NCBI GenBank assembly: GCA_963971285.1
Contig: OZ020259.1
Coordinates: 6,324,001 to 6,388,000, forward strand
Origin: Astropecten irregularis
Lineage: Eukaryota; Echinodermata; Asteroidea; Paxillosida; Astropectinidae
Reading direction: 5' to 3'
DNA length: 64,000 nt
The notes under the pieces are model-generated. The model worked only from the letters and a program-made list of their open reading frames with translations. It made no database searches and was not told the origin of the DNA. Position 1 is the stretch's first letter, and every line of letters begins with the position of its first letter. Positions 1 through 64,000 of this stretch are shown in pieces. The translations under genes were made by a program, and so were the position numbers.

Positions 1-189
1 CCTATATTCCGAAAATTACGGTAATCACTTCAAATCATTTGCAAGTCTCCTTGCCAGCCTTTTCAATAACGAGATGAAGACATCGAAATTTGCATTAGAC
101 CCTCAACTACATGTACAACACTACAGACAACACGTTGAATGCAGTGTTACATGTATGTCCATTCATTTCTGGTAATGAAACCAAAAAAG

Positions 190-405
190 CGCCCTAGGCA
201 CTGAAGCTCGAAAGCATGACAAAACCTTTTAATGCAAAGATGACGAGAAGAAGATACACTTTTAGAGGTGGCAGGAAAACCCCAGAGTAATATTCTGGGT
301 AAAACCTATGGAATCAGGCAGGGACTGAAAACCCAATGCACTTGTGAACCGAGCCGATGAGTGAAAGGCGAGGAAAGAACCGCTACGCCAACCTGACTCC
401 CCGTA
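190..405 (-). repeat. tRNA-derived SINE-like repeat
   Basis: On the minus strand the head reads GTTGGCGTAGCGGTTC, which matches the RNA polymerase III A box (TRGCNNAGYGG). About 35 bases further on is CGGCTCGGTTCAC, a degenerate B box. The body runs leftwards to about 190. The boxes are seen directly; the SINE assignment is from the family architecture, and the left boundary is a guess. Confidence 0.45.
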
Positions 406-1429
406 TACTGTGATGTACATATGAAATATTGATCACAAAAGTGCACATGTAGGTTCATGGGAAGAGTGCAGTTACAAGAAGTCTGAGTGATACATGTACG
501 GACGGTTCATCCCTACATGGTCGTCTGCACTAGTGCGAGGGACATGCTGAAATCCCACGCTACCATGACACATTTTTGACACCACAAGTGGCAAAACAGG
601 TCCCCACAGACAAGACCTGCTGTATGGTTTAGCAGTCATGAGTCTGTCACACGAACACAGTATATAGTTCAGCATGTCACCTTCAAGTTCAAGCAGTGCT
701 TAACTGACATGGGAACTTGGGGGCAGGCTGAAACCAAGTCTAGATCACCAACAGCTGGTGGGTGCTGAAAACCAAGGCATATATGGGATAAAAACACCCT
801 GGAGTTGTTGTCTCATGCCCACAAGTCTCCCAACAACATTTGGTCCCCAGCATGGCAAGCCCATCTCTACATGTATGTAGTCTTGATTTCAAGGCTGAGT
901 GTACTGGTAAATGGCACACAGTCTCTTGTGCGGCTGTACACTTGCAATGGTCCAAACTCTCTAGTCTTTTTTAAGGCTGAGTATCCAAATAGTAATGAAT
1001 TTCCAAATTTTCATTTGCAATTTTATCTATTTCCCGACCAAAATCATTTAATATTCATAATTTCCAAATTGTTCCAAATTTATGTTTTTTGGTCGTGAAT
1101 TGTGTAAGAGTCAGTGTTTTAGAGAAATAAGGAAGCAAGTTCGACATGGGCGGGGCACTGCATGGGCGGGGCATTATGGCAAGGCGGACGGAAAGATTAA
1201 GAGACCGACAGTCATAAAGTCAGGGATAAGAAAGATGAGTGGCTAGAAGTGCAGCAATTTGAAGCTTAAGTCACTCTGCCGAGATGGATCACCATTTGAG
1301 GCCAGTGACCATGCCAATACATCCGCTTGATTATCCATCACTTTAACTCTGACTTAGGTATTTTCCTGTTTAAGGAGAAGATTGATTTTATTGTTGTGAA
1401 TGTGCATGTGTGTTTACAAGTTGAACCTG
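406..1429. other. Stretch without recognisable gene
   Basis: Nothing coding was recognised on either strand. At 1144-1175 there is a two-unit tandem repeat built on CATGGGCGGGGCA, a GC-box-like sequence. The rest is AT-rich with scattered TACATG words. Confidence 0.4.
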
Positions 1430-1700
1430 ATGTCAAAATTTACACGGGTCCACTCCACCCTCTGGAAAGTCTTTCCAAATTTCAAATCATGCTCTGCGGT
1501 CACAGTGTACAATACAAAATGTGATTCATCTACCACTCGCAACATGTCCAAATTGTCAACATGGGTCAGCCAAACTCAACCCACCTACCAAGCAGGGTTA
1601 GTTTCAACATGGGTCAGCCGAACTCAACCCGCCTACTGAGCAGGGTTAGTTTCAACACAGGTCCAGCCGTCCAGCGCTTCACGCGGGTCAACACCCTGTT
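1430..1700. repeat. H-family fragment with 48-bp tandem units
   Basis: Two 48-bp units start at 1557 and 1605, and a third starts at 1653. Each opens with CAACATGGGTCAGCC or a close variant and contains AGCAGGGTTAGTTT. The same vocabulary (ACACGGGTC, CAACCC, GCAGGGTT) occurs in the larger elements at 31612-31957 and 41158-41938, so this is a fragment of that family. The terminal TTTTCACACT motif is missing here. Confidence 0.6.
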
Positions 1701-1709
1701 AAAATATTA

Positions 1710-2085
1710 CATGCTTGGAGTAAAGAGAGCCTTACGTTTCGATCCTAGCAGGATCTTTCTCAAAAGGCCTTAGAGAAAGATCCAGCAACATACAGTATGG
1801 TCGAAATGTCAGGCCCTCCTAACTCCAAGCATTTGATATACAGTGGAATGCCGCTATAATGAACATGGCAGGATGCACAGATATTGTCCATTATAGTGGT
1901 CGTTTGTTTTAGTGATCTAAAGAACCATATTGGGTCATGCATTGTACACAAACATTGTGAGCCAAGGATGATATTCGGTATAGCCAAATGTTCGGTATAG
2001 CGGTGTTTGCTGTAGTGGCATTCTACAGTATTTCAGGTCATTATTTTGGTTGATGAGCAGTTTGCAGCAGTTTATTACTTGTTTT
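1710..2085. repeat. G element, head-to-head pair split by a MITE
   Basis: Positions 1710-1770 carry the G unit in one orientation (TGCTTGGAG ... GATCCTAGCAGGATCTTTC). Positions 1771-2085 carry it reversed (GAGAAAGATCC ... GGCCCTCCTAACTCCAAGCA ... TGATGAGCAGTTTGCAGCAG), giving an inverted pair. The reversed copy is interrupted at 1841-2028 by a pogo-like MITE. Other G copies are near 11856, 29145, 47985, 50697, 55868 and 60756. Confidence 0.75.
1841..2028. mobile_element. pogo/Tigger-like MITE (C family) inside G
   Basis: A 188-bp element starts CAGTGGAATGCCGCTATAAT and ends with the degraded inverse GTAGTGGCATTCTACAG. It is flanked by TA at 1839-1840 and 2029-2030. The CAGTGGAA-type ends followed by TATAA and the TA target resemble pogo/Tigger family termini; this superfamily call is by resemblance. 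It carries no transposase. The host G repeat continues on both sides. Confidence 0.7.
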
Positions 2086-2329
2086 GAAATTGCAGTTTGA
2101 ACAGGTCAGTCACTTGTTGAGATTGTTTGTAGTATGAAGAGCCCTATAGGCACTGTCATAGATCAAGCTGCAACCTGGTATGCCTGGTTGAATGACCTCT
2201 GAGCAGGTGGTGGGATCGCATCTCATCTTATCATCTTACAGACCTGAAATATCTTCCTCAGATTTTCACTGGCCTGTCATGTAGCAGGTGGTTTTCACTC
2301 GCCTAGGTCCAAAACATAGACAACCACAC

Positions 2330-2720
2330 CATCACAACATTTTTGTCTGCTTCCTATGCAATACCGTACAGGCGCTCTACCAAATGAGCTATCCAGGGGC
2401 CAATTTCATAAAACTGTTAAGCACACAAATTTGCTAAGCAAGACATTTCTGTCTTAATAAAAACAGGGTTAACAACCAAGTATCCAAGTGTTGTGTATCG
2501 CTTGTGATTGTTCTTTGGCTGTTGTTCGCTGACCATGAATATCAAATGGAAGTTTCAATGGTGGTTTGCTTTATTGGGCGAGACATTTTTGTGCTAAGCA
2601 CATTTTTGTGCTTAACAGTTTTACGAAATTTGGTGGTGACCCAAATAGTAAACTACATGTATCTTTGATGGTTTGGCAGTCAGAAGCCATGAAACCACTC
2701 ACATACCGCTATATTGCTTG
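2330..2720 (-). repeat. tRNA-derived SINE, interrupted
   Basis: The minus strand carries ATAGCTCATTTGGTAGAGCG, a tRNA-like A-box region, followed by a degenerate B-box region. The other side of the SINE body (GGTGGTGACCCAAATAG ... AGCCATGAAACCACTCAC) is displaced by the insertion at 2394-2632. The uninterrupted relative at 24662-24870 shows the two parts belong together. Confidence 0.65.
2394..2632. mobile_element. N-family MITE inserted in the SINE
   Basis: Terminal inverted repeats are GGCCAATTTCATAAAACTGT at the left and the inverse of ACAGTTTTACGAAATTTGG at the right. Next to them are TTAAGCAC/GTGCTTAA arms. A second copy lacking its left end is at 36310-36535 and shares the body (ATTTCTGTCTTAATAAAAAC). 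It belongs to the set of elements with GATTTCAC-type ends. Confidence 0.7.
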
Positions 2721-2740
2721 GTATTATAATGTCACCCCAT

Positions 2741-3100
2741 TCAACAGCCTGATGCAGGGTGGGCGAAAATATGGATGGCTGTCTGCTCCAATAGGTCTAC
2801 AGTGTACAATGTACCATACATTCATGTACACACATACATGTACATGTACATGTACATTTATACATTAGTGCTTCACATTATGTACAGTCCAAGGACAAGG
2901 CTTTGTGTTTTCTATTGTCCTTGTACATAAATAAACTCCATCAGACTAAGCGCACATTATTTGTACATCCGAGGACAAATTTGAACAAAAGAAGTCATTC
3001 GAGGACAAGAAAAGGTTTCATAGTTGTTCCTTTATCCTCCTGTTCTCGATCTGAATGGCATTCATATAGGCCTACAATTGTCTATACATTATACATGTAC
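2741..3100. repeat. Low-complexity ACATGT-rich stretch
   Basis: Positions 2824-2858 are an ACATGT/TACATG hexamer run. The flanks have scattered AT-rich sequence and no recognisable gene. Confidence 0.6.
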
Positions 3101-3449
3101 AGTACATGTACAGGATTGGTAACATACATGTACATGTACCCAAATATTAATGTTCACAGATTTATGCATAACTTTCAGGGTATGAAGATGGTGCTGGTAG
3201 AAACATACCGTTCAGATATTTCCACATGAAATGGTGTATTTCTACAGAAATTAGTAAATAGTTTTTCAAAACCATTCTTTATGTTTTACAAGAAAAATTT
3301 AGTCGGGCTTTCTCGTGACTCAGATGACCGATTGAGCTCAAATTTTCATAGGTTTATCATTTCATGTACAATGTACATGTACATGCTGCACCAGACAAAG
3401 TGTGCATGAGTGCTGTTCTGTGACCTTTACCAATCATGTATTATACCTT
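3101..3449 (+). mobile_element. AAAGGT-superfamily MITE, m1+2B type
   Basis: The left half has ACAGGATTGGTAACATAC and GGTATGAAGATGGTGCTGG (module m1). The right half has GAGCTCAAATTTTCATAGG, GACAAAGTGTG and TGTGACCTTTACCAATCATG (module 2B). The central GATC palindrome is mostly lost. Related m1+2B copies are at 29954-30362 and 53266-53633. Confidence 0.75.
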
Positions 3450-3520
3450 CAACACTTGGAGGTTTTGTCGGACCAAGTTCATACACACTGCTAACCACAC
3501 ACATTATCACACGTACTGTA

Positions 3521-3774
3521 TAGGGCTGTAAGTTTACGAATAATTTTGTAACCGGTTACCCGTCTGTAATTCGGCTACAGTTACAGTTACCCGTATAACA
3601 AAGAAAACATTCGCACATTGTGGAATTAGATGGTATACAAAACAAAAAAGGTCAGTCCTACATCAATAATGGATGTTTGAAAAAGAAAAGACGCTTTAAT
3701 AAAAGAACCCATTTCGGTTAACCGAAACTGGAACGGTCGGTTAACCAGGTAACCGGTTACAAACTGCAGCCATA
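3521..3774. mobile_element. hAT-type MITE (E family) with perfect TSD
   Basis: A 254-bp element starts TAGGGCTGTAAGTTT and ends AAACTGCAGCCATA. It is flanked by identical 8-bp duplications GTACTGTA at 3513-3520 and 3775-3782. TAGGG-type ends with 8-bp duplications are the hAT signature. The interior has AACCGGTTACCC runs and no open frame. The same element, with another inside it, is at 26865-28334. Confidence 0.9.
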
Positions 3775-3782
3775 GTACTGTA

Positions 3783-4258
3783 CATGGTACATAGTCTCTG
3801 CATAGTCTGCAATTAATGCAGTCTGCGGTTGCAAAGGACAAGCATTCAATTACAACTTCCCGTTTCACACGTTTACCACAAAAACAAAAAGAGCAGTTCC
3901 CATCATACATTGTAAAAAGGGCCACAGTCTGAAAGAGAATTAAACTAGTGTCATACTTTAGAGACTAAAAAGTCAAATTTGAGAGGTCTACACTGTCAAT
4001 TAGCGTGTATACATCACTGAAATATGGAGAGTATTTTGGTTAGAACTTTCACTTCACTTTCAGTGTAGTATACAATTTCGTTTGAAACAAATATAATTCC
4101 GGGACATGAGATATCCTAAAACTCCGGATATTTACCCAAATGTGGTTGAATTCTGTGAATTGTATGTGTAGAGGAAATATCAATGGCACGTACAATAGAA
4201 TAAGAGCATTGTAATGTATGTACACACACCTGCCAGGCTGTAAATTGTTGTGGCTTAC
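3783..4258. other. Stretch without recognisable gene
   Basis: AT-rich sequence with no recognised repeat. It lies just downstream, on the minus strand, of the exon candidate at 4259-4427. Confidence 0.35.
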
Positions 4259-4427
4259 CACTGAGGTCAAAGGTCACAAATGTTGATGCAATCATGGCTT
4301 CCTGCCTCTGTGTCTGTGATGCAATGAATGTTGGGGCCATGGTTGAGGCAATGAATGTAGGCTGCACATGTATAACAAAAGATGTCTCTTGGGGGTATGT
4401 TGCAAGTGCCTCCACAATTTCTAAAAT
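4259..4427 (-). CDS. Candidate internal exon, unrecognised product
   Basis: On the minus strand, TCTTCAGCTCACAG precedes 169 nt that end in AGTG followed by GTAAGCC, so acceptor and donor signals bracket the segment. Read from its first base it is fully open, about 56 codons: S/T/A-rich with a repeated PTFIAS motif. Read with a phase-1 start it gives a Cys-rich peptide (RNCGGTCNIPPRDIFCYTC...) that stops at 4267-4269. The upstream exon at 14735-14882 ends in phase 1. The open phase-0 frame would therefore need another exon between them, while the Cys-rich frame would make this a last exon. I cannot choose between these and recognise no family. It may be spurious. Confidence 0.28.
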
Positions 4428-4479
4428 CTGTGAGCTGAAGAGCTAATTGTCCCCAAAATGTATCCTTCATGTGGTCCTT

Positions 4480-4600
4480 CATTATAAAGAACCACATATT
4501 TGTTTATAAATATGTATTGCAAACAAAAATTGGGAGACAAAGGTGACGTTCGGTAAAGCCAAATGTTCGGTATAGCAGTGATTGTTGTAGGTGTTCCACT
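4480..4600. repeat. Decayed pogo-like MITE fragment
   Basis: GACGTTCGGTAAAGCC, ATGTTCGGTATAGCAGTG and GTTCCACTT are internal and terminal words of the C family. The other end is not recognisable. Confidence 0.5.
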
Positions 4601-4654
4601 TTACTTGCGATTAGGAATAGGTTTTTTGTACAACATGTTTGGTGCTTACATGGA

Positions 4655-5016
4655 AAAGGTAGTATCATACTTTGGTAAGAAAGCAAAACAGACATTTTCA
4701 CAGATTGACGTATAACTTTCAGGGTATGAAGATGGTGCTGGTAGAAACATACCGTTAAAATGTTTCCGCCTGAAATGGTGTATTTATCCAGAAATTAGTA
4801 AAACAACGACCGAAAATCTTTTTGATCTTTTAAAGGATCAAAAATAAAAGAGAAGACTTAAGAAATACTGTGGCCGTTTTTCATGATTTTCTCAAAAAGT
4901 GGGCACCGTATGGGACTTAAATTTTCACAGATGACTGTGACTGTATCTTCCTCAAGTGATCTTTTTGCCCATGAATCTGTACTTCTTTGACAAAAACCAA
5001 AGTATGATACTACAAA
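4655..5016 (+). mobile_element. AAAGGT-superfamily MITE, m1+2A type
   Basis: This starts AAAGGTAGTATCATACTTTGG and ends CCAAAGTATGATACT, giving inverted ends. The m1 half (GATGGTGCTGGTAGAAAC) meets the 2A half (AAGACTTAAGAAATACTG, GTGGGCACCGTATGGG) at the central palindrome TTGATCTTTTAAAGGATCAA. There is no open frame of note. Confidence 0.85.
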
Positions 5017-5027
5017 AGTCAGGCAAG

Positions 5028-5192
5028 CAACTTGGACTTCACAAAAAAAAACGAGGAAATTTCAATCTTTACCATATTTTGTACTGTTTGTAGGCCTTAA
5101 GTGTTTCTCATGTTTCAAAATTCAATGGCACAAGAGTGAAGTTAAAAAAAAGAGAGGAAATCAGCTGATCCGAGGAAAAGTTGCATGCCTGA
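5028..5192. repeat. Dispersed repeat AB, copy 1
   Basis: The sequence from ACTTGGACTTCAC to AAAAGTTGCATGC recurs at 56295-56432, with the shared block GAGGAAATCAGCTGATCCG. No terminal inverted repeat was found, so its class is unknown. Confidence 0.65.
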
Positions 5193-5475
5193 TACATGTA
5201 TGTAGGCCTATGTCTGACCATTAATTTCCAAGAGTGAAAAGAGCTTCCGAAATGGTTTAAAGAGTGCCGGCAAATTACGTTAAGAGCTGTCGAGTTTGAC
5301 CTTTCCGTACTTCAATAACTCTTGCAAGGAGAAACGGCCACACACCACTGACGAATCAAAATTAAAGTCGCATTGGTTTTTTTTCTTCTTTTCAAGTGGA
5401 TTATATGTATAAAATGTAATAACTGTGGCTCTTCTCAACAGCTGGTTAAAAGATTGACATTTTCCACCGAAGCTG
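5193..5475. other. Short stretch without recognisable feature
   Basis: No repeat or exon signal was identified here. Confidence 0.3.
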
Positions 5476-5519
5476 TTTAAGGATGGGGGTTGCATGATAT
5501 GAAAATCAGACCGCAGTTT
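5476..5519 (+). repeat. 44-bp direct repeat, left copy
   Basis: TTTAAGGATGGGGGTTGCAT and the rest of this segment recur at 5867-5910 with about three differences. The two copies bracket the chimeric element at 5516-5865, and the right copy runs into the AAAGGT element at 5910. Confidence 0.85.
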
Positions 5520-5865
5520 AAGGGAGCATATAGGATTTGCAAGGCCTCAAAAAAATTTATTGAGTTTGAGACAGAAAATAGACTAAACAGTTCGTAAACA
5601 GTGCAAACAGTCACCATGGGAAATCTTGGTTCATCAGATGCTGGGTTTTTCAAGGAAATCAAGATTTAGTGTCTTTTCCAAAGATCATTCGTCCAAACGA
5701 TTTTTGGAACAAACATATTAAAAGTAAACCATTCTTCATGTTTTATAAGAAAAATCGAGTCAGGTTTTCACTATTTTCTCGTGACTCAGATGTTCGATTG
5801 AGCTCAAATTTTCACAGGTTTATTATTTCATGTACATGTTTGATCAGACAAAGTATGAGTACATA
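5516..5865 (+). mobile_element. Chimeric AAAGGG/AAAGGT MITE (J1+2B)
   Basis: The left part (AAGGGAGCATATAGGATTTGC ... ACCATGGGAAATCTTGG) matches the left half of the J element at 33213. After the centre GATCATTCGTCCAAACGATT, the right part switches to module 2B (TTCTCGTGACTCAGATG, GAGCTCAAATTTTCACAGG). The natural right end is truncated. It lies between two copies of a 44-bp direct repeat. Confidence 0.75.
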
Positions 5866-5909
5866 CTTTAAGGATGGGGGTTGCATCATATGAAAATCAG
5901 ACCGCAGTT

Positions 5910-6275
5910 AAAGGTAATATCATACTTTGGTTTTTGTCAAAGAAATACAGATTCATGGGCAAAAAAAATATCAAGGAAGATACAGTAACAGTCATCTGTG
6001 AAAATTTCCAGTCCCACATGGTGCCCACTTTTTGAAAAAATGGTGAAAAACTGCCACGGTAATTCTTAAGTCTTTTCTATTTTATTTTTGATCTTTTAAA
6101 AGATCAAAAAGATTTTCGGACGTTGTTTTACAAATTTCTGGATAAATACACCATTTCAGGTGGAAAAATGTTAGCTGTATGTTTCTACCACCACCATCTT
6201 CATACCCTGTAAGTTAAATACGGAAATCTGTGAACATTTCTGTTTTGGTTTCTTACCAAGTATGATACTACCTTT
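5910..6275 (-). mobile_element. AAAGGT-superfamily MITE, m1+2A type (reversed)
   Basis: This reads AAAGGTAATATCATACTTTGG to AAGTATGATACTACCTTT. It is the reverse arrangement of 4655-5016, with centre TTTGATCTTTTAAAAGATCA. It is flanked by TTAA/TA-type sequence on both sides. Confidence 0.88.
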
Positions 6276-6279
6276 AAAC

Positions 6280-6954
6280 CTAAGTTACCATGGAATTGCC
6301 ATCTCCATAATGCAATGCTTAAACCAGCATGGGGTGTCTGAGTCAGCCTTAGGTAGAAATTGAGAAAAAAAAAAAATGAAATTCAGATGAAGTGCAGAAT
6401 TTTTTTATTCTGCTTGTCAGAACTTGAGGCATGAAAGAACAGCAGGAGGCAGATCGAAGACTCACAAGACCAAAATAGCCGGAGCAAAAGAAGGGGAAAA
6501 TTAAAAACAACAACACCAAGAGGCCTTTTGGGGAGAAGGGGGTGGGGTCCCGCAGTGCTTAGTGCAGAAGCTGTTAGGGTGTCAAGTTGAAGTTGTTACC
6601 TTGGCTTGCTTGCTTTGCTCATTATGCGGAAAGTGTGATTTAATCTCCCCCTTTCGACATCGCCCGTCGCGCGAAGAAGGATTATTTTCATACACTGTGG
6701 CATTTTTTTCCTCACTTTTTTTCTCAATTCTTTTCTTTCCTTTAACAAAATGGTAATTTTGTTTCTTTTCTTTGCTTGCGCTGCAAGACCAGAACTTCAC
6801 CACTTCACTGGAGGTGTCGCTTGATACTTTGTGCTCTAGCCTTCCCATTTTGAAACATGCACAGTGAGCTTGTCTGAAATCAGAAAATGTTTTGTTAACG
6901 GCAAGGCGTCAATGTCAAGCATGGGTAGCATATCGAAACAGATATCTTCACAGG
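6280..6954. other. Stretch without recognised gene; T/C-rich tract
   Basis: At 6700-6780 a pyrimidine-rich tract lies on the plus strand. A long open frame on the minus strand here is Lys/Glu-rich because of that tract, and I do not call it a gene. No repeat family was recognised. Confidence 0.35.
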
Positions 6955-6986
6955 TTTACCTTTAACATACATGGTATTACCGTATG

Positions 6987-7305
6987 TTAAGTGTATGTTT
7001 CGACTATCACTGTCTTGTTAAACGAGACGGTGATAGTCGAAACATACACTTAAAATGTTTCTGCCTGAAAAGCTGTATTTATCCAAAAAAGGGTGAAACC
7101 AATGACCAAAAAGCAATTTTAATCTTTGGAAGATAAAAAATAACGGTGAAAAGACTTAAGAAATACTGTGGCCGTTTTTCACTATTTCTCAAAAAGTGGG
7201 CACCGTATGGGACTGGGAAATTCACAGATGACTGTTACTGTATCCTTCTTGATATTTTTGCATATGAAGCTGCATTTCTTTGATAAAAACCAAAGTATGA
7301 CCTTT
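6987..7305 (+). mobile_element. AAAGGT-superfamily MITE with inverted m1 duplication
   Basis: The right part (7054-7305) is a 2A half ending AAGTATGACCTTT. At 6987-7015 and 7025-7053, 29-nt arms pair with one mismatch around a 9-nt loop (TGTTAAACG). The right arm is the m1 piece GATAGTCGAAACATACACTT and the left arm is its inverted copy. Confidence 0.75.
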
Positions 7306-7518
7306 AACGGCTGGATTTGTACTTGCAGAGCTCTTTCCTGGTTTCGTTACCTAAAGCGATGGTACGATCATAAAATCTCAAATGTCTGAATATGAGTGAT
7401 GAATGAAGTCATCAGCAGATCAACCTCACGTGCTGCCTACATTTCCTGAGAAACGTGTCAAACACACTCACACTTTGGGCTTACATGTAATTTCTGCTTC
7501 CTTCGCATACGTGTCATT

Positions 7519-7883
7519 AAAGGTAATATCATACTTTGGTTTTTATCAAAGAAATAAAGATTCATTGGCAAAAATATCAAGACAGACAGCATAACAGTCA
7601 TCTGTGAAAAATTCAGTCCCATACAATGTCCACTTTTTGAGAAAATTAACGGTGAAAAACAGCCACGGTATTTCTTAAGTCTTTTCTCTTTTATTTTTGA
7701 TCTTTTAAAAGATCAAAAAGACTTTCGGTGGTTGTTTGACTAATTTCTGGATAAATACACCATTTCAGGGAGAAAAATGTTAACGGTATGTTTCTACCAC
7801 CACCATCTTTATACCCTGTAAGTTATACGTAAATCTGTGAACATTTCAGTTTTGGTTTCTTACAAAAGTATGATAGCACCTTT
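7519..7883 (-). mobile_element. AAAGGT-superfamily MITE, m1+2A type (reversed)
   Basis: Starts AAAGGTAATATCATACTTTGG and ends AAGTATGATAGCACCTTT, with centre TTTGATCTTTTAAAAGATCA. Immediate flanks are TA on both sides (ATTA|AAGG, CCTT|TAGG). Confidence 0.87.
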
Positions 7884-7889
7884 AGGCAA

Positions 7890-8866
7890 TGAGCCAAACG
7901 TTCCTCCCTTTTTTCTCCTTGTATCAGTTTCGGCTAACAGTTTGTGGAAATTTGTAACCAGATAATTAAATCCGGGTCGGTTAATCTATAACCGGATAAA
8001 AACCCAGCACTAGATAAAATACACATGCCTTCTAACTACTGGACATGTACATGTACTGTATGGTCACTGTGATACATCTTTACAATAGCGTGTGTGCTGT
8101 ATGAGCCAGATGACACACCAGGCAGAGTCAAGTTCACATTAGGTCATTACGCCCTCGTTCAATGTCCTCTCTTCAACCTTTCGAAGTGTCCACTGTCCAT
8201 CCTATCCCCCAATTGATTGGCATGCACTGGTCTGGAGGCCTTCATCCATCCAAGATGAGATGACCAATGACCAATGACCATGCTGTATATAGGAAGATGA
8301 CCAATTACCGAGCAATCTATGACCTCTCCTGAGGTTCTCTCTCATAGCTGACAAGTCATCAATTACGAGCGATAACACACCTTTGCCAAGTCCCCCAGAA
8401 CCCAGACCCACAGCAATTTATTCTCGGTGTTGACACATGGACAGCCGGCCTGCTACTATTAAGAGCCAATTTCCTGAAATCAAGTCTTGAAAGATTAGCC
8501 TATTAAAAGAACACTGTTTAAACATGCCCTTGATTTTTTGGTAGGTAAACAGCCCCAGCAACGAGTAAACATATTTATATACTGGAATATGTAGAAGCAA
8601 AACAAGATTTAATTTGATTTTAGATGCACGGTCTGTGGTTAATCTGCGAAAAATGTTTCTAGGCCATCTTTCCTGGGAAGTAATGAACCATATGGATTTA
8701 TAATTTGCTAGTTCACAAAAGGAAACAAATTACATGATGACAAATTTATTGTATTGTGGTTGAGATATATTGAAATTATACCAGCTTAATTTGTGAGCCC
8801 TCTGAGTTATACATCTTGCCAAAAACAAAGGGATAGTCGATAGTGTTGTCACATAGTAAAGAAAAT
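7890..8866. other. Stretch without recognisable gene
   Basis: No repeat was recognised. At 8269-8285 there is a short tandem of GACCAAT. Positions 8190-8410 are repeat-poor, open over about 70 codons on the minus strand, and lack convincing splice sites. Confidence 0.35.
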
Positions 8867-8867
8867 T

Positions 8868-9209
8868 AAGGTAGCACTTTTGGTTTTTGTCAAAGAAATG
8901 TAGATTCATTGGCAAAAATATCAAGAAAGATACAGCAACAGACATCTGTGAAATTCCCAGTCCCATATGGTGCCGACTTTTTGAGAAAACAGTGAAAAAT
9001 GCCCATGGAATCTTGTCACCATTATTTTTGATCATTTAAAGATCCAAAATATTTTCGGTCATTGCTTTGACTAATATCTTGATAAACTCAGCATTTCAGG
9101 CAGAAAATGTTAACGGTATGTTTCTATCAGCATTGGTCATCTTTATACATTGTGTACATGTACCCTGTAAGTTATAGGTAAATCTGTGAAGATTTCTGTT
9201 TTGGTACCA
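8868..9209 (-). mobile_element. AAAGGT-superfamily MITE, degraded
   Basis: Carries TTTGGTTTTTGTCAAAGAAA, ATTCATTGGCAAAAATATC and, at the other end, TTTCTGTTTTGGTACC. The central palindrome is reduced to TTTGATCATTTAAAGATC. Confidence 0.8.
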
Positions 9210-9856
9210 CTAGGGGAAGTACATTTAAGCTAAATTGTATTTAACAATTCCATGTACAGTACACTGTACACATCAGTAGTTGTTACTAGTACTACGACAA
9301 ATGAACTTATTCCCCTGGTTAAATGCTACCTTTATTTTCTTGATTACTTTGATGAACTGATACGGCTATCCACAATTCATTGTTACATAGTGACAGAGAC
9401 TGGAGCACTGTTGCAATACTGCTTAAAAACAGAAACTATTTCGGAGCGCTTGTACAATATGGGCTGAAATGTAATCACTTATTGATTTGTCTCGTCCTCT
9501 ATCTTGGGTGCTCCCGAACTGAACACGGAGGAGAGCAAAGTTTGATGACTGGCAATCGTGAATGGAATGGTCCCGATATGAACCCCGGGGATATATCCTT
9601 TCATTACATGGGAGTGTGGTAAACAGTTCACCACCCCCCTCCCTCCTCCCCTCAGTCTCCGCCTTTCATTCCTTGTAATGTGACCCCTTGGATCAAGTAG
9701 GGCTGGGGGGAGGAGGGGGGAGGGGGAGGTTGTCCTGAAACCCTGTGCTGTGATGGTTGTTATTAAAAGGTGTCTTTGAACACGGAGGCAGTCCTGCACC
9801 TGATCAAGAGAGCTTAATTATTCGTGTATGAGAGGCTTCGATTTACTGTGTATCAC
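9210..9856. other. Stretch without gene; paired C-rich and G-rich tracts
   Basis: A C-rich tract (about 9629-9655) and a G-rich tract (about 9703-9731: GGGGGGAGGAGGGGGGAGGG) are complementary. They could form a hairpin, and the G-rich strand could form a quadruplex. Nothing coding was recognised. Confidence 0.45.
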
Positions 9857-11797
9857 TAGGTATCACAATGAATTTCTGAAAGTATTTAAATCTGATTTCT
9901 TTTGTATTTAGTCTTGAAGAGCATCTGAAAAGAAATATTTTGATATATCATATGTTAAATTTGGATGAATATTTTAGGAATTATGGTAATTTAACGGTCA
10001 CCGAAATGGGCCAAAAAATGGCCTAATTAGCATAAATGAATAATTAGCCATATTTATGATGTCATATCTTTGAAACCGAGGTGGTAATCACATTAATATT
10101 ACATAAATTAATAGTATCCATTACATAGTCATTGCCTATTTTTTTTCAGGTTCTTACAAATGAAGGTTTTTTTTTTACAATTTTTTTAATTTTATGAAAA
10201 TCCTATTTTTGACGCATGAAAAAATGGCCTTCCTGTTGGGCCGGGAGTTGCGAGCGTCTGTTTTTTATGGATTTTCAACCCCAGCTATTTAAAAAAGTAC
10301 ACATCCCAGGGACTTGAATTATGGCACAAGTGTAGTAGGTATGAAACATAATATATTCTGAAATTTGGGGATATTTTGCCATTTCATTTACAATTAAATG
10401 AGATTTTACAAATGGCTCTAAACAAATAAATTATAAAGGCTGCATGATGCATGATATGCATATCGCATGCATATCAAATATGCATACTTTCCATGCATTT
10501 TCAGACGTGGCTAGATTGCAATCCCAGTATCAGTAGCAGGTTCAGTTTTGATACACTGGTAGAAAGTATTTAATGTGAATCCTCTCTGTAAAATTGGAGC
10601 TTTATAATACATTCAATAAGTTGTAAACAGCTTTTAAAAATGACTCAAAACAATTAAATATGATGTGTATATTGCGCGATGCGATATGCGATCGCATACT
10701 GTATGCATGCATATGCATGCGATCGCACATGAATGGTTTTCTGTACGCGTAGGCCGTAGCGATGTACCTTCGATGTGTTTTCCCTGGATCTTTTCATCCC
10801 TACCCCGAGTCAAAGTCCTGTGATTTCACCTCCAAAACGATCCTTAACTTCCATCCTCGGACCGATTGAGAATCGGAAATTCCGATCATTACAAGATTTT
10901 GTCGCATTTTGTGTAAAAACCCCCAACAAAATCACCCGGAAATGGGCACCGATACGATCGTTCGTGTTGTTGTCACGTTGTTGCATGCATGCATGCACTA
11001 AATGCACGTGCACTGAATGGCGCCGGATACCAGTGCCATAGCTGATGCGTTGGCGCTCACACTGATCGTCGTCGCAACGACTGTTATCTGAACAACCACG
11101 CAAGCGTCCCCACAATCGGGTGTAAAGTACCGCGTGCTGAAATTTAGCTATTCAGTACACAGTCGTCGGCACGCACGTGCGCACACACTGGTGCACGTCT
11201 TAATGCATTTAAATGTGACCAGGCGGGTAATCTCTCCCTGTTTGGGGGCTTTGCGCATGTGCGCTATCTTGTGGTTGGATTTGGCAATGGTCTTATCGAA
11301 TTCGCTAGAAAATTCCCTTTCTTTTGATACGAAATTGATGTCAAAATTACGTTCTTTTTTAGGAGAAAAATGAGGATGAAATCTTCAATTTTATTTTTCA
11401 CAACTATTATATGGCCTACCCCCATCAAGTTTTATATCAAAATGAAGCGGAAAACGTCCTCTTGCTGACCGTGCGATTTTCAAAACAAATGGAGTTATGG
11501 CGACCGAGCGCCGTGCGCGAGAAGTAGCGGTACGGTTCGGTGGTCAAAAACAGAAACGTTCAAACATTGTGAATGGGTGAAAATACAGCGGTGATTGTGG
11601 GAACATAGTATAATATGTAAGTGTCGGATTTTAATCAAACTTATATGAGAAGAAAGTAGACATACAGAGCTTTCAAATGATACATAATTTTCCACGGAAA
11701 GAATTTTTTTTAATATGAAAATCGTCGATCAAAAAGTTGCATTTTGCGTGGTCAAACTGTGTGCGTCACAGTGCACGGCGCTCTACTGTGATACCTA
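9857..11797. mobile_element. Candidate 1.9-kb non-autonomous DNA element
   Basis: TAGGTATCACA at 9857-9867 is matched by its inverse TGTGATACCTA at 11787-11797. Both sides are flanked by GTATCAC (9850-9856, 11798-11804). The same word also occurs inside the terminus, so the apparent 7-bp duplication is not decisive. The interior has ATGCATATCGCATGC-type self-complementary blocks at 10442-10484 and 10673-10731, and no recognisable transposase. Confidence 0.5.
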
Positions 11798-12018
11798 GTA
11801 TCACGCTAATTCTGAGATGCAACTCCTTCCTCTTATGCTCAAATTTGGATAAATACAAGTTATAAACTGCCGCAAACTGCTCATCAGCCAAAATAATGAC
11901 CTGAAATGTATAAAATGCTTGGTGCTAGGAGGGCCTGACGCATTTCGGTCCTAGCAGCAGCCGATTTCACGAAACATTGCGTAACTTACGAATACAAATC
12001 GCGCGTAAGTTTTGTGAA

Positions 12019-13089
12019 CCAGGGCTGGATTTCACAAAGAACTACTTAAGATTAATCTTAAGATGAGTTGTTCAGTATCACCATAGTGATTTGTATTGTG
12101 ACTAAGGCTGAGTCATCTCGGGATTTTTTTGTTCCGGAACCCGACCAAGTTTTTTCGGTCGGGATCCGGTGTTCCAATAAATTAATTCACGAAAAAAATG
12201 ACGTACTTTGGTGACCCCCAAAATAAAGAAAACCATAAACAATTCCGACATCGAACACGTGCAAAAAACACGGTTGGAGTAGGCCTATTACGCTTGTAAT
12301 TTATTTGCGAGATCCCTGTAAAATATTCCTTCCGAAATTCCGAAGTATCAAAAACCGCGTTTTCCTGAGCAGCTTAATCTTACTTGAATTTCAATCAGTA
12401 ATTTTTGTCCTATTGAGTATTGGCCGAGTAGAAACATCGTGAAATCCTTCCGAAATCAACGGTCGCACTGTGAGTATTTCTTCCATGGTAAGACGTAAAC
12501 AATCATCTCGCACGCCATGCCTTTGCATTTCCCATGCATGATACTGGTACTCCGCGTAAAGTGCACCAGCGCAGCGAAAGTCTCAACCACGTGCGTCGGC
12601 AGGAAGCTTTCCGTACATGTACACACGATGTACATCAACATGTGTACAGTACACAACGTGCGTACGATGTGTGTATATGTGGCATGCACGGTGAAGTAGC
12701 GCTCGGACGGACCGTGGACCACGATCGGGGGTCGGCAGCGGTGCATTAAAATGCGGTGGTGGTGGTGGTAGGCCTACACGTATGATCCGATTGACAGGAC
12801 TTTTGACATCGCTAGTTTTTCGCTACAGAAACTTTAACTTTACGATTGGTAAGATTGAATAAAAGAAACGTGATTTTTATTCAGATTTGAAGAAGAAAGT
12901 TAAGAAAAAGTATTTCTTATGTGTTTTATTGTTTCATCGGAACACCGGAACGAAAAATCGGAAACGGAATCCGATCGCATCCGACAAACGATCCGACTCA
13001 TCCTTAATTGTGACATCACATGTTGCTTAGCAATTAAGATGAATTCACACTTAAGATCAATCTTTGTGCTTCGTGAAATCGACCCCTGG
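12019..13089. mobile_element. D-family MITE (layer 3), split
   Basis: Starts CAGGGCTGGATTTCACAAAG and ends GTGAAATCGACCCCTG. Inner arms are TTAAGATTAATCTTAAGATG and AATTAAGATGAATTCACACT. The uninterrupted copy at 15389-15541 reads ATTGTGACATCAC across the site where the hAT element entered. Confidence 0.82.
12103..13006. mobile_element. hAT-type non-autonomous element (layer 4)
   Basis: A 904-bp insert starts TAAGGCTGAGTC and ends GACTCATCCTTA (11 of 12 positions inverted). It is flanked by 8-bp duplications ATTGTGAC at 12095-12102 and 13007-13014, and the empty site is visible at 15389-15541. The interior shares blocks in reverse orientation with the 1065-bp element at 26902-27966 (for example GAAATTCAAGTAAGAT), so both are one family. 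No transposase frame was seen. Confidence 0.9.
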
Positions 13090-13179
13090 CATAACTTGTG
13101 TAACCGAGGCACGAAAATGTTGCGTACGCAACATTTGAAGTTTCGTGAAATTGGCTGCAGGATCTTTTTCAAAGGCTAA

Positions 13180-14205
13180 AAAAAAAATTGGATGTTCTCT
13201 TTATAAATGCGCCATTAAACCCAACACAATGTCATGACCGCTGCCAATTCACCCGATCTCCAGTCCAATTCCAGTTCTTTTGTCCTTTCCTGCCGAACAC
13301 AATTTTTCTCCCCCGCCTCTCTCTCCCCATCCGACCTCCTTTCATTCTCCCCTCGCTATGACAACGGTGGCATTTATTCCCGACGGTGGCGGTTACTCAA
13401 CCGACTGATCATGATCCAACGTGACAGGCAATATTGAGTCTGTCTGTCCCCCTAGCTATACTGTATATCGGCAAGATACCTAGGTCCCATTGTGTTCCCC
13501 TTTAGCGATTAGGTTATTGTATCCAAATTCCCCGATCGACACGACAGCATTTTCCATTTTTTTTCCATCCATGTTCTTTTCTCGAGGTGTGCTCGAGCGC
13601 AAAAGCACCCGTGACCCGGCAACCTCCCAAAGTGGTGGGAACCGAATCATATTGGGCACAATGGAATTGACAGGCCCAACTCGTGCCTGCATTTGATGGA
13701 AATTTACAGCGGAAACTGCAAAGGAGCAATGTATTTATCTGTAATTCTATCTATATATGATTTAACGTTCACACATCAATTTTGACGTCAAACACGGTCG
13801 GGTCGGGTCACAAGGGCATGAATTCAAACATTAGTCATGTATCTGGGATTGGCAGCAAATATATGTGACACAGTCCTGTTCCAGTACCGGAAACTCAGCA
13901 ATTACTTTAGTGAAGAGATGGCCAACAAACTTTGAAACTGAGACCGACATATTTTTATAGGCAGACATACCCGTTATGTGTAAAACCAAGGATTATCAGA
14001 CTAACTTATCGGCACCCGTAAGTGTACGTTTGTAGTCCTAAATGCACATTAATTCACTGAAATCCTTTCACAAGCGGGGCTTCTAAAAATAAACTTTATG
14101 GGTTGCCATACCCTATAAGATGCATTATTCATCGTTAGACAAGTTGCTTTTTCCCAGAAAAAGTATTCACTCCATGAGTCCAATCATTTAGTTTTCAGTA
14201 TCAAT
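13180..14205. other. Repeat-poor stretch, possible regulatory sequence
   Basis: No repeat family was recognised. The stretch has CCAATT, GCCATTAAAC and GTGACAGGCAATATT-like words and normal complexity. It could be non-coding regulatory sequence; conservation was not tested. Confidence 0.3.
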
Positions 14206-14209
14206 GACC

Positions 14210-14727
14210 ATAACTCATAATGCATTTCCTAACTTACAGTTCAGTGTATAACCATAATCTCATAATCATAACTCATAAAGTTACTAAGTTCCATTTTGCT
14301 CAAAACAATAACTGTAAGTCTTATCCATAACTTAATACCATGACTAAAAATCACAACCAAAACCCAATACCATAACTGTATCTCATAACCATAACTAAAA
14401 ATCATATCTCATTATAACCATGACTACATATTAACCATAACCATTTATAACCACGACCATTTATAACCATAACCATTTATGGTTGTAACCATACCCATAA
14501 CCAAAACCATAACCATAACCATTTATAACCATAACCATTTACATAACCATAACCATTTATAACCATGACCATTTATAACCATGACCATTTATAACCATGA
14601 CCATTTATAACCATGACCATTTATAACCATGACCATTTATAACCATTATAACCATAATCATAACCATAATCATAACCATAACCATAACCATAACCATAAC
14701 CATAACTCATAACCATAACCAGTGATG
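14210..14727. repeat. AACCAT (TTATGG) hexamer satellite
   Basis: Imperfect array of AACCAT and AACCATTTAT units, purest at 14440-14720. On the minus strand it reads TTATGG repeats and begins just downstream of the splice donor of the 14735-14882 exon. It is not a telomere repeat (TTAGGG). A Gly/Tyr-rich open frame across it is only the translation of the repeat. Confidence 0.92.
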
Positions 14728-14734
14728 ATCTTAC

Positions 14735-14882
14735 CTGCAACTTTGACAGCTGGTTTGTCTGTTCCTGATCCCATCTCTCCCACTGTTTCTGTGTTATCTT
14801 CATCATCTGGTGTGGCTCCACCTTCTACATTTGTGGGTTCCTCTCCGCTGCCATCAATGTACATCACATCTTCCTCACCCGC
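14735..14882 (-). CDS. Acidic ectodomain exon, proteoglycan-like
   Basis: This is the best coding evidence in the window. On the minus strand a long pyrimidine tract ends TTTTTGCTTGTTCAG, followed by 148 nt and then GCAG|GTAAGATC. Only one frame is open; the other two stop within the first 10 codons. The exon starts in phase 0 and ends in phase 1. The 49-residue peptide starts AGEEDVMYIDGSGEEP, continues with an acidic DDED block, and has a second site EMGSGTDKP. Two Ser-Gly pairs in acidic context are the usual glycosaminoglycan attachment signal, as in syndecan ectodomains and other proteoglycan cores. No Cys or membrane segment is present. It would follow the signal-peptide exon at 61705-61770 in phase. 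Syndecan is possible but unproven, since the diagnostic transmembrane/cytoplasmic exon was not found. Confidence 0.62.
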
Positions 14883-15057
14883 CTGAACAAGCAAAAACAA
14901 GAACACAAAAACAATATATTATAACTACATGTAACTGAATTCTAGGAGAATCTTCTCTGATATGTACCTTTGCATTGTGTTTTAACAGTCATACATGTAC
15001 ATTTGTACATAATTTGAATTTACTCCACAGTACTTAACTATAAAGGAACGCTTAAAC

Positions 15058-15265
15058 CTAACCCACACATGCATACCACACTTTATTGCACACGGTTTGT
15101 TCTGTGGTACATATAGATGTGGTATCCTGAATACCACAATACACCCACAGAGTAGCTTGTGTGGTAATGCATGCTTTATGATCCAGTCCCCTGTGGAGAC
15201 TGTGGTAAATTGTGGCAAGCAACTTTTGTCTTATGAGGTAGGTGCAGAGGTTAAGTGTTAATAGT
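15058..15265. repeat. X-family repeat, copy 1
   Basis: ACCACACTTTATTGCACAC, TGTGGTATCCTGAATACC, TTGTGTGGTAATGCATG and CCCCTGTGGAGACTGTGG recur in the copies at 15354-15640 and 56068-56280. It has many TGTGGT/ACCACA inverted words. No mobile family was assigned. Confidence 0.7.
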
Positions 15266-15284
15266 CGTAGTATAAACTTCTACA

Positions 15285-15353
15285 GTGGAACGCCACTATA
15301 ATGAACATGCTGGGATCCACATAAATTGTCCGTTATAGTGGTCGTTCGTTACC
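15285..15353. repeat. pogo-like MITE (C family) left-end fragment
   Basis: TACAGTGGAACGCCACTATA followed by ATGAACATGCTGGGATCCAC and TTATAGTGGTCGTTCG match the C element. The right half is missing and joins directly to an X repeat. Confidence 0.7.
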
Positions 15354-15640
15354 TAGAGTGATTTGTGTGGTAATGCATGGTTTATGACCAAGGGCTGGAT
15401 GTCCCGAAAACTTAAAGATGAATCTTAAGATGAGTTGTCAATATCACCATAGTGAGTTGCATTGTGACATCACACTTTGCTTAGCAATTAAAGATTGATT
15501 CATGATTTAAGATTGATCTTAGTGCTTGGCGAAATCATCCACAGTTCCCCTTAATGGCGACTAAGGTAACCTGTGGTAAGCAGCACTTGTCTTATGTGGT
15601 ACATGTGGCTGGTGTAGAGGGTAAGGGTTAATACAAGTAA
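15354..15640. repeat. X-family repeat, copy 2, split by D
   Basis: GATTTGTGTGGTAATGCATG lies left and GTGGTAAGCAGCACTTGTC lies right of the D insertion at 15389-15541. Copies at 15058 and 56068 show the two sides are contiguous in X. Confidence 0.65.
15389..15541. mobile_element. D-family MITE, intact copy
   Basis: Carries GGGCTGGATGTCC, GAATCTTAAGATGAGTTG, CACCATAGTGAG, ATTGTGACATCACAC and TTTAAGATTGATCTTAGTGC. It supplies the empty site for the hAT insertion at 12103-13006. Confidence 0.8.
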
Positions 15641-16698
15641 ACTTCTATTTTTCATTTCAGTAAAAAGGTAACAAAAAAGATGATTTTTGGACAAGTTTAT
15701 TCTTGATTTTATGATTGATGTATATCATGCACATGTACATGTAGCTCAGTCGAATATTTTTTTTGGGGGAAAATATTTTTGTGTGCAGACTTTCAACTTG
15801 ATGCCCTTTGCCCTTTGAAACTCCTTGGCATTCCTGGTGCAAACTTTGAGGATGCTTTCTGTACTTTCTTGTGGCCATCATCTTGTGTGGTATAGGGATC
15901 AGCACAGAGGGTGTACACAGCCTGGGGCCTTGACTTACTGACATGACATTGACAGTCACCAGGCAGGATAAACAAGTTTGGCATGTACAATGGTCCCAAA
16001 TATGAAATAGACTGGTATCTGCCCTATTTTATATGCTTACTTGTGAGATAAACAAGCAAGTAACATGGTCCCTAATATGAAATAGACTGGTACATGTACA
16101 TGTCTGTCTCATGCTACAGTATATGCTAGTTACTGGCAGGACAAACAAACAAATAAAATGGTGGCAATAATCAATAGAAACTCAAGTCAAAGACCAACTC
16201 CACCATTTCTATTGCTAAGTATGTGACTAATAAAAAAAAAATGTTTAAGATACATACATGTAGATGTATGTGTAACTCGTGAAATATTTCAATATAATTT
16301 GTACATGTATACTGTATGGCTTATTTTCAGTAAAAGTTTAGTACATACACCTGCTGTACATGTATGTGTGCCCCCTACACGTGCTTTATGTACATGTAAA
16401 TAAGGACTATTTGGTTGTAAGAATAAATACTTTACTTTCGCAGTACATGTACATGAGAATCCTTTCATTCTTTTATTTTTTGAATACTTTTCACGTGCAA
16501 CTTAATGCCTGTACATGTATTCTGCTTGTCACTCCGAATTTGGTACACACATGATGTAGGCCTACCTGTATGTATCCATTAGTAGTATGCCCTGCTTGAA
16601 TAATCCGAGAATAATCTCTGAGATCTGTTTGCATTATAACGTTATCAATATCTGATCAGGACTGTACCAATAAATAATTGAAACTTTATCAACTGACT
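15641..16698. other. ACATGT-rich stretch; one coding-like minus frame
   Basis: Between 15793 and 15999 a minus-strand frame is open with an ordinary-looking peptide (for example AVYTLCADPYTTQDDGHKK). I found no convincing splice sites and recognise no family, so it may be a gene relic or chance. The rest is AT-rich with many TACATGTA words. Confidence 0.25.
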
Positions 16699-16699
16699 A

Positions 16700-17210
16700 A
16701 GGGGCCGTCCATAAAGTACGTACGCACGAAATGCCGCCTTTTTTTACCCCCCCTCCCCCTCTGTACGCAAGGCGTACGTACGCATTGGTCCCCCCCCCCC
16801 CCCCCCCCGTACGCATACGCATTCCACATCAGGTTTTTCACTTCTCGTGGTCCCTTGCTTTAGCATCATTAATATATGTCACAATAATCCGGGCCGGTAC
16901 CGTTATTGGGACGTCACTTTCAAATTTTGAAATGAATGACTTAAGTGAAACAGGCTTTTATACATTTACAGATGTATTTTACTATTTTGTATTATGTTGA
17001 ATAAGAAAAAAGGGAAAAAAACAAGTCAATCCTGGTGCCTTTTCTAGTTTTTTTCCCATCTCTTTTCGCGCGAAATGATTATGCAAATTTGTCGTTTGCA
17101 TACGGTACGCATTGGCCTGAACCCCCCCTCCCCCCTGTACGCATGGCGTACGCATCGGTAACAACCCCCCCTCCCCCCCTCCGTGCGTACGTACTTTATG
17201 GACGGCCCCT
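16700..17210. mobile_element. Harbinger-like MITE with 29-bp perfect TIRs
   Basis: Left end GGGGCCGTCCATAAAGTACG and right end, its exact inverse, extend to 29 matching bases (16700-16728, 17182-17210). TAA flanks both sides (CTAA|GGGG, CCCC|TAA), like the 3-bp TWA target of PIF/Harbinger elements. The interior has long C tracts (16745-16808, 17120-17180) beside GTACGCA words. It has no transposase. Confidence 0.88.
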
Positions 17211-17462
17211 AATGATGACTGTAATGGCTTATTATCACTATACAGAATACCGTATTAAAAGGAAACTGTAACAAAAGCAAAAATATTAGGTCTGTTGGAA
17301 ACCAGAGTTTGCATTAGCACTGAATATCAAAGGATATACAGGGATGTGAGTGGCCGGCCACAAACAAATCTGAAAGCACCAAGAAAAAAAGGTGAAATTT
17401 AGAGGTTCCTATACTTTTGTACAGAGCAGGTGTACAAAAAAACCCTGAAATTCTGAGTCTAT

Positions 17463-17820
17463 AAAGGTAATTTCATACTTTGCTTTTTGTCAAAAAAATG
17501 CAGATTCATGGGCAAAAATATCAAGGAAGATACAGTAACAGTCATCTGTGAAATTGTCAGTCCCATACTGTGCCCACTTTTTGAGAAAACAGTGAAAAAC
17601 GGCCACGGTTTACTTTTCTTTCTACAGTAGTCAGTATTTTTATCGTCCTAAGATATGTTTTTGGTCATTGGTTTTACACTTTTCTGGATAATACAGCATT
17701 TCAGGCGGACAAATGTTTAATATAACGGTATGTTTCTACCGTCACCATCTTTATACCCTGTCAGTTGGAGATCTGTGGAGATTTCTGTTTCGGTATGCTA
17801 CCCAAGTATGATAGTACCTC
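17463..17820 (-). mobile_element. AAAGGT-superfamily MITE, m1+2A type (reversed)
   Basis: Starts AAAGGTAATTTCATACTTTG and ends CAAGTATGATAGTACCTC, flanked by TA. The central palindrome is decayed, with TTTTTATCGTCCTAAGATAT in its place. Confidence 0.83.
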
Positions 17821-17824
17821 TAAA

Positions 17825-18789
17825 TAAAGTGCAGAGCTAAATTGAATACATCCCTCTTTTTTGTAGAATTTCAAGTCAAAGATAAAAGTCAAGGTGCGTG
17901 GACATGTTATCCCACGTACATGATACGCGTACACGATACAGACTCCCTCATACTCATGCATACTGGACACCACTACAAACACGCATGCTGCGTCGTGTCG
18001 CCTCAAACCAAGTGTAAAACGACCGCCCCATCATCGTGTTTAAACAATTAGCGAGCAATAGGTGCGTGCCTTTGCATGAATTGATCGATGCAGCGAGCAA
18101 TGGGCAAGTTAAGAGTGGATTCTTTTCATGCCGGCACTTCCCAAGGTACACGCACTTGTCCACGGCCAAAAGATTTCTCTTTCTCCAAAATTCCTGCGGG
18201 TTCTACACTGTGCATTTGTGACAGAGATCCCAGCACAAGTAGTTTGACCTTATCCTGTAAAAACACACCCTTTCTAATACTTTTTCGTCGTCTTTCTTTC
18301 GTTCCTTCATTCTTTCTCTTTTTTTTTTCCCCCGCTTCACTTTCAGTTGAGAAATTCTCAAGAGCCATGTCTCGGCACGGAAACCTTCAGCATACAATTC
18401 TCTATTTTCTCCAGGTTTCGTTCTTCTCCCTTCTATACTGTATAAGTTGCCGTATCGGGGAATTATTCCGTGTGTTCGCCGTTTGATTCAGGTATTCAAT
18501 TACCCTGGGCCTGCGGGGCATATCGGATTATCGCGCTGGCTGGACGAACAAAGTCGACAAAAACAGGATTTTTTTCCTTCGTTTTTTTTTTTCTTTTATC
18601 ATTTCCTGCGCACCTGGGGAAAATTTGATACCGGTTTCTACAGTTGCATTTGAGAGGTTTTGTTTTTTTTTCTTCTTTTTATTTTTTTTACCCTCCTTTT
18701 CCTTTTTTTTTTGTGTGCGTTGGTTTCAGGTTGTCTTATTACACTTTTGCAGGCCCTTGGATCGAAAAATAAGCCGAGCAATGAATATT
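17825..18789. other. Repeat-poor stretch with polypyrimidine tracts
   Basis: Long T/C tracts at 18285-18335, 18570-18600 and 18660-18715 create several acceptor-like plus-strand sites (TTTTCTCCAG at 18407-18416 and GTTGGTTTCAG at 18719-18729). I found no convincing exon after them. Confidence 0.35.
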
Positions 18790-18866
18790 AAAGAAACATC
18801 AATGCACATGTATGTAAAATTCATTTTACGCATCAAATAAGGTCACAAATGTGGAATTGCATATTT
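18790..18866 (+). repeat. About 75-bp direct repeat, left copy
   Basis: GAAACATCAATGCACATGTA through AATGTGGAATTGC recurs at 19242-19318 (GAAATATCAATGCACGTGTA ... AATGTGGAATTTC). The two copies bracket the old AAAGGT element between them. Confidence 0.82.
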
Positions 18867-18893
18867 TATTGATTTTTTTTTCCCAGTCCGCTT

Positions 18894-19243
18894 AAAGGTA
18901 CATACATGTACAGTATCATACTTAATAGAACAGAAGTCTGTTCATAATTTGATATGTCATGGAATAAAAACATATATCTGTGAAATTTCTATCTCAATTG
19001 ATCATCGAAAACAGTAGAAAACAGCGAAAAACTGTTGCAATTGTTACGGTAAGGTAATTGCAAATGTTAGGTATTTTGATTTACGGTACTCATTTCTAAA
19101 TAAATACAGCACTTCGGGCAGAAAAAAATGAGCAGAATCTATCTACCATCACCATCTTTATACTCTGTAATTTTTAGTATTAATTAAATCGTGAATTCAC
19201 CTGTTTCGGTATGCTACATATGTACCAAACTAAAGTATGATAG
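18894..19243 (-). mobile_element. Old diverged AAAGGT-superfamily MITE
   Basis: Keeps the frame of the family: AAAGGTACATAC at the start, ATATCTGTGAAATTTC, AAATACAGCACTTCGGGCAG, CTACCATCACCATCTTTATA and AAAGTATGATAG at the end. It is much more diverged than the other copies. Confidence 0.7.
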
Positions 19244-19319
19244 AAATATCAATGCACGTGTATGTAAAATTCATTTTATGCATCAAATACAGTCCAAAAA
19301 TGTGGAATTTCTTCGTATT

Positions 19320-20213
19320 AACTCTTTTTCCAGTTTCAAAATAAATACAATTGCACAGTATGCAAGAACAATTAACTCTTATCTGGTAAGAAAATGCACA
19401 CATTTCCCTGAAATTACTGAGTCATTTCATTTCATGTACACAGCTCAGTACCCTCTGACACACAGAAAAAATTGTACCACAACAATGCACTTTAACATGT
19501 TTGCAACCAGTTACAAGCAACAGATGGGAACAATGCATTGATATTTTTGGTTATACACTTTGGACTATGACTGTGACTAATGCTATGAATATTGTATGGC
19601 CTTTGGACTATCAACTGATCAAGTTCAGTGTGTACACGTACAGTATATTGTACATGTACATAATGTATGCATTATGCACATATAATATGATACTGTGTAT
19701 ATTGCTGAGATCATTAAAGCAGGTGATTCGATGATGGTAAAACAGGTGCATTGGTGTGTATAAAGATAAGGGGGTCCATTCTGAAGCCGCTAAGCATAGG
19801 AATATTTGCTTAGCGCAATAAAGATACACGTAAGCTCGGTACACGTATGCACAGGTTACCAGCCAAACGTCGCATGTACACACATGCAGTGTACACACCC
19901 AAGTACATGTGATGTGACTAGTACTCAATTTACTTATCATGAGAACGGAAGCTGGCTTAGTATTTTTTCCCTGCTAAGCAGTCAGATCCTAATCTGGCCA
20001 CCTGGCCAGCTGGAGCGATAAAACCTAATTAGGGCGGTTAGATTAGGGGATTTTGTCTTTGTCATAAAAAAAAAAACCACACACAAAAAGTACACTAATC
20101 ATTTCCTTTCCCTTCTAACATATGGTTTTCAACACCGACAAATTAAATCTCACTAATTCTCCCTGAAACTGTGGTTAAATTGGTTTCATATGATGGTCAA
20201 GTGGTATTACAGA
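19320..20213. other. Stretch without recognisable gene
   Basis: Contains CGCTAAGCATAGG/TTGCTTAGCG inverted words near 19785-19817, similar to the N-family inner arms, plus ACATGTAC tracts. Nothing coding was identified. Confidence 0.35.
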
Positions 20214-20334
20214 TACAGCCGCTATAATGAACATCGCTATACCGAAACATCATCCTTGGCTCCCAATTTTTGATGTGCAATGTATAGGCATGCATACTGG
20301 CATGCTTATACATGTAATAGTGGCTTTCCACTGT
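20214..20334. mobile_element. pogo-like MITE (C family), internally deleted
   Basis: TACAG is followed directly by CCGCTATAATGAACATCG, so 7 bases of the end are deleted. The right end is TAGTGGCTTTCCACTGTA. The right end abuts the next element at 20335 with no gap. Confidence 0.75.
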
Positions 20335-20492
20335 ATAGCGCTCCGCACTTACGCTAAAAATAGCACCAGATCTCAGACAAACATTGCAACCATGCACGTG
20401 TGTGGATGTGCGCGTCCATGTACACTACGCGTGTGAGACAATGTTTGTCTGACAGCCAGGGATTTTGTGATGTCACTAGTGTGGAGCGCTAT
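20335..20492. mobile_element. Q-family MITE, copy 1
   Basis: Ends ATAGCGCTCCGCACT and AGTGTGGAGCGCTAT are inverted. Inner arms are CTCAGACAAACATTGCA and CAATGTTTGTCTGACAG. It matches 46394-46566. Confidence 0.82.
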
Positions 20493-20499
20493 TGGCATG

Positions 20500-20916
20500 G
20501 AGGGATATTATTCCTCCATGGTGAAGAGGTCATGCAGTCACGTGATCAGGACGCCATTTTGGACGGCAACACTGTACACATGTATAATGCACGTACGTAC
20601 AGTATATGTAACCCACATGCGTTCGCGTAGCTTGCAAATCAACCGGACGCAGAAGTGCGTGCATATGATGCTGTCTGGTACCACACGTACATGTACGCGT
20701 GCCGTCCACTGAAATGGCTGATGCTGCCAAGTGACCTCACGTGCACGCTCTCTATTGGTAAGGGAATGCTGCTAATTACATGGGAGTGTAGCCAGGTTTT
20801 GCAATTATTGCAGGCAGTGGACAATGGAGGGGGCAGTTTGTGAAATGTATGATGGGAGACGACGAAGAGAATTTGAAAATGGCAATCGGCTCACTGACAC
20901 CCGATCATAGGGTTTT
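20500..20916. other. Stretch without recognised gene
   Basis: Contains CGTACG and CACGTG words and GTGACCTCACGTGCACG. Nothing else was recognised. Confidence 0.3.
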
Positions 20917-21296
20917 ACAAAACCTTGGCTCCGGCTCCGGCTGCGGGCTCCATTTCGTGAATCCATTTTAAAATGACTGAGTATCAAAATAGAGGCTTTT
21001 GGCTGCAGTTCGGAAGTACATTCTCTGGTTTGAAAAGGAAAACAGAGCTTCGGCTTCAACAAAAAACCACAACCTATATTTTCAGCATTCATGCAATGAA
21101 GCCTGAGCCCGAGCCTGAGTCGCCGTTTCGTAACCCCCAAAGGCTCAGGCTCCATTTCGTGAATCCATTCTAAAATAACGGGTATCAAAATAGGGGCTTT
21201 TGGCTGCAGTTCGGAAGTAGATTCTCTGGTTTGAAAAGGAAAACGGAGCTTCGGCTTCGATGAAAAACCACAACCTATTTTATTTCCAGCATAAAA
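20917..21296 (-). repeat. I-family MITE, tandem double copy
   Basis: Two reversed copies (about 20917-21129 and 21130-21296) each carry GGCTCCATTTCGTGAATCC, TTTTGGCTGCAGTTCGGAAG and AGAGCTTCGGCTTC or a variant. A 183-codon minus-strand frame spans both and simply translates the tandem; I do not call it a gene. Confidence 0.8.
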
Positions 21297-21738
21297 GTCA
21301 AGTTGAAGATCTACATTTATACTGTGTGTACAATTCATTTCATTATGACAGGTCATAATGAAATGAAAATGTAACTAAACTGTTTATCAAAGGATATTGC
21401 TCAATGGCTTTGTATGCTAATTAACTGAACTGCCAGGGAAAACCTTTCCTTTGTGTGGGTTAAAATTTAACAGCAAAAACAATACACATTCCGGAAAATT
21501 TTGATAAGATACTCCAGGAAGTATTTGCATGCAACATGTGCACTGAACACCACGACAAGTTACCATACATTTCTAGGCATGGCAGGAAAGCATGCTGAAG
21601 TTTGAGTAATGCCACGCCCCTCAGTTTTTGGGGTTTAACTCGTCTGACCACTCCCTCTAAATGGGTGATGACATATATGCTGTTTAGATCAGTTTATGTA
21701 TGGTCACAGAGCACACAGAGCTATAGAAACGAAGGAAA
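21297..21738. other. Stretch without gene; one short hairpin
   Basis: At 21335-21367 TTCATTTCATTATGA and its exact inverse flank a 4-nt loop. No exon was recognised. Confidence 0.35.
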
Positions 21739-22046
21739 AGGGCTCTGCGCTTGTGACGTCACATTCAGATGTTCGGAGTGTAAACAAGTCGCACGTTGCC
21801 CAATGGGTGACTTTGGAGAATCGGTCTTCAAGTCAACAGTGCACGCGCATGCAATTGTGAGCATGCGCGCGTTGTTTTGCGTGTGTGTGCTCGTGCGTGC
21901 GCGTGTGCTATTGACTTGAAGACCGATTCTCCAAAGTCTCCCATTAACTTACATGTAAATGCTGTGATGTTTGTTCGAACATCCGGGTAACTATAGTTGT
22001 CGATATAAAGGGTGTATTCTATAAATAGCACAAGCGCAGAGCCCTA
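21739..22046. mobile_element. O-family MITE, split by a foldback element
   Basis: Left end GGGCTCTGCGCTTGTGACGT and right end ACAAGCGCAGAGCCC are inverted. The host reads ...GTTGCCCAAT then TTAACTTACATG across the insertion. The intact relative at 46579-46813 reads CCCAATTAACTTAC without a break. Confidence 0.85.
21804..21943. mobile_element. P-family foldback element inside O
   Basis: Long inverted arms: GACTTTGGAGAATCGGTCTT with CAAGTCAA, and their inverse, surround a core with GTGAGCATGCGCGCG. A relative at 57046-57253 shares the ends and core. No clear target duplication is seen. Confidence 0.83.
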
Positions 22047-22049
22047 TTG

Positions 22050-22945
22050 GTCAGGAAAATGTGGACAAGTCTCAAGATTATCTCAAGACAGCTGGGGCTG
22101 TTGGGCAAAGATAAAGCACAATCAACCCACGCAACATCGGCAAACACTCCACAGGACAGACTAAGTGTATAAAGCCCCCAAAAAGCTCCTTGCATCAAAT
22201 ACGTCCCTTGAGGAAGAAAAAACACAAGATGTGGCTCATGAAAGGTTTACCACACGTCAGGGACCCAAACCTTTTGACAGACGCAATGCATTATGGGAAA
22301 GTCATATTACCAGGCATGCGATATATATATATATAAGCCTATATAGATGCAATCGAACATGTTTCACCAAGATGATAGGCGACATTGTCCGATGCAATTT
22401 CAAATATCCATTCACGTCTGACGGAGAAGAACACTGAGGTGTCGGACAGAAATCCTTCTTTACGGCTCTGAATGGATTTACTTCTCTCTATCTTTGATCC
22501 CATTGGGCCATCAACAAACGGATCCAGGGTTGATTTTTATTCACACATTCATATCTAGATGACTGTGGATTCTTTCCCAGGCCTCAAAGGAACTTCATCC
22601 AATTTGTTTCCGAGCCAATGTTTCTCTTTCGTTTCACACTTCACCAAACATTCCCCCCCGGATATCGCTTTACTTGGCTAGATTTCATAAAGTTGAAATA
22701 AAAACAATTGGATGTCTGGCCATTGATTGTTTCTTGTATAATTTACAAATTGTACTTTGAATAGATATCAAGTTCAGTTTGCCACAAGGAAATAACAATG
22801 GTACAATGTAGATAATGATAGCATACAGGTACATGTAGCTGTGGACAAAGTGCCCACGCACAGTTACACTACATGTATGACGATGTATTACATTGTACAG
22901 TTAAGTTATACATGGTAGAATTTTTAACGAAAATTTCTTTGCTCC
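22050..22945. other. Repeat-poor stretch, possible regulatory sequence
   Basis: Contains an (AT)n run at 22321-22336. A complex, repeat-free segment at 22440-22740 has words such as CTATCTTTGATCC and CATTGATTGTTTC. The segment is a candidate conserved non-coding element on complexity alone. Confidence 0.3.
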
Positions 22946-22947
22946 CT

Positions 22948-23318
22948 AAAGGGACGGTACAGAATTGGTAAGACAAAATAAACTTCATGATCTCAGATTC
23001 ACATATAACTTACACAGTATAATGGTGATGATAGGAGAAAACATCCCATAAAATGTTTTTGTCTGAAATGCCATATTTGTTGGGAAATAAATGAAACTAT
23101 TTTCCGATTGGAATAAATCGATTCGAAGCGTTTTATTCATTCGTTGAAATGTGTACAGTTCTCTGTAAACGGGTTTTCACTATTTTCTCATGACCCAGAT
23201 GGCTGATTGACCTAAAACTTCTACAGGTTTGTCAGTTAAGGTATATGATGGATTACATAATGTGCTTTCACTGTCAGCAACGGTTTTGTCGCAAAAACCA
23301 GTTCTGTACCGTCCCTTT
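22948..23318 (+). mobile_element. AAAGGG MITE with 17-bp perfect TIRs
   Basis: AAAGGGACGGTACAGAA (22948-22964) is matched exactly by its inverse at 23302-23318. The interior follows the m1+2B plan in diverged form (TTACACAGTATAATGGTGAT, TTTTCACTATTTTCTCATGA). No coding frame is present. Confidence 0.9.
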
Positions 23319-23439
23319 AAGTAAAAAAAAAAAAAAATATTATGTAAGTTGAAAATAAACTGAAGATGTATAAATGTCTATATGCACAGTACGTAAGCTG
23401 GAATTTTTTTTGGCAAACTTACTGAGACGCTGGGTACTT

Positions 23440-23775
23440 TACCCATTTTAAGTCTAGTGCGGATGTCTCGGGAAGTCTTTCTCTCAGTTACATGTACTTT
23501 TCCCTACCCACGCAGGTATTTCTACTTCTGCCCAGTGCCCAGCAAGAATTCCTGAGACACTTTCCTGAGACGAAAAGTCCAGTGCGGACAGTGCGAGTCG
23601 GGTACCCTCATGAGCCTAGTATTGACAGCTCGGTAATTCTTCTGTGGGTGCACGGTTATTAAAGTTACCCGAGTCGAAAGTCCAAGTGCGGACACTGGTA
23701 ATATTTGCCCATTTTTCCCAATGGACTCACTGAAACCCCCCCCCCCCCCAAAAAAAAAGTCCAGTGCGGACAGGG
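23440..23775. repeat. Degenerate repeat of a GTCCAGTGCGGAC motif
   Basis: The motif AAGTCCAGTGCGGACAG or a close variant occurs at about 23450, 23576, 23678 and 23758, often after a GAGACGAAA/GAGTCGAAA word. The spacing (about 125, 102 and 80 bp) suggests a decayed tandem array. Confidence 0.55.
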
Positions 23776-24660
23776 CTTACATGTAAGAACGTCACAGCAA
23801 AGGTGAAATAATAATTATTAAAGCATCAAAAGAACCTGCTTGGTTTGAACATTTGAACTTTCAGTGGTCACTCGCACCCTTATTCTGCTCTTTGATTTTC
23901 CTCAGAACACACAACATCATTTTGCGGAATAACACACACAAAAAAAAACCTTCTCTTAAGAGATTGCCCCAAACAGAAATCCCAAATCAATTACTTCACT
24001 CACACACGGCCTTGTGCAAATGTACAGTATTCATGTGCCATTTATAAGAGGTTTTTTCACTTCGGGGCAAAGTCAGACTGAGTCTCTCTGATGAAAAACA
24101 GACTTGTATAAAATGATCGCAGCATGGTATTAATGCAGAGAAGTTTTTTTAATAACACTCCGGCTCTGAGTCTGCAAATCGCAAAATCGAGAGCGGGAAC
24201 ACTTTAGCTTTTCACTGGGCATCAAAATAATGAATTTGTTTTGCACTGCACTCCAGGGCGGAAGTGGATTTTCAAGGGAGCATGCATTTAAGTGGACGTG
24301 CTAAAATTGCCGTATAATTAGATCGGATTGAAATAGCAAACCATGAATGTATTTTTGTCTTCTTCTTCTTCTTTTTTTCTTAATCTGATGACCAGTTTAT
24401 TGGAGGTTTAATACCTATTAGTAATTCAAAGGCTGTTTGCTGTCTGTAAATGACAAAGGGGGAGGGGAACTTTTTCTGAGGAGAAGAGCAAACAGCGGAG
24501 GAAAGGTCTACCGTTTTCGGTCTTTGCTCAGAACAGCCACTCAGGAACCGGCAGAATTTGCCTGGCTCTTGGATCGTGATGGATTGGGCTAAATTCTAAA
24601 CCTAGGGCTGAGGCAAGATCTATCACGGTGTAGCATGGGTAGATGCATTATCTATCATCT
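23776..24660. other. Repeat-poor stretch
   Basis: No gene was recognised. A T/C tract lies at 24358-24380. The sequence is complex and mostly repeat-free. Confidence 0.3.
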
Positions 24661-24661
24661 T

Positions 24662-24950
24662 TACTTTTCATCAAATAACCACTAGGGAAACTGACTGAAC
24701 TTTAAGTCATTGAAAAGTGAACACAGAAAACATGACTGGAGCAGGATTTGAACCTCCGGAATACTGTACAGGTGCTCTACCAACTGAGCCATACAGCCCT
24801 GCGTTGGTGGTGACCCAATTATCTCTGTTTGTTTGGTAATCAGTAGCCATGAAACCACACACTCACCGCCATACTTTTCATCAAATAACTACAAGGGAAA
24901 ATGACTGAATTTTAAGTCATTGTAAAGTGGAGAAAGAAAAACTGACTTGA
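24662..24950 (-). repeat. tRNA-derived SINE, with partial second copy
   Basis: On the minus strand TATGGCTCAGTTGGTAGAGC (A box) is followed about 30 nt later by GGTTCAAATCC (B box), a good tRNA-like promoter pair. Downstream sequence (GACTTAAAGTTCAGTCAG ... TTATTTGATGAAAAG) recurs at 24876-24945 without the tRNA head. It has no acceptor-stem pairing expected of a functional tRNA gene. Confidence 0.8.
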
Positions 24951-25333
24951 TTACCGTTATGTAAAAATATCAACGTTGCATGATACACTCTGTAACAAAT
25001 AATATAGGCCTACATGTATATGTGTACAATATATACATGTACATGTATGCGCACGAGTGCATGAGGGCCTACTAGAAAGCATGATTTGTCAAACTTATTG
25101 ACGTCAGCCGGATAAGACATCAAATCCCGCCTGGCTCATATCCCAACAAGAAAGAACAAACTATATGTATACATGTATGTACGTGAGGAACACCCAATAG
25201 CCAGTGCACATTACATTTGAGTGACTCACATGCACCATTAATACAATGAGTACAAGTTCTTCCACAGTGCACATAATACACGCACATCACATTGTATTTG
25301 TTCATATACTGCAATGGGATCCTGGAACAGTAT
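24951..25333. other. ACATGT-rich stretch
   Basis: TACATGTA words at 25013-25050 and 25165-25185. No gene was recognised. Confidence 0.4.
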
Positions 25334-25497
25334 ACAAATAATGAATGTTTATGAGTGGAATGGTAAAAATAATTTCATGAGGTGACAGATGGACTGTTCC
25401 ATTTCACGAGGCGAAGCCGAGTGGAATGGAACAGTCCATCTGTCACCGAATGAAATTATTTTTTCCATTCTACGAATGTGAAACATTCATTATTTGT
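25334..25497. repeat. Long near-perfect palindrome
   Basis: Arms 25381-25407 and 25421-25447 (GGTGACAGATGGACTGTTCC and onward) pair with one mismatch in 27 around a short GAGGCGAAGCCGA centre. Weaker pairing continues out to ACAAATAATGAATG/CATTCATTATTTGT. It looks like a foldback MITE directly abutting the next element. Confidence 0.85.
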
Positions 25498-25498
25498 T

Positions 25499-25868
25499 TT
25501 ATATAACATCTAAGTAGATCTTTGTCATTTGATTTTGATTGGAGGATAACATTTTAAGAGTTAGCGAGACAAAAAAAGCTTAAAATCTTGGCAAACTATA
25601 TTGCTCTTATTTTATACAGTAACGCGCGTTGCACACCAATTACGCATACGCGCGCACGCAGTGACAAATAAATGGAACGCCGCTTGACCAATCACGTATT
25701 AGAGTCCCTGGCGTGCAATGGTACAAATCGGATGGCACCAAAAATGCACGGTGGATGGTACAAATTTCAACGGTTGTGACGTAAGCCATGAATTGGTCTA
25801 TTTATCAAATATCACGTGACATACAATCCTCCAATCAAATGACAAGGATCTACTAAGGTGTTATATAA
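25499..25868. mobile_element. VB MITE with ATATAACA-type ends
   Basis: TTATATAACATCTAAGTAGA and TCATTTGATTTTGATTGGAG at the left are matched by the inverse CTCCAATCAAATGACAAGGA and CTACTAAGGTGTTATATAA at the right. The interior has GACCAATCACG and ATCACGTGAC and no coding frame. Confidence 0.82.
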
Positions 25869-25869
25869 A

Positions 25870-26433
25870 TGTTATTATATTCTCCACATGACATGGGATC
25901 TGGTTTATGGCAGGCCGCCATTTACACTACATCCTGGTTAATGTACAGGGAGGTTTCTAATACAACAAGCATATTGGGTTTCCTCATGGTGTACAATGTA
26001 CAAGCATTGGACTATAGGTATAGGATATGACATCATCAACTCCTACACCCGGTTCCTTTAGTTTGACACAATCTACAGAGATTAAACCATTTCCTGGCCC
26101 CCAATAGGAAGTGGGCCCACAGACAGCAGTATAAAGCCTACATGTACACATGTACACTCATGACATCTGCAAACTGTGTTCTGTCCGAAGACCGGATATT
26201 GAACAATGGAACTTTGTTCGGCACCAAACACCTGAATCCTTCACTGACTCACAGCAGTTTGCAAAGAAAGTGACAGTTAATACCAAAGTCTCACTTAATA
26301 AGACTTTAGTGCATGACTTGCATTACAGGTACTTTTACGGATCTTCGAGGGCCCATTATTAAGCCCCATCTTTATTAAAATTGGGCATGTACAACATTGG
26401 TAACAAACCAAAACAGAAATGTTTACAGTACAA
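25870..26433. other. Stretch without recognisable gene
   Basis: No repeat family or exon was recognised. Confidence 0.3.
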
Positions 26434-26812
26434 TGGAACAAAGAACACTGCTATACCGAACATTTGGGCTATACCATACAAAATCATCCTTGGCTCCCAA
26501 TTTGTATGTACAATGTATAAGTATGCTGAACATTGTGCTCTACAACGAACGACCACTACACTTACATACAGTGGAATGCCAACTATAATGAACACGCCAG
26601 GATTCACAGAAATTGTGTGTTACAGTGGTCGTTCGTTAATATAGTGAACAATGTTCAGCATGCATTGTGCATTGTACATAAAAACTGGGAGCTAAGGACG
26701 ATGTTCGGTAGCGGTGTTCGTTATAGCGGCGTTCCACTGTATAACAAACATTCTCTGTGTATCCCACGGCGTGTTCGTTATAGAGGCATTCCACTGTACA
26801 TACAGTAATCAG
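26434..26812. mobile_element. Cluster of pogo-like MITEs (C family)
   Basis: A right-half fragment (CACTGCTATACCGAACATTT ... AACGAACGACCACTA) is followed by a full unit from TACAGTGGAATGCCAACTAT at 26572 to TATAGCGGCGTTCCACTGTA. A further right end follows (GTTCGTTATAGAGGCATTCC). The repeated ends indicate recurrent insertion or tandem duplication. Confidence 0.78.
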
Positions 26813-26864
26813 CAGGAAACATGTATCAGACTCATTACCAGTTCAATAGTAGACTACAATCAAT

Positions 26865-28334
26865 TAGGGCTGTAAGTTTACGAATAATTTTGTAACCGGT
26901 TTAGGGCTGTGCGTTCTACCCGGGTACTCGAAAACCGACCGAAACCATCGAGTACCCGGCTCCATTTTTTCGATTCTATTACCCGTAAAAAAAATAACAA
27001 CCATGCCCTTTTTCATATAATACATCACTGACCTGCAAAATTGGTAGTTTTTTGCAATGTCAAAAGCAGATTATTTCCCGCAAATCTGTACCGAAGCCGG
27101 CAGCGAGCCACAATTATCGACGCAGTCCGGCCGCGATCTACGGTACCCGACAACGCGACGCACCCCGGCCGCGATGTAGGCCTACATGTACCGACCAAAA
27201 ATGCTACCGCGTACGGCAGACCATCGGAACCGACCGAGCCTACACCGTGCACACACAGTACGTACGGTGTATACGGTGCCCACACGTGGTCGAGACTGGT
27301 GCACGTTGTTTTGACATCGTGTAATATTACGCGTGGCCGTGTGTGGGGCGGATACCAGCCATGGAACATTCGGGATTACCATGCTGACCATGTGCACAAT
27401 GCATCGTGATTACGTCTTAATAATGCGTTTGTCGCCCTAGTAATTTTTCTCACGTTATTTCTTAAGATCTAGCACATGTACGTGAAAAGTGTGTTTCTTC
27501 TAATTGGCCAACTGGACAAAATTACCGACTGAAATTCAAGTAAGATTTAGCTGATCAGGAAAATGCGATTTACGGGGTGGTCAGAATATTTTACGGGGAA
27601 CACGCAACGAAATAACAACCCTGACAATGCATACATCGTGTTTGATGTCGGTGTTCGATGTCGGAAAAAAGATCACGCTAACTTTTGCTTGGCCTGTCAT
27701 GTCGGTAGAAATAGCGTAAACTAAAATTCGGCACCCCTAAAAAAAGCCGAAATCCGCTAAAGGTCGGGGTGTTTTGGGGAAGGTCTGGTAATTTTTTAGC
27801 ACGCCTGGCTCGGAGCCCCGATACGGTACTCACCGACGGCCATTACGCAACATACTTCCGGGTTCTTAATTTCTTATGTTTTATATTATATCGCGGGTAC
27901 CCGGGTACCCGCCCGTTTGGGCAAAGGGTACTCGGGTCCAAAATTACCCGTGAATGCACAGCCCTAAACCGGTTACCTGTCGGTTTTCGGTTACGGTTAC
28001 GATTACCCTTATAACAAAGAAAACAAAGAAAAACAAAGAAATAAATAGCAAGTTTGGGTCTTTCAGGAACTTGGTTGACAACATTCTTTTGTCACAACAT
28101 TTGGCAGTGGGAGACATAGCAAAATGTCTGGCCTTTGCTTTGCATTTTAAGCCTGCTGGTCCAATTTTCAAAAGATCATTGACTTTTTTCTTTGTGTACT
28201 CTAGAAGTGTCTATGTTTCAAAAAGAAGAGGCTATTAAAAAGATACTTTTCGATTAACCTAACTGGGAAAATGTCCCCGGGTACCCTTTTGAACGGTCGG
28301 TTAACCGGTTAACCGGATACAAACTGCAGCCTTA
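26865..28334. mobile_element. hAT-type element (E family) hosting a second hAT
   Basis: Starts TAGGGCTGTAAGTTTACGAA and ends AAACTGCAGCCTTA. It is flanked by identical 8-bp CAATCAAT at 26857-26864 and 28335-28342. Without the inner element it is about 400 bp and matches the element at 3521-3774, including AACCGGTTACC and TATAACAAAGAAAAC. No transposase is present. Confidence 0.93.
26902..27966. mobile_element. Inner hAT-type element, 1065 bp
   Basis: Starts TAGGGCTGTGCGTTC and ends GAATGCACAGCCCTA (14 of 15 positions inverted). It is flanked by the palindromic 8-bp AACCGGTT at 26894-26901 and 27967-27974. It shares internal blocks in inverse orientation with 12103-13006. Several open frames overlap on both strands at 27025-27409, but none resembles a transposase. 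Confidence 0.93.
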
Positions 28335-28339
28335 CAATC

Positions 28340-28730
28340 AATGCTATTATTTAAAAACCAATTATTGATATCAACTACATGTAACAGCATCTGAGATACA
28401 GTGTATGTTGTCTATTACAAGTATAGCCTATAGACTTGTCTAATATTGACGTGCAGCATGTGCGTGTATTGAACGCAAGGATAACTCATTAACTGGGTAA
28501 TTAGGAACGGGAGAGCTTATTAAACGTCGGCCAATGGAGTGATTTATCTTCTAATGACAATCAATATCCGCCCTGCCTGGCATGGCATGGCTTGTTCATC
28601 ACGATTCACAGTCTTGGGTGCTCGGTAGTGAATGTACTGTCATGTCACAACTGCAAGTACATATGTACATGTACATGTAGGCCTACATTATAGCACTAGC
28701 AGATAGAGAAATTGTCCTCCAGTACATAGG
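28340..28730. other. Repeat-poor stretch, possible regulatory sequence
   Basis: Positions 28450-28620 are complex and have homeodomain-type ATTA/TAAT words (ACTCATTAACTGGGTAATTA, CTAATGACAATC). This is a candidate enhancer-like element by composition only. Confidence 0.25.
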
Positions 28731-28956
28731 CAGGTCTTGTGCTAACTTTTTTTATTACTAACCCATCGGGCCAGCTTTATACTGCAGATTTTACTAGCCT
28801 GCTTACATTTTTACTAGCCTGTACATGTTGATCCAAAACTTAACAGGAAGGATCCTTTTTTTTACTAGCCCACCGGGCAAACAACGAAGTGAATCTAGAG
28901 CAGTTTTTGCTGGACATTGTACGATGGACTAGCACTATACATGTATTTCAAGCCCT
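28731..28956. mobile_element. S-family element, diverged
   Basis: Begins CAGGTCTTGTGCTAAC and ends ATTTCAAGCCCTG, with repeated TTTTACTAGCC words inside. The end matches the terminus CAGGGCTTGAAAT of 58057-58314. Confidence 0.55.
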
Positions 28957-29144
28957 GATAGGCTGATAGGTACATGTGTGTATATGTACATTGTAAATCC
29001 AAGTGATTGGTTAGGTTTAAAGATCTCCTTTCCCCCTGTCATTTGCCCCCCTCCCTACTGGGACAAAACACTCTAAACTTGTTTGAAAATCTTCCAATGC
29101 CTTTTCAAATGTTCTTTTTCTTTTTTGTGTTTTTTAATACAAGT

Positions 29145-29268
29145 AATAAACTACTGCAAACTGCATGGTCATCAGCCAAAATAATGACCTGAAATATAGG
29201 CCTATCAAATGCTTGGAGATAGGAGAGCCTGACATTTCAATCCTAAGCAGGATCTTTCTCAAAGGCTT
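29145..29268 (+). repeat. G element, simple copy
   Basis: AATAAACTACTGCAAACTGC, CCAAAATAATGACCTGAAAT, ATGCTTGGAGATAGGAGAG and GCAGGATCTTTCTCAAAGGC run in order without interruption. Confidence 0.8.
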
Positions 29269-29289
29269 TTTTGCCAGGGGTTGATTTTT

Positions 29290-29428
29290 ATCATCATAAC
29301 TTTATACTATCAATCTTGGACATGTGATACAATTGCAGCCCTACATAGGATAGGCCCCTACCATGGGTTATCCTTCATAAATTGAGTTACGGTCGATCGT
29401 GGGGCTTCATGAAATCGATCTCAGGTCC
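29290..29428. mobile_element. K-family MITE, partial
   Basis: GCAGCCCTACATAGGATAGG, GGGTTATCCTTCAT, GAGTTACGGTCGATCGTGGG and CATGAAATCGATCTC match the K elements at 34312 and 52531. Confidence 0.65.
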
Positions 29429-29953
29429 CCCAACTATAAGTTTTTCTTTTTAGAATCAATACTTCTACTGTATGACATTGTCTGTCACATCACATATATT
29501 TTACAAGTTCATCATCTTATGATTTGTAATTTGTGAAACATTAAAAATCCAACAACTGAACTCTCCCAAGATGTTTAATAGTACTTACTGTAGCCTGTAG
29601 GGCCTACGTGTATATTCCCAATAAAATTTGCAAATTCCAAAATAAATCACTGAGAAGTCATTGGAAGTACTCCAAGGCTAAAGAGGAAAGCCAGGCCTGT
29701 TTGTTGATACACAGAGGCTGGGCAACCAGTGTCTTATTTTATTGGTCTCCATGTACTGATAGTCACTACATGTATTACCTCCCAAGAGGCTCATTAGGTA
29801 GTGGTATGGTGTAGGTCTTGTGCATGCATGCAGTACCCCTTGGTACCAGATGGTGAACTTGAGCGCATAAATCAATGCCTCGTAATATTCACCAATCATG
29901 TGTGGCAATGTACATGTACATGTACAAGTAGGTGCTGTACTGTACATTTTGTT
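29429..29953. other. Stretch without recognisable gene
   Basis: AT-rich with ACATGTAC words near 29910. No exon was recognised. Confidence 0.3.
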
Positions 29954-30362
29954 AAAGGTACAGTACAGGATTGGTAACATACCAAACAGACATGTTCACA
30001 GATCTACGTATAGGCCTACATTTCAGGGTATGGAGATGGTGCTGGTAGAAACATACATGTACCATTAAAATATTTCTGGCTGAAATACTGTAGGCCTAGG
30101 CCCCTATTCATAAAAGAAATAAGTAAAACAAAGACCAAAAACAGTTATGATCTTTGGGTAACATCAAAACAATTTGTTTCTGTTTGATAAGAAAAATTGA
30201 GTCCGTTACTCGGGTGTTCGCTATTTTCTCATGACTCAGATGTCAGACTGAGCTCAAATTTTTACAGGTTTATAATTTCATGTATAGGCCTAAATGCTGG
30301 ATCAGACAAAGTGTGAGTGCTGTTCTGTGACCTTTACCAATCATGTACTGTATTATACCTTT
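29954..30362 (+). mobile_element. AAAGGT-superfamily MITE, m1+2B type
   Basis: Starts AAAGGTACAGTACAGGATTG and ends AATCATGTACTGTATTATAC followed by CTTT. The m1 half has TATGGAGATGGTGCTGGTAG; the 2B half has TTTTCTCATGACTCAGATG and GACAAAGTGTGAGTGCTG. Confidence 0.87.
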
Positions 30363-30759
30363 AATAGTCCTTGTGTATTTTCTCCAACTGCAAAGGTAAC
30401 AGACTATTCATGGATTTAATAACAGAGCAATTTTACAACCGCCTAATCTACAAAAAGTGAAAGTCAATACCAGGTTGCACTGTATACTGTAGGCCTACAA
30501 TTACATATAAGCTTGTTTTCAGACAGCGGCCAACGTTTTTTGTTTGATTTGTCCTTATTAAAATATTCCAAAGTGTCTCAGGTTTCACCACTTATCCAGA
30601 CAAAGGAAAATGAGATCCCAAGTGGCAGTACCATGTAGGTCTACCAGCGGACAACGCTGGATTTTCTTGATGTTGTATTTTTCTTGTGCTTTTTTGATTT
30701 TTTTTTTCCATAGCCACTTAAGCTTTCAGATCTCACATTTCGGTTGTTTGCTCACTCTT
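30363..30759. other. Stretch without recognisable gene
   Basis: No repeat or exon was recognised. Confidence 0.3.
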
Positions 30760-30971
30760 GGGGCCTTTCTCAAAGCTCGGCTCCGGTTCAGGCTCTGGCT
30801 TCGTCATCCATATGCTGCAAGTTGTGGTTTTTCTTTGAAGCTGAAACTCTGTTTCAAACCAGAGAATCTACTACCGAATCGCAGCCAAAAGCCTCTATTT
30901 TGATACTCGTTATTTTATAATGGATTCGCGAAATGGAGTCGGAGCCGGAGCCGAGCTTTGAGAAAGGCCCC
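30760..30971. mobile_element. I-family MITE with long TIRs
   Basis: A 212-bp element begins GGGGCCTTTCTCAAAGCTCG and ends in its inverse, with about 25 perfectly matched bases. Inside are GAAGCTGAAACTCTGTTTC and GCAGCCAAAAGCCTC. Copies are at 20917, 40804 and 55082. Confidence 0.92.
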
Positions 30972-31611
30972 AGGTCAACCGTCCATCTTATATCTCTGGT
31001 AAATGGTATCTCTGGTAATCAGAGTGAATAAATATTCAGGTCTTTCGGGCAGTAATTTGTTTCTGTATTGGATAATTGCCAGGAAAAAAGAAAGAAAAAG
31101 AGCCAGACAAATTGAGACTGTCACGATTTCTGCCACAAGCAGGAACTCAACGCACGGCAAAGAGAAAAAAAAATCATACTATATTCTTTCACTTTTTATT
31201 TGGGAAACTGAAATGAAATCACAACAAAGAAAATATAAAAAGTGAAAGAGAAATCGCAAGAGGATATAATTATGCGGCCGGGTCCTTTCATTTCATGTCA
31301 ATTTTTTTCTCCTCTCATTGAAGTTAATCAAAGTTGAAATTATAAATGGCTAGACTCCGATGTGATTCATCGGAGCCTTGGGCTCATATCGGCCAGTCTT
31401 TGTCAGTTTTAATTCCAGTGACATTCCAGACAAACTCAGTGGACTGATACAGTAGTAGAAAATTACAAAAAAAAAAGAGAGATAACTGATCTGAATCGTG
31501 TGATATTTCTACAGCTACATGTATGCATGATTTAGAATTTACTCATTCCATCACATTGGGTTAAAAAATCCACAAAAGCATCTGAAACAAAGGTGTGTAA
31601 TAAGTTTAGCT
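30972..31611. other. Repeat-poor stretch
   Basis: A-rich from 31080 to 31250 and otherwise complex. No gene was recognised. Confidence 0.3.
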
Positions 31612-31957
31612 TACACTTAGGACAAATCTCGGGGTTGACGCGGGTTGAAATCGGCGGCGATTCACACTGGAAAATGTTCAACCCCGCGTCAACCCCGAGA
31701 TTGAAGTCAACCCTGCTACGGAGCAGGGTTGAGATTTTTCGGCCCGGGTTGAAACTTTCGCCCCGGGTTGAAAAAGGCGGTGTGAATTGAATCATGTTAA
31801 GGTCACCCTGGGTTGAAGGTGGGTTTGCGAGAGGCAAGTGTGAAACGACGCTGGGCTGAACGCGGGGTTGAAAAATCAAATTTCAACCCAGGGCGGGAAT
31901 AAGTTCGCCCCGGGTTGAGTTCGCCCCGGGTTGAAAGCTTACAGTGTGAAAAGGCCT
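31612..31957. mobile_element. H-family element rich in GGGTTGA motifs
   Basis: CGGGTTGA, GGGGTTGA or their inverses occur about a dozen times. The block TCTCGGGGTTGACGCGGG is mirrored by GCGTCAACCCCGAGA. The right end CAGTGTGAAAAGGCCTATA matches the H elements at 41158 and 54603. The left end is degraded. Confidence 0.75.
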
Positions 31958-31964
31958 ATAATCT

Positions 31965-32390
31965 AACAGCATTTACATTTTAGGCCTAGATGCTGCAGTT
32001 CGGTTTTGTGCAAATCTTCAGTGTGGCTACCTACATTTACATGTTTGACCAGCAGAGCCAAACACTTTCCCTGCTGTTTGATCCTGATGGATTCAGCATG
32101 TTTCACTTCTTCTGACTTCATGTTTAGGATCAAGATGATCCTGCTACTGCTAGTACCGATCTTGTTGGAATTCGGCATGATGGAGAGCATCAACAACATT
32201 CCAACAGATGATCTGCCTGGATCAAGGATGCTCCTATAGAACTTCATGAAATTCATCAGGTCAATGGTCAAGAGCAAGCAACAGGGTCCAACAGAATTCC
32301 CCAGCTGTTGGAGCATGTCACTGCATAGTGCCAGGATCTACACAATGTAATGTAGCATGACATGGCTTGGCTTGGTGGTGGAGCACCAGT
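31965..32390. other. Unexplained stretch open on both strands
   Basis: A minus-strand frame of more than 110 codons (31963-32316) and a plus-strand frame of 77 codons (32006-32239) overlap. Neither resembles a family I know, and neither has a clear splice context. It could be a decayed transposon coding segment or chance. Confidence 0.2.
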
Positions 32391-32393
32391 CTT

Positions 32394-32763
32394 AAAGGTA
32401 TAATACATGATTGGTAATGGTCACAGAACAGCACTCACACTTTGTCTGATCAAACATGTGCACAATTTGAGCTCAATCGGACATCTGGGTCACTAGAAAA
32501 TAGCGAAAACCTGACTCAATTCGTCTCATCAAGCATAAAGAATGGTTTTGATCTTATCCCGAGATCAAAATTGTTTTCAATCTTTCAGAGAAAAGACTTA
32601 AGAAATACTGTGGCCGTTTATCAATGTTTTCTCAAAAAGTGGGCACCGTATGGGACTGAAATTATCACAGATGACTATTACTGTATCTTCCTTTACATGT
32701 ATATTTTTGCTCATGAATCTGTATTTCTTTGACAAAAACCAAAGTATGATAAAATTACCTTTA
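32394..32763. mobile_element. Chimeric AAAGGT MITE made of two right halves (2B+2A)
   Basis: The left half is inverted module 2B (GGTCACAGAACAGCACTCAC, GAGCTCAATCGGACATCTGG). The right half is module 2A (AAGACTTAAGAAATACTGTG, ACCAAAGTATGATA). They meet at the palindrome TTTTGATCTTATCCCGAGAT plus CAAAA. Intact ends AAAGGTATAATACATGATTG and AAATTACCTTT suggest it moved as a unit. Confidence 0.88.
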
Positions 32764-32769
32764 AGCAAA

Positions 32770-33212
32770 TTTTGGTCCTAAGCAGCTCTATGAAATTGGC
32801 CCCTATACTGTACCTTTAAAAATCCTTGATACAAGTAGGGGGCCTACATGTGCCTCAAACCAGGAGGTGTGCTGAAGACCAGAATCAGCACCAGCCATGA
32901 CACTGTGTAGCCCTAAACACCCAGGTCAAGTTCTGTCTGCTGTTGACATATTAAAATAAAAGCTGTTGTACATCATGTAGGGGGCCTATATCTAATACAG
33001 GAGAGCTGGATGATTCATAGGCTTGGCCTTCCTAAAAACAGAAACACAATCCACCACTTGGGAAAACACACCACCAATGGGCCAAGACACAAAGGGTGTA
33101 GTATTTCATATCCACACATCATGACACAATCACTTTGGTATAGTGGTACCAGTCTGTTTCTCTGGTTTGGTCATTATGAAAATGAGGGGATTTCCATCTG
33201 ATTATCAGATTC
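32770..33212. other. Stretch with an N-family end fragment
   Basis: Positions 32763-32805 (TTAAGCAAATTTTGGTCC, CTATGAAATTGGCCCC) look like a broken N-family end. The remainder shows nothing recognisable. Confidence 0.35.
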
Positions 33213-33594
33213 AAAGGGAGTGTACAGGATTTGCAAGGCCTCAAAAAAATATTTTATTGAGTTTGAGTCAGAAAATGGACTCAACAGTTCGTAAACAGTC
33301 ACCATGGGAAATCTTGGTTCATCAGATGATGGGTTCTTCAAGGAAATAAAGATTAAGTGTCTTTAAAAAAGATCGTTCTTCAGAACGATTTATTAGCATT
33401 TTGAAAGCGTGGTGTAACTGTGAAGGATTCGGAGGGGAGGAACATTATTTCGGTCGCATTTCTGCTATCCAGAAGAACAAAGCATAAAAAGGTACATGAA
33501 ACAACGTCTGTAAGGAAGTTTAAGACCTTCACTTCTGTTTAAGTACCAAATTCAGCCAAAACGCACATCTTCGCAAATCTGATATGCTCCCTTT
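33213..33594. mobile_element. J-family AAAGGG MITE
   Basis: Starts AAAGGGAGTGTACAGGATTT and ends AAATCTGATATGCTCCCTTT, so the ends are inverted with a few mismatches. The centre AAGATCGTTCTTCAGAACGA is a palindrome. Its left half is shared with 5516-5714. Confidence 0.85.
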
Positions 33595-33599
33595 AAGGC

Positions 33600-34311
33600 T
33601 GAGCAATTTAACACACCAAAGCTGGTAGGATGTAAGGCCTACACACACTGCTAAGACGGTATAGACCATAGGGACAACAAGTATGGGAATATTTAATCAA
33701 GCCAGGATATTATGAAGACTCGGAAAGAATAACAGACAATGCAGCGAGATGATGAAAACAAAACACTGGGAATTAATAGAGCAGAATACTGTAGGCCTAC
33801 AATATAGAAACATACATGAAACATTAATCAACCAAAAAGGGAGGACATGTGCTTCTCTCATTTGAAACAAACACATGGGTTGTTGTGTTAAGGCTAAGGA
33901 CCCAGATCACTGCGCCAAGGCTAGTCATGACGCAAATACGTGTACGGAAATACACGTACTGATGTACATGTACATGTAGGTGTAGGCCATTCTTTTCTCC
34001 CCTACCGTAAGATACAATGAAGCTGTAAAGTCTTGAAGCTCTACATGTAATGAACATGTATGTACTTGTTCCAACTCTCACATCATCTGTGAGTTACAAA
34101 AATGGAATTCCAAAGTTTGTTCAATGTTTGAAATCAAAGAGAATACAAAAATATTAACAATCTAAGTTTAAAATGCGAATATTTTCTAATGTAGTCTTGT
34201 AGTCAAGCCATCCATGGTGTACGTACAATGTAAAAAACCACCAAAAGAAATCTACCTACATGTACATGTACAGTAGGCCTATGCCCAATAAACTCCACTC
34301 AAAAATGCCTG
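33600..34311. other. Stretch without recognisable gene
   Basis: AT-rich with ACATGTAC words at 33961-33980 and 34257-34272. No exon was recognised. Confidence 0.3.
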
Positions 34312-34462
34312 GGGTCGATTTCAACAAACACGTTGTAATTTAATACCAATCGTAGGACTTATGATGCATTGCAGCCCCACATATATAAGTTGTAGGATAA
34401 GATGGGTTTTCCTTTGTAACTTGAGTTACGATCGATTGTAGGGCCTTTGTGAAACCAACCCT
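34312..34462. mobile_element. K-family MITE
   Basis: Starts TGGGGTCGATTTCAACAAAC and ends TTTGTGAAACCAACCCT. Inner words CAATCGTAGGACTTATGATG and GAGTTACGATCGATTGTAGG are the K core. Confidence 0.8.
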
Positions 34463-34639
34463 TGAACTGTTAAGCCAGTGTAGTACATAAACGTGCATAC
34501 ACGATTCGCCTACATAATATTATTTCCTATTTTGATTTTGACAGCGCTTTGATTCAAGCTAACAAGATACCTCCCAATGGAACCCTATACACCAGTAAAT
34601 GTTATTATTATATCATGTAGTTATAGTAGTAGTATTTAC

Positions 34640-34712
34640 CTTGTATTCATCACAAGATAATCCTGTTATTTCTACATGGTTGGAATTACATTGAGGCTTA
34701 TAATACACTAAT
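34640..34712 (-). CDS. Weak candidate exon, unrecognised
   Basis: On the minus strand TCTTTGGACCCTCTCAAATGCCCAG precedes 73 nt ending TACAAG|GTAAATAC. The single open frame contains KPQCNSNHVEITGLSCDEYK. It would start in phase 2 and end in phase 0, so it could feed into the phase-0 start of 14735-14882 but could not follow 61705-61770 directly. Short open segments between splice-like signals arise by chance, so this is tentative. Confidence 0.18.
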
Positions 34713-35263
34713 CTGGGCATTTGAGAGGGTCCAAAGAATCCAATTTAAATGGCAGTTTATTCAGGGCTGTCTTTGTAGTGGGGAAATGTTATTTTTATAT
34801 TATTACACTGTATCAATTTACCCCTCAATGATAATATTATTGCAACATTACATTTCACTCTGAACAGGCACAATACCCTATATTACATGTAACTTAATAC
34901 ATTGTATTACATTTTTAAAGGCTTTCTATTTCTGTATGACAATGTATTATAATTACCTCTACACAAGTATTAATACAGTTTTCAACCCCAAATGCCCACT
35001 TCTGTAGGTTAGTGGTGGTTCACTACTCCCTGTGAATTAATTTTCGGGTTATATTTTTTCAAATGATGACAATTCTGAATTTTGGATTTTCCAGGCACAC
35101 ACTGACCAAAATTCCAATTACCATTCAGGAATTTGAAAACCAAACACCTAATTATTCAGAAAAAAGATGGAAAGGAGATGCATATGGCCACATTTCTGGT
35201 AAAATTTTCCTAGCAGCAATTTGGGAAAGTAAATCATGTACTGTGTGAATTGTATACAGTGGA
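34713..35263. other. Repeat-poor AT-rich stretch
   Basis: No repeat family or gene was recognised. It is possibly intronic. Confidence 0.3.
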
Positions 35264-35460
35264 ATGTCACTATACAGTAAGTGTAACGAACACTGCTATA
35301 CCAAACAATTTGCTATACCGAATATATCATCTTTGACTCGCAATTTTTAAATACAATTTAGGATAGGCATGCTGAACATTGTCCACTAAAACGAACAATT
35401 GCTAAAATGAACAATTTCTGTGCATCCTAGTGTATTCGTTATAGTGGCATTCCACTGAAC
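35264..35460. mobile_element. pogo-like MITE (C family)
   Basis: ACAGTGGAATGTCACTATAC at the left and GTTATAGTGGCATTCCACTG at the right are inverted. Inside are CACTGCTATACC, TTTGCTATACCGAATAT and ACTAAAACGAACAATTGC. Confidence 0.82.
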
Positions 35461-35558
35461 ATACATGTGCATTTTATTGACTTTGGAAAAGCCAAAACTA
35501 CAAGTACAGTGTAGGCTTAACATTCTGAAAACAATGAATGTTGTTGCTACTTCAGCAG

Positions 35559-35697
35559 CTGATTTCACAAAACTTAAAATGTTGCGTAACAATTACGCAA
35601 CATTTTCCTGCCTTGGTTGCACAAGTTATGGCCGTTTCACAAAGCTTACGCAAAATTTGTACATTGCGTAAGTTACGCAACATTTTGTGAAATCGGT
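35559..35697. mobile_element. F-family MITE, intact copy
   Basis: CTGATTTCACAAAACTTAAA at the left and TTTTGTGAAATCGGT at the right are inverted, around repeated TTGCGTAA/TTACGCAA arms. AGCAG flanks both sides (35554-35558, 35698-35702). It defines the empty site for the nest at 11958-13157. Confidence 0.85.
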
Positions 35698-35702
35698 AGC
35701 AG

Positions 35703-36309
35703 ATTTCTACACTTAACAAGCCTAATCTTAAGTTTCATCTATTCTAATAACCAACCACTCAAGGATTTTTTTCAGTCGGCAAAATGATTTGGCACATGTA
35801 ATTGGTACATTAAGTCTTTAATCTAAGTCCTTGTGTACTTAAATCCCGATGATACTGTCAATATCTTCGAGTACATGTACGTGATATCCTTGCAAGGAAT
35901 AGCTTTGATAAATGGCCTTGTTATGAATAAGACTTCCTGTAAACACAATCAAACCTCATTAATGTTGCATGGCTTCAAAATAACTGCTGTACACTACGTG
36001 AGTAGACTCATTTCGTTACGGCACTTTGAAATGAGCTATGACTGAACCGTGCGTAATTTATGGCAAATACATTTTTAATGAACGAGGCATAAGTCCCCCG
36101 TATACGTTTCGCATTAAAAATATAAAGTGCTCCTCCTTTGCACTAATGAGTTAGGGCCACAGATTATGCATAATTCAGTAGCTCCTCCGTGACAAAAAGT
36201 GCACGTAATTTATGCGGAGGGGAAAATTTTACGTCAGAAAAGAGTGTCTTTTTTTGGTACGTGTATGCATACACATGTGCATGTATTGTACAATTTTACG
36301 GCCCTGCTT
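35703..36309. other. Repeat-poor stretch, enhancer-like composition
   Basis: Positions 36040-36230 contain GTAATTTATGGC, CATTTTTAATGAACG, GATTATGCATAATTC and GTAATTTATGCGG, which are clustered homeodomain/POU-type words. Regulatory function is inferred, not shown. Confidence 0.3.
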
Positions 36310-36535
36310 ACTACAAAAATTGACAAACCATGACATTTCTGTCTTAATAAAAACAGGAATAACAACCAAATGCCTATGTGTCGTGTATCGCTTGCGATTG
36401 TTCTTTAGTTGTTGCTCGCTGACCATGAATATCAAATGGATTTTTTGGGCAGTTTGTTTTATTGAGCAAGACATTTTGTGCTAAGCAATTTTGCGTGTGC
36501 TTTTAACAGCTCCATGAAGTTAGCCCCCTGTAGGC
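36310..36535. mobile_element. N-family MITE, copy 2
   Basis: Shares ACATTTCTGTCTTAATAAAA, GTATCGCTTGCGATTGTTCT, GACCATGAATATCAAATGGA and the right end AACAGCTCCATGAAGTTAGC with the N element at 2394-2632. The left end is lost. Confidence 0.75.
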
Positions 36536-36539
36536 CCTA

Positions 36540-37351
36540 TACAAAACATGCTGAATATGACGTATGATATTTTGTACAGATTGGGTTTGTGCATGTTACT
36601 GTAGATACAGTGTAGTGCTTTACATCTTGTATGGCAGAGCACAGCTGGCTATAGTTCAGCGAAGCAAAAACGTCACTGACGTTGAATTCCCCCACCCCCC
36701 TTTCTTCTCTAGAGGGGGAGGGGGGGGGGGCATACCAAGATGTCTGACTGCTTTCACAATCAGATAAGAGATGAAGAGGGAAAAAAAAATAACCAAAGTC
36801 TCGCTTGAAAGACTTAAACTGCTGTATTATCGATTTTCATAATCGGCCGACTTTTCCCACAGTGCATTGGCCAATAATAAACACCTCGGCGCCTGTCCAC
36901 GATGTTATCTCGGGAACAGTTAGGGGACAGGGGCTATACGCAGAGGGCATAACATTGGTAGTGTATGCACATGTATGCTGCAGGTGCATCGTGCTATATG
37001 GTTCATGCGTAGGCCTACATGATGACATTATACATGAGCAGTCAAGCAGTCTCAAGTTGTCGTTATGATAGAGCCTGCTGGCCTTGGTATTCGCCATTAC
37101 TCATTAGCAGCAATGTGCAATATATGCATGCTACATTAGACATCACGCCATGAGAGAGACCTGGCATTGATGGCTATCATTATACTGTTATCAATAACAA
37201 TTGCCATAAAACAGATTCCATAAAAATGAACCTGGTACATGTATCTCTATTCTCTAAACAGTACATCATGCACAGTAATACTGGCATGTGGTGAAGAAAT
37301 GGACATTTTTCAATATAGAAATCATGTACATGTTGCAAGCACACGGTACAG
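36540..37351. other. Stretch without gene; C-tract/G-tract hairpin
   Basis: At 36688-36730 CCCCCACCCCCC and GAGGGGGAGGGGGGGGGG flank a TTTCTTCTCTA spacer. They could form a hairpin or a G-quadruplex. The rest shows no exon. Confidence 0.4.
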
Positions 37352-37487
37352 TGGAGCACTGCTATAATGATCACATATCCAGTTTTTCAGCACATTATAC
37401 ATGTACATGTAGTTAAAAATTTGCTACAACGATTGACCACTACAACAGACAATTTCTGTGTGTTCGTTTTACGGGTAAACAGTGTAG
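37352..37487. repeat. Degraded pogo-like MITE (C family)
   Basis: TACAGTGGAGCACTGCTATA, ACAACGATTGACCACTACAA and CAATTTCTGTGTGTTCGTTT are recognisable C-family words in order. Both ends are worn. Confidence 0.6.
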
Positions 37488-37839
37488 CAACATTACACTG
37501 CACTATAAAATCATTCTACATGTAATTAAATTCCATTCCTCATTTTCCGAAATATAGACTTTATACAATAGGTAATATAATCATCATTCAACAACAATAT
37601 TTGACATAGCCTTTGGCTTTTGTGGTAACAAAAGTTCCCCAAAAAGTCAGTTTCAAGAGGTAAATTGTGTTTATTTGTGCTGTTAGATAGTTCATCTATC
37701 TAACAACCCCCAAATCTCTAAATACATGCAACTCAAAAGGCTTTAGACTAGCCCTTTAATAAAGTCAGGCATCGGTATAAAACACTGCAATATTACTGTA
37801 CGTACATGTAGCTCTGCAATTTTGTTTTTACATTGCAGG

Positions 37840-37983
37840 GGTCTCACTGTCACTGAACAGGAAAACATCGAAAACAGCTCACAGGGAGAATACATAGGAT
37901 GCCAAGAAACATCCACTAACCTTCGAGTCTCACACCCAACTCCTCTTTATACTTGGAGCTTGGACAAACCATCCATACAGTAA
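37840..37983 (+). CDS. Weak candidate exon, both strands open
   Basis: On the plus strand, TTTTGTTTTTACATTGCAG precedes a frame open to a TAA at about 37982, including TVTEQENIENSSQGEYIGCQ. On the minus strand, 37921-38001 is also open between GGTTTTTTACAG and GAAG|GTTAGTGG, in phase 1 to phase 1. At most one is real. I recognise no family in either and cannot decide. Confidence 0.18.
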   Translation, partial: GLTVTEQENIENSSQGEYIGCQETSTNLRVSHPTPLYTWSLDKPSIQ

Positions 37984-38001
37984 CACTAACAGTACTACTT
38001 T

Positions 38002-40016
38002 CTGTAAAAAACCTTCAGAGAGTGTAAATTCCAATTTCAATGCAAATTCCTTTTTCATTTTCTCTATCTGTTTTTTTTTCTTCTTCAATCATTAAAACAG
38101 ATTCTAACCTGAACTGTACACTTAAGCACGTGGTAAATAGATTATATTACACTCCGTAGTCGTGACAATAACAACAAAATAGCATTAGTTCAACTCCAAC
38201 GCTGAAGAGGCAGTTCGAGCGTAAGTTAACCAACCCGGCTCTCCGTGCTTGTCGGTTTATGAAGCGTCACACATCCTCAGCAAAAAAACAACCCCCTCCC
38301 CCCCAACCCCCCACCAAACAAAATCTCTAAGTCAATTTAACCCCGGCGACCGTCCGCGGCGGCACGTAGGAGCGGCCGACCAAAAAAGCCTATGCCGCCT
38401 CCGGACAAGCAAACTGGATTACCAAGCCGATAACTCAACTCAACTCCCCCCAACCCACCCACCCCCCCCTTCCCATTGGAATACATCCTTAATGTCTTCC
38501 GAAGACGATAAGACACATCTTAACATGGCAATCAGAGCTGATTGTAGTCTTGGTCACGACCTGATTAAGGTCGGACCAGGCCCCCGTCTTAAGGGAATTT
38601 TCAGAGGCCTGGTATAATTATAGTACAATGCATGCACTTTTTAAGGGCGGTGCGGTTTAATCACGGCAAATCTGACTTGATTTGGAAAAAAAGTCCAGAT
38701 GGTCACAACCATGCATTTTTTGACATGAAACGACGAGGACTTGACTTGGGGGGAAAAGAAGGACCTTCCTCTTAATCTAAATGGACTAAAATCCACAAAT
38801 TTTAGTCGGGATTTATAAAAATAAAGCTTCCAAATTGGCTTACAATCCAAAAACAGGGTACTTTATTTCGTGGCTAATTCTCAAATTGCTGAAGGCTGTC
38901 TATAAAAATAAGCCTTGACTGAAACAGTCTACCATAGTCATTGCTGGAAGGGAAAACACAATCTGCAAAAACCGACTCCCTTAATTAGTTGACAATGAAA
39001 ACTCAACTGACATACCAACATCTGCGACCATCTTTAAAATTAGCAAAAAAAATGTCGCTCTGCAAAAATATTCACAACCGCAGCATGGCAACAAAACAAA
39101 TCCCCAGGGTACCGGCCACAAGCCATAGAATTGCATGCAATCTGGCCGGTAACCAGTGCATTTGCTTTAAAAAAAAAAGCAAAATGTGTTTCTGCATTCA
39201 GCACAATGTTTGTGGTAAAGGCTGGCCTACGACAATTGCCCAGGGTTCATCAGAAGAATAGGAAAAACAAACAACCGTTCGCTAAGAGTACCCCAATTTT
39301 TCCTGCCTTTGTAAAAAAATAATCCCAAGGGTTAAAAAAAAACTCCCAAAACACTGGTGTACCATCTAGGTACATGTATGGATGGATGCGTCAGAACAAA
39401 AATAGGGAGCACTAGCTAGTGGGGCATTATTTTGACAAAATCAATTTGGGAAGAAATTTACCCTCACGGTGTATAGGGCCTAGCTACTACTTGTACTACT
39501 ACCGGCCTATTAATAAAAAAGTTTCAATTTTCGAGCAGGTGAGGCAATGTTTTTGTTCCAGGGTCTGAAGGGAACCGGTGTTTCCATCCCTAAAACACAA
39601 ACATCCGTGAGCACAAACTGAGGAGGTTGTCCTAGGGTGAAGGCTTGGAGATGTTGGAGCGGTGGTCCAAGTGAGGAACTTTCATCAGCATTATCAGACG
39701 GAAAATCTTGTCTTCTCATCACGATTGCATGGACCAAGGAAACTGGATGTAATGGACTTCGCTAGAATGATATCCAGTCAAGGGAAGAAGGCCAAAGTAG
39801 AGAGACCAACGTATATGGACCAATGGTACAGCCAGGAGTTACAACTTACAACATGTAGGCCTACAAACAATGGCATTTGCATCTGGCATACTGATTTTAT
39901 TTACCAAGGTTTTTGGTGCTTCAGCAAACTTTGGTGCTTCATTAAACAGCTCTTTGAAATTGGTCACTGGTCAAAACCAAATTCCCTAAACCGATCCAAT
40001 GAAAACTAGTCTATTG
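38002..40016. other. Two-kb repeat-poor stretch
   Basis: C-rich patches lie at 38290-38312 and 38446-38470, and an A-run lies at 39170-39178. At 39650-39840 the plus strand is open with an ordinary-looking peptide (SSQGKKAKVERPTYMDQW), but I found no clear splice pair. Regulatory sequence or an unrecognised exon are both possible. Confidence 0.25.
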
Positions 40017-40046
40017 TGATAGACGCACTTGCCGTACAGCCAGCGA

Positions 40047-40315
40047 ACGTCTATCATTTGCATGCAGACTTCCTGATTAACTACGCAAGCCAACCCAGCA
40101 CTGACCTCTTGAAGTTTTGACCAATCAAGGGGCATCTACTATCATACCGTTTGGCGAGCGCGTAAATCATGAAGATAGCTGCTGACACGCGGACGCACAA
40201 AATTGACCAATCATCATTCTCCAATACGATCCCGACAGATGTTCTCAAAACAGATCTGATTGGCTGATGTGCTGCGTTGCATAAAATTTGCATGCACGTA
40301 TGTATCAGACGTTCG
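40047..40315. mobile_element. MITE-like element with CCAAT boxes
   Basis: CGAACGTCTATCATTTGCAT at the left is echoed by the inverse of ATGCACGTATGTATCAGACG plus TTCG at the right. Inside are GACCAATCAAG, GACCAATCATC and GATTGGCTGAT. A flanking GATAGACG/CGTCTATC hairpin lies at 40018-40058. Confidence 0.5.
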
Positions 40316-40317
40316 TA

Positions 40318-40803
40318 CGTAGTGACACGGAGTATAATGGGTGATACTCACACTAATGAAAACTGAAATAAAAATGAAAAACTTGCCACTTTCTTTTTCA
40401 CTTCATTACAATTTCACTTCAAAAATCACATTGGAAAACTCAGCGTGCTTTTCGAAGCAATTTCTTTGTTTCTTTAGAAAACAAAACCTCACTGCACTGG
40501 TTCTAAATAAAAAAAAAAGAGAAAAAGACCTTGGCAACTGAAACTTGGAATTGATACAAATTAGAATTTAGTCTCACTGGAGCCAATGAAGGGCATTGTT
40601 GGGGTTGTACATGTACATATTGTTTTTGTGTTTTTGGAAGTGTTACCATGGTTTTGGTTCCTGCGTGGTGGTGGTGGTGGCCAAGATTTAACAACGGAAA
40701 AAGGAAATGCAATCAACCCAGCCGAAAGTATTTGGTCATGGTCATCCGGGGCAGACAAATTATGAAGCCATTTATTCAACCCCAGGGGGCCAATTGCATA
40801 ATT
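40318..40803. other. Stretch without recognisable gene
   Basis: A (GGT)n run lies at 40665-40680. Nothing else was recognised. Confidence 0.35.
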
Positions 40804-41044
40804 GGGGCCCTTTTCCAAACCTCGGCTGGGTCTCCAGCTTCAGCTCTGTCATCCATGCTGAAAATATAGGTTGTGGTTTTTCGTTGAAGCTGCAGCTCTG
40901 TTTTCCTTTTTCAAACCAGAGAATCTTCCGAACCGCAGCCAAAAGCCTAAAATTTTTCCAGCTGTCATTTTAAAATTGATTCATGAAATAGAGTCGGAGC
41001 AAGAGCCTGAGCCCAAAGCCTGAGCCAAGGTTTGGAAAAGGGCC
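40804..41044. mobile_element. I-family MITE, diverged
   Basis: GGGGCCCTTTTCCAAACCTC at the left and AGGTTTGGAAAAGGGCC at the right are inverted. The interior has GGTTGTGGTTTTTCGTTGAA and CGCAGCCAAAAGCC as in the other I copies. Confidence 0.85.
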
Positions 41045-41157
41045 ACTGAAAAGGTATCATCAGCTGGGAATATTTGACCAAGGAGAAATCAATGCAAGAG
41101 GTAGCATGGCAGATTGCAACAAGTTGATCCCTGAGTAAACCTTGGCATGTGATGTAT

Positions 41158-41938
41158 AGGCCTTTTCACACTACGAAAAATCTCCGGGTTGTACACGGGT
41201 CCGACACGTGTAGAAATGACTGACCTTTTCACACTGCAAGATTTCAACACGGCGTCGACCCGTGTAGAGCGCTCGACACGTGTTGAAACCAACCCTGCTC
41301 GGGAGGTGGGTTGAGAACTCTCGACCCGTGTTGAGAAGTCCGACACGTGTTGAAACCTGTAGTGTGAACGTCTGTGGGTTGAGTTCGATCCGTGTAACCA
41401 TGGCGTAGCAGCCGATAGCACATTATTTTATGTGGCAGTACTGTAGTAGCATCAAAGATAGAGCGTCGCGGAGCTCATCTTTGGTATTAATGGTTTGCAT
41501 GCAACGAACATATAATAAGTAACTTTTGACCGGCCTGCTGCAAGCAATCATTGGCAAAAAATTCCGCAGGATTTTTTTTTTGTTCATTTCAATATTATAT
41601 CTCAGGCTTGCTAGACTCGGAATACATGAACAACACGAACATCGTCTGAAAATTACCGGGCGCCGCCATATTGGCGAATGAAGGCCCGATGCGCCGCAAT
41701 ACAGTATGGGGAATGTTCTTTTTGTATCCGTGTTGAAAGTGTGATCCTGTGTGTAGTGTGAAACGATCGCGCAATACACGGGTCGAACCATTACACGTGT
41801 CGAGCAGATATCGGTGTTGCGCTGAGTAGTGTGAAAACGGAACGAAAGTGACCCGTGTTGAAATGTTAAGATTTCAACACGGATCCGACCCGTGTAGATT
41901 TCAACACGGGTCGGACGTTCATAGTGTGAAAAGGCCTT
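41158..41938. mobile_element. H-family element, full length, CACGTG-rich
   Basis: A 781-bp element has ends AGGCCTTTTCACACTAC and GTGTGAAAAGGCCTTA, with TATA on each side (41155-41158, 41938-41941). Both subterminal regions repeat ACACGTGTTGAAA or ACACGGGTC motifs. The central 400 bp is unique and includes CCGCCATATTGG, a YY1-type site. A 122-codon minus-strand frame covers the centre and resembles nothing known. Confidence 0.82.
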
Positions 41939-41941
41939 ATA

Positions 41942-43544
41942 GCAACTTGCTATTGATCATCTCTGTCTAATGCTGTAGCCTAAACCCTCCTAGAAGTACA
42001 TAATGGCTACCTGTATCCAAATAAATCAACCTGCTGAGGTAGTGTACGAGTACGAATGGCATATTAAAAATACTGTACATACAGTGTATGGTGTTCCATA
42101 GGTTTTCCTCATGAGTTAAAAACCCGTTTAAACAGCACAATTTGCCGAACAGTGTCTAGAAACCAGTTGTCATAATATGACAACTGGGTTATAAATTTGT
42201 AGTAGGCCTACACCATAGTACATACACACTGCACCGAAATATTTAAATGCAATGGTGTAAGCCTACTGTACATACATGTACATGTATGTATGCACTTCAT
42301 AAGTAGGCCTACTACATGTACTTTTTTCTAAATGACCAGAAAGAATCCATTAGGCCTATACTCAAATTATACAGCATCACTACTGAAACCAGCTGCGAAA
42401 GGTGTTTCCTTCGAAACACAAGATTCCTGATGTCTGCGGAAACCAGAGACAATTTAGGTTTTGTTCATTTCCACGGTTTGGTGTCTGTTTTAGTTGCCTC
42501 TTTTATGTATATTTGCAAGCAAATATAGACAGATGTGGATGTAGTCCACTTCATTATGCCTACAATGTACATCGAGGACCTTCAACCAACCCAGAATCCA
42601 TGAACTTGTAGTACATGTACATGTACTATGCAAATAAACATGTAGGCCTACATATCACTAACAAGGCCATACCCTTGATGATATTACATACACCTGTACA
42701 CTATGTAAATATGGAACCAAAACCTGAAACTATGGTGAAATCTGCACCAGATAGTGCCATTCAGCAATTAATAAATTTGTTATGCTATAGGCTACTTAGG
42801 CCCTATATATGCCAATTTTATGGAGCTGCTTAAAATAAAATTTGATTGGCAATTGGAACAGCAAATGTTTATATTTTGGCCAAAACTTAAACAAAAAAAT
42901 GTATTTGTGTGTGCTTAGAAGCAGCAACTGCAGCATAAATCACAAGAAATACATCTTTCTAGAAAGCCATTTCTTGTATTAAAGCAAAACACTGTTCTTT
43001 TTAGCTGAGCAATTTTGTTTTTGTGCAAACAAAATTAATGCCAAAATGTGGTGGTTACAAGGACATCACATGGCATTCGACCTTTGGTCAAATACAAGGC
43101 AGTTCACTCCATTTCAGACAAGGTTCCTTGACCTCAGTTGACCCCTGACAGGTCATTGTTTCAAGTCAAAAATCAAAACAGAAACACAACAAGAAAAGGT
43201 AAAACTGAAACAAGACAAGAAAAACCTTGAGAAATCAGAATTTTGACGGATATGAGAGTAACATGAGTTAATATAAAAGTGTGAGTGGAAATTTTCCAAA
43301 TAATAGAAAGATCTGAAGGAAAGAACCAAGGAATCAAGTAGGCCCAACATGTAGGGCTACATGTCTTGTTTCAATTGTTTAGAGGAGAAATAATGTAGGC
43401 TACCTTGTGAAAGTATCCTAATAATTGAAAGTTGTCTACTTTGTAGATACTGTAGGCTAGGCCTCCTTCATGTACATAGAGGAATTTGAAAGAGAACTCA
43501 GCTCATTGCTTTGTTATTCTTTTATAATAAACTAGTGTGTAAAT
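41942..43544. other. Stretch without recognisable gene
   Basis: Rich in TACATGTA and GTAGGCCTA words up to 42660, then AT-rich. No exon with convincing splice sites was found. Confidence 0.3.
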
Positions 43545-43650
43545 TGTTGTATTGTGTGCCATGAGCGTCAAGCATGGCAAATACCGGCGCCTTATAAGTG
43601 TCCATTATTATTATTATTATTTTGAATTGAACTGAATTGAATGGAATGTT
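43545..43650 (+). repeat. Retrotransposon-like 3' tail
   Basis: GGCGCCTTATAAGTGTCC is followed by (ATT)n and TTGAATTGAACTGAATTGAA. Short GC-rich hairpins followed by a simple repeat are typical LINE/SINE tails. No reverse transcriptase precedes it. Confidence 0.5.
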
Positions 43651-43658
43651 TTCCTTAC

Positions 43659-43989
43659 AGGTAATATCATACTAAGTTGGTTTTTGTCAAAGAAGTACAG
43701 ATTCATGGGCAAAAATATCAAGGAAGATACAGTCACAGTCATCTGTGAAAATTTCAATTCCATACGGTGCCCACTTTTTGAGAAAATCATGAAAAACGGC
43801 CACAGTATTGCTTAAGTCTTTTCTCTTTTATTGGTCGTTGTTTCACTCATTTCTGAATAAATACACCATTTCAGGCGGAAACATTTTAAAGGTAGGTTTC
43901 TACTAGCATCATCTTCATACCCTAAAAGTTATACGTAAATCTGTGAACATTTCTGTTCTGGTCTCTTACCAAAGTATGATACAACCTTT
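43659..43989 (-). mobile_element. AAAGGT-superfamily MITE (reversed), centre deleted
   Basis: AGGTAATATCATACTAAGTT to AAAGTATGATACAACCTTT. The central GATC palindrome seen in the other copies is missing: TTTTCTCTTTTATT is followed directly by GGTCGTTGTTTCACT. Confidence 0.85.
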
Positions 43990-43994
43990 AACAA

Positions 43995-44667
43995 AGTGTA
44001 TGTTTTTCAATATCAGAGAAGCTTTTGAGGCCACTTCATCTACATGTACATCATGTAGGCCCATACCTTTGTCTAGGTACAAATGCCTGCAACCAGACTA
44101 AATAAACGACAGGTCCCCATTTTCAAAGGTGCACCCTGGAACAGATAAGGTTGAATCTCACACTGCGGCACACTACACAATGTCATGAATATGGGCCTAA
44201 ATGAATACTGCTCGTTGGTTTAATTCATTCCCAATCACATGCCAAATACTGTATATTTACGTTGACACATTTTACAGTACAAGGTAGGGTACAGGTACTT
44301 GTGCTTGACATTGCGTAGGGTGTGTTTGTGCAAATTCTGCGGCAGGGTGACTCACTGGGGACTATATGCTGCACCTGCCAGCCGGGCTTCTCAACGTCCA
44401 ATTCTCATCACTTTATGTAAATCAGGCATGCATTTTATTTGTATTTATATTTTTTGTTACCATACATGTACCTAAGGAATGCTTGAAAGTGTAGGCCTAC
44501 ACACAGATTCTTTCGCGAAGAGATGGCCTAAGGGGATTTTGTGTACAAAATTTTAATTGAAATTGTCCCGCAAGGAATAGGTCATATAATTTCAATGGAC
44601 ACTTATGGCATCTGACAAAGGGTTAATTTTTTTTTAAGACATGTGGCAAATACCAAACTAACCCAAC
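43995..44667. other. Stretch without recognisable gene
   Basis: No repeat or exon was recognised. Confidence 0.3.
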
Positions 44668-45143
44668 CGTGGAAATAAACGGAGGCCACGGAGGCCATGG
44701 CCTTCGTTGCCCTGGTTCTTGGCCTTGGTGCCTCCAAATGTTTCCATAGACATTAAAACCCTCCTCAATCCTCCAAAATCCTTCTGGAAGTTTGGAGGAT
44801 TTCGGAGGATTCAGGATATAATGTCATTTTCAAGTGAGGACCACTTGAGGAGTTGCAAGGATTCAGGATAAACGCATTTTTTTAGGTATGGCCACCGAAG
44901 GATTTTGAAGGATTCAGGATTCAGGTACCTCTCATTTTGAGTATAAGTGAGATCACTGGAGGATTATGGAGGATTGAGGAGGAATGCTGTTTTTTAACTA
45001 TGTCCCTATGAGAATTTTGAAGGATTGAGGAGGGTAGTTATATAAAAGGCTCAAGTGGGTTAGGGTTAAATGATTTTCTAATGGAAGTGCCCCTTGCAAT
45101 GGAAAATTGGCCTTGCCCTCACCAAACCTTATTTCTAGCCCTG
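44668..45143. mobile_element. CAGGGCTAGAAAT-type element with GGAGGATT repeats
   Basis: The right end is the inverse of CAGGGCTAGAAATAAGGTTT and the left end CGTGGAAATAAACGGAGGCC resembles it. Inside, GGAGGATT, AAGGATTCAGGA and related units recur roughly a dozen times. The termini recall the S family at 58057. Confidence 0.55.
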
Positions 45144-45275
45144 CTAACTGTATGTAATCATTAATAAAATCCTTGTTCACTACAACTAGTCAACTACGTG
45201 TGAATAATAGCCTATGTGTACAGAATCACAATTTCCTTTAACTTTAATAGGCCTACATATATTCTTCGTCAACAG

Positions 45276-45312
45276 ACGCTGTCGTCATTGTTGAACGACA
45301 AAGAGACGTAAG
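45276..45312 (+). CDS. Candidate micro-exon joined to 45438-45564
   Basis: TATATTCTTCGTCAACAG precedes 37 nt that end GTAAG|GTACTT. Read in the frame that fits the next candidate exon, it gives AVVIVERQRDV. The intron would be only 125 bp. It ends with two bases of a codon, and the next exon starts with the missing third base. The phase match is suggestive but could be chance. Confidence 0.22.
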
Positions 45313-45437
45313 GTACTTATTTAATGTGTTTATGTACCAGTAATTTTTCACCAAAGTGTAAGAGGAAAATTGCCTGTACATTTAGGCCTATGCATACAAT
45401 TTTGGTACATTATGATTAAGTATTCTCTTTATTTCAG

Positions 45438-45564
45438 GAACGTGATCAGTGATCCAGCGCTCAAACACTGCTCTGGATCGCGTTTTAAAATATCCTGCCT
45501 GCGATGTGGATTTTTACGATCAAATATGGTGACCACAACCTGCCAAGAAACAAACAGGCCCTAG
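45438..45564 (+). CDS. Candidate terminal exon, Cys-containing, sushi-like pattern
   Basis: ATTCTCTTTATTTCAG precedes a frame open for 42 codons to TAG at 45562-45564. The segment GSRFKISCLRCGFLRSNM, followed by VTTTCQE, loosely follows the second half of a sushi/CCP repeat (GS..V.FSC..G..L.G....TC), but no complete domain is visible. It is on the opposite strand to the better exons. It may be the end of a small gene or a false call. Confidence 0.25.
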
Positions 45565-46049
45565 GTTCCTTGAAGAAAGAACCTTGGGGGGGGGGGGGAT
45601 AATAGGATTACGGAGAATCCATTGGCATGTCTATGATACTGTACTGTACTGATAGGATTTCACCTTGCACAATACCCAAGGTTTCTTCCTAGTATTGGCA
45701 TAGCTAACATGTAGGTCAGTCAAACAAGAGTAACTGTGGTACACCTTTGTTTCCATTGTCTGGGTACAGTGTATACCCCATAGGGATATCCTGCCATAGG
45801 ATGGGGCCATGGTCTACTGTGCATGTAGCCACAGACCTCATCAAGCCTGACTGCAGGTATTGTTCATAAGCCACACAATGCACCTGTTCTTAGGGCTCTA
45901 GATCAATGCAATAGTCAACCCTTGCTATTGTCACAATCAGTGTGTGGTATCCAGCATACCAGCAAGTTCAGCAACTAGATTATGCCTACTTGTGTAATTG
46001 TGTAGTACTGGTACTGGTACCTCCAATAGATTCATAAAGCCCACATGAA
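45565..46049. other. Stretch without recognisable gene
   Basis: A G-tract of 13 lies at 45586-45598. Nothing else was recognised. Confidence 0.3.
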
Positions 46050-46203
46050 TTGGTAAAGGTCACAGAACAGCACTCGCACTTTGTCTGATCAAATATGTAC
46101 AGTGTATATGAAATAAAAAACCTGTGAAAATTTGTGCTCAATCGGACATCTGAGTCACAAATAAATAGTGAAAACCTGACTCAAATTTTCTTATGAAACA
46201 TAA
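46050..46203 (-). repeat. Half of an AAAGGT MITE (module 2B)
   Basis: GGTCACAGAACAGCACTCGC, TTGTCTGATCAAATATG, GCTCAATCGGACATCTGAG and TCTTATGAAACATAAG show a reversed 2B half. The element ends before the central palindrome and joins a C-family fragment. Confidence 0.75.
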
Positions 46204-46206
46204 GAA

Positions 46207-46270
46207 GGGTGATGTTCGGTACAGTTGAATGCTCGGTACAGTGATGTTCGTTAAAGCAGCTTAATACTGT
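46207..46270. repeat. pogo-like MITE (C family) fragment
   Basis: GATGTTCGGTACAG, ATGCTCGGTACAGTGATG and GTTCGTTAAAGCAGC are C-family words, joined directly to the half-element on the left. Confidence 0.5.
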
Positions 46271-46393
46271 ACAGTGTACATGTACATAAAAATAAAAACA
46301 CTCTCAAAGAATTGTACCATACTAGTCATGTCAATGCAATAAAAATGTGCATGTACTGTACATGTAACAACAGAATTTATTCCTCAAACAATT

Positions 46394-46566
46394 TAGCGCA
46401 CCGCACTAATGACGTCACACGAGTACAAAATCCCCGGATGTCAGACAAACTGTTCATGCATGCATAATATGCATGCACATTACACACACCCACCACACGT
46501 TTGCATGGTTGCAATGTTTGTCTGAGATCCGGTGTGCTATTTTTAGTGCAAGTGCGGAGTGCTATA
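46394..46566. mobile_element. Q-family MITE, copy 2
   Basis: TAGCGCACCGCACTAATGAC and AGTGCGGAGTGCTAT are inverted ends. Inside, TGTCAGACAAACTG and CAATGTTTGTCTGAG match 20335-20492. Confidence 0.8.
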
Positions 46567-46578
46567 GAAGCCTAATGC

Positions 46579-46813
46579 CCAATAGGGCTCCACTCTCGAG
46601 CTATTTATAGAATAAATGTACGCCCTTTATATCTACAGCTACATGTACATGTACATGTTGAGCATGTACATGTACATGTATACCCAGATGTTCAGACAAA
46701 TTTCACAACGTTTACAATTTTTACATGTACATGTACCGGTAAGTTAATTGGGCAACGTGCGACTTGTTTCTCCAGACATCTGAAAGTGACGTCACGAGCG
46801 CGGAGCCCTATTG
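46579..46813. mobile_element. O-family MITE, uninterrupted copy
   Basis: CAATAGGGCTCCACTCTCGA at the left and AGCGCGGAGCCCTATTG at the right are inverted. The inverse of GTTAATTGGGCAACGTGCGA gives the empty site for the P insertion at 21804-21943. The interior contains (ACATGT)n. Confidence 0.83.
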
Positions 46814-46814
46814 C

Positions 46815-47984
46815 AGAGACTAGTGCCGTAGTACAAGAAGTTAATATTAAATGCAGCCCGGTTGCAATAATGGGATGTCATTTTAATTACATTAAGAAGC
46901 CACGAGCCATGAGGGTGCGAGTCCTTGTTCCTTAATAAACTGAAACACGCTGCACCCCTTGGCCCTCAGCAACAAATAAATGCCTGATCGATGTTAAGAC
47001 AGGGAAGAGATCTAGGCCTACATCCCCTAGATGCGAGTCCTTCCTTTAGCGCAACAATCACGACTGAGCAGATGTTGACTATACAGCGTTGGAGTGTGAA
47101 GGGATTGAAGATATATATTTTTTTCATTCTCCCCTCCTTCTTAACCAACGACAGCACAGCGGGGGAAATCTTTTTCAGAAACTCCGGTCTGCAGAAGACC
47201 GTGAGCTGAACTCTGATTAAGACTGAGTCAGAGTACCGGTGCATCAACGGTTCATATCCTCCCATTGCCTGGTGCCCACTATACCTTCCTAAAAAACTAT
47301 TGCACTGTACATGTATATCTCGGTAACCATGGCAGTCACTGGTACCCACGCCTCCTGGGTATTTTCTACTTCTGATACAGGGAAAAACGTCAGCAATCTT
47401 ACACGTACCCCCCTGGTTTATTCTGGACCGAGTCTGACGTACATGGACGTAGAGAATAATGCCTCCGAGGTTATATCGGATTTTGTACCGATGAACAGAC
47501 GGAGGGGAAAAATGAAAAGAGATAAAGAAAAGAGGCCAAAAGAAAAAAGCCACACACACGTGCTCGTCGCTGATTAAATTAAAGAGTTGGAGAGGGGGAA
47601 TTGAAAGGCTTACAGTCTTGTACACCCTCCAGCAAAACCTCTGTCAGCCAATTTGGTATTTTTTTCATTTTTATGGTATCATGATGAAAAAAAAAAAACA
47701 GAAGATGAATTTAATTTAAGATTAAAGAGGAGATGGTTTGGTTGTGCTGTAAATATAATCAAGCCGTTTCTTTCATGTAGATTCTGATCTGAAGACAATG
47801 AGCCTATTGTGTTTCAATGCGGTCCTTTGTTGTTAATGTGAATAAAAATGTTATTGTTTTACTCATCGCAAAATAAAACAAACTTAAGAGTAACCAAATT
47901 TGTTCCCAGTTCAAATAATTTTTCTCGTGCACATTATGTAACATATATGTAGTTTTAAAAATGTAATACAGTGTGTACTTAAGA
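46815..47984. other. Repeat-poor stretch, long overlapping open frames
   Basis: Positions 46966-47625 are open for 219 codons on the minus strand, and 47311-47577 are open for 88 codons on the plus strand. Neither peptide looks like a known family and neither has a clear splice context. The lack of repeats over 1.1 kb makes a conserved non-coding element plausible. Confidence 0.25.
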
Positions 47985-48127
47985 AATAAACTGCTGTAAA
48001 CTGCTCATCTGCCAAAATAATGACCTGAAATTTATCAAATGCTTGTAATTTGCAGGGCCTGACGCGTTTCGATCCTACATGTGTAGCACTCACTTGTACT
48101 AAGTTGTAGCAGGATCTTTATCGAAGA
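47985..48127 (+). repeat. G element with a short internal insertion
   Basis: AATAAACTGCTGTAAACTGC to TAGCAGGATCTTTATCGAAG. About 35 nt (48079-48113) interrupt the CCTAGCAGG site, the same site used in the 11856 nest. Confidence 0.7.
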
Positions 48128-48129
48128 CT

Positions 48130-50696
48130 AAATTCATTCAAAAAAATATTGGGATGTATTTCTCTCATGTATCCTTCACTGTTAGTTCAGGAGGAATCAA
48201 GGTTTTAAAATTGATTTATGTTTTATTCTTGAAAAAGGCCCTGTCATATCTGTCAACATATTTTAGACATTTTACAAATTAGTAGCAGACATCCAATGCA
48301 GTATTATATGTAGTGTGGATAGTGTACACTGTACTATGCCTGTACATGAATGTTCTTCTATGGCCCATGATTGCAGATTCATGTTGATCAATACAGCACA
48401 TTTTCCAGCACGCAACGGAGAGAGATAGACTTCATAACCACTAGTCATTATGTGCGTGTGTAATGGACCATTGTGAGAATGTCTGCCGCAGGCTTGCCGG
48501 CAAAATGCAGGCACGCACGCAACCCAGCAAACGACAAGCACGAGCGAGGAAGCCTCGCGCCAAACGTACGATCCCCCTCATCCATACATCAAGTTAGCTT
48601 GTCTATCAGGGCCAGTTCATCCGGGTAATTACGGCGCGGAATCTGCGACCGGCCGAAGACATATGCTCAGGACAAGTCATCTGTTAAGAGCGTCCATGGG
48701 AGAGGATGTCAGTCAACTACTGTGGAGGAATATTATTACCTTCACTGGATACCATCTCATTATTAGACCTCTTCCATGCCCTGCCCAACCCTACTACCTT
48801 ACAGTACCCGGGTACTCTATTAGCCTGCCCCGACTGTCCCGTGTTTCGGATTACAGCACGGCAAATTCACAGTAATTCAGAGAGACACCGATGTCACTAT
48901 TGGACCTGTCAAGATGACATAAATGAACAGGCAAAAATGTTTGGTCTGTTTTTGTTTCATTGTAGCACTTGTCCCTTTCTGTTTGGATTATTGGGAGACA
49001 ACTTAAAATATAACACTGGCAATTGGATTACTTTATTGTCTAAACATCTTGTCATTGCTGACAAAACTCAGGGATGGCAGGTTATTGGTTCATGTAATGA
49101 GCAGATGCTAAAAGAATTCTTGGCATCAAAAATGAATTCCACGCTTAATACATGTATGTACATGTACAAGGTTCGTTTTCATGTACAATGTACATGTAGG
49201 CTTATTAGTGAGGAAAGTTCTACAATGCAACATGTACCGTACATGGGCATACATGTACTTCGCTTAGCCATAGAGCTATGGCGTAACTAATGAATTCCCG
49301 CATATGTGTATACTTGGCTGACATATAGACATAACATTTTGGGAAAATTTTTGCAATCTGGTAAGCCAATTGAATGTCAATCATAAGCGCAAAACTCAGC
49401 AGTATACGACACAGAATAAATGTGGGCTAACTGCAGTTGAAATTGACATGACATGTACATAAATATACAGTACATGTTCTTGAAATTCAAGTTGACACAC
49501 GAATACATCTTTTGTACATTATGCTGTACATGAACTACAGTGTAGGCTGCCTATTTCAGGGAAAACATAGGCTACATGTACATACATGTACTGCGGACAA
49601 GAAAAGGTAACAAATGTTGGCAGTTAAGTCAACCAAGAAAAGAAACATACAGCTGCCCCCACAGAATGCTAATTCTGCCTTTTACATACTGTACGTACAT
49701 ATAATGTACCACAAAATACCTCGCTCAGATAAAAAAAAAAAAAAACTTGCTCGTAAAAATTCCATACCCTGTGTATACAACAATGCAATTTAGGCTGTAG
49801 TATACACAACAGTTTGTTTTTCTGCAAAGAAACATTTGTGCAAATGTGGGCGTGCGGAAAAACCTGTTGTTTTCGTCTCGCAACCTGACATTTTGATGTT
49901 TCGTGAAATTGAACCCTATTAAGACGACAGCCCGTCCGAGCTTCTGAATAGGGCAGTGGCCAAGGCTTCATGTTTCAACCATTGAAGCCATACAAGTACA
50001 TGTAGGCCTACATGTTAATTTATAAACAGGACTTGTGAAAAAAAAATTCAGCTTTGCAATTTGCCTAGTGCGCGTCCACACATGTATAAAAATAGATTGC
50101 CACAAGAAACCTCTAATAGATGAAATGGTGAGAGCCTCGATACTGAAAAGTCCTTGCACAATATGACTTGTTCCACAAAAGATCACGTTCTTGCCAGCAC
50201 ACTCAACACGTGATGCTGCTCTACCTACATGTATGACCATGATGTAGGCCTACTTGTGTGAATATTTCAAGCATTCTTATTTGCCTGACTGACTGCCGTC
50301 TCGTAAAATGCACCAGATTATGTATGCGTCCACTCAGCCTACATACGTACAGTATGTCAGCATCAATTATTAAAGTAGTTTGCAGCCTCAATATTTCTCT
50401 GTTCTTGGCGAGAAATTTGACGGGAAAATAATGTAAGAAAAAAATAAAAATATCACCCTCAAGAATGCGCAAATGGATTCAGCTCATGAATAAGTCAGAA
50501 AGGAAATAAATGAAAATGTATTTGCCCGTGACATTATTTCTCGCTGAGGTGGGAATAGGACAAATTGCATCCAGTTCCCAAGCGACCTACATTTGCGCAT
50601 GAATCACCACAAAAACGCAATCTTATTAAAGAACGAAAACAGAACGTCTAAAACTGGTTTGGACTGACAAACAAGGCGTGATTTAATATTTATTTG
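48130..50696. other. 2.5-kb stretch without recognised gene
   Basis: A 194-codon plus-strand frame (48706-49290) resembles nothing known and includes ACATGT-rich repeat sequence, so it is not called. Positions 50450-50690 are complex and repeat-free and could be regulatory. ACATGTAC tracts lie at 49150-49200 and 49570-49590. Confidence 0.25.
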
Positions 50697-51035
50697 CTTG
50701 GAGTTGGAGTTAGGAGGACGTGGCACATTTTGATCCAAGCAGGATCTTTCTTAAATGCTAAACGGTAATACTACTGAGGATCGAAACGCGTCAGGCCCTC
50801 CTAACTCCAAGCATTTTTATAAATTTCATGTCATTTTTTTTGGCTGACAAGCAGTTAAAGGCTTTGAGAAAGATCCTGCTAGGATCGAAAAGTGTCAGGC
50901 CCTCCTTACTCCAAGCAGCCTTTGAGAAAGATCCTGCTAGGATCGAAACGCGTCAGGTCCTCTTAACTCCAAGCATTTTTTATAAATTTCAGGTCATTTT
51001 TGGGCTGACAAGCAGTTTGCAGCAGTTTATTACTG
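50697..51035. repeat. G elements, inverted pair plus tandem copies
   Basis: One copy runs forward (50697-50760). Copies starting near 50777, 50863 and 50920 then run in reverse, each with GATCGAAA...GTCAGG and ACTCCAAGCA. The last continues to CAAGCAGTTTGCAGCAG. This shows local amplification of the core block. Confidence 0.8.
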
Positions 51036-52028
51036 ATAATATTAAATATTTATTTGCAATATCCTATGCTGGTTCCAAATGGTATGTTGTACAGACCTTG
51101 ACTTGAACTTGAAGTCTACACAAATGAATGTGTGCATGCAAAATTGCAAAATAATGAATTTGGACGAGCAAGTTTGAATACAAAAATGCACTTGCCTTAA
51201 CATGTACAATGTACATGTAAATACAGTATGTACATGTTGTACATGTAAAGCATATTATTTTCTGTCAGGAATATGCTATACAGGCATAGTATGCATGTTA
51301 CATGTGTATGCATGCTGTACGTACACACGGATACATTACTGTTAGGTGCTTAGATCAATGCATCCCTTCACTATTAACAACATGATGCATTCCCTGCAAT
51401 GCCTTCCTTTAAATAGCACACTTCAATTTCCTACCTTAAGCCCGTATGACTTTAACTGACAGAATTCCCCATCCCCCCTCCCCACCCCCAAATAAATCCT
51501 TCTACAAAATTGGAGACACCTCAGTCTCCTTCTAAAGCACACCTGAGAGTCTAGGATAGGGATGGGTCTAAGTTCGGCCTAGATTACTATAACTAGATGT
51601 AATTGCTGCCAACTTAACCCCGCCCCCTTCATCCAAAGATCCCCACTTTCCCTAGAAGCTGAGCCTGCCGACGACAATTTATATAAAAAGAAACCGAGGG
51701 TGCTAATTTGCGGTGTCTGCAGGCCAAGAACTAATGAAATTTTCTTTGACGAGAGGACTAGCGGAGTAGAGGAGGGGGAAGAAGTCCAAAAGGAAATGGA
51801 TTTCTAGAACGAGGGAGTTGAGCTGAGTTGAATACAGATCAGAGGATTTGACGATCAAGGGACAGCGTGTGGGTGAACACTTCTTGGTTGAGGTAAACAG
51901 AAAAGAAAGAAACGAAAACGAAGTATACGTACTGTGCACATTTTACACATGTACTGTACATAATACTTAATATGTACATGTTGCATCCTTTATTTGAAGC
52001 GCGTGTGTACATCCAATGTATAGGATCA
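51036..52028. other. Stretch without recognisable gene
   Basis: ACATGTAC-rich at 51200-51320, then complex sequence. No exon was recognised. Confidence 0.3.
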
Positions 52029-52181
52029 GGGGCTGATTTCATAAAGCTCTGCGACGCGTCGCAACTCGATTTGTGACGCGTCCTACATACTGTGACGCGT
52101 CGCATCTAGATGCGGTGAGTGCATAGAGAAAGGATGCACCTTAACTCTGCGACGCGTCGTAAGTCTTATGAAATCAGACCC
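52029..52181. mobile_element. L-family MITE with CGACGCGTCG core
   Basis: GGGGCTGATTTCATAAAGCT at the left and CTTATGAAATCAGACCC at the right are inverted. Inner arms TGCGACGCGTCGCA and TGCGACGCGTCGTA are themselves palindromes. It abuts the next element directly. Confidence 0.85.
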
Positions 52182-52182
52182 A

Positions 52183-52352
52183 GGTGTCAATTGCACGAGG
52201 CCCTACGATCATCCGTAACTCGAGTTTAATACGAAGGATAACCCATCATATTCTACGTAGGGGCTGCAATGTATCATACAGTCATGACAGAAAGTCCTAC
52301 GAAGCTACGGTTGATAGTAAGTTACGATGAGTTTGGTGAAAACGATCCCAGG
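52183..52352. mobile_element. K-family MITE
   Basis: GCACGAGGCCCTACGATCAT, CCGTAACTCGAG, TACGTAGGGGCTGCAATGTA, CAGAAAGTCCTACGAAGCTA and TAAGTTACGATGAGTTTGGT are in the K order. Its left edge touches the L element. Confidence 0.8.
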
Positions 52353-52530
52353 TTACATAGGCCTACTGGTTAAATGTGAAGCCAGCACCATCAATGTTGC
52401 TGAACATTTTGGATGTCAAATCAGTGACGAGGACGATTCCATGAAAAGTAGGACATAGGAGTGAATTTTTCAAAATAAATTTTGAAGGAAGTGCTTTATA
52501 TCATGTGATAGCGACATCATCTGACGAGAG

Positions 52531-52722
52531 GTCGATTTCACCAAACTCATCGTAACTTACACTGTAGTGTATGTACTATCAAGCGTAGGACTTAAAACGC
52601 ATTGCAGCCCTACATACACTGTACATGTACATGTACATGTAGGACAGGCCCCCTACGATGGGTTGTATCCTTTGTAACTCGAGTAACGAACGATCGCAGG
52701 GCTTCGTGAAATCGACCCCAGG
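52531..52722. mobile_element. K-family MITE, reversed
   Basis: GGTCGATTTCACCAAACTCA at the left and GTGAAATCGACCCC at the right are inverted. It is in the opposite orientation to 52183-52352 and contains an (ACATGT)n insert at 52620-52644. Confidence 0.83.
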
Positions 52723-52724
52723 GT

Positions 52725-53265
52725 CTTAACTCTAAAGAGCGGGAATCTGAATCAATGATTTCTGATATATTGTCAAAACATGTTTGTATGGTAATAACAA
52801 TTTAACAAACATAAAATCAATCCGCAAAATAGGAAGATAAAAGTGCAAGTCACGTCCATAATATTATTATGTAGGCGGACCTCCTTACACACAATCTACA
52901 GTACATTTACGACGTATAGAAATAAATTGCTCCAATCTGCTCGCAAATTAGGTTTCGCGAAAGGGGCGAGGCCAATTTTTTCCTGCAAAGGAGCACATCT
53001 CACGGAGAGAATCCAAATGTCAAAGGGAGAAGGAGGGGGGAATCGGGAGGCAACAGAGTCCGAGGCCGTGTCCTCATCAGGAAGCCAGGCTGGCTGGTCT
53101 AAGGACACATGCAAGACTTTAATTTACTTTGGCTTCTTCAATTACTGCTTAATGGATTCGCCATCAACATGCAATTCTGGCCACTTAATTGCTAGGCACT
53201 CTTCCTTACAGTATATATAAATAAACTTAGAGATTAAGCTCTAATCTAAATACATGTATAGCATA
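52725..53265. other. Repeat-poor stretch
   Basis: A 125-codon plus-strand frame (52843-53220) is open but unrecognised and lacks clear splice sites. It contains ATTACTGCTTAATGGATTCG-type homeobox words. It could be regulatory. Confidence 0.25.
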
Positions 53266-53633
53266 TGTACAGTACAAGATTGATAACATACAGTACCAAC
53301 ATGTAAACAGAAATATTCACAGATTCATCATTCATGTATAACTTTCAGGGTATAAAGATGGTGCTGGTAGAATCATACCATTAAAATATTTCTGCCTGAA
53401 ATGGTGTATTTATCCAGAATTTAGACCGAAAATAGTTTTGATCTCGGGATAAGATCAAAACCATTCTTTATGTTTTATAAGAAAAATTGAGTCGGGTTTT
53501 CGCTATTTTATCGTGAATCCAGATGTTCCGATTGAGCTCAAATTTTCACAGGTTTATTTTTCCACGTACATTCTGGATCAGACAAAGTGTGAGTGCTGTT
53601 CTGTGACCTTTATCAATAATGTATTTTACCTTT
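53266..53633 (+). mobile_element. AAAGGT-superfamily MITE, m1+2B type
   Basis: AGTACAAGATTGATAACATA at the left and AATAATGTATTTTACCTTT at the right. The centre is the palindrome TTTTGATCTCGGGATAAGAT plus CAAAA, the same centre found in the 2B+2A chimera at 32394. Confidence 0.85.
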
Positions 53634-53639
53634 AAGCGA

Positions 53640-54602
53640 TCACTTTGCAGCCCAATGGAAAGAAACACACAAGGAGCCAGATCAACAAAATTATAAACAC
53701 AGTCCAAAAAATCTCATGCATATTTCATGTACATGTACATCCTCTCAGTACGGTACATGTATTGCTTACAACTTTACAAGTACACATGAATATGTCTGTA
53801 TACTGTATGAACTGAATACTGTATCACCTTCAAGCAGTCAAGTCTATTCTGCATGCTTGCGGCCAGTAATCCCGTTCCTACTTGGACCGGAATGAACAGG
53901 TCACTGCCTCAGTAAGCAGTAGCCAGAATGCATCTTGATTACAGACCGAAAGACGGGAAAAAAGGGATCTGATCGGTTCAGAGTGAAAGCGAGTCTGCTT
54001 GAAAGGAATGGTCACAAGCACATCACATGTTGTAAGGTCAACCGCTAGAGACAAATGAGATGGCAGTCTGATGCAGCATTGCCAAGTAGTAACAGTTACA
54101 TGTACATGAAACGATTAGGCATACATGTACATGGACTAAATTTTACACACGTGTGCAGTACATGATGGTGGACAATGTATTCCAATGACTGCCAACATTA
54201 TATTTGGACATTTCCACTGTTTTGTAATGTAAGTTACCTCTTGTTTTGCATTTTTGCATGCATTTCAAAGAATCACAAGACTTGCTGATTCCAATTTCCA
54301 ATAAAACATTTTTAAATTGGAGTCTTTCAAGAATGATTGATCAAGGTGTATACATGTAGGTCAAATTCACAAAACAATTGCCCATTTCAAAATGAGCAAG
54401 ACTTACTCCTTAATTTTAAACACAGAGTTGAGAATTGCTTATTAGTCAGATCACCCTGAGCACTATTTTGTTTTGTCTGCAGGAATGGCTGAAGGGGCAC
54501 ACAGGCAAACAATCTGGGGCACCAAGGCAAAATGACCAGAGAACACACCAAACTGTGTTCAATGCCTCTGAAGAACAAGCCCTATTTCTTGTCCTGTTAC
54601 AT
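53640..54602. other. Stretch without recognisable gene
   Basis: No repeat or exon was recognised apart from ACATGT words. Confidence 0.3.
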
Positions 54603-54817
54603 AAGGCCTTTTCACACCATGCTGAAAAAAAACAACTTGCAAAGGCGTGTAAGTTTTTCTCATGCTTGAGAAATTTCTAAAGGACTCACCAGTGACGTCG
54701 GTCACTCTCAAGCATTGTGTCTTTTCACATGATGACACTTTCGTAAAGATTTCTCAAGCATGAGAAAAAACCTTGCAAGCCTTGCAAGTTTTTTTAGCAT
54801 CGTGTGAAAAGGCCCTT
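54603..54817. mobile_element. H-type MITE, short
   Basis: AAGGCCTTTTCACACCATGC at the left and GCATCGTGTGAAAAGGCCCTT at the right are inverted. A second nested pair, CTCATGCTTGAGAAATTTCT and AGATTTCTCAAGCATGAG, lies inside. Confidence 0.85.
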
Positions 54818-55081
54818 TACCGGTAGTTGAAACTTTATGTAAATATAGTGATGACTGGTTCTTAAACGAAGTTGGAATTCTGCAGTAGCCTACAGTACTG
54901 TATAACTTACTTGCTTCTTTTTCTTCATTTCTTTTTCTCTTTTTATCACTTTTGGAAATAGAATGCCCAAGCATAAATACGGTTTTGTCATGAAAAGAAT
55001 GTGTGGGCCTGGATTTGTGGGGAACAATCTTAAATACACAGTCTTGAATATAAAGCCTCTTGCAGGTTGGCAGGCACTCCA

Positions 55082-55310
55082 GGGGCCTTTCTCAAAGCTC
55101 GGCTCCGGCTCAGGCTCTGGCTTCATCACTAACATCCACATGCTGTTCAAAAAAATCTAGTTTGTTGTTTTTCATTGAAGCTAAAGCTCTGTCTTCTTTT
55201 TCAAACCAGAGAATCTACTGCCGAACCACAGCCAAAAGTCTCTTTTTGATACCCGTTATTTTAAAATGGATTCACGAAATGGAGCCGAAGCCGAGCTTTG
55301 AGAAAGGCCC
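55082..55310. mobile_element. I-family MITE
   Basis: GGGGCCTTTCTCAAAGCTCG at the left and CGAGCTTTGAGAAAGGCCC at the right are inverted. The interior is as in 30760-30971. Confidence 0.9.
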
Positions 55311-55867
55311 TCAAGGATTCTGCTATTTTCGTGAGCTTGGGCAGATTCGGTTACAGGTTTAGTTCTCGGGTCACTTTCAGCCAGGGGTCACCCCTTCGTT
55401 CTATCTTTAACAAACCTGCAGCATCATTCAGCTGTACTACTAGAATTGTCCAACTAGTCTTTATTCATTTGCCTTAATTCCACAACAATGGGCCAGAGAG
55501 TATAGGATTTCTTTGAAGAAAAGAAAAGAAGAAGTTTAAGCTGTTGGACTTGAAGGCAGTTCTTGGTAAACCTAAACTCTCGGTCTGCGGATTTGATTGT
55601 TCCTCTGGTTTCACTATACAAGTTTTATGAAGGAGATTGGGACGGGTAGAAGATGTAGTGAGGTCCTGTTGTTGACATTTTCTTGTCTTTCTTCCTTGCT
55701 TAGTTTCTTTCAATTTACTCATTGAATATTTGAGGAGCAGTGCATGCATCCATTTCGATCAAGTAAGTGTACATGTGAGCCCTAAAAAAAATCTGCAAAA
55801 AAAAAAAAAATCTCAGCAATTACTACATAAAATGTGTGTATACAAGTCCAAAATTATTTCCTTTTTC
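55311..55867. other. Stretch without recognisable gene
   Basis: No repeat or exon was recognised. Confidence 0.3.
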
Positions 55868-55930
55868 GAGAAAGATCCTGCTAGGATCGAAACACCAGGC
55901 CCTCCTACATGTAACTCCAAGCATTTTCCC
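55868..55930 (-). repeat. G element core fragment
   Basis: GAGAAAGATCCTGCTAGGAT, CGAAACACCAGGCCCTCC and AACTCCAAGCATTTT show the G core in reverse. The TTTGCAGCAG end is absent. Confidence 0.7.
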
Positions 55931-56067
55931 AACACATTAAACATATATTTACATGTACATTTTTTTTCAATATTTCTTGAACTTTGAAAAAAATCATTCA
56001 CTGCCTCTCCAGGCCATGCTGAGTGTGGGACAATTGCAACTTGCATATTTTCACCCTGACCCTCCTG

Positions 56068-56280
56068 CATACCACAATCTACCACAGGGTTTTTACTGCT
56101 GTACAATGCAAGTGTGGTATATCCTGAATACACCACAGTGTGGTTTGTGTGGTAATGTGCACATGGTTAATGATCCGATTACGTTGTAGCCCGCGCTTTG
56201 TAACTTTAAGAAAAGGCGCATAATAAATGTAAATATTTATTTTTTATTTATTCCCCCTGTGGAGACTGTGGTAATGTGCA
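56068..56280. repeat. X-family repeat carrying a retro-tail insertion
   Basis: ATACCACAATCTACCACAGG, TGTGGTATATCCTGAATAC and CCCCCTGTGGAGACTGTGG match 15058-15265. Positions 56178-56255 (GCGCTTTGTAACTTTAAG ... GGCGCATAATAAATG plus an ATTTATT run) are absent from the other copy. They look like the 3' tail of a LINE or SINE. Confidence 0.65.
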
Positions 56281-56294
56281 GTACAGGCATACAA

Positions 56295-56432
56295 CTTGGA
56301 CTTTACGAAAAAAAGAGGAAATTCCAATCTTGACCATACTTTGTACAGTGTTTTTTTACTTTAATTCAATGACATGGGAGTGAAGTGAAAAAAGAGGAAA
56401 TCAGCTGATCCGAGGAAAAGTTGCATGCTTAA
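56295..56432. repeat. Dispersed repeat AB, copy 2
   Basis: ACTTGGACTTTACG ... GAGGAAATCAGCTGATCCG ... AAAAGTTGCATGC, as at 5028-5192. Confidence 0.65.
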
Positions 56433-57045
56433 ACAGCTCTTATCATGTGTGGTACGCGTTTACACTGTAGGGTTAATTTGACTTCAGCAGGTTGCAACGG
56501 GTACATACAGTACATTTATTATAATGCAAGTGTAGGCACTACATGTAATTGACATTCGCATTAGAAACATCAAGCAGGACAAAGTTTCTCCGAGCCCGAC
56601 TGCTGAGATCCAAATTATCTCCGTAGAGTTCAGCCATTAAATTCGCTAGCTTTGATTGATCTAATCCAATCAGCAGGAGAAAAAAAAAATATGCGACTCG
56701 GAGAGAGAGGGAGTGTAGGCCCTATGCCAGGTTGCCTGTCACTGTCCCGGATATTGAATTGAAGCCACCTGCACCGATCAAGGGGACAGACTATCACAAA
56801 CATGATTAAATTTAGACAGGCCATCTGCTCCGGACCATAACAAATGTTTGTTGATGATTATTTATGCTACCACTTCCTAACCAACCCCAACCATCCTGAA
56901 TGTATGTGCTTGTACAACCATCCAGCCATGCAGCAGCCATTAAGTAATTGGCATCAGCACTTAAACTTAATCAAGACCGAATCAAGACTTGGAAGTAAAA
57001 TGTTTACGGAACCTACACCTCCAAAAACATGAACATAGCGGAACA
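56433..57045. other. Repeat-poor stretch
   Basis: Positions 56570-56820 have complex sequence with TTTGATTGATCTAATCC-type words. Nothing coding was recognised. Confidence 0.25.
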
Positions 57046-57253
57046 TTGGAGACTTTTGAGATGTTGGCAGCTGCAGACTGAATTCTCTTTTTGTTATCTC
57101 TGAACATACGCGTGCACGCGCAATTGTGAGCATGCGCAATTGTGAGCATGCGCGGGTTGTTGTGCCGCACAACAACCCGCGCATGCTCACAATTGCGCAT
57201 TCAGTACGAGCGCTTGCGCTATCAACTTGAAGACCCAGCTCCAAAGTCTCCCA
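57046..57253. mobile_element. P-family foldback element with perfect palindrome
   Basis: TTGGAGACTTTTGAG at the left and CTCCAAAGTCTCCCA at the right are inverted. At the centre, 57134-57165 and 57167-57198 are perfect 32-nt inverse copies (GCGCAATTGTGAGCATGCGC...) with one base between them. Confidence 0.88.
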
Positions 57254-58056
57254 TTTGTATCCTTGTGGAGATGTGGCTTTGTTCTCGTGTACTGAATGAA
57301 CACTTAGGGCCAACGATTTTCCGTTTCAGAAAAGAGCAAATTCTGTTTTGAAAAATTGTGAATTCCGCTTCAGGCTGAAACAATTTCACATACGGGATGT
57401 AATGTACATCATGTGCATCATGTATTTAAACAGAAGAGGTAACTAAGACGAAATGCTGGTCTGAGCTGAACCAAGAACGCCAGACACGACACAAAATTGC
57501 TTCTGATTCCCAAGACAGCATGCCAATGTTGTACTTTTTTTCCCACGATGAATTGAAGACACTGAAATTATTCGTTCTCAAAAAACAAATTCCAAATTTA
57601 ACTAACTGAACCATTTTACAGGTACTGTACAATAGGGCAAAACCATCATCTCAAGGCTTGTACTTGTAGAGATCACGCCGACGGTTATTGTAAAATATTT
57701 AAAGGAAGTTGACAGTGAGCATGGTGAGAGCCGAGTTGGGTCATGAACTTCAGTAAAGATTGATGAAACCTTGGATCGGGCACTGACTGATGGCACTGTA
57801 TTATATCTAAGTCACCCACTTCCTACATAATAAGCTTCCCAAAGTATGTGGCATTTTGTACTTGACCTGGCTCTCAATTTACAAGGTATTTCCTCCACAA
57901 CCGCACCCTACAATCCTCTACTTTGTGCAGTATTGTTTCAAATTCTTTGTACCAGTATAATCTATATCAAAAAAGATAGAAATTTAACACTGTCACAAAT
58001 GTATTAATAAGGATGACTAACGTACTGTATTAAGGTTTAAGCACATTGTTAACAAG
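57254..58056. other. Stretch with a coding-like relic
   Basis: Around 57600-57800 the minus strand is open for 64 codons and the plus strand has frames broken by single stops. This may be a decayed coding segment, but I recognise no family. Confidence 0.2.
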
Positions 58057-58314
58057 CAGGGCTTGAAATATCCACTAGACCGTGGACCGAGTCTAGTGAT
58101 TTCAGTGTTGTTCTAGTAAAGTGTGTACCGCACTAGTCCAGCTGTTTAGTGATTTTCTTTCCTTGCACAAATAAAATGGTTGATGATTTTTGACACAATA
58201 TTGCGTACAATTTTGGTTTTCCTATACATTATTGTCACAGGTCTAGTGAAAAAAGTTCTGGTCTAGAAAAATGCTTATTTCTAGACCTGCTGTCCAGTGC
58301 TTTTTTTAACCCTG
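58057..58314. mobile_element. S-family element with 5-bp flanking duplication
   Basis: A 258-bp element starts CAGGGCTTGAAATATCCAC and ends TTTTTTTAACCCTG. ACAAG flanks both sides (58052-58056, 58315-58319). The interior repeats TCTAGTGA and TAGACC words. The superfamily is unclear: hAT-like ends but a 5-bp rather than 8-bp duplication. Confidence 0.75.
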
Positions 58315-58319
58315 ACAAG

Positions 58320-59195
58320 TTGTTCACTGAATCACTGTTCACTATCCTGAACTCAGAACTATGTGTACAGCACAGGTGTGGAGCTAATTTACGGAAAAAG
58401 TTTGTTGGAGAAGAATTCTTGACAAAAACAGGTGTGGAAGCAAAGCTGAAACTATTTTGTGGAGTTAAAATTAGGCCAACAGTCCGCCAACCTTTTAATT
58501 TTTATTTCACTTTGGAAACTTAATATCGACATACTGTACACATTGTATATATTTTTAAATAATGTGCACATTTTGTTTTCTTTTATCTTAAAAACCCCCA
58601 AATTTCAGCCTTTCTAAAGAAGAATAATAAATTTTGTATGGATACATAAATTCATATACATGTATATTCAAAGGGAAAATGTTCCGAATTCCTTTTTTAT
58701 GAAAAACTTTTCTACCACATGTGTTCATTACTGTGTTGGTATTCATTCTGTCACATCTACCAAATTACAGTCTACACTACACACAAATTCACTCAGGAAA
58801 AAAAAAATGGCTGAACATTACACGAAAAGAGAAGGTTGTTTATTACCTTTCATCTCACGTCTTCTACATTATTATTCCTAGACTGACTGAGTTTTGAATC
58901 ATTCATAAGCCAAGCTGCAAGCCACACACACACACCCCGGCCCCACACATGGAGAGGCAGCAGCCGACTATCAACAGGAAATTTGCTAATGGCCTTCATG
59001 TCATGTTTGCCATCAGCCACGGCCAGCCGCAACTCACATGAAGATGAGAACATGAAGCCTTGACCCCCCTCCCCTCCTCAATCCCCCCTTCCCTCTATCA
59101 GGAATATAGCGTGCATACTGTATACATCCTCTACATAGGGGTCTCCTTTCCTGCTCCAAGAATGAACTAACACCTTTTACCCCCCACTTACTGTT
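58320..59195. other. Stretch without recognisable gene
   Basis: A 67-codon plus frame at 58320-58523 is unrecognised and is not called. Positions 58880-59090 are complex and repeat-free. Confidence 0.25.
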
Positions 59196-59604
59196 CAGGC
59201 CTCGAATTTCGTAAAAAAAAGCATTTTACTAGACGTGGGGCCGATTTCACTAACGCTCTGCGATCATCGCTAAGCCCAAATCCATCGCTAAACGGAAAAC
59301 TGATCGCTACTTTGTGTAGGAATTTTTCCGTTTAGTGATGGATTTGGGCTTCGCGATGATCGCAAAACGTTCGTGAAATCTGCCCCTGAACTTTTTTCAC
59401 TAGACCTGTGGCATTGCATAAGAAAACCGTAATTGTATGCAATATTGTGTCAAAAATCATCAATTTGGGCACCATTTAAATTGTGCAAGGAAAACAAAAT
59501 CACTATTTGACAGCCGGACTAGCGCAGTACACACTTTACTAGACTGACACTGAAAATGAAATCACTTGACTCGGTCCAAGGTCTAGTGGATATTTCGAGC
59601 CCTG
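59196..59604. mobile_element. S-family element, reversed, split by an M element
   Basis: Starts CAGGCCTCGAATTTCG and ends GGATATTTCGAGCCCTG, flanked by CTGTT/CTGTA (4 of 5 bases). It shares CAATATTGTGTCAAAAATCA and GCAAGGAAAACAAAATCACT in inverse with 58057-58314. Confidence 0.8.
59237..59386. mobile_element. M-family foldback MITE inside S
   Basis: Arms of about 60 nt with few mismatches: GGGGCCGATTTCACTAACGC, TGCGATCATCGCTAAGCCCA and CCATCGCTAAACGG, and their inverses. The S sequence resumes on both sides. Confidence 0.85.
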
Positions 59605-60477
59605 CTGTACCGGTACACATGTGGCATTTTTTAATACGGCAATTCACACTAAAGTGTGGCACCATGAGTTCGCAACGCGTTGGCCACTTGGCTGATCACA
59701 TCACATCGTTCTGTAACATGAAAATGCCGGATGGATGGATGCAAAAACCAGAAATCCAGCAGGTTCTCTAACTAATGTGCACAAAGTCAATTTGGTCCTA
59801 AGAATGAGAATCGTACATTTCTTTCACAAATGAATGAAATTCAATGTACACGTATACAGTAGGCCTACAAACATAGACAAACTACAAATCAGCGCGAGAA
59901 ATGACATTGTAAACAAAAACATGTATGGGGAGTTGCGTACATTTTCAAATATTTCTGCAATTGTGACCCCGTGTTTTCATCACATGCAGCGTGCCGGAAC
60001 GACCATGTCTACGTTCCGTTGCGCATGGTGTGCAATTAAGAAGATAAAAACACAGGGGCATCACAAAATTTACAATCTTGGCGATTGTTAAGTTCGGGAC
60101 GAAGGGACCCTCCTGTGGTTTTATCAAATGGCACAAATGTACAGCGGAACGTATTCTCGGTCGTACTGACAAAAACATGACAAGACTCAAGAGGGTCCCG
60201 AACTTTCCAATCTCCACATGATTTCCTCACAAAACGTGACTGTAATAAAGTGTAATATTTATGTAGGGCCTACTGGGCCTATATTTTAATTAAAAATCAA
60301 ATTAGAATCTAAACAAAAAATCGTTTAAGAGTGACAAATTACAAGCCAATACACATGTTGTTCCAGTAACTAACGTTAGTAAATATGACCCAGAACAGTC
60401 ATGTACTGTACTGTACCAAAGCAGGTGTACCGTGTACACGTATGTAATGTATACACACAGTACACAGTGAAGGCGAA
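59605..60477. other. Stretch without gene; one small inverted repeat
   Basis: AAGTTCGGGACGAAGGGACC near 60090 and its approximate inverse GGGTCCCGAACTT near 60198 could be ends of a 120-bp element. No exon was recognised. Confidence 0.35.
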
Positions 60478-60620
60478 TGCTGGTCAACTCGTACACGCGC
60501 CAACTCGTACACACCAACTCGTACACGCACCAACTCGTACACACGCCAACTCGTACACAAGAGGCTGGTCAACTCGTACATTGTATGTGCTGACTCGTCA
60601 ACCGGTCAACTCGTACACAA
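60478..60620 (+). repeat. 16-bp minisatellite, forward array
   Basis: Units of GCCAACTCGTACACAC and variants, about seven, starting GGTCAACTCGTACACGC. The same unit occurs in the opposite orientation at 61479-61642. Confidence 0.9.
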
Positions 60621-60755
60621 AAAGCTGTATCAAATATTTTTTTACATTCTATCTATTGGATCATTGTTCGTACAATGTATTTCCCTGATTTATTATTGGA
60701 TGTGTGTTCTACAATAGTACCGGTACTAGACCCCTATAAATTCTTTACTTTTTAA

Positions 60756-60830
60756 AATCCTTGGAGTAATTAGGAGGCCGGAGGGCCTGACGCGTCTTTT
60801 CGACCCCAGCAGGATATTTCTCAAAGGCTA
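60756..60830 (+). repeat. G element fragment between the minisatellites
   Basis: CCTTGGAGTAATTAGGAGG, GGGCCTGACGCGTCTTTTCG and CAGCAGGATATTTCTCAAAG match the G core. Confidence 0.7.
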
Positions 60831-61478
60831 ATATTTACTATTTAAACTGAATTGTCTTCCTATTTTGGTTTGGTGTTTCGTGTATATATTCTGGTTTATT
60901 ATTGATGTGGCTTCGTATAATCCTTGTATTTCTTCAAAGTTAATTACATGTTGACGTTTGAAATGGAAGACTTTAATTGGGGCGGGCGGCAATTCTTCTA
61001 ACATCTCCTGTCTATTATTATCTCAACTCCGAAACTCCCGCTCACACACACAAACATGATTCCATGCGTGACAATGAGTCCCCCCATGTTCAAATTGCTT
61101 GCTTCAAAGTTCAAGTCTTTGATTGGCAACTCTTCCAAGATCCCGATCCGGTTTACATTGTAGCATCATTTCTAAATTTATGCCATAATAAAATTTGTTT
61201 ATAATTTAATTATCACTCGTCAATGAAACGAATTGTGTTTAGAATATGGTAAGAAAATGACGGAAGATCTTTATAATTAAATGGTTCCCACTCTGACTAT
61301 AACTTTGAGCAGCATTTACTATTTTTTGTAACTATTTCGAGACTGAATTTAATCCCTATCTATACCGATTTTCAAAAAGTTCTTATTCCCACAAAACGTA
61401 TTCCACAATAGGACAAAAACAGTCCGACTTTACTCTGCATATATTTTGCGTAATATAGTTGCCAGTTGGCCTGTGTAC
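60831..61478. other. Repeat-poor segment between inverted minisatellites
   Basis: Complex AT-rich sequence with TTTAATTGGGGCGGGCGG and GTCTTTGATTGGC words. No exon was recognised. Confidence 0.3.
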
Positions 61479-61642
61479 GAGTTGACCAAGCTGTGTACGA
61501 GTTGGCGTGTGTACGAGTTGGCGTGTGTACGAGTTGACATGTGTACGAGTTGGCATGTGTACGAGTTGGCGTGTGTACGAGTTGACCAATTTGTGTACGA
61601 GTTGGCGTGTGTACGAGTTGGCATGTGTACGAGTTGACCTGC
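61479..61642 (-). repeat. 16-bp minisatellite, reverse array
   Basis: About ten units of GTGTACGAGTTGGCGT or variants, ending GTGTACGAGTTGACCTGC. It is the inverse of the array at 60478-60620, so the pair frames an 860-bp segment. Open frames through it (VYELACVRV-type) only translate the repeat. Confidence 0.9.
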
Positions 61643-61704
61643 TTCGGTGAAGGCAATGTCTACTGCAGTAACTTCAACCATTCAGTTAAGTCTTATTTTC
61701 CTAC

Positions 61705-61770
61705 CTTTACGAAGTGTCCTCCGACCACTAATAACGCTAAAAGCATCCATATCTGTACAATAAGCCTCAT
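61705..61770 (-). CDS. Candidate first coding exon: signal peptide
   Basis: On the minus strand GAAATCACCATGAGG (A at -3, a good start context) opens a 22-codon frame beginning MRLIVQIWMLLALLVV and followed by GG. This has a short basic n-region, a hydrophobic core and a small-residue c-region, as in a signal peptide. It ends AAAG|GTAGGAAAATAAG, a usable donor, and the frame would stop three codons into the intron. The exon ends in phase 0 and matches the phase-0 start of 14735-14882, the best exon in the window, also on the minus strand. Together they would encode the N-terminus of a secreted or type I membrane protein. The 47-kb intron is an inference, other exons may lie between, and the exon could be chance. 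Confidence 0.42.
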
Positions 61771-62000
61771 GGTGATTTCGGCCAACCGGCCCGGTTGTTT
61801 CTTCTTGACAGTTGGTCACAAAAAGAGTCCAAAAATGTAAGATTCCTGACCGCTAAAGTTTCCACAGTTGTCGTCGAGTTTATGTCAATTGCTAAATGTA
61901 GCGCCGGAACTACATCATCCTATATGCATGGCGGAGTAATATCGGTTGATAGCTGCAGCACATACTTGTTGTTTTACATGTATCGCCGAAATAAAGACCC
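61771..62000 (-). promoter_or_regulatory. Putative 5' UTR and promoter-proximal region
   Basis: This lies directly upstream of the candidate start codon on the minus strand. It has CCGGGCCGGTTGGCCG close to the start, GTAGTTCCGGCGCTAC further up, and more CpG than the surroundings. No TATA box at a clear distance was found. Assigned by position only. Confidence 0.25.
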
Positions 62001-62805
62001 ATTAAAAACCCATTTGGTAATTTTGAAACAAAGCATATCCCTATATTACTTTAAATATGACTTAGGAAGGCTTTTTCAAATTAAAAACCAAATTTGGTGA
62101 ACTACTTTTTGTTTCATCAAAATAACAATAACAATGATAGGTTTTTTTTTGCAGCGAATCAGACTGGTACCCTGCTTTCGCATAGCGTAGAATCTGTGAT
62201 TGTCTGTAGATTACCATGCACGACATGCTTTCTATCTTGCTCAACCAATGGCATATTTCTTGCATGACAAACTATTCTTGTATATATTCCTGGAAACATA
62301 AAGAACTTTTGACGTGTTTTGAGGAGAAAACCATTCACTCAAGGATGTGTGTGATAAACGTTTTGCTTTTGTTTTGTGAATGGGGATATCCGTTTTATTT
62401 CAAAATTCAAGATAATTTTCTGATCCCAGTGTTCAATTCAAGTAAATAAATAAATAAATTATTCACTTTAGACTACTTTAAATTCATTCATTATTATTAA
62501 AAAAATATTACTACAGTATTTAGATGTCCCCCCCGCAAAAAAAAATTCCGACATTATTATTAGCTAGCCTACTGGATAATTTAATAGACCTACATAGTAA
62601 TGTTGAGATTTAATGTACAAATTTTTCCACACGCACAAACTATTTTCCCTATGTAGGAACGGATCATGGATGTAGAAATAACCACATCAAGTTATTTGCA
62701 AGTTTCTGGAGAATTAGAAGTGCGTGGTGTTTCAGAGATCTCACAGAGACACTCTACATTCCGTTTTCTCAAAGCAAACCAAAATATCATGGTCACATTA
62801 TGAAG
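62001..62805. other. Stretch without recognisable gene
   Basis: AT-rich; an (AAAT)n run lies at 62442-62460. No exon was recognised. Confidence 0.3.
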
Positions 62806-62859
62806 GACGCCCTCTATCGGGTCAGAAAATACTTGAAAAATGCAACCTTGGGGGCGCTC
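62806..62859. promoter_or_regulatory. Two CTCF-like motifs
   Basis: GACGCCCTCTATCGGG (inverse CCCGATAGAGGGCGTC) and AACCTTGGGGGCGCTC each match about 12 of 15 positions of the vertebrate CTCF consensus NCASYAGRKGGCRSY. They lie 1 kb upstream of the candidate first exon. Binding is inferred. Confidence 0.3.
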
Positions 62860-63099
62860 TTTCGTTTCAACAGTTGTCAAAAACTACGGGTGTTTCTACA
62901 CTAATCTCCAAGGACTTCACGAAACCGGGCTTAGCCTTATTTTCGTAAAGGCTTACGCATTAACATTCCATTAACGTCTTCTGTTCACACGCAAGAAACA
63001 CATAGCTCATCAAAAGGTGACTATTTGTTAGAAAAAATAGAACTTCTTATTTCAGAAACAGTCCGTTTCAATTCAACGTGGTGTGATATAATTATTGGA

Positions 63100-63447
63100 A
63101 TGAACTTGATTCTGGCTTAAAAGAATGCCCTTCCGTAGTTTCATTTGCTAAAAATTGAAAGAATCTATATATCTATATCTATAATTTAAAATTGTACCGG
63201 GTCTCACTCTTAACACATATTGTCCTGTTTAAGTCCGTGTGTAGTTGATTAATTGTTTTTATCCTGTCTCAGGGAAAGGTACAAAAGCTGTGCTTCACCT
63301 TTTTCCTTTATATTGACATTGTTCAATATTTACACTTAATTACATACTGTCTGTAAGAATGTTTTGTTTATACATTATACACTGATTTTGTATGAATTGT
63401 TTTCAAAGATGTCAATATGAAAATAAATGTTGATTTGATTTGATTTT
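63100..63447 (+). repeat. LINE-like 3' end with TTTGA tail
   Basis: GATGTCAATATGAAAATAAA is followed by TGTTGATTTGATTTGATTTT. A 3'-UTR-like AT-rich segment ending in a short simple repeat is typical of CR1/Jockey/L2-type LINE tails. No reverse transcriptase frame precedes it. A genuine 3' UTR is the alternative. Confidence 0.45.
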
Positions 63448-63470
63448 TTTTTTCGAATTAGGCCATGTTG

Positions 63471-63510
63471 AACACTAGAGGGCAGTATAACTTCGAGGCG
63501 CCCTCTCACG
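63471..63510. promoter_or_regulatory. CTCF-like motif pair, one full consensus match
   Basis: ACACTAGAGGGCAGT matches all 15 positions of NCASYAGRKGGCRSY on the plus strand. A second, inverted motif (GAGGCGCCCTCTCACG) follows 20 nt later with about 12 of 15. Their divergent layout near the putative promoter suggests an insulator, unproven. Confidence 0.35.
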
Positions 63511-63560
63511 GTCTTGAAATGGGCAGAAGAATCCCGAACCGATGGCACGATATACCGTCT

Positions 63561-63759
63561 GCCATTACTGTAGTGTCCCCACCTGCCTTTTGTCCGGCAA
63601 CAAAAGAATTTATGCTCTGCCGCACTTTATATTGCAGGGTGTACCGGAACGTCCCATGATTAGGGCACCTATACACCCTATGGAGTATAGAGTGCGGCGG
63701 GGGCCAATCTTTTAGCTGCCGGACAAAATTCGGGCGTGCATGGACACTGCAGTAATGGC
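63561..63759. mobile_element. MITE with GCCATTACTG ends
   Basis: GCCATTACTGTAGTGTCC at the left and GGACACTGCAGTAATGGC at the right are inverted with one mismatch. A second pair, TTTTGTCCGGCA and TGCCGGACAAAA, lies inside, and the core has complementary GGTGTACCGG/TATACACC words. Confidence 0.83.
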
Positions 63760-64000
63760 TGGTGTTTCTTACCTCCATGGTTGCGCCGTCGGATCGGTGT
63801 TAATTCAGCAGGCAGTGTGCATTCTTATACATTATGTGAATAACAAAAATACAATATTATTATTATCTGATTAATGGCAATAATTCATACGAAAAGTTAT
63901 GAGCACAAACTAACTCGGCAGAAATTAAAAAAGGGCGTTGACTATGGAACTGCGCAAGGAGCCTTGCATGGCAAACTGTAATTAAACAAACGCATGTACG
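63760..64000. other. Window end, nothing recognised
   Basis: AT-rich with (ATT) words near 63850. No feature was identified. Confidence 0.3.

Follow-up and report, generated by a model that had tools for sequence, protein, structure and literature searches.

Exchanged cores and hybrid elements among co-resident TTAA-associated MITE families of Astropecten irregularis, with breaks near a central palindrome

The window, a 64,000-nucleotide (64 kb) stretch of Astropecten irregularis DNA (contig OZ020259.1, positions 6,324,001 to 6,388,000), contains non-coding, TTAA-associated MITE-like elements of ~320-410 bp with AGGTA or AGGGA ends. A first-pass annotation had described ten such elements as combinations of blocks termed m1, 2A, 2B and J1. 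BLAST searches with these ten queries against the window and a profile search recovered all ten in place, with the blocks in the combinations described, and 16 copies or fragments were detected in total. As a control, the profiles were run on the reversed window; 2A matched nothing there, and chance hits of the others reached E-values of 0.003 (m1), 0.021 (2B) and 0.42 (J1) at best. A weak 46-nt m1 match at 26383-26428 (E 0.00036) was excluded from the copy list.

Several copies have m1 beside 2A (family A) or m1 beside 2B (family B), and the combinations 2B+2A and J1+2B are each present once. Family A comprises copies 4655 (4656..5013, + strand), 5910 (5912..6274, -), 7025 (6911..7304, +), 7519 (7521..7881, -), 8879 (8865..9212, -; m1-side end lost), the more diverged 17463 (17464..17823, -) and 43659 (43658..43991, -). 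The m1 of 7025 contains an inverted duplication (6984-7019 and 7021-7056; 36 nt, 92%, 1-nt spacer). Family B includes 3101 (3104..3449, +; B-type ends), 29954 (29956..30361, +) and 53266 (53269..53632, +). Two further copies are old: 22965 (22946..23268, +), an m1+2B relative with an AGGGA end, and 19087 (18936..19225, -), an m1 copy with A-like ends and a third, diverged right half that is nearer to 2B than to 2A. The 2B+2A chimera 32394 (32396..32761, +) has unmatched ends. The J1+2B chimera 5516 (5520..5865, +) is without the 2B terminal end and is flanked by a direct repeat (5476..5523, +, and 5867-5914; 48 nt, 96%). The J1+J2 element 33209 (33215..33592, +), which has matching AGGGAG ends, is the parent type of the J1 half in 5516. 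Finally, a lone 2B half (46034..46214, +) stops approximately where the palindrome would begin. Copies 7025, 8879, 22965, 19087 and 33209 and the lone 2B half had been missed in the first-pass annotation.

In the 12 elements examined for this, 10 of 24 ends have an exact TTAA next to AGG; 5910, 29954 and 32394 have it on either side, and at the remaining 14 ends it has diverged or been lost. Legible ends read AGGT or AGGG and thus carry the terminal AG (RR) of Kolobok elements. The AGGT ends of families A and B depart from the terminal AGGRR of T2-MITEs, with which the AGGGA ends of J1+J2 and 22965 are compatible. No Pfam match up to an E-value of 0.1 was found in 10 of the 29 listed ORFs, nor was a transposase found, and a conserved 24-base pattern from the elements had no match in collections of prokaryote and virus contigs. 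To judge from their sequences, the elements are probably non-autonomous TTAA-target MITEs, Kolobok-like by their ends, that belong to several co-resident families, each having a characteristic pair of ends and a central hairpin.

The central palindrome reported in the first-pass annotation is real. The sequence TTTTTGATCTTTTAAAAGATCAAAAA is exact at 6085-6110 (in 5910) and 7694-7719 (in 7519) and one base off at 4819-4844 (in 4655), and a second palindrome, TTTTGATCTCGGGATAAGATCAAAA, lies at 53436-53460 (in 53266) and in reversed form at 32546-32570, where it constitutes a complete B palindrome within 32394. Decayed versions are present in 7025 (7117-7140), 8879 (9025-9049) and 29954 (30145-30169). 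The palindrome is mostly deleted in 3101, deleted in 43659 (A positions 162-192 missing) and not recognisable in 17463. The J1 palindrome lies at 5678-5707 in 5516, the palindrome of 33209 at 33365-33394, and 22965 has an imperfect palindrome of different sequence at 23111-23138. Types A, B, J and 22965 each have a hairpin at the centre, which in A and B has the same arms, GATCAAAA; the J and 22965 hairpins differ. Hairpins were ranked along 12 elements (all but 8879, 7025, 19087 and the lone 2B half). The best one lying no more than 30 bp from the element centre ranked first in 7 (the chance of rank 1 being about one in five), second in 1, and 8, 98, 125 and 140 in the other 4.

The blocks m1, 2A, 2B and J1 had been regarded as four unrelated, interchangeable halves that run from a terminal AAAGGT to the palindrome. 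Both parts of this description had to be revised. The 2A and 2B interiors prove to be homologues that lie in the same orientation (local z 8.1; 0 of 1000 shuffles); we rejected them as unrelated modules and treat them as diverged forms of one right half. Their mismatch per copy pair is alignment-dependent (0.49-0.61 in the multiple alignment versus 0.29-0.42 in pairwise alignments); with pairwise alignment m1 mismatch is 0.08-0.24, which leaves the contrast to the right half smaller and its direction unchanged. We rejected J1 as a homologue of the remaining interiors: with trimmed interiors the shuffle count was never below 79 of 1000. For the untrimmed m1 and J1 consensuses, whose ends and palindrome are shared, it was 7 of 500.

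The outer ~20 bp, moreover, are not part of m1. Scored by eye, m1 beside 2A has A-type ends in all 5 copies whose m1-side end can be read (7025 and 8879 are not scorable), and m1 beside a 2B half has B-type ends in 4 of 4, counting the old copy 22965. Ends track the partner right half in all 9 copies scorable by eye; a template parse gives the same result in 3101 and 53266 and calls the end of 29954 A, not B. Since the terminal repeat does not move with m1, the part common to m1+2A and m1+2B is an internal cassette rather than a half-element.

The proposal that the halves have incongruent histories was confirmed inside the window by bootstraps, AU tests, copy pairs and pairwise realignment. 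Half trees and pair counts used 6 of the 7 A copies (7025 was left out because its m1 is incomplete), the 3 young B copies and the 2 old copies, all from one 64 kb region. The m1 core puts m1+2A with m1+2B in 18 of 18 copy pairs, and the right half separates them in 18 of 18. Out of 2000 bootstraps for each half, 1991 group A and B on the m1 core and 1976 pair B with the old copy 22965 on the right half; each half's tree is rejected on the other half's data (AU p 0.0002 and 3e-74). After pairwise realignment, A-B is closer than B-22965 in 18/18 pairs for m1 and in 0/18 for the right half. Consensus distances are 0.10 (A-B), 0.34 (A-22965) and 0.34 (B-22965) in the m1 core and 0.52 (A-B), 0.57 (A-22965) and 0.34 (B-22965) in the right half. 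Because m1 cores are close while right halves diverged long ago and ends differ, the m1 core has been exchanged between the m1+2A and m1+2B lineages.

The same distances might be ascribed to a single m1+2 lineage without exchange, with m1 held under constraint (by transposase-binding sites, for example) and rapid change in the right half and the ends. The m1+2 layout is old, as 22965 and 19087 attest, but 22965 is as far from the B consensus in m1 as in the right half (0.34 each; per-copy means 0.39 and 0.32, or 0.31 and 0.24 pairwise), which argues against a slow m1, and the tree conflict extends to 18 of 18 pairs. We rejected slow evolution of m1 under constraint, and a history without exchange seems very improbable. 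Nodes within the m1 trees are poorly supported (highest bootstrap 74), and among the six m1+2A copies half distances show a weak, non-significant correlation (Mantel r 0.41; 143 of 720 permutations), which fits continued swapping within that family as well as its absence. In raw counts, the three young m1+2B copies differ at 21-23 of 108-113 positions in m1 and at fewer, 11-18 of 130-145, in 2B; this excess of m1 divergence would fit repeated reassortment.

The tract shared by A and B has one boundary in the terminal-repeat region and the other at the central palindrome: A-B identity, 0.90 inside the block and 0.51 outside, breaks off at the palindrome's centre, and the block score was reached by 0 of 500 permutations. 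Copies 32394 and 5516 are hybrids of different families with breaks adjoining a palindrome. The 2B+2A join falls at ~32578-32590, 8-20 bp beyond the palindrome, and the J1+2B join at ~5703-5727, up to 20 bp beyond it. The first-pass placement of joins on the palindrome fits the end of the A/B block, which lies inside, and has to be relaxed to within ~20 bp for the two hybrids. Its reading of a half-element swap is borne out by the incongruent halves but not by the second A/B boundary, in the terminal-repeat region, which makes the exchange an internal replacement.

A leave-one-out template parse, independent of the halves defined in the first-pass annotation, places switches at A positions 43-47 and 173-193 in 3101 and 53266 (A palindrome 169-194) and at A 156 in 29954 and 19087; 32394 switches to A at 199 and 5516 to B at 196 (B palindrome 174-198). 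A between-family mosaic was not returned for any of 160 copies simulated without recombination. Shuffled sequence yields parses too, and for this reason those of 33209 and 19087 are not trusted.

An identity block that ends at the centre also raises the prospect of independent births, in which m1+2A and m1+2B arose by internal deletion from two autonomous elements with a left end already in common and inherited their m1 from these masters. The centre would then be the seam, a natural one for deletion, and MITEs are often taken to arise by internal deletion, as stated in the available part of PMC1562414. However, the identity of both families stops at one place, inside a palindrome with common arms GATCAAAA, and the ends differ while the cores agree. 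Right-half interiors are also homologous, so both families probably had one layout before diverging. We regard independent births as quite unlikely.

A different alternative retains the exchange and discards the hairpin: ordinary ectopic crossover or conversion, with the palindrome irrelevant and the centre breaks an artefact of how halves were chosen in the first-pass annotation. This alternative shares the exchange itself with the explanation we prefer, so the odds of the two overlap; taken by itself, it seems possible if somewhat unlikely. The breaks are few, the 32394 and 5516 joins lie beside rather than on the palindrome, and chimeras of Galileo, a Drosophila mojavensis transposon, are so explained in the available part of PMC3573991. 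Set against this are the two boundaries of the A/B tract, the union of two right halves in inverted orientation in 32394, and the parse switches of 3101, 29954, 53266, 19087 (whose parse is not trusted), 32394 and 5516, which lie within ~20 bp of the palindrome or in the terminal region. With random placement each break has about a one in five chance of being within 20 bp of the palindrome, and this chance, together with preselection by the first-pass annotation, makes the three or four near-centre breaks suggestive only. Clustering of breaks at the palindrome may be indicated by the A/B boundary, 32394, 5516 and the lone 2B half, which are few independent events.

We consider it reasonably probable that resident copies exchanged sequence by conversion-like template switching, for which the central hairpin was the favoured switch point. 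Templates could be switched between dispersed copies in the course of repair synthesis, such as gap repair after excision, and the polymerase would tend to quit its template at the central hairpin. Transposition would require matching ends, so that only matched-end products (m1+2A and m1+2B) would have multiplied. The inverted duplication in 7025 and the direct repeats around 5516 are both expected of switching synthesis. From position only, a hairpin or cruciform may be proposed as the cause of exchange. A stronger version, in which the hairpin, held in place across families with different hairpin sequences, is a hinge where synthesis leaves the template, left cores and right halves are repeatedly reassorted and matched-end products found families, seems to us rather doubtful.

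The origin of new MITE families is largely inferred. Small elements with distinguishable parts and a candidate fixed break point would make exchange events countable genome-wide and allow hairpin guidance to be asked about. Should breaks prove to concentrate at the hairpin, new transposon families would have a specific source in repair at a structured centre; otherwise these elements would be another chimeric transposon case, like Galileo. Among the matches listed from the open-access literature, no title or abstract opening reported palindrome-centred exchange in MITEs, which is weak evidence.

The elements resemble Kolobok and the Xenopus T2-MITEs in their TTAA target, their terminal AG and the presence of non-autonomous MITE subfamilies of unequal age side by side in a genome, and differ in that A and B ends read AGGTA where the T2-MITE motif is AGGRR; the available part of the T2-MITE account does not mention swapping of halves (PMC6004289). 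The composite AgaP2-P12MITE of Anopheles gambiae, as described in the available part of its report, has 5' and 3' ends from two subfamilies, like 32394, but has P-element ends and an 8-bp target duplication, and its authors propose that it arose by deletion between two adjacent copies that had transposed as one (PMC1562414). In Galileo, according to the portion of the study at hand, 12 of 170 copies have ends from different subfamilies and others carry a foreign interior between matching ends, and the authors propose recombination and conversion, with the birth of a subfamily as a result (PMC3573991). Galileo belongs to the P superfamily, with long terminal repeats and 7-bp target duplications, and that portion does not mention a central hairpin as a break point (PMC3573991); mixed ends and foreign interiors are features it has in common with the elements described here. 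Hybrid transposons are already known, and a recurrent break point would be new.

Using BLAST of the ten elements reported in the first-pass annotation and profile searches with m1, 2A, 2B and J1 alignments, we identified 16 copies or fragments of MITE-like elements (~320-410 bp) in the window, and the ten reported elements proved to be correctly placed. The set comprises seven m1+2A copies (A family; 4656, 5912, 6911 [copy 7025], 7521, 8865 [copy 8879], 17464 [copy 17463] and 43658 [copy 43659]), three young m1+2B copies (B family; 3104 [copy 3101], 29956 [copy 29954] and 53269 [copy 53266]), an old m1+2B copy (22946 [copy 22965]), an old copy in which m1 is joined to a third right half (18936-19225 [copy 19087]), single 2B+2A (32396 [copy 32394]), J1+2B (5520 [copy 5516]) and J1+J2 (33215-33592) copies, and a 2B half on its own (46034-46214). 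This count leaves out a weak 46-nt hit to the outer m1 part at 26383-26428 (E 0.00036), which may be a remnant of a further copy. Within 4.6 kb (4656-9212) there are, at different sites, five of the seven m1+2A copies, suggesting either local transposition or a stretch rich in targets.

The surrounding sequence looks eukaryotic (37-42% GC in 4-kb steps; longest stop-to-stop frame among those listed, 225 aa), and no gene was identified in the 64-kb window. Other repeats are present. Nested inverted arms at 58055-59606 (50 nt, 94%; 46 nt, 87%; 49 nt, 90%) delimit a separate foldback-like element of ~1.55 kb, and strong inverted repeats occur at 25355-25473 (58-nt arms, 3-nt spacer, 88%) and 59237-59386 (63-nt arms, 24-nt spacer, 90%). 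Apparently related hairpin-forming repeats at 1704-1839 and 50704-50975 both contain CTCCTAACTCCAAGCA-like sequence, with a tandem doubling of a 58-bp unit at 50862-50975. Arrays of a 16-bp unit (CAACTCGTACACACGC) lie in opposite orientations ~1 kb apart (60485-60559 and 61464-61639).

The two halves of these elements have conflicting histories. Consensus distances for the m1 core are 0.10 between A and B and 0.34 from either family to the old copy 22965; for the right half they are 0.52 (A-B), 0.34 (B-22965) and 0.57 (A-22965), and the third right half, in 19087, is closer to B (0.47) than to A (0.56). Quartet analysis of m1 placed A and B together in 1991/2000 bootstraps, and that of the right half paired B with 22965 and A with 19087 in 1976/2000. 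Both answers recurred when single copies (six of the seven A and three B copies) were tested with each half realigned, in 18/18 pairs for each half, though the pairs are not independent. In AU tests each half's data reject the swapped tree (p 0.0002 for m1, 3e-74 for the right half); the trees include poorly supported nodes. Plain pairwise alignment shrinks the contrast (A-B 0.29-0.42 in the right half, 0.08-0.24 in m1), with A-B closer than B-22965 in 18/18 pairs for m1 and 0/18 for the right half. An m1 that merely evolves slowly is disfavoured because the B family is about equidistant from 22965 in both halves. The incongruence thus holds among the window copies, and exchange between families very probably happened.

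The modules themselves are less independent than first annotated. 2A and 2B, initially treated as separate modules, are two old variants of a single right half, since their interiors, trimmed of terminal repeat and palindrome, align in direct orientation (local z 8.1, global z 4.4; 0/1000 shuffles each). No other direct pair approaches this, the next best being 2A-m1 (15 and 27 of 1000 shuffles); reverse-orientation local scores of 2A-m1 (2/1000) and 2B-m1 (21/1000) are also low. The m1 cores of m1+2A and young m1+2B copies share 76-93% identity; exceptions are 17463, which is more diverged (70-75%), and 7025, which is incomplete (66-79%).

Element ends also bear on what was exchanged. An exact TTAA adjoins AGG at 10 of 24 ends in 12 elements, three of which have it on both sides. 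The available text of PMC6004289 describes TTAA plus terminal AG for Kolobok and T2-MITEs, as in the window elements; A and B families read AGGT, whereas the T2 motif given there is AGGRR. By ends alone, we call the elements putatively Kolobok-like. Terminal repeats differ between the families, and m1, read by eye, has ends of A type where its partner is 2A (5/5 scorable copies) and of B type where its partner is a 2B half (4/4). In the old copy 19087 both ends are A-like, yet its right half is not 2A; 32394 retains the end of each half and is therefore mismatched, and 5516 is without the 2B end. The best A-B high-identity block (0.90 within, 0.51 outside; 0/500 permutations) starts at TTGGTA in the terminal region and stops at TTTTGATCT in the palindrome. 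From these boundaries and the family-specific ends, either the exchanged unit was an internal cassette, or the ends were altered afterwards to match.

A central hairpin is common to the element set. It is the strongest hairpin in 7 of 12 scanned elements, second in one and decayed or lost in four; copy 43659 lacks A positions 162-192. A and B palindromes share arms and differ in the middle, and those of the J and 22965 types occupy the same place with another sequence. Its shared central position makes the hairpin an evident candidate switch point, which does not itself prove cause.

Individual joins can be placed against it. In 32394, the 2B match found by BLAST (to 53266) spans the B palindrome in full (32546-32570) and ends at 32578; the 2A match begins at 32587-32590 with five of the seven A copies, and with 17463 and 8879 it begins later. 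In 5516, the J1 match extends to 5703, inside its palindrome (5678-5707), and four of five partners put the start of the 2B match at 5726-5728, on the outer edge of the B palindrome. A leave-one-out template parse, kept to copies neither old nor unrelated because shuffled sequence also yields nonsense parses, has 32394 entering A at position 199, consistent with the BLAST join, and 5516 entering B at 196 (B palindrome 174-198). In copies 3101 and 53266, m1 is drawn from A between positions 43-47 and 173-193 (A palindrome 169-194); 29954 follows A over positions 3-156 and then B, its end being assigned to A, contrary to the by-eye reading. Among 160 simulated unrecombined copies, none was parsed as a between-family mosaic and one had a short unassigned stretch.

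Inverted duplications and flanking direct repeats are expected products of template switching in repair. Within m1, copy 7025 carries a 36-nt inverted duplication (6984-7056; 92%, 1-nt spacer) of the kind that fold-back synthesis would leave, and the J1+2B hybrid sits between 48-nt direct repeats starting with TTTAAGG (5476-5523 and 5867-5914; 96% identity). Template switching or conversion favouring the hairpin is a fairly likely route; repeated hairpin-guided reassortment as an engine of new families seems doubtful.

Chimeric birth of elements is not new, given precedents in Galileo and Anopheles. The available text on Galileo in D. mojavensis reports 12 of 170 copies as chimeric and further copies with foreign interiors, its authors proposing that new subfamilies arise through recombination and conversion (PMC3573991), and that on Anopheles describes a composite P-MITE (PMC1562414). 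Relative to these systems, what would be new is the central hairpin as a recurrent break point, a pattern drawn here from three to four breaks.
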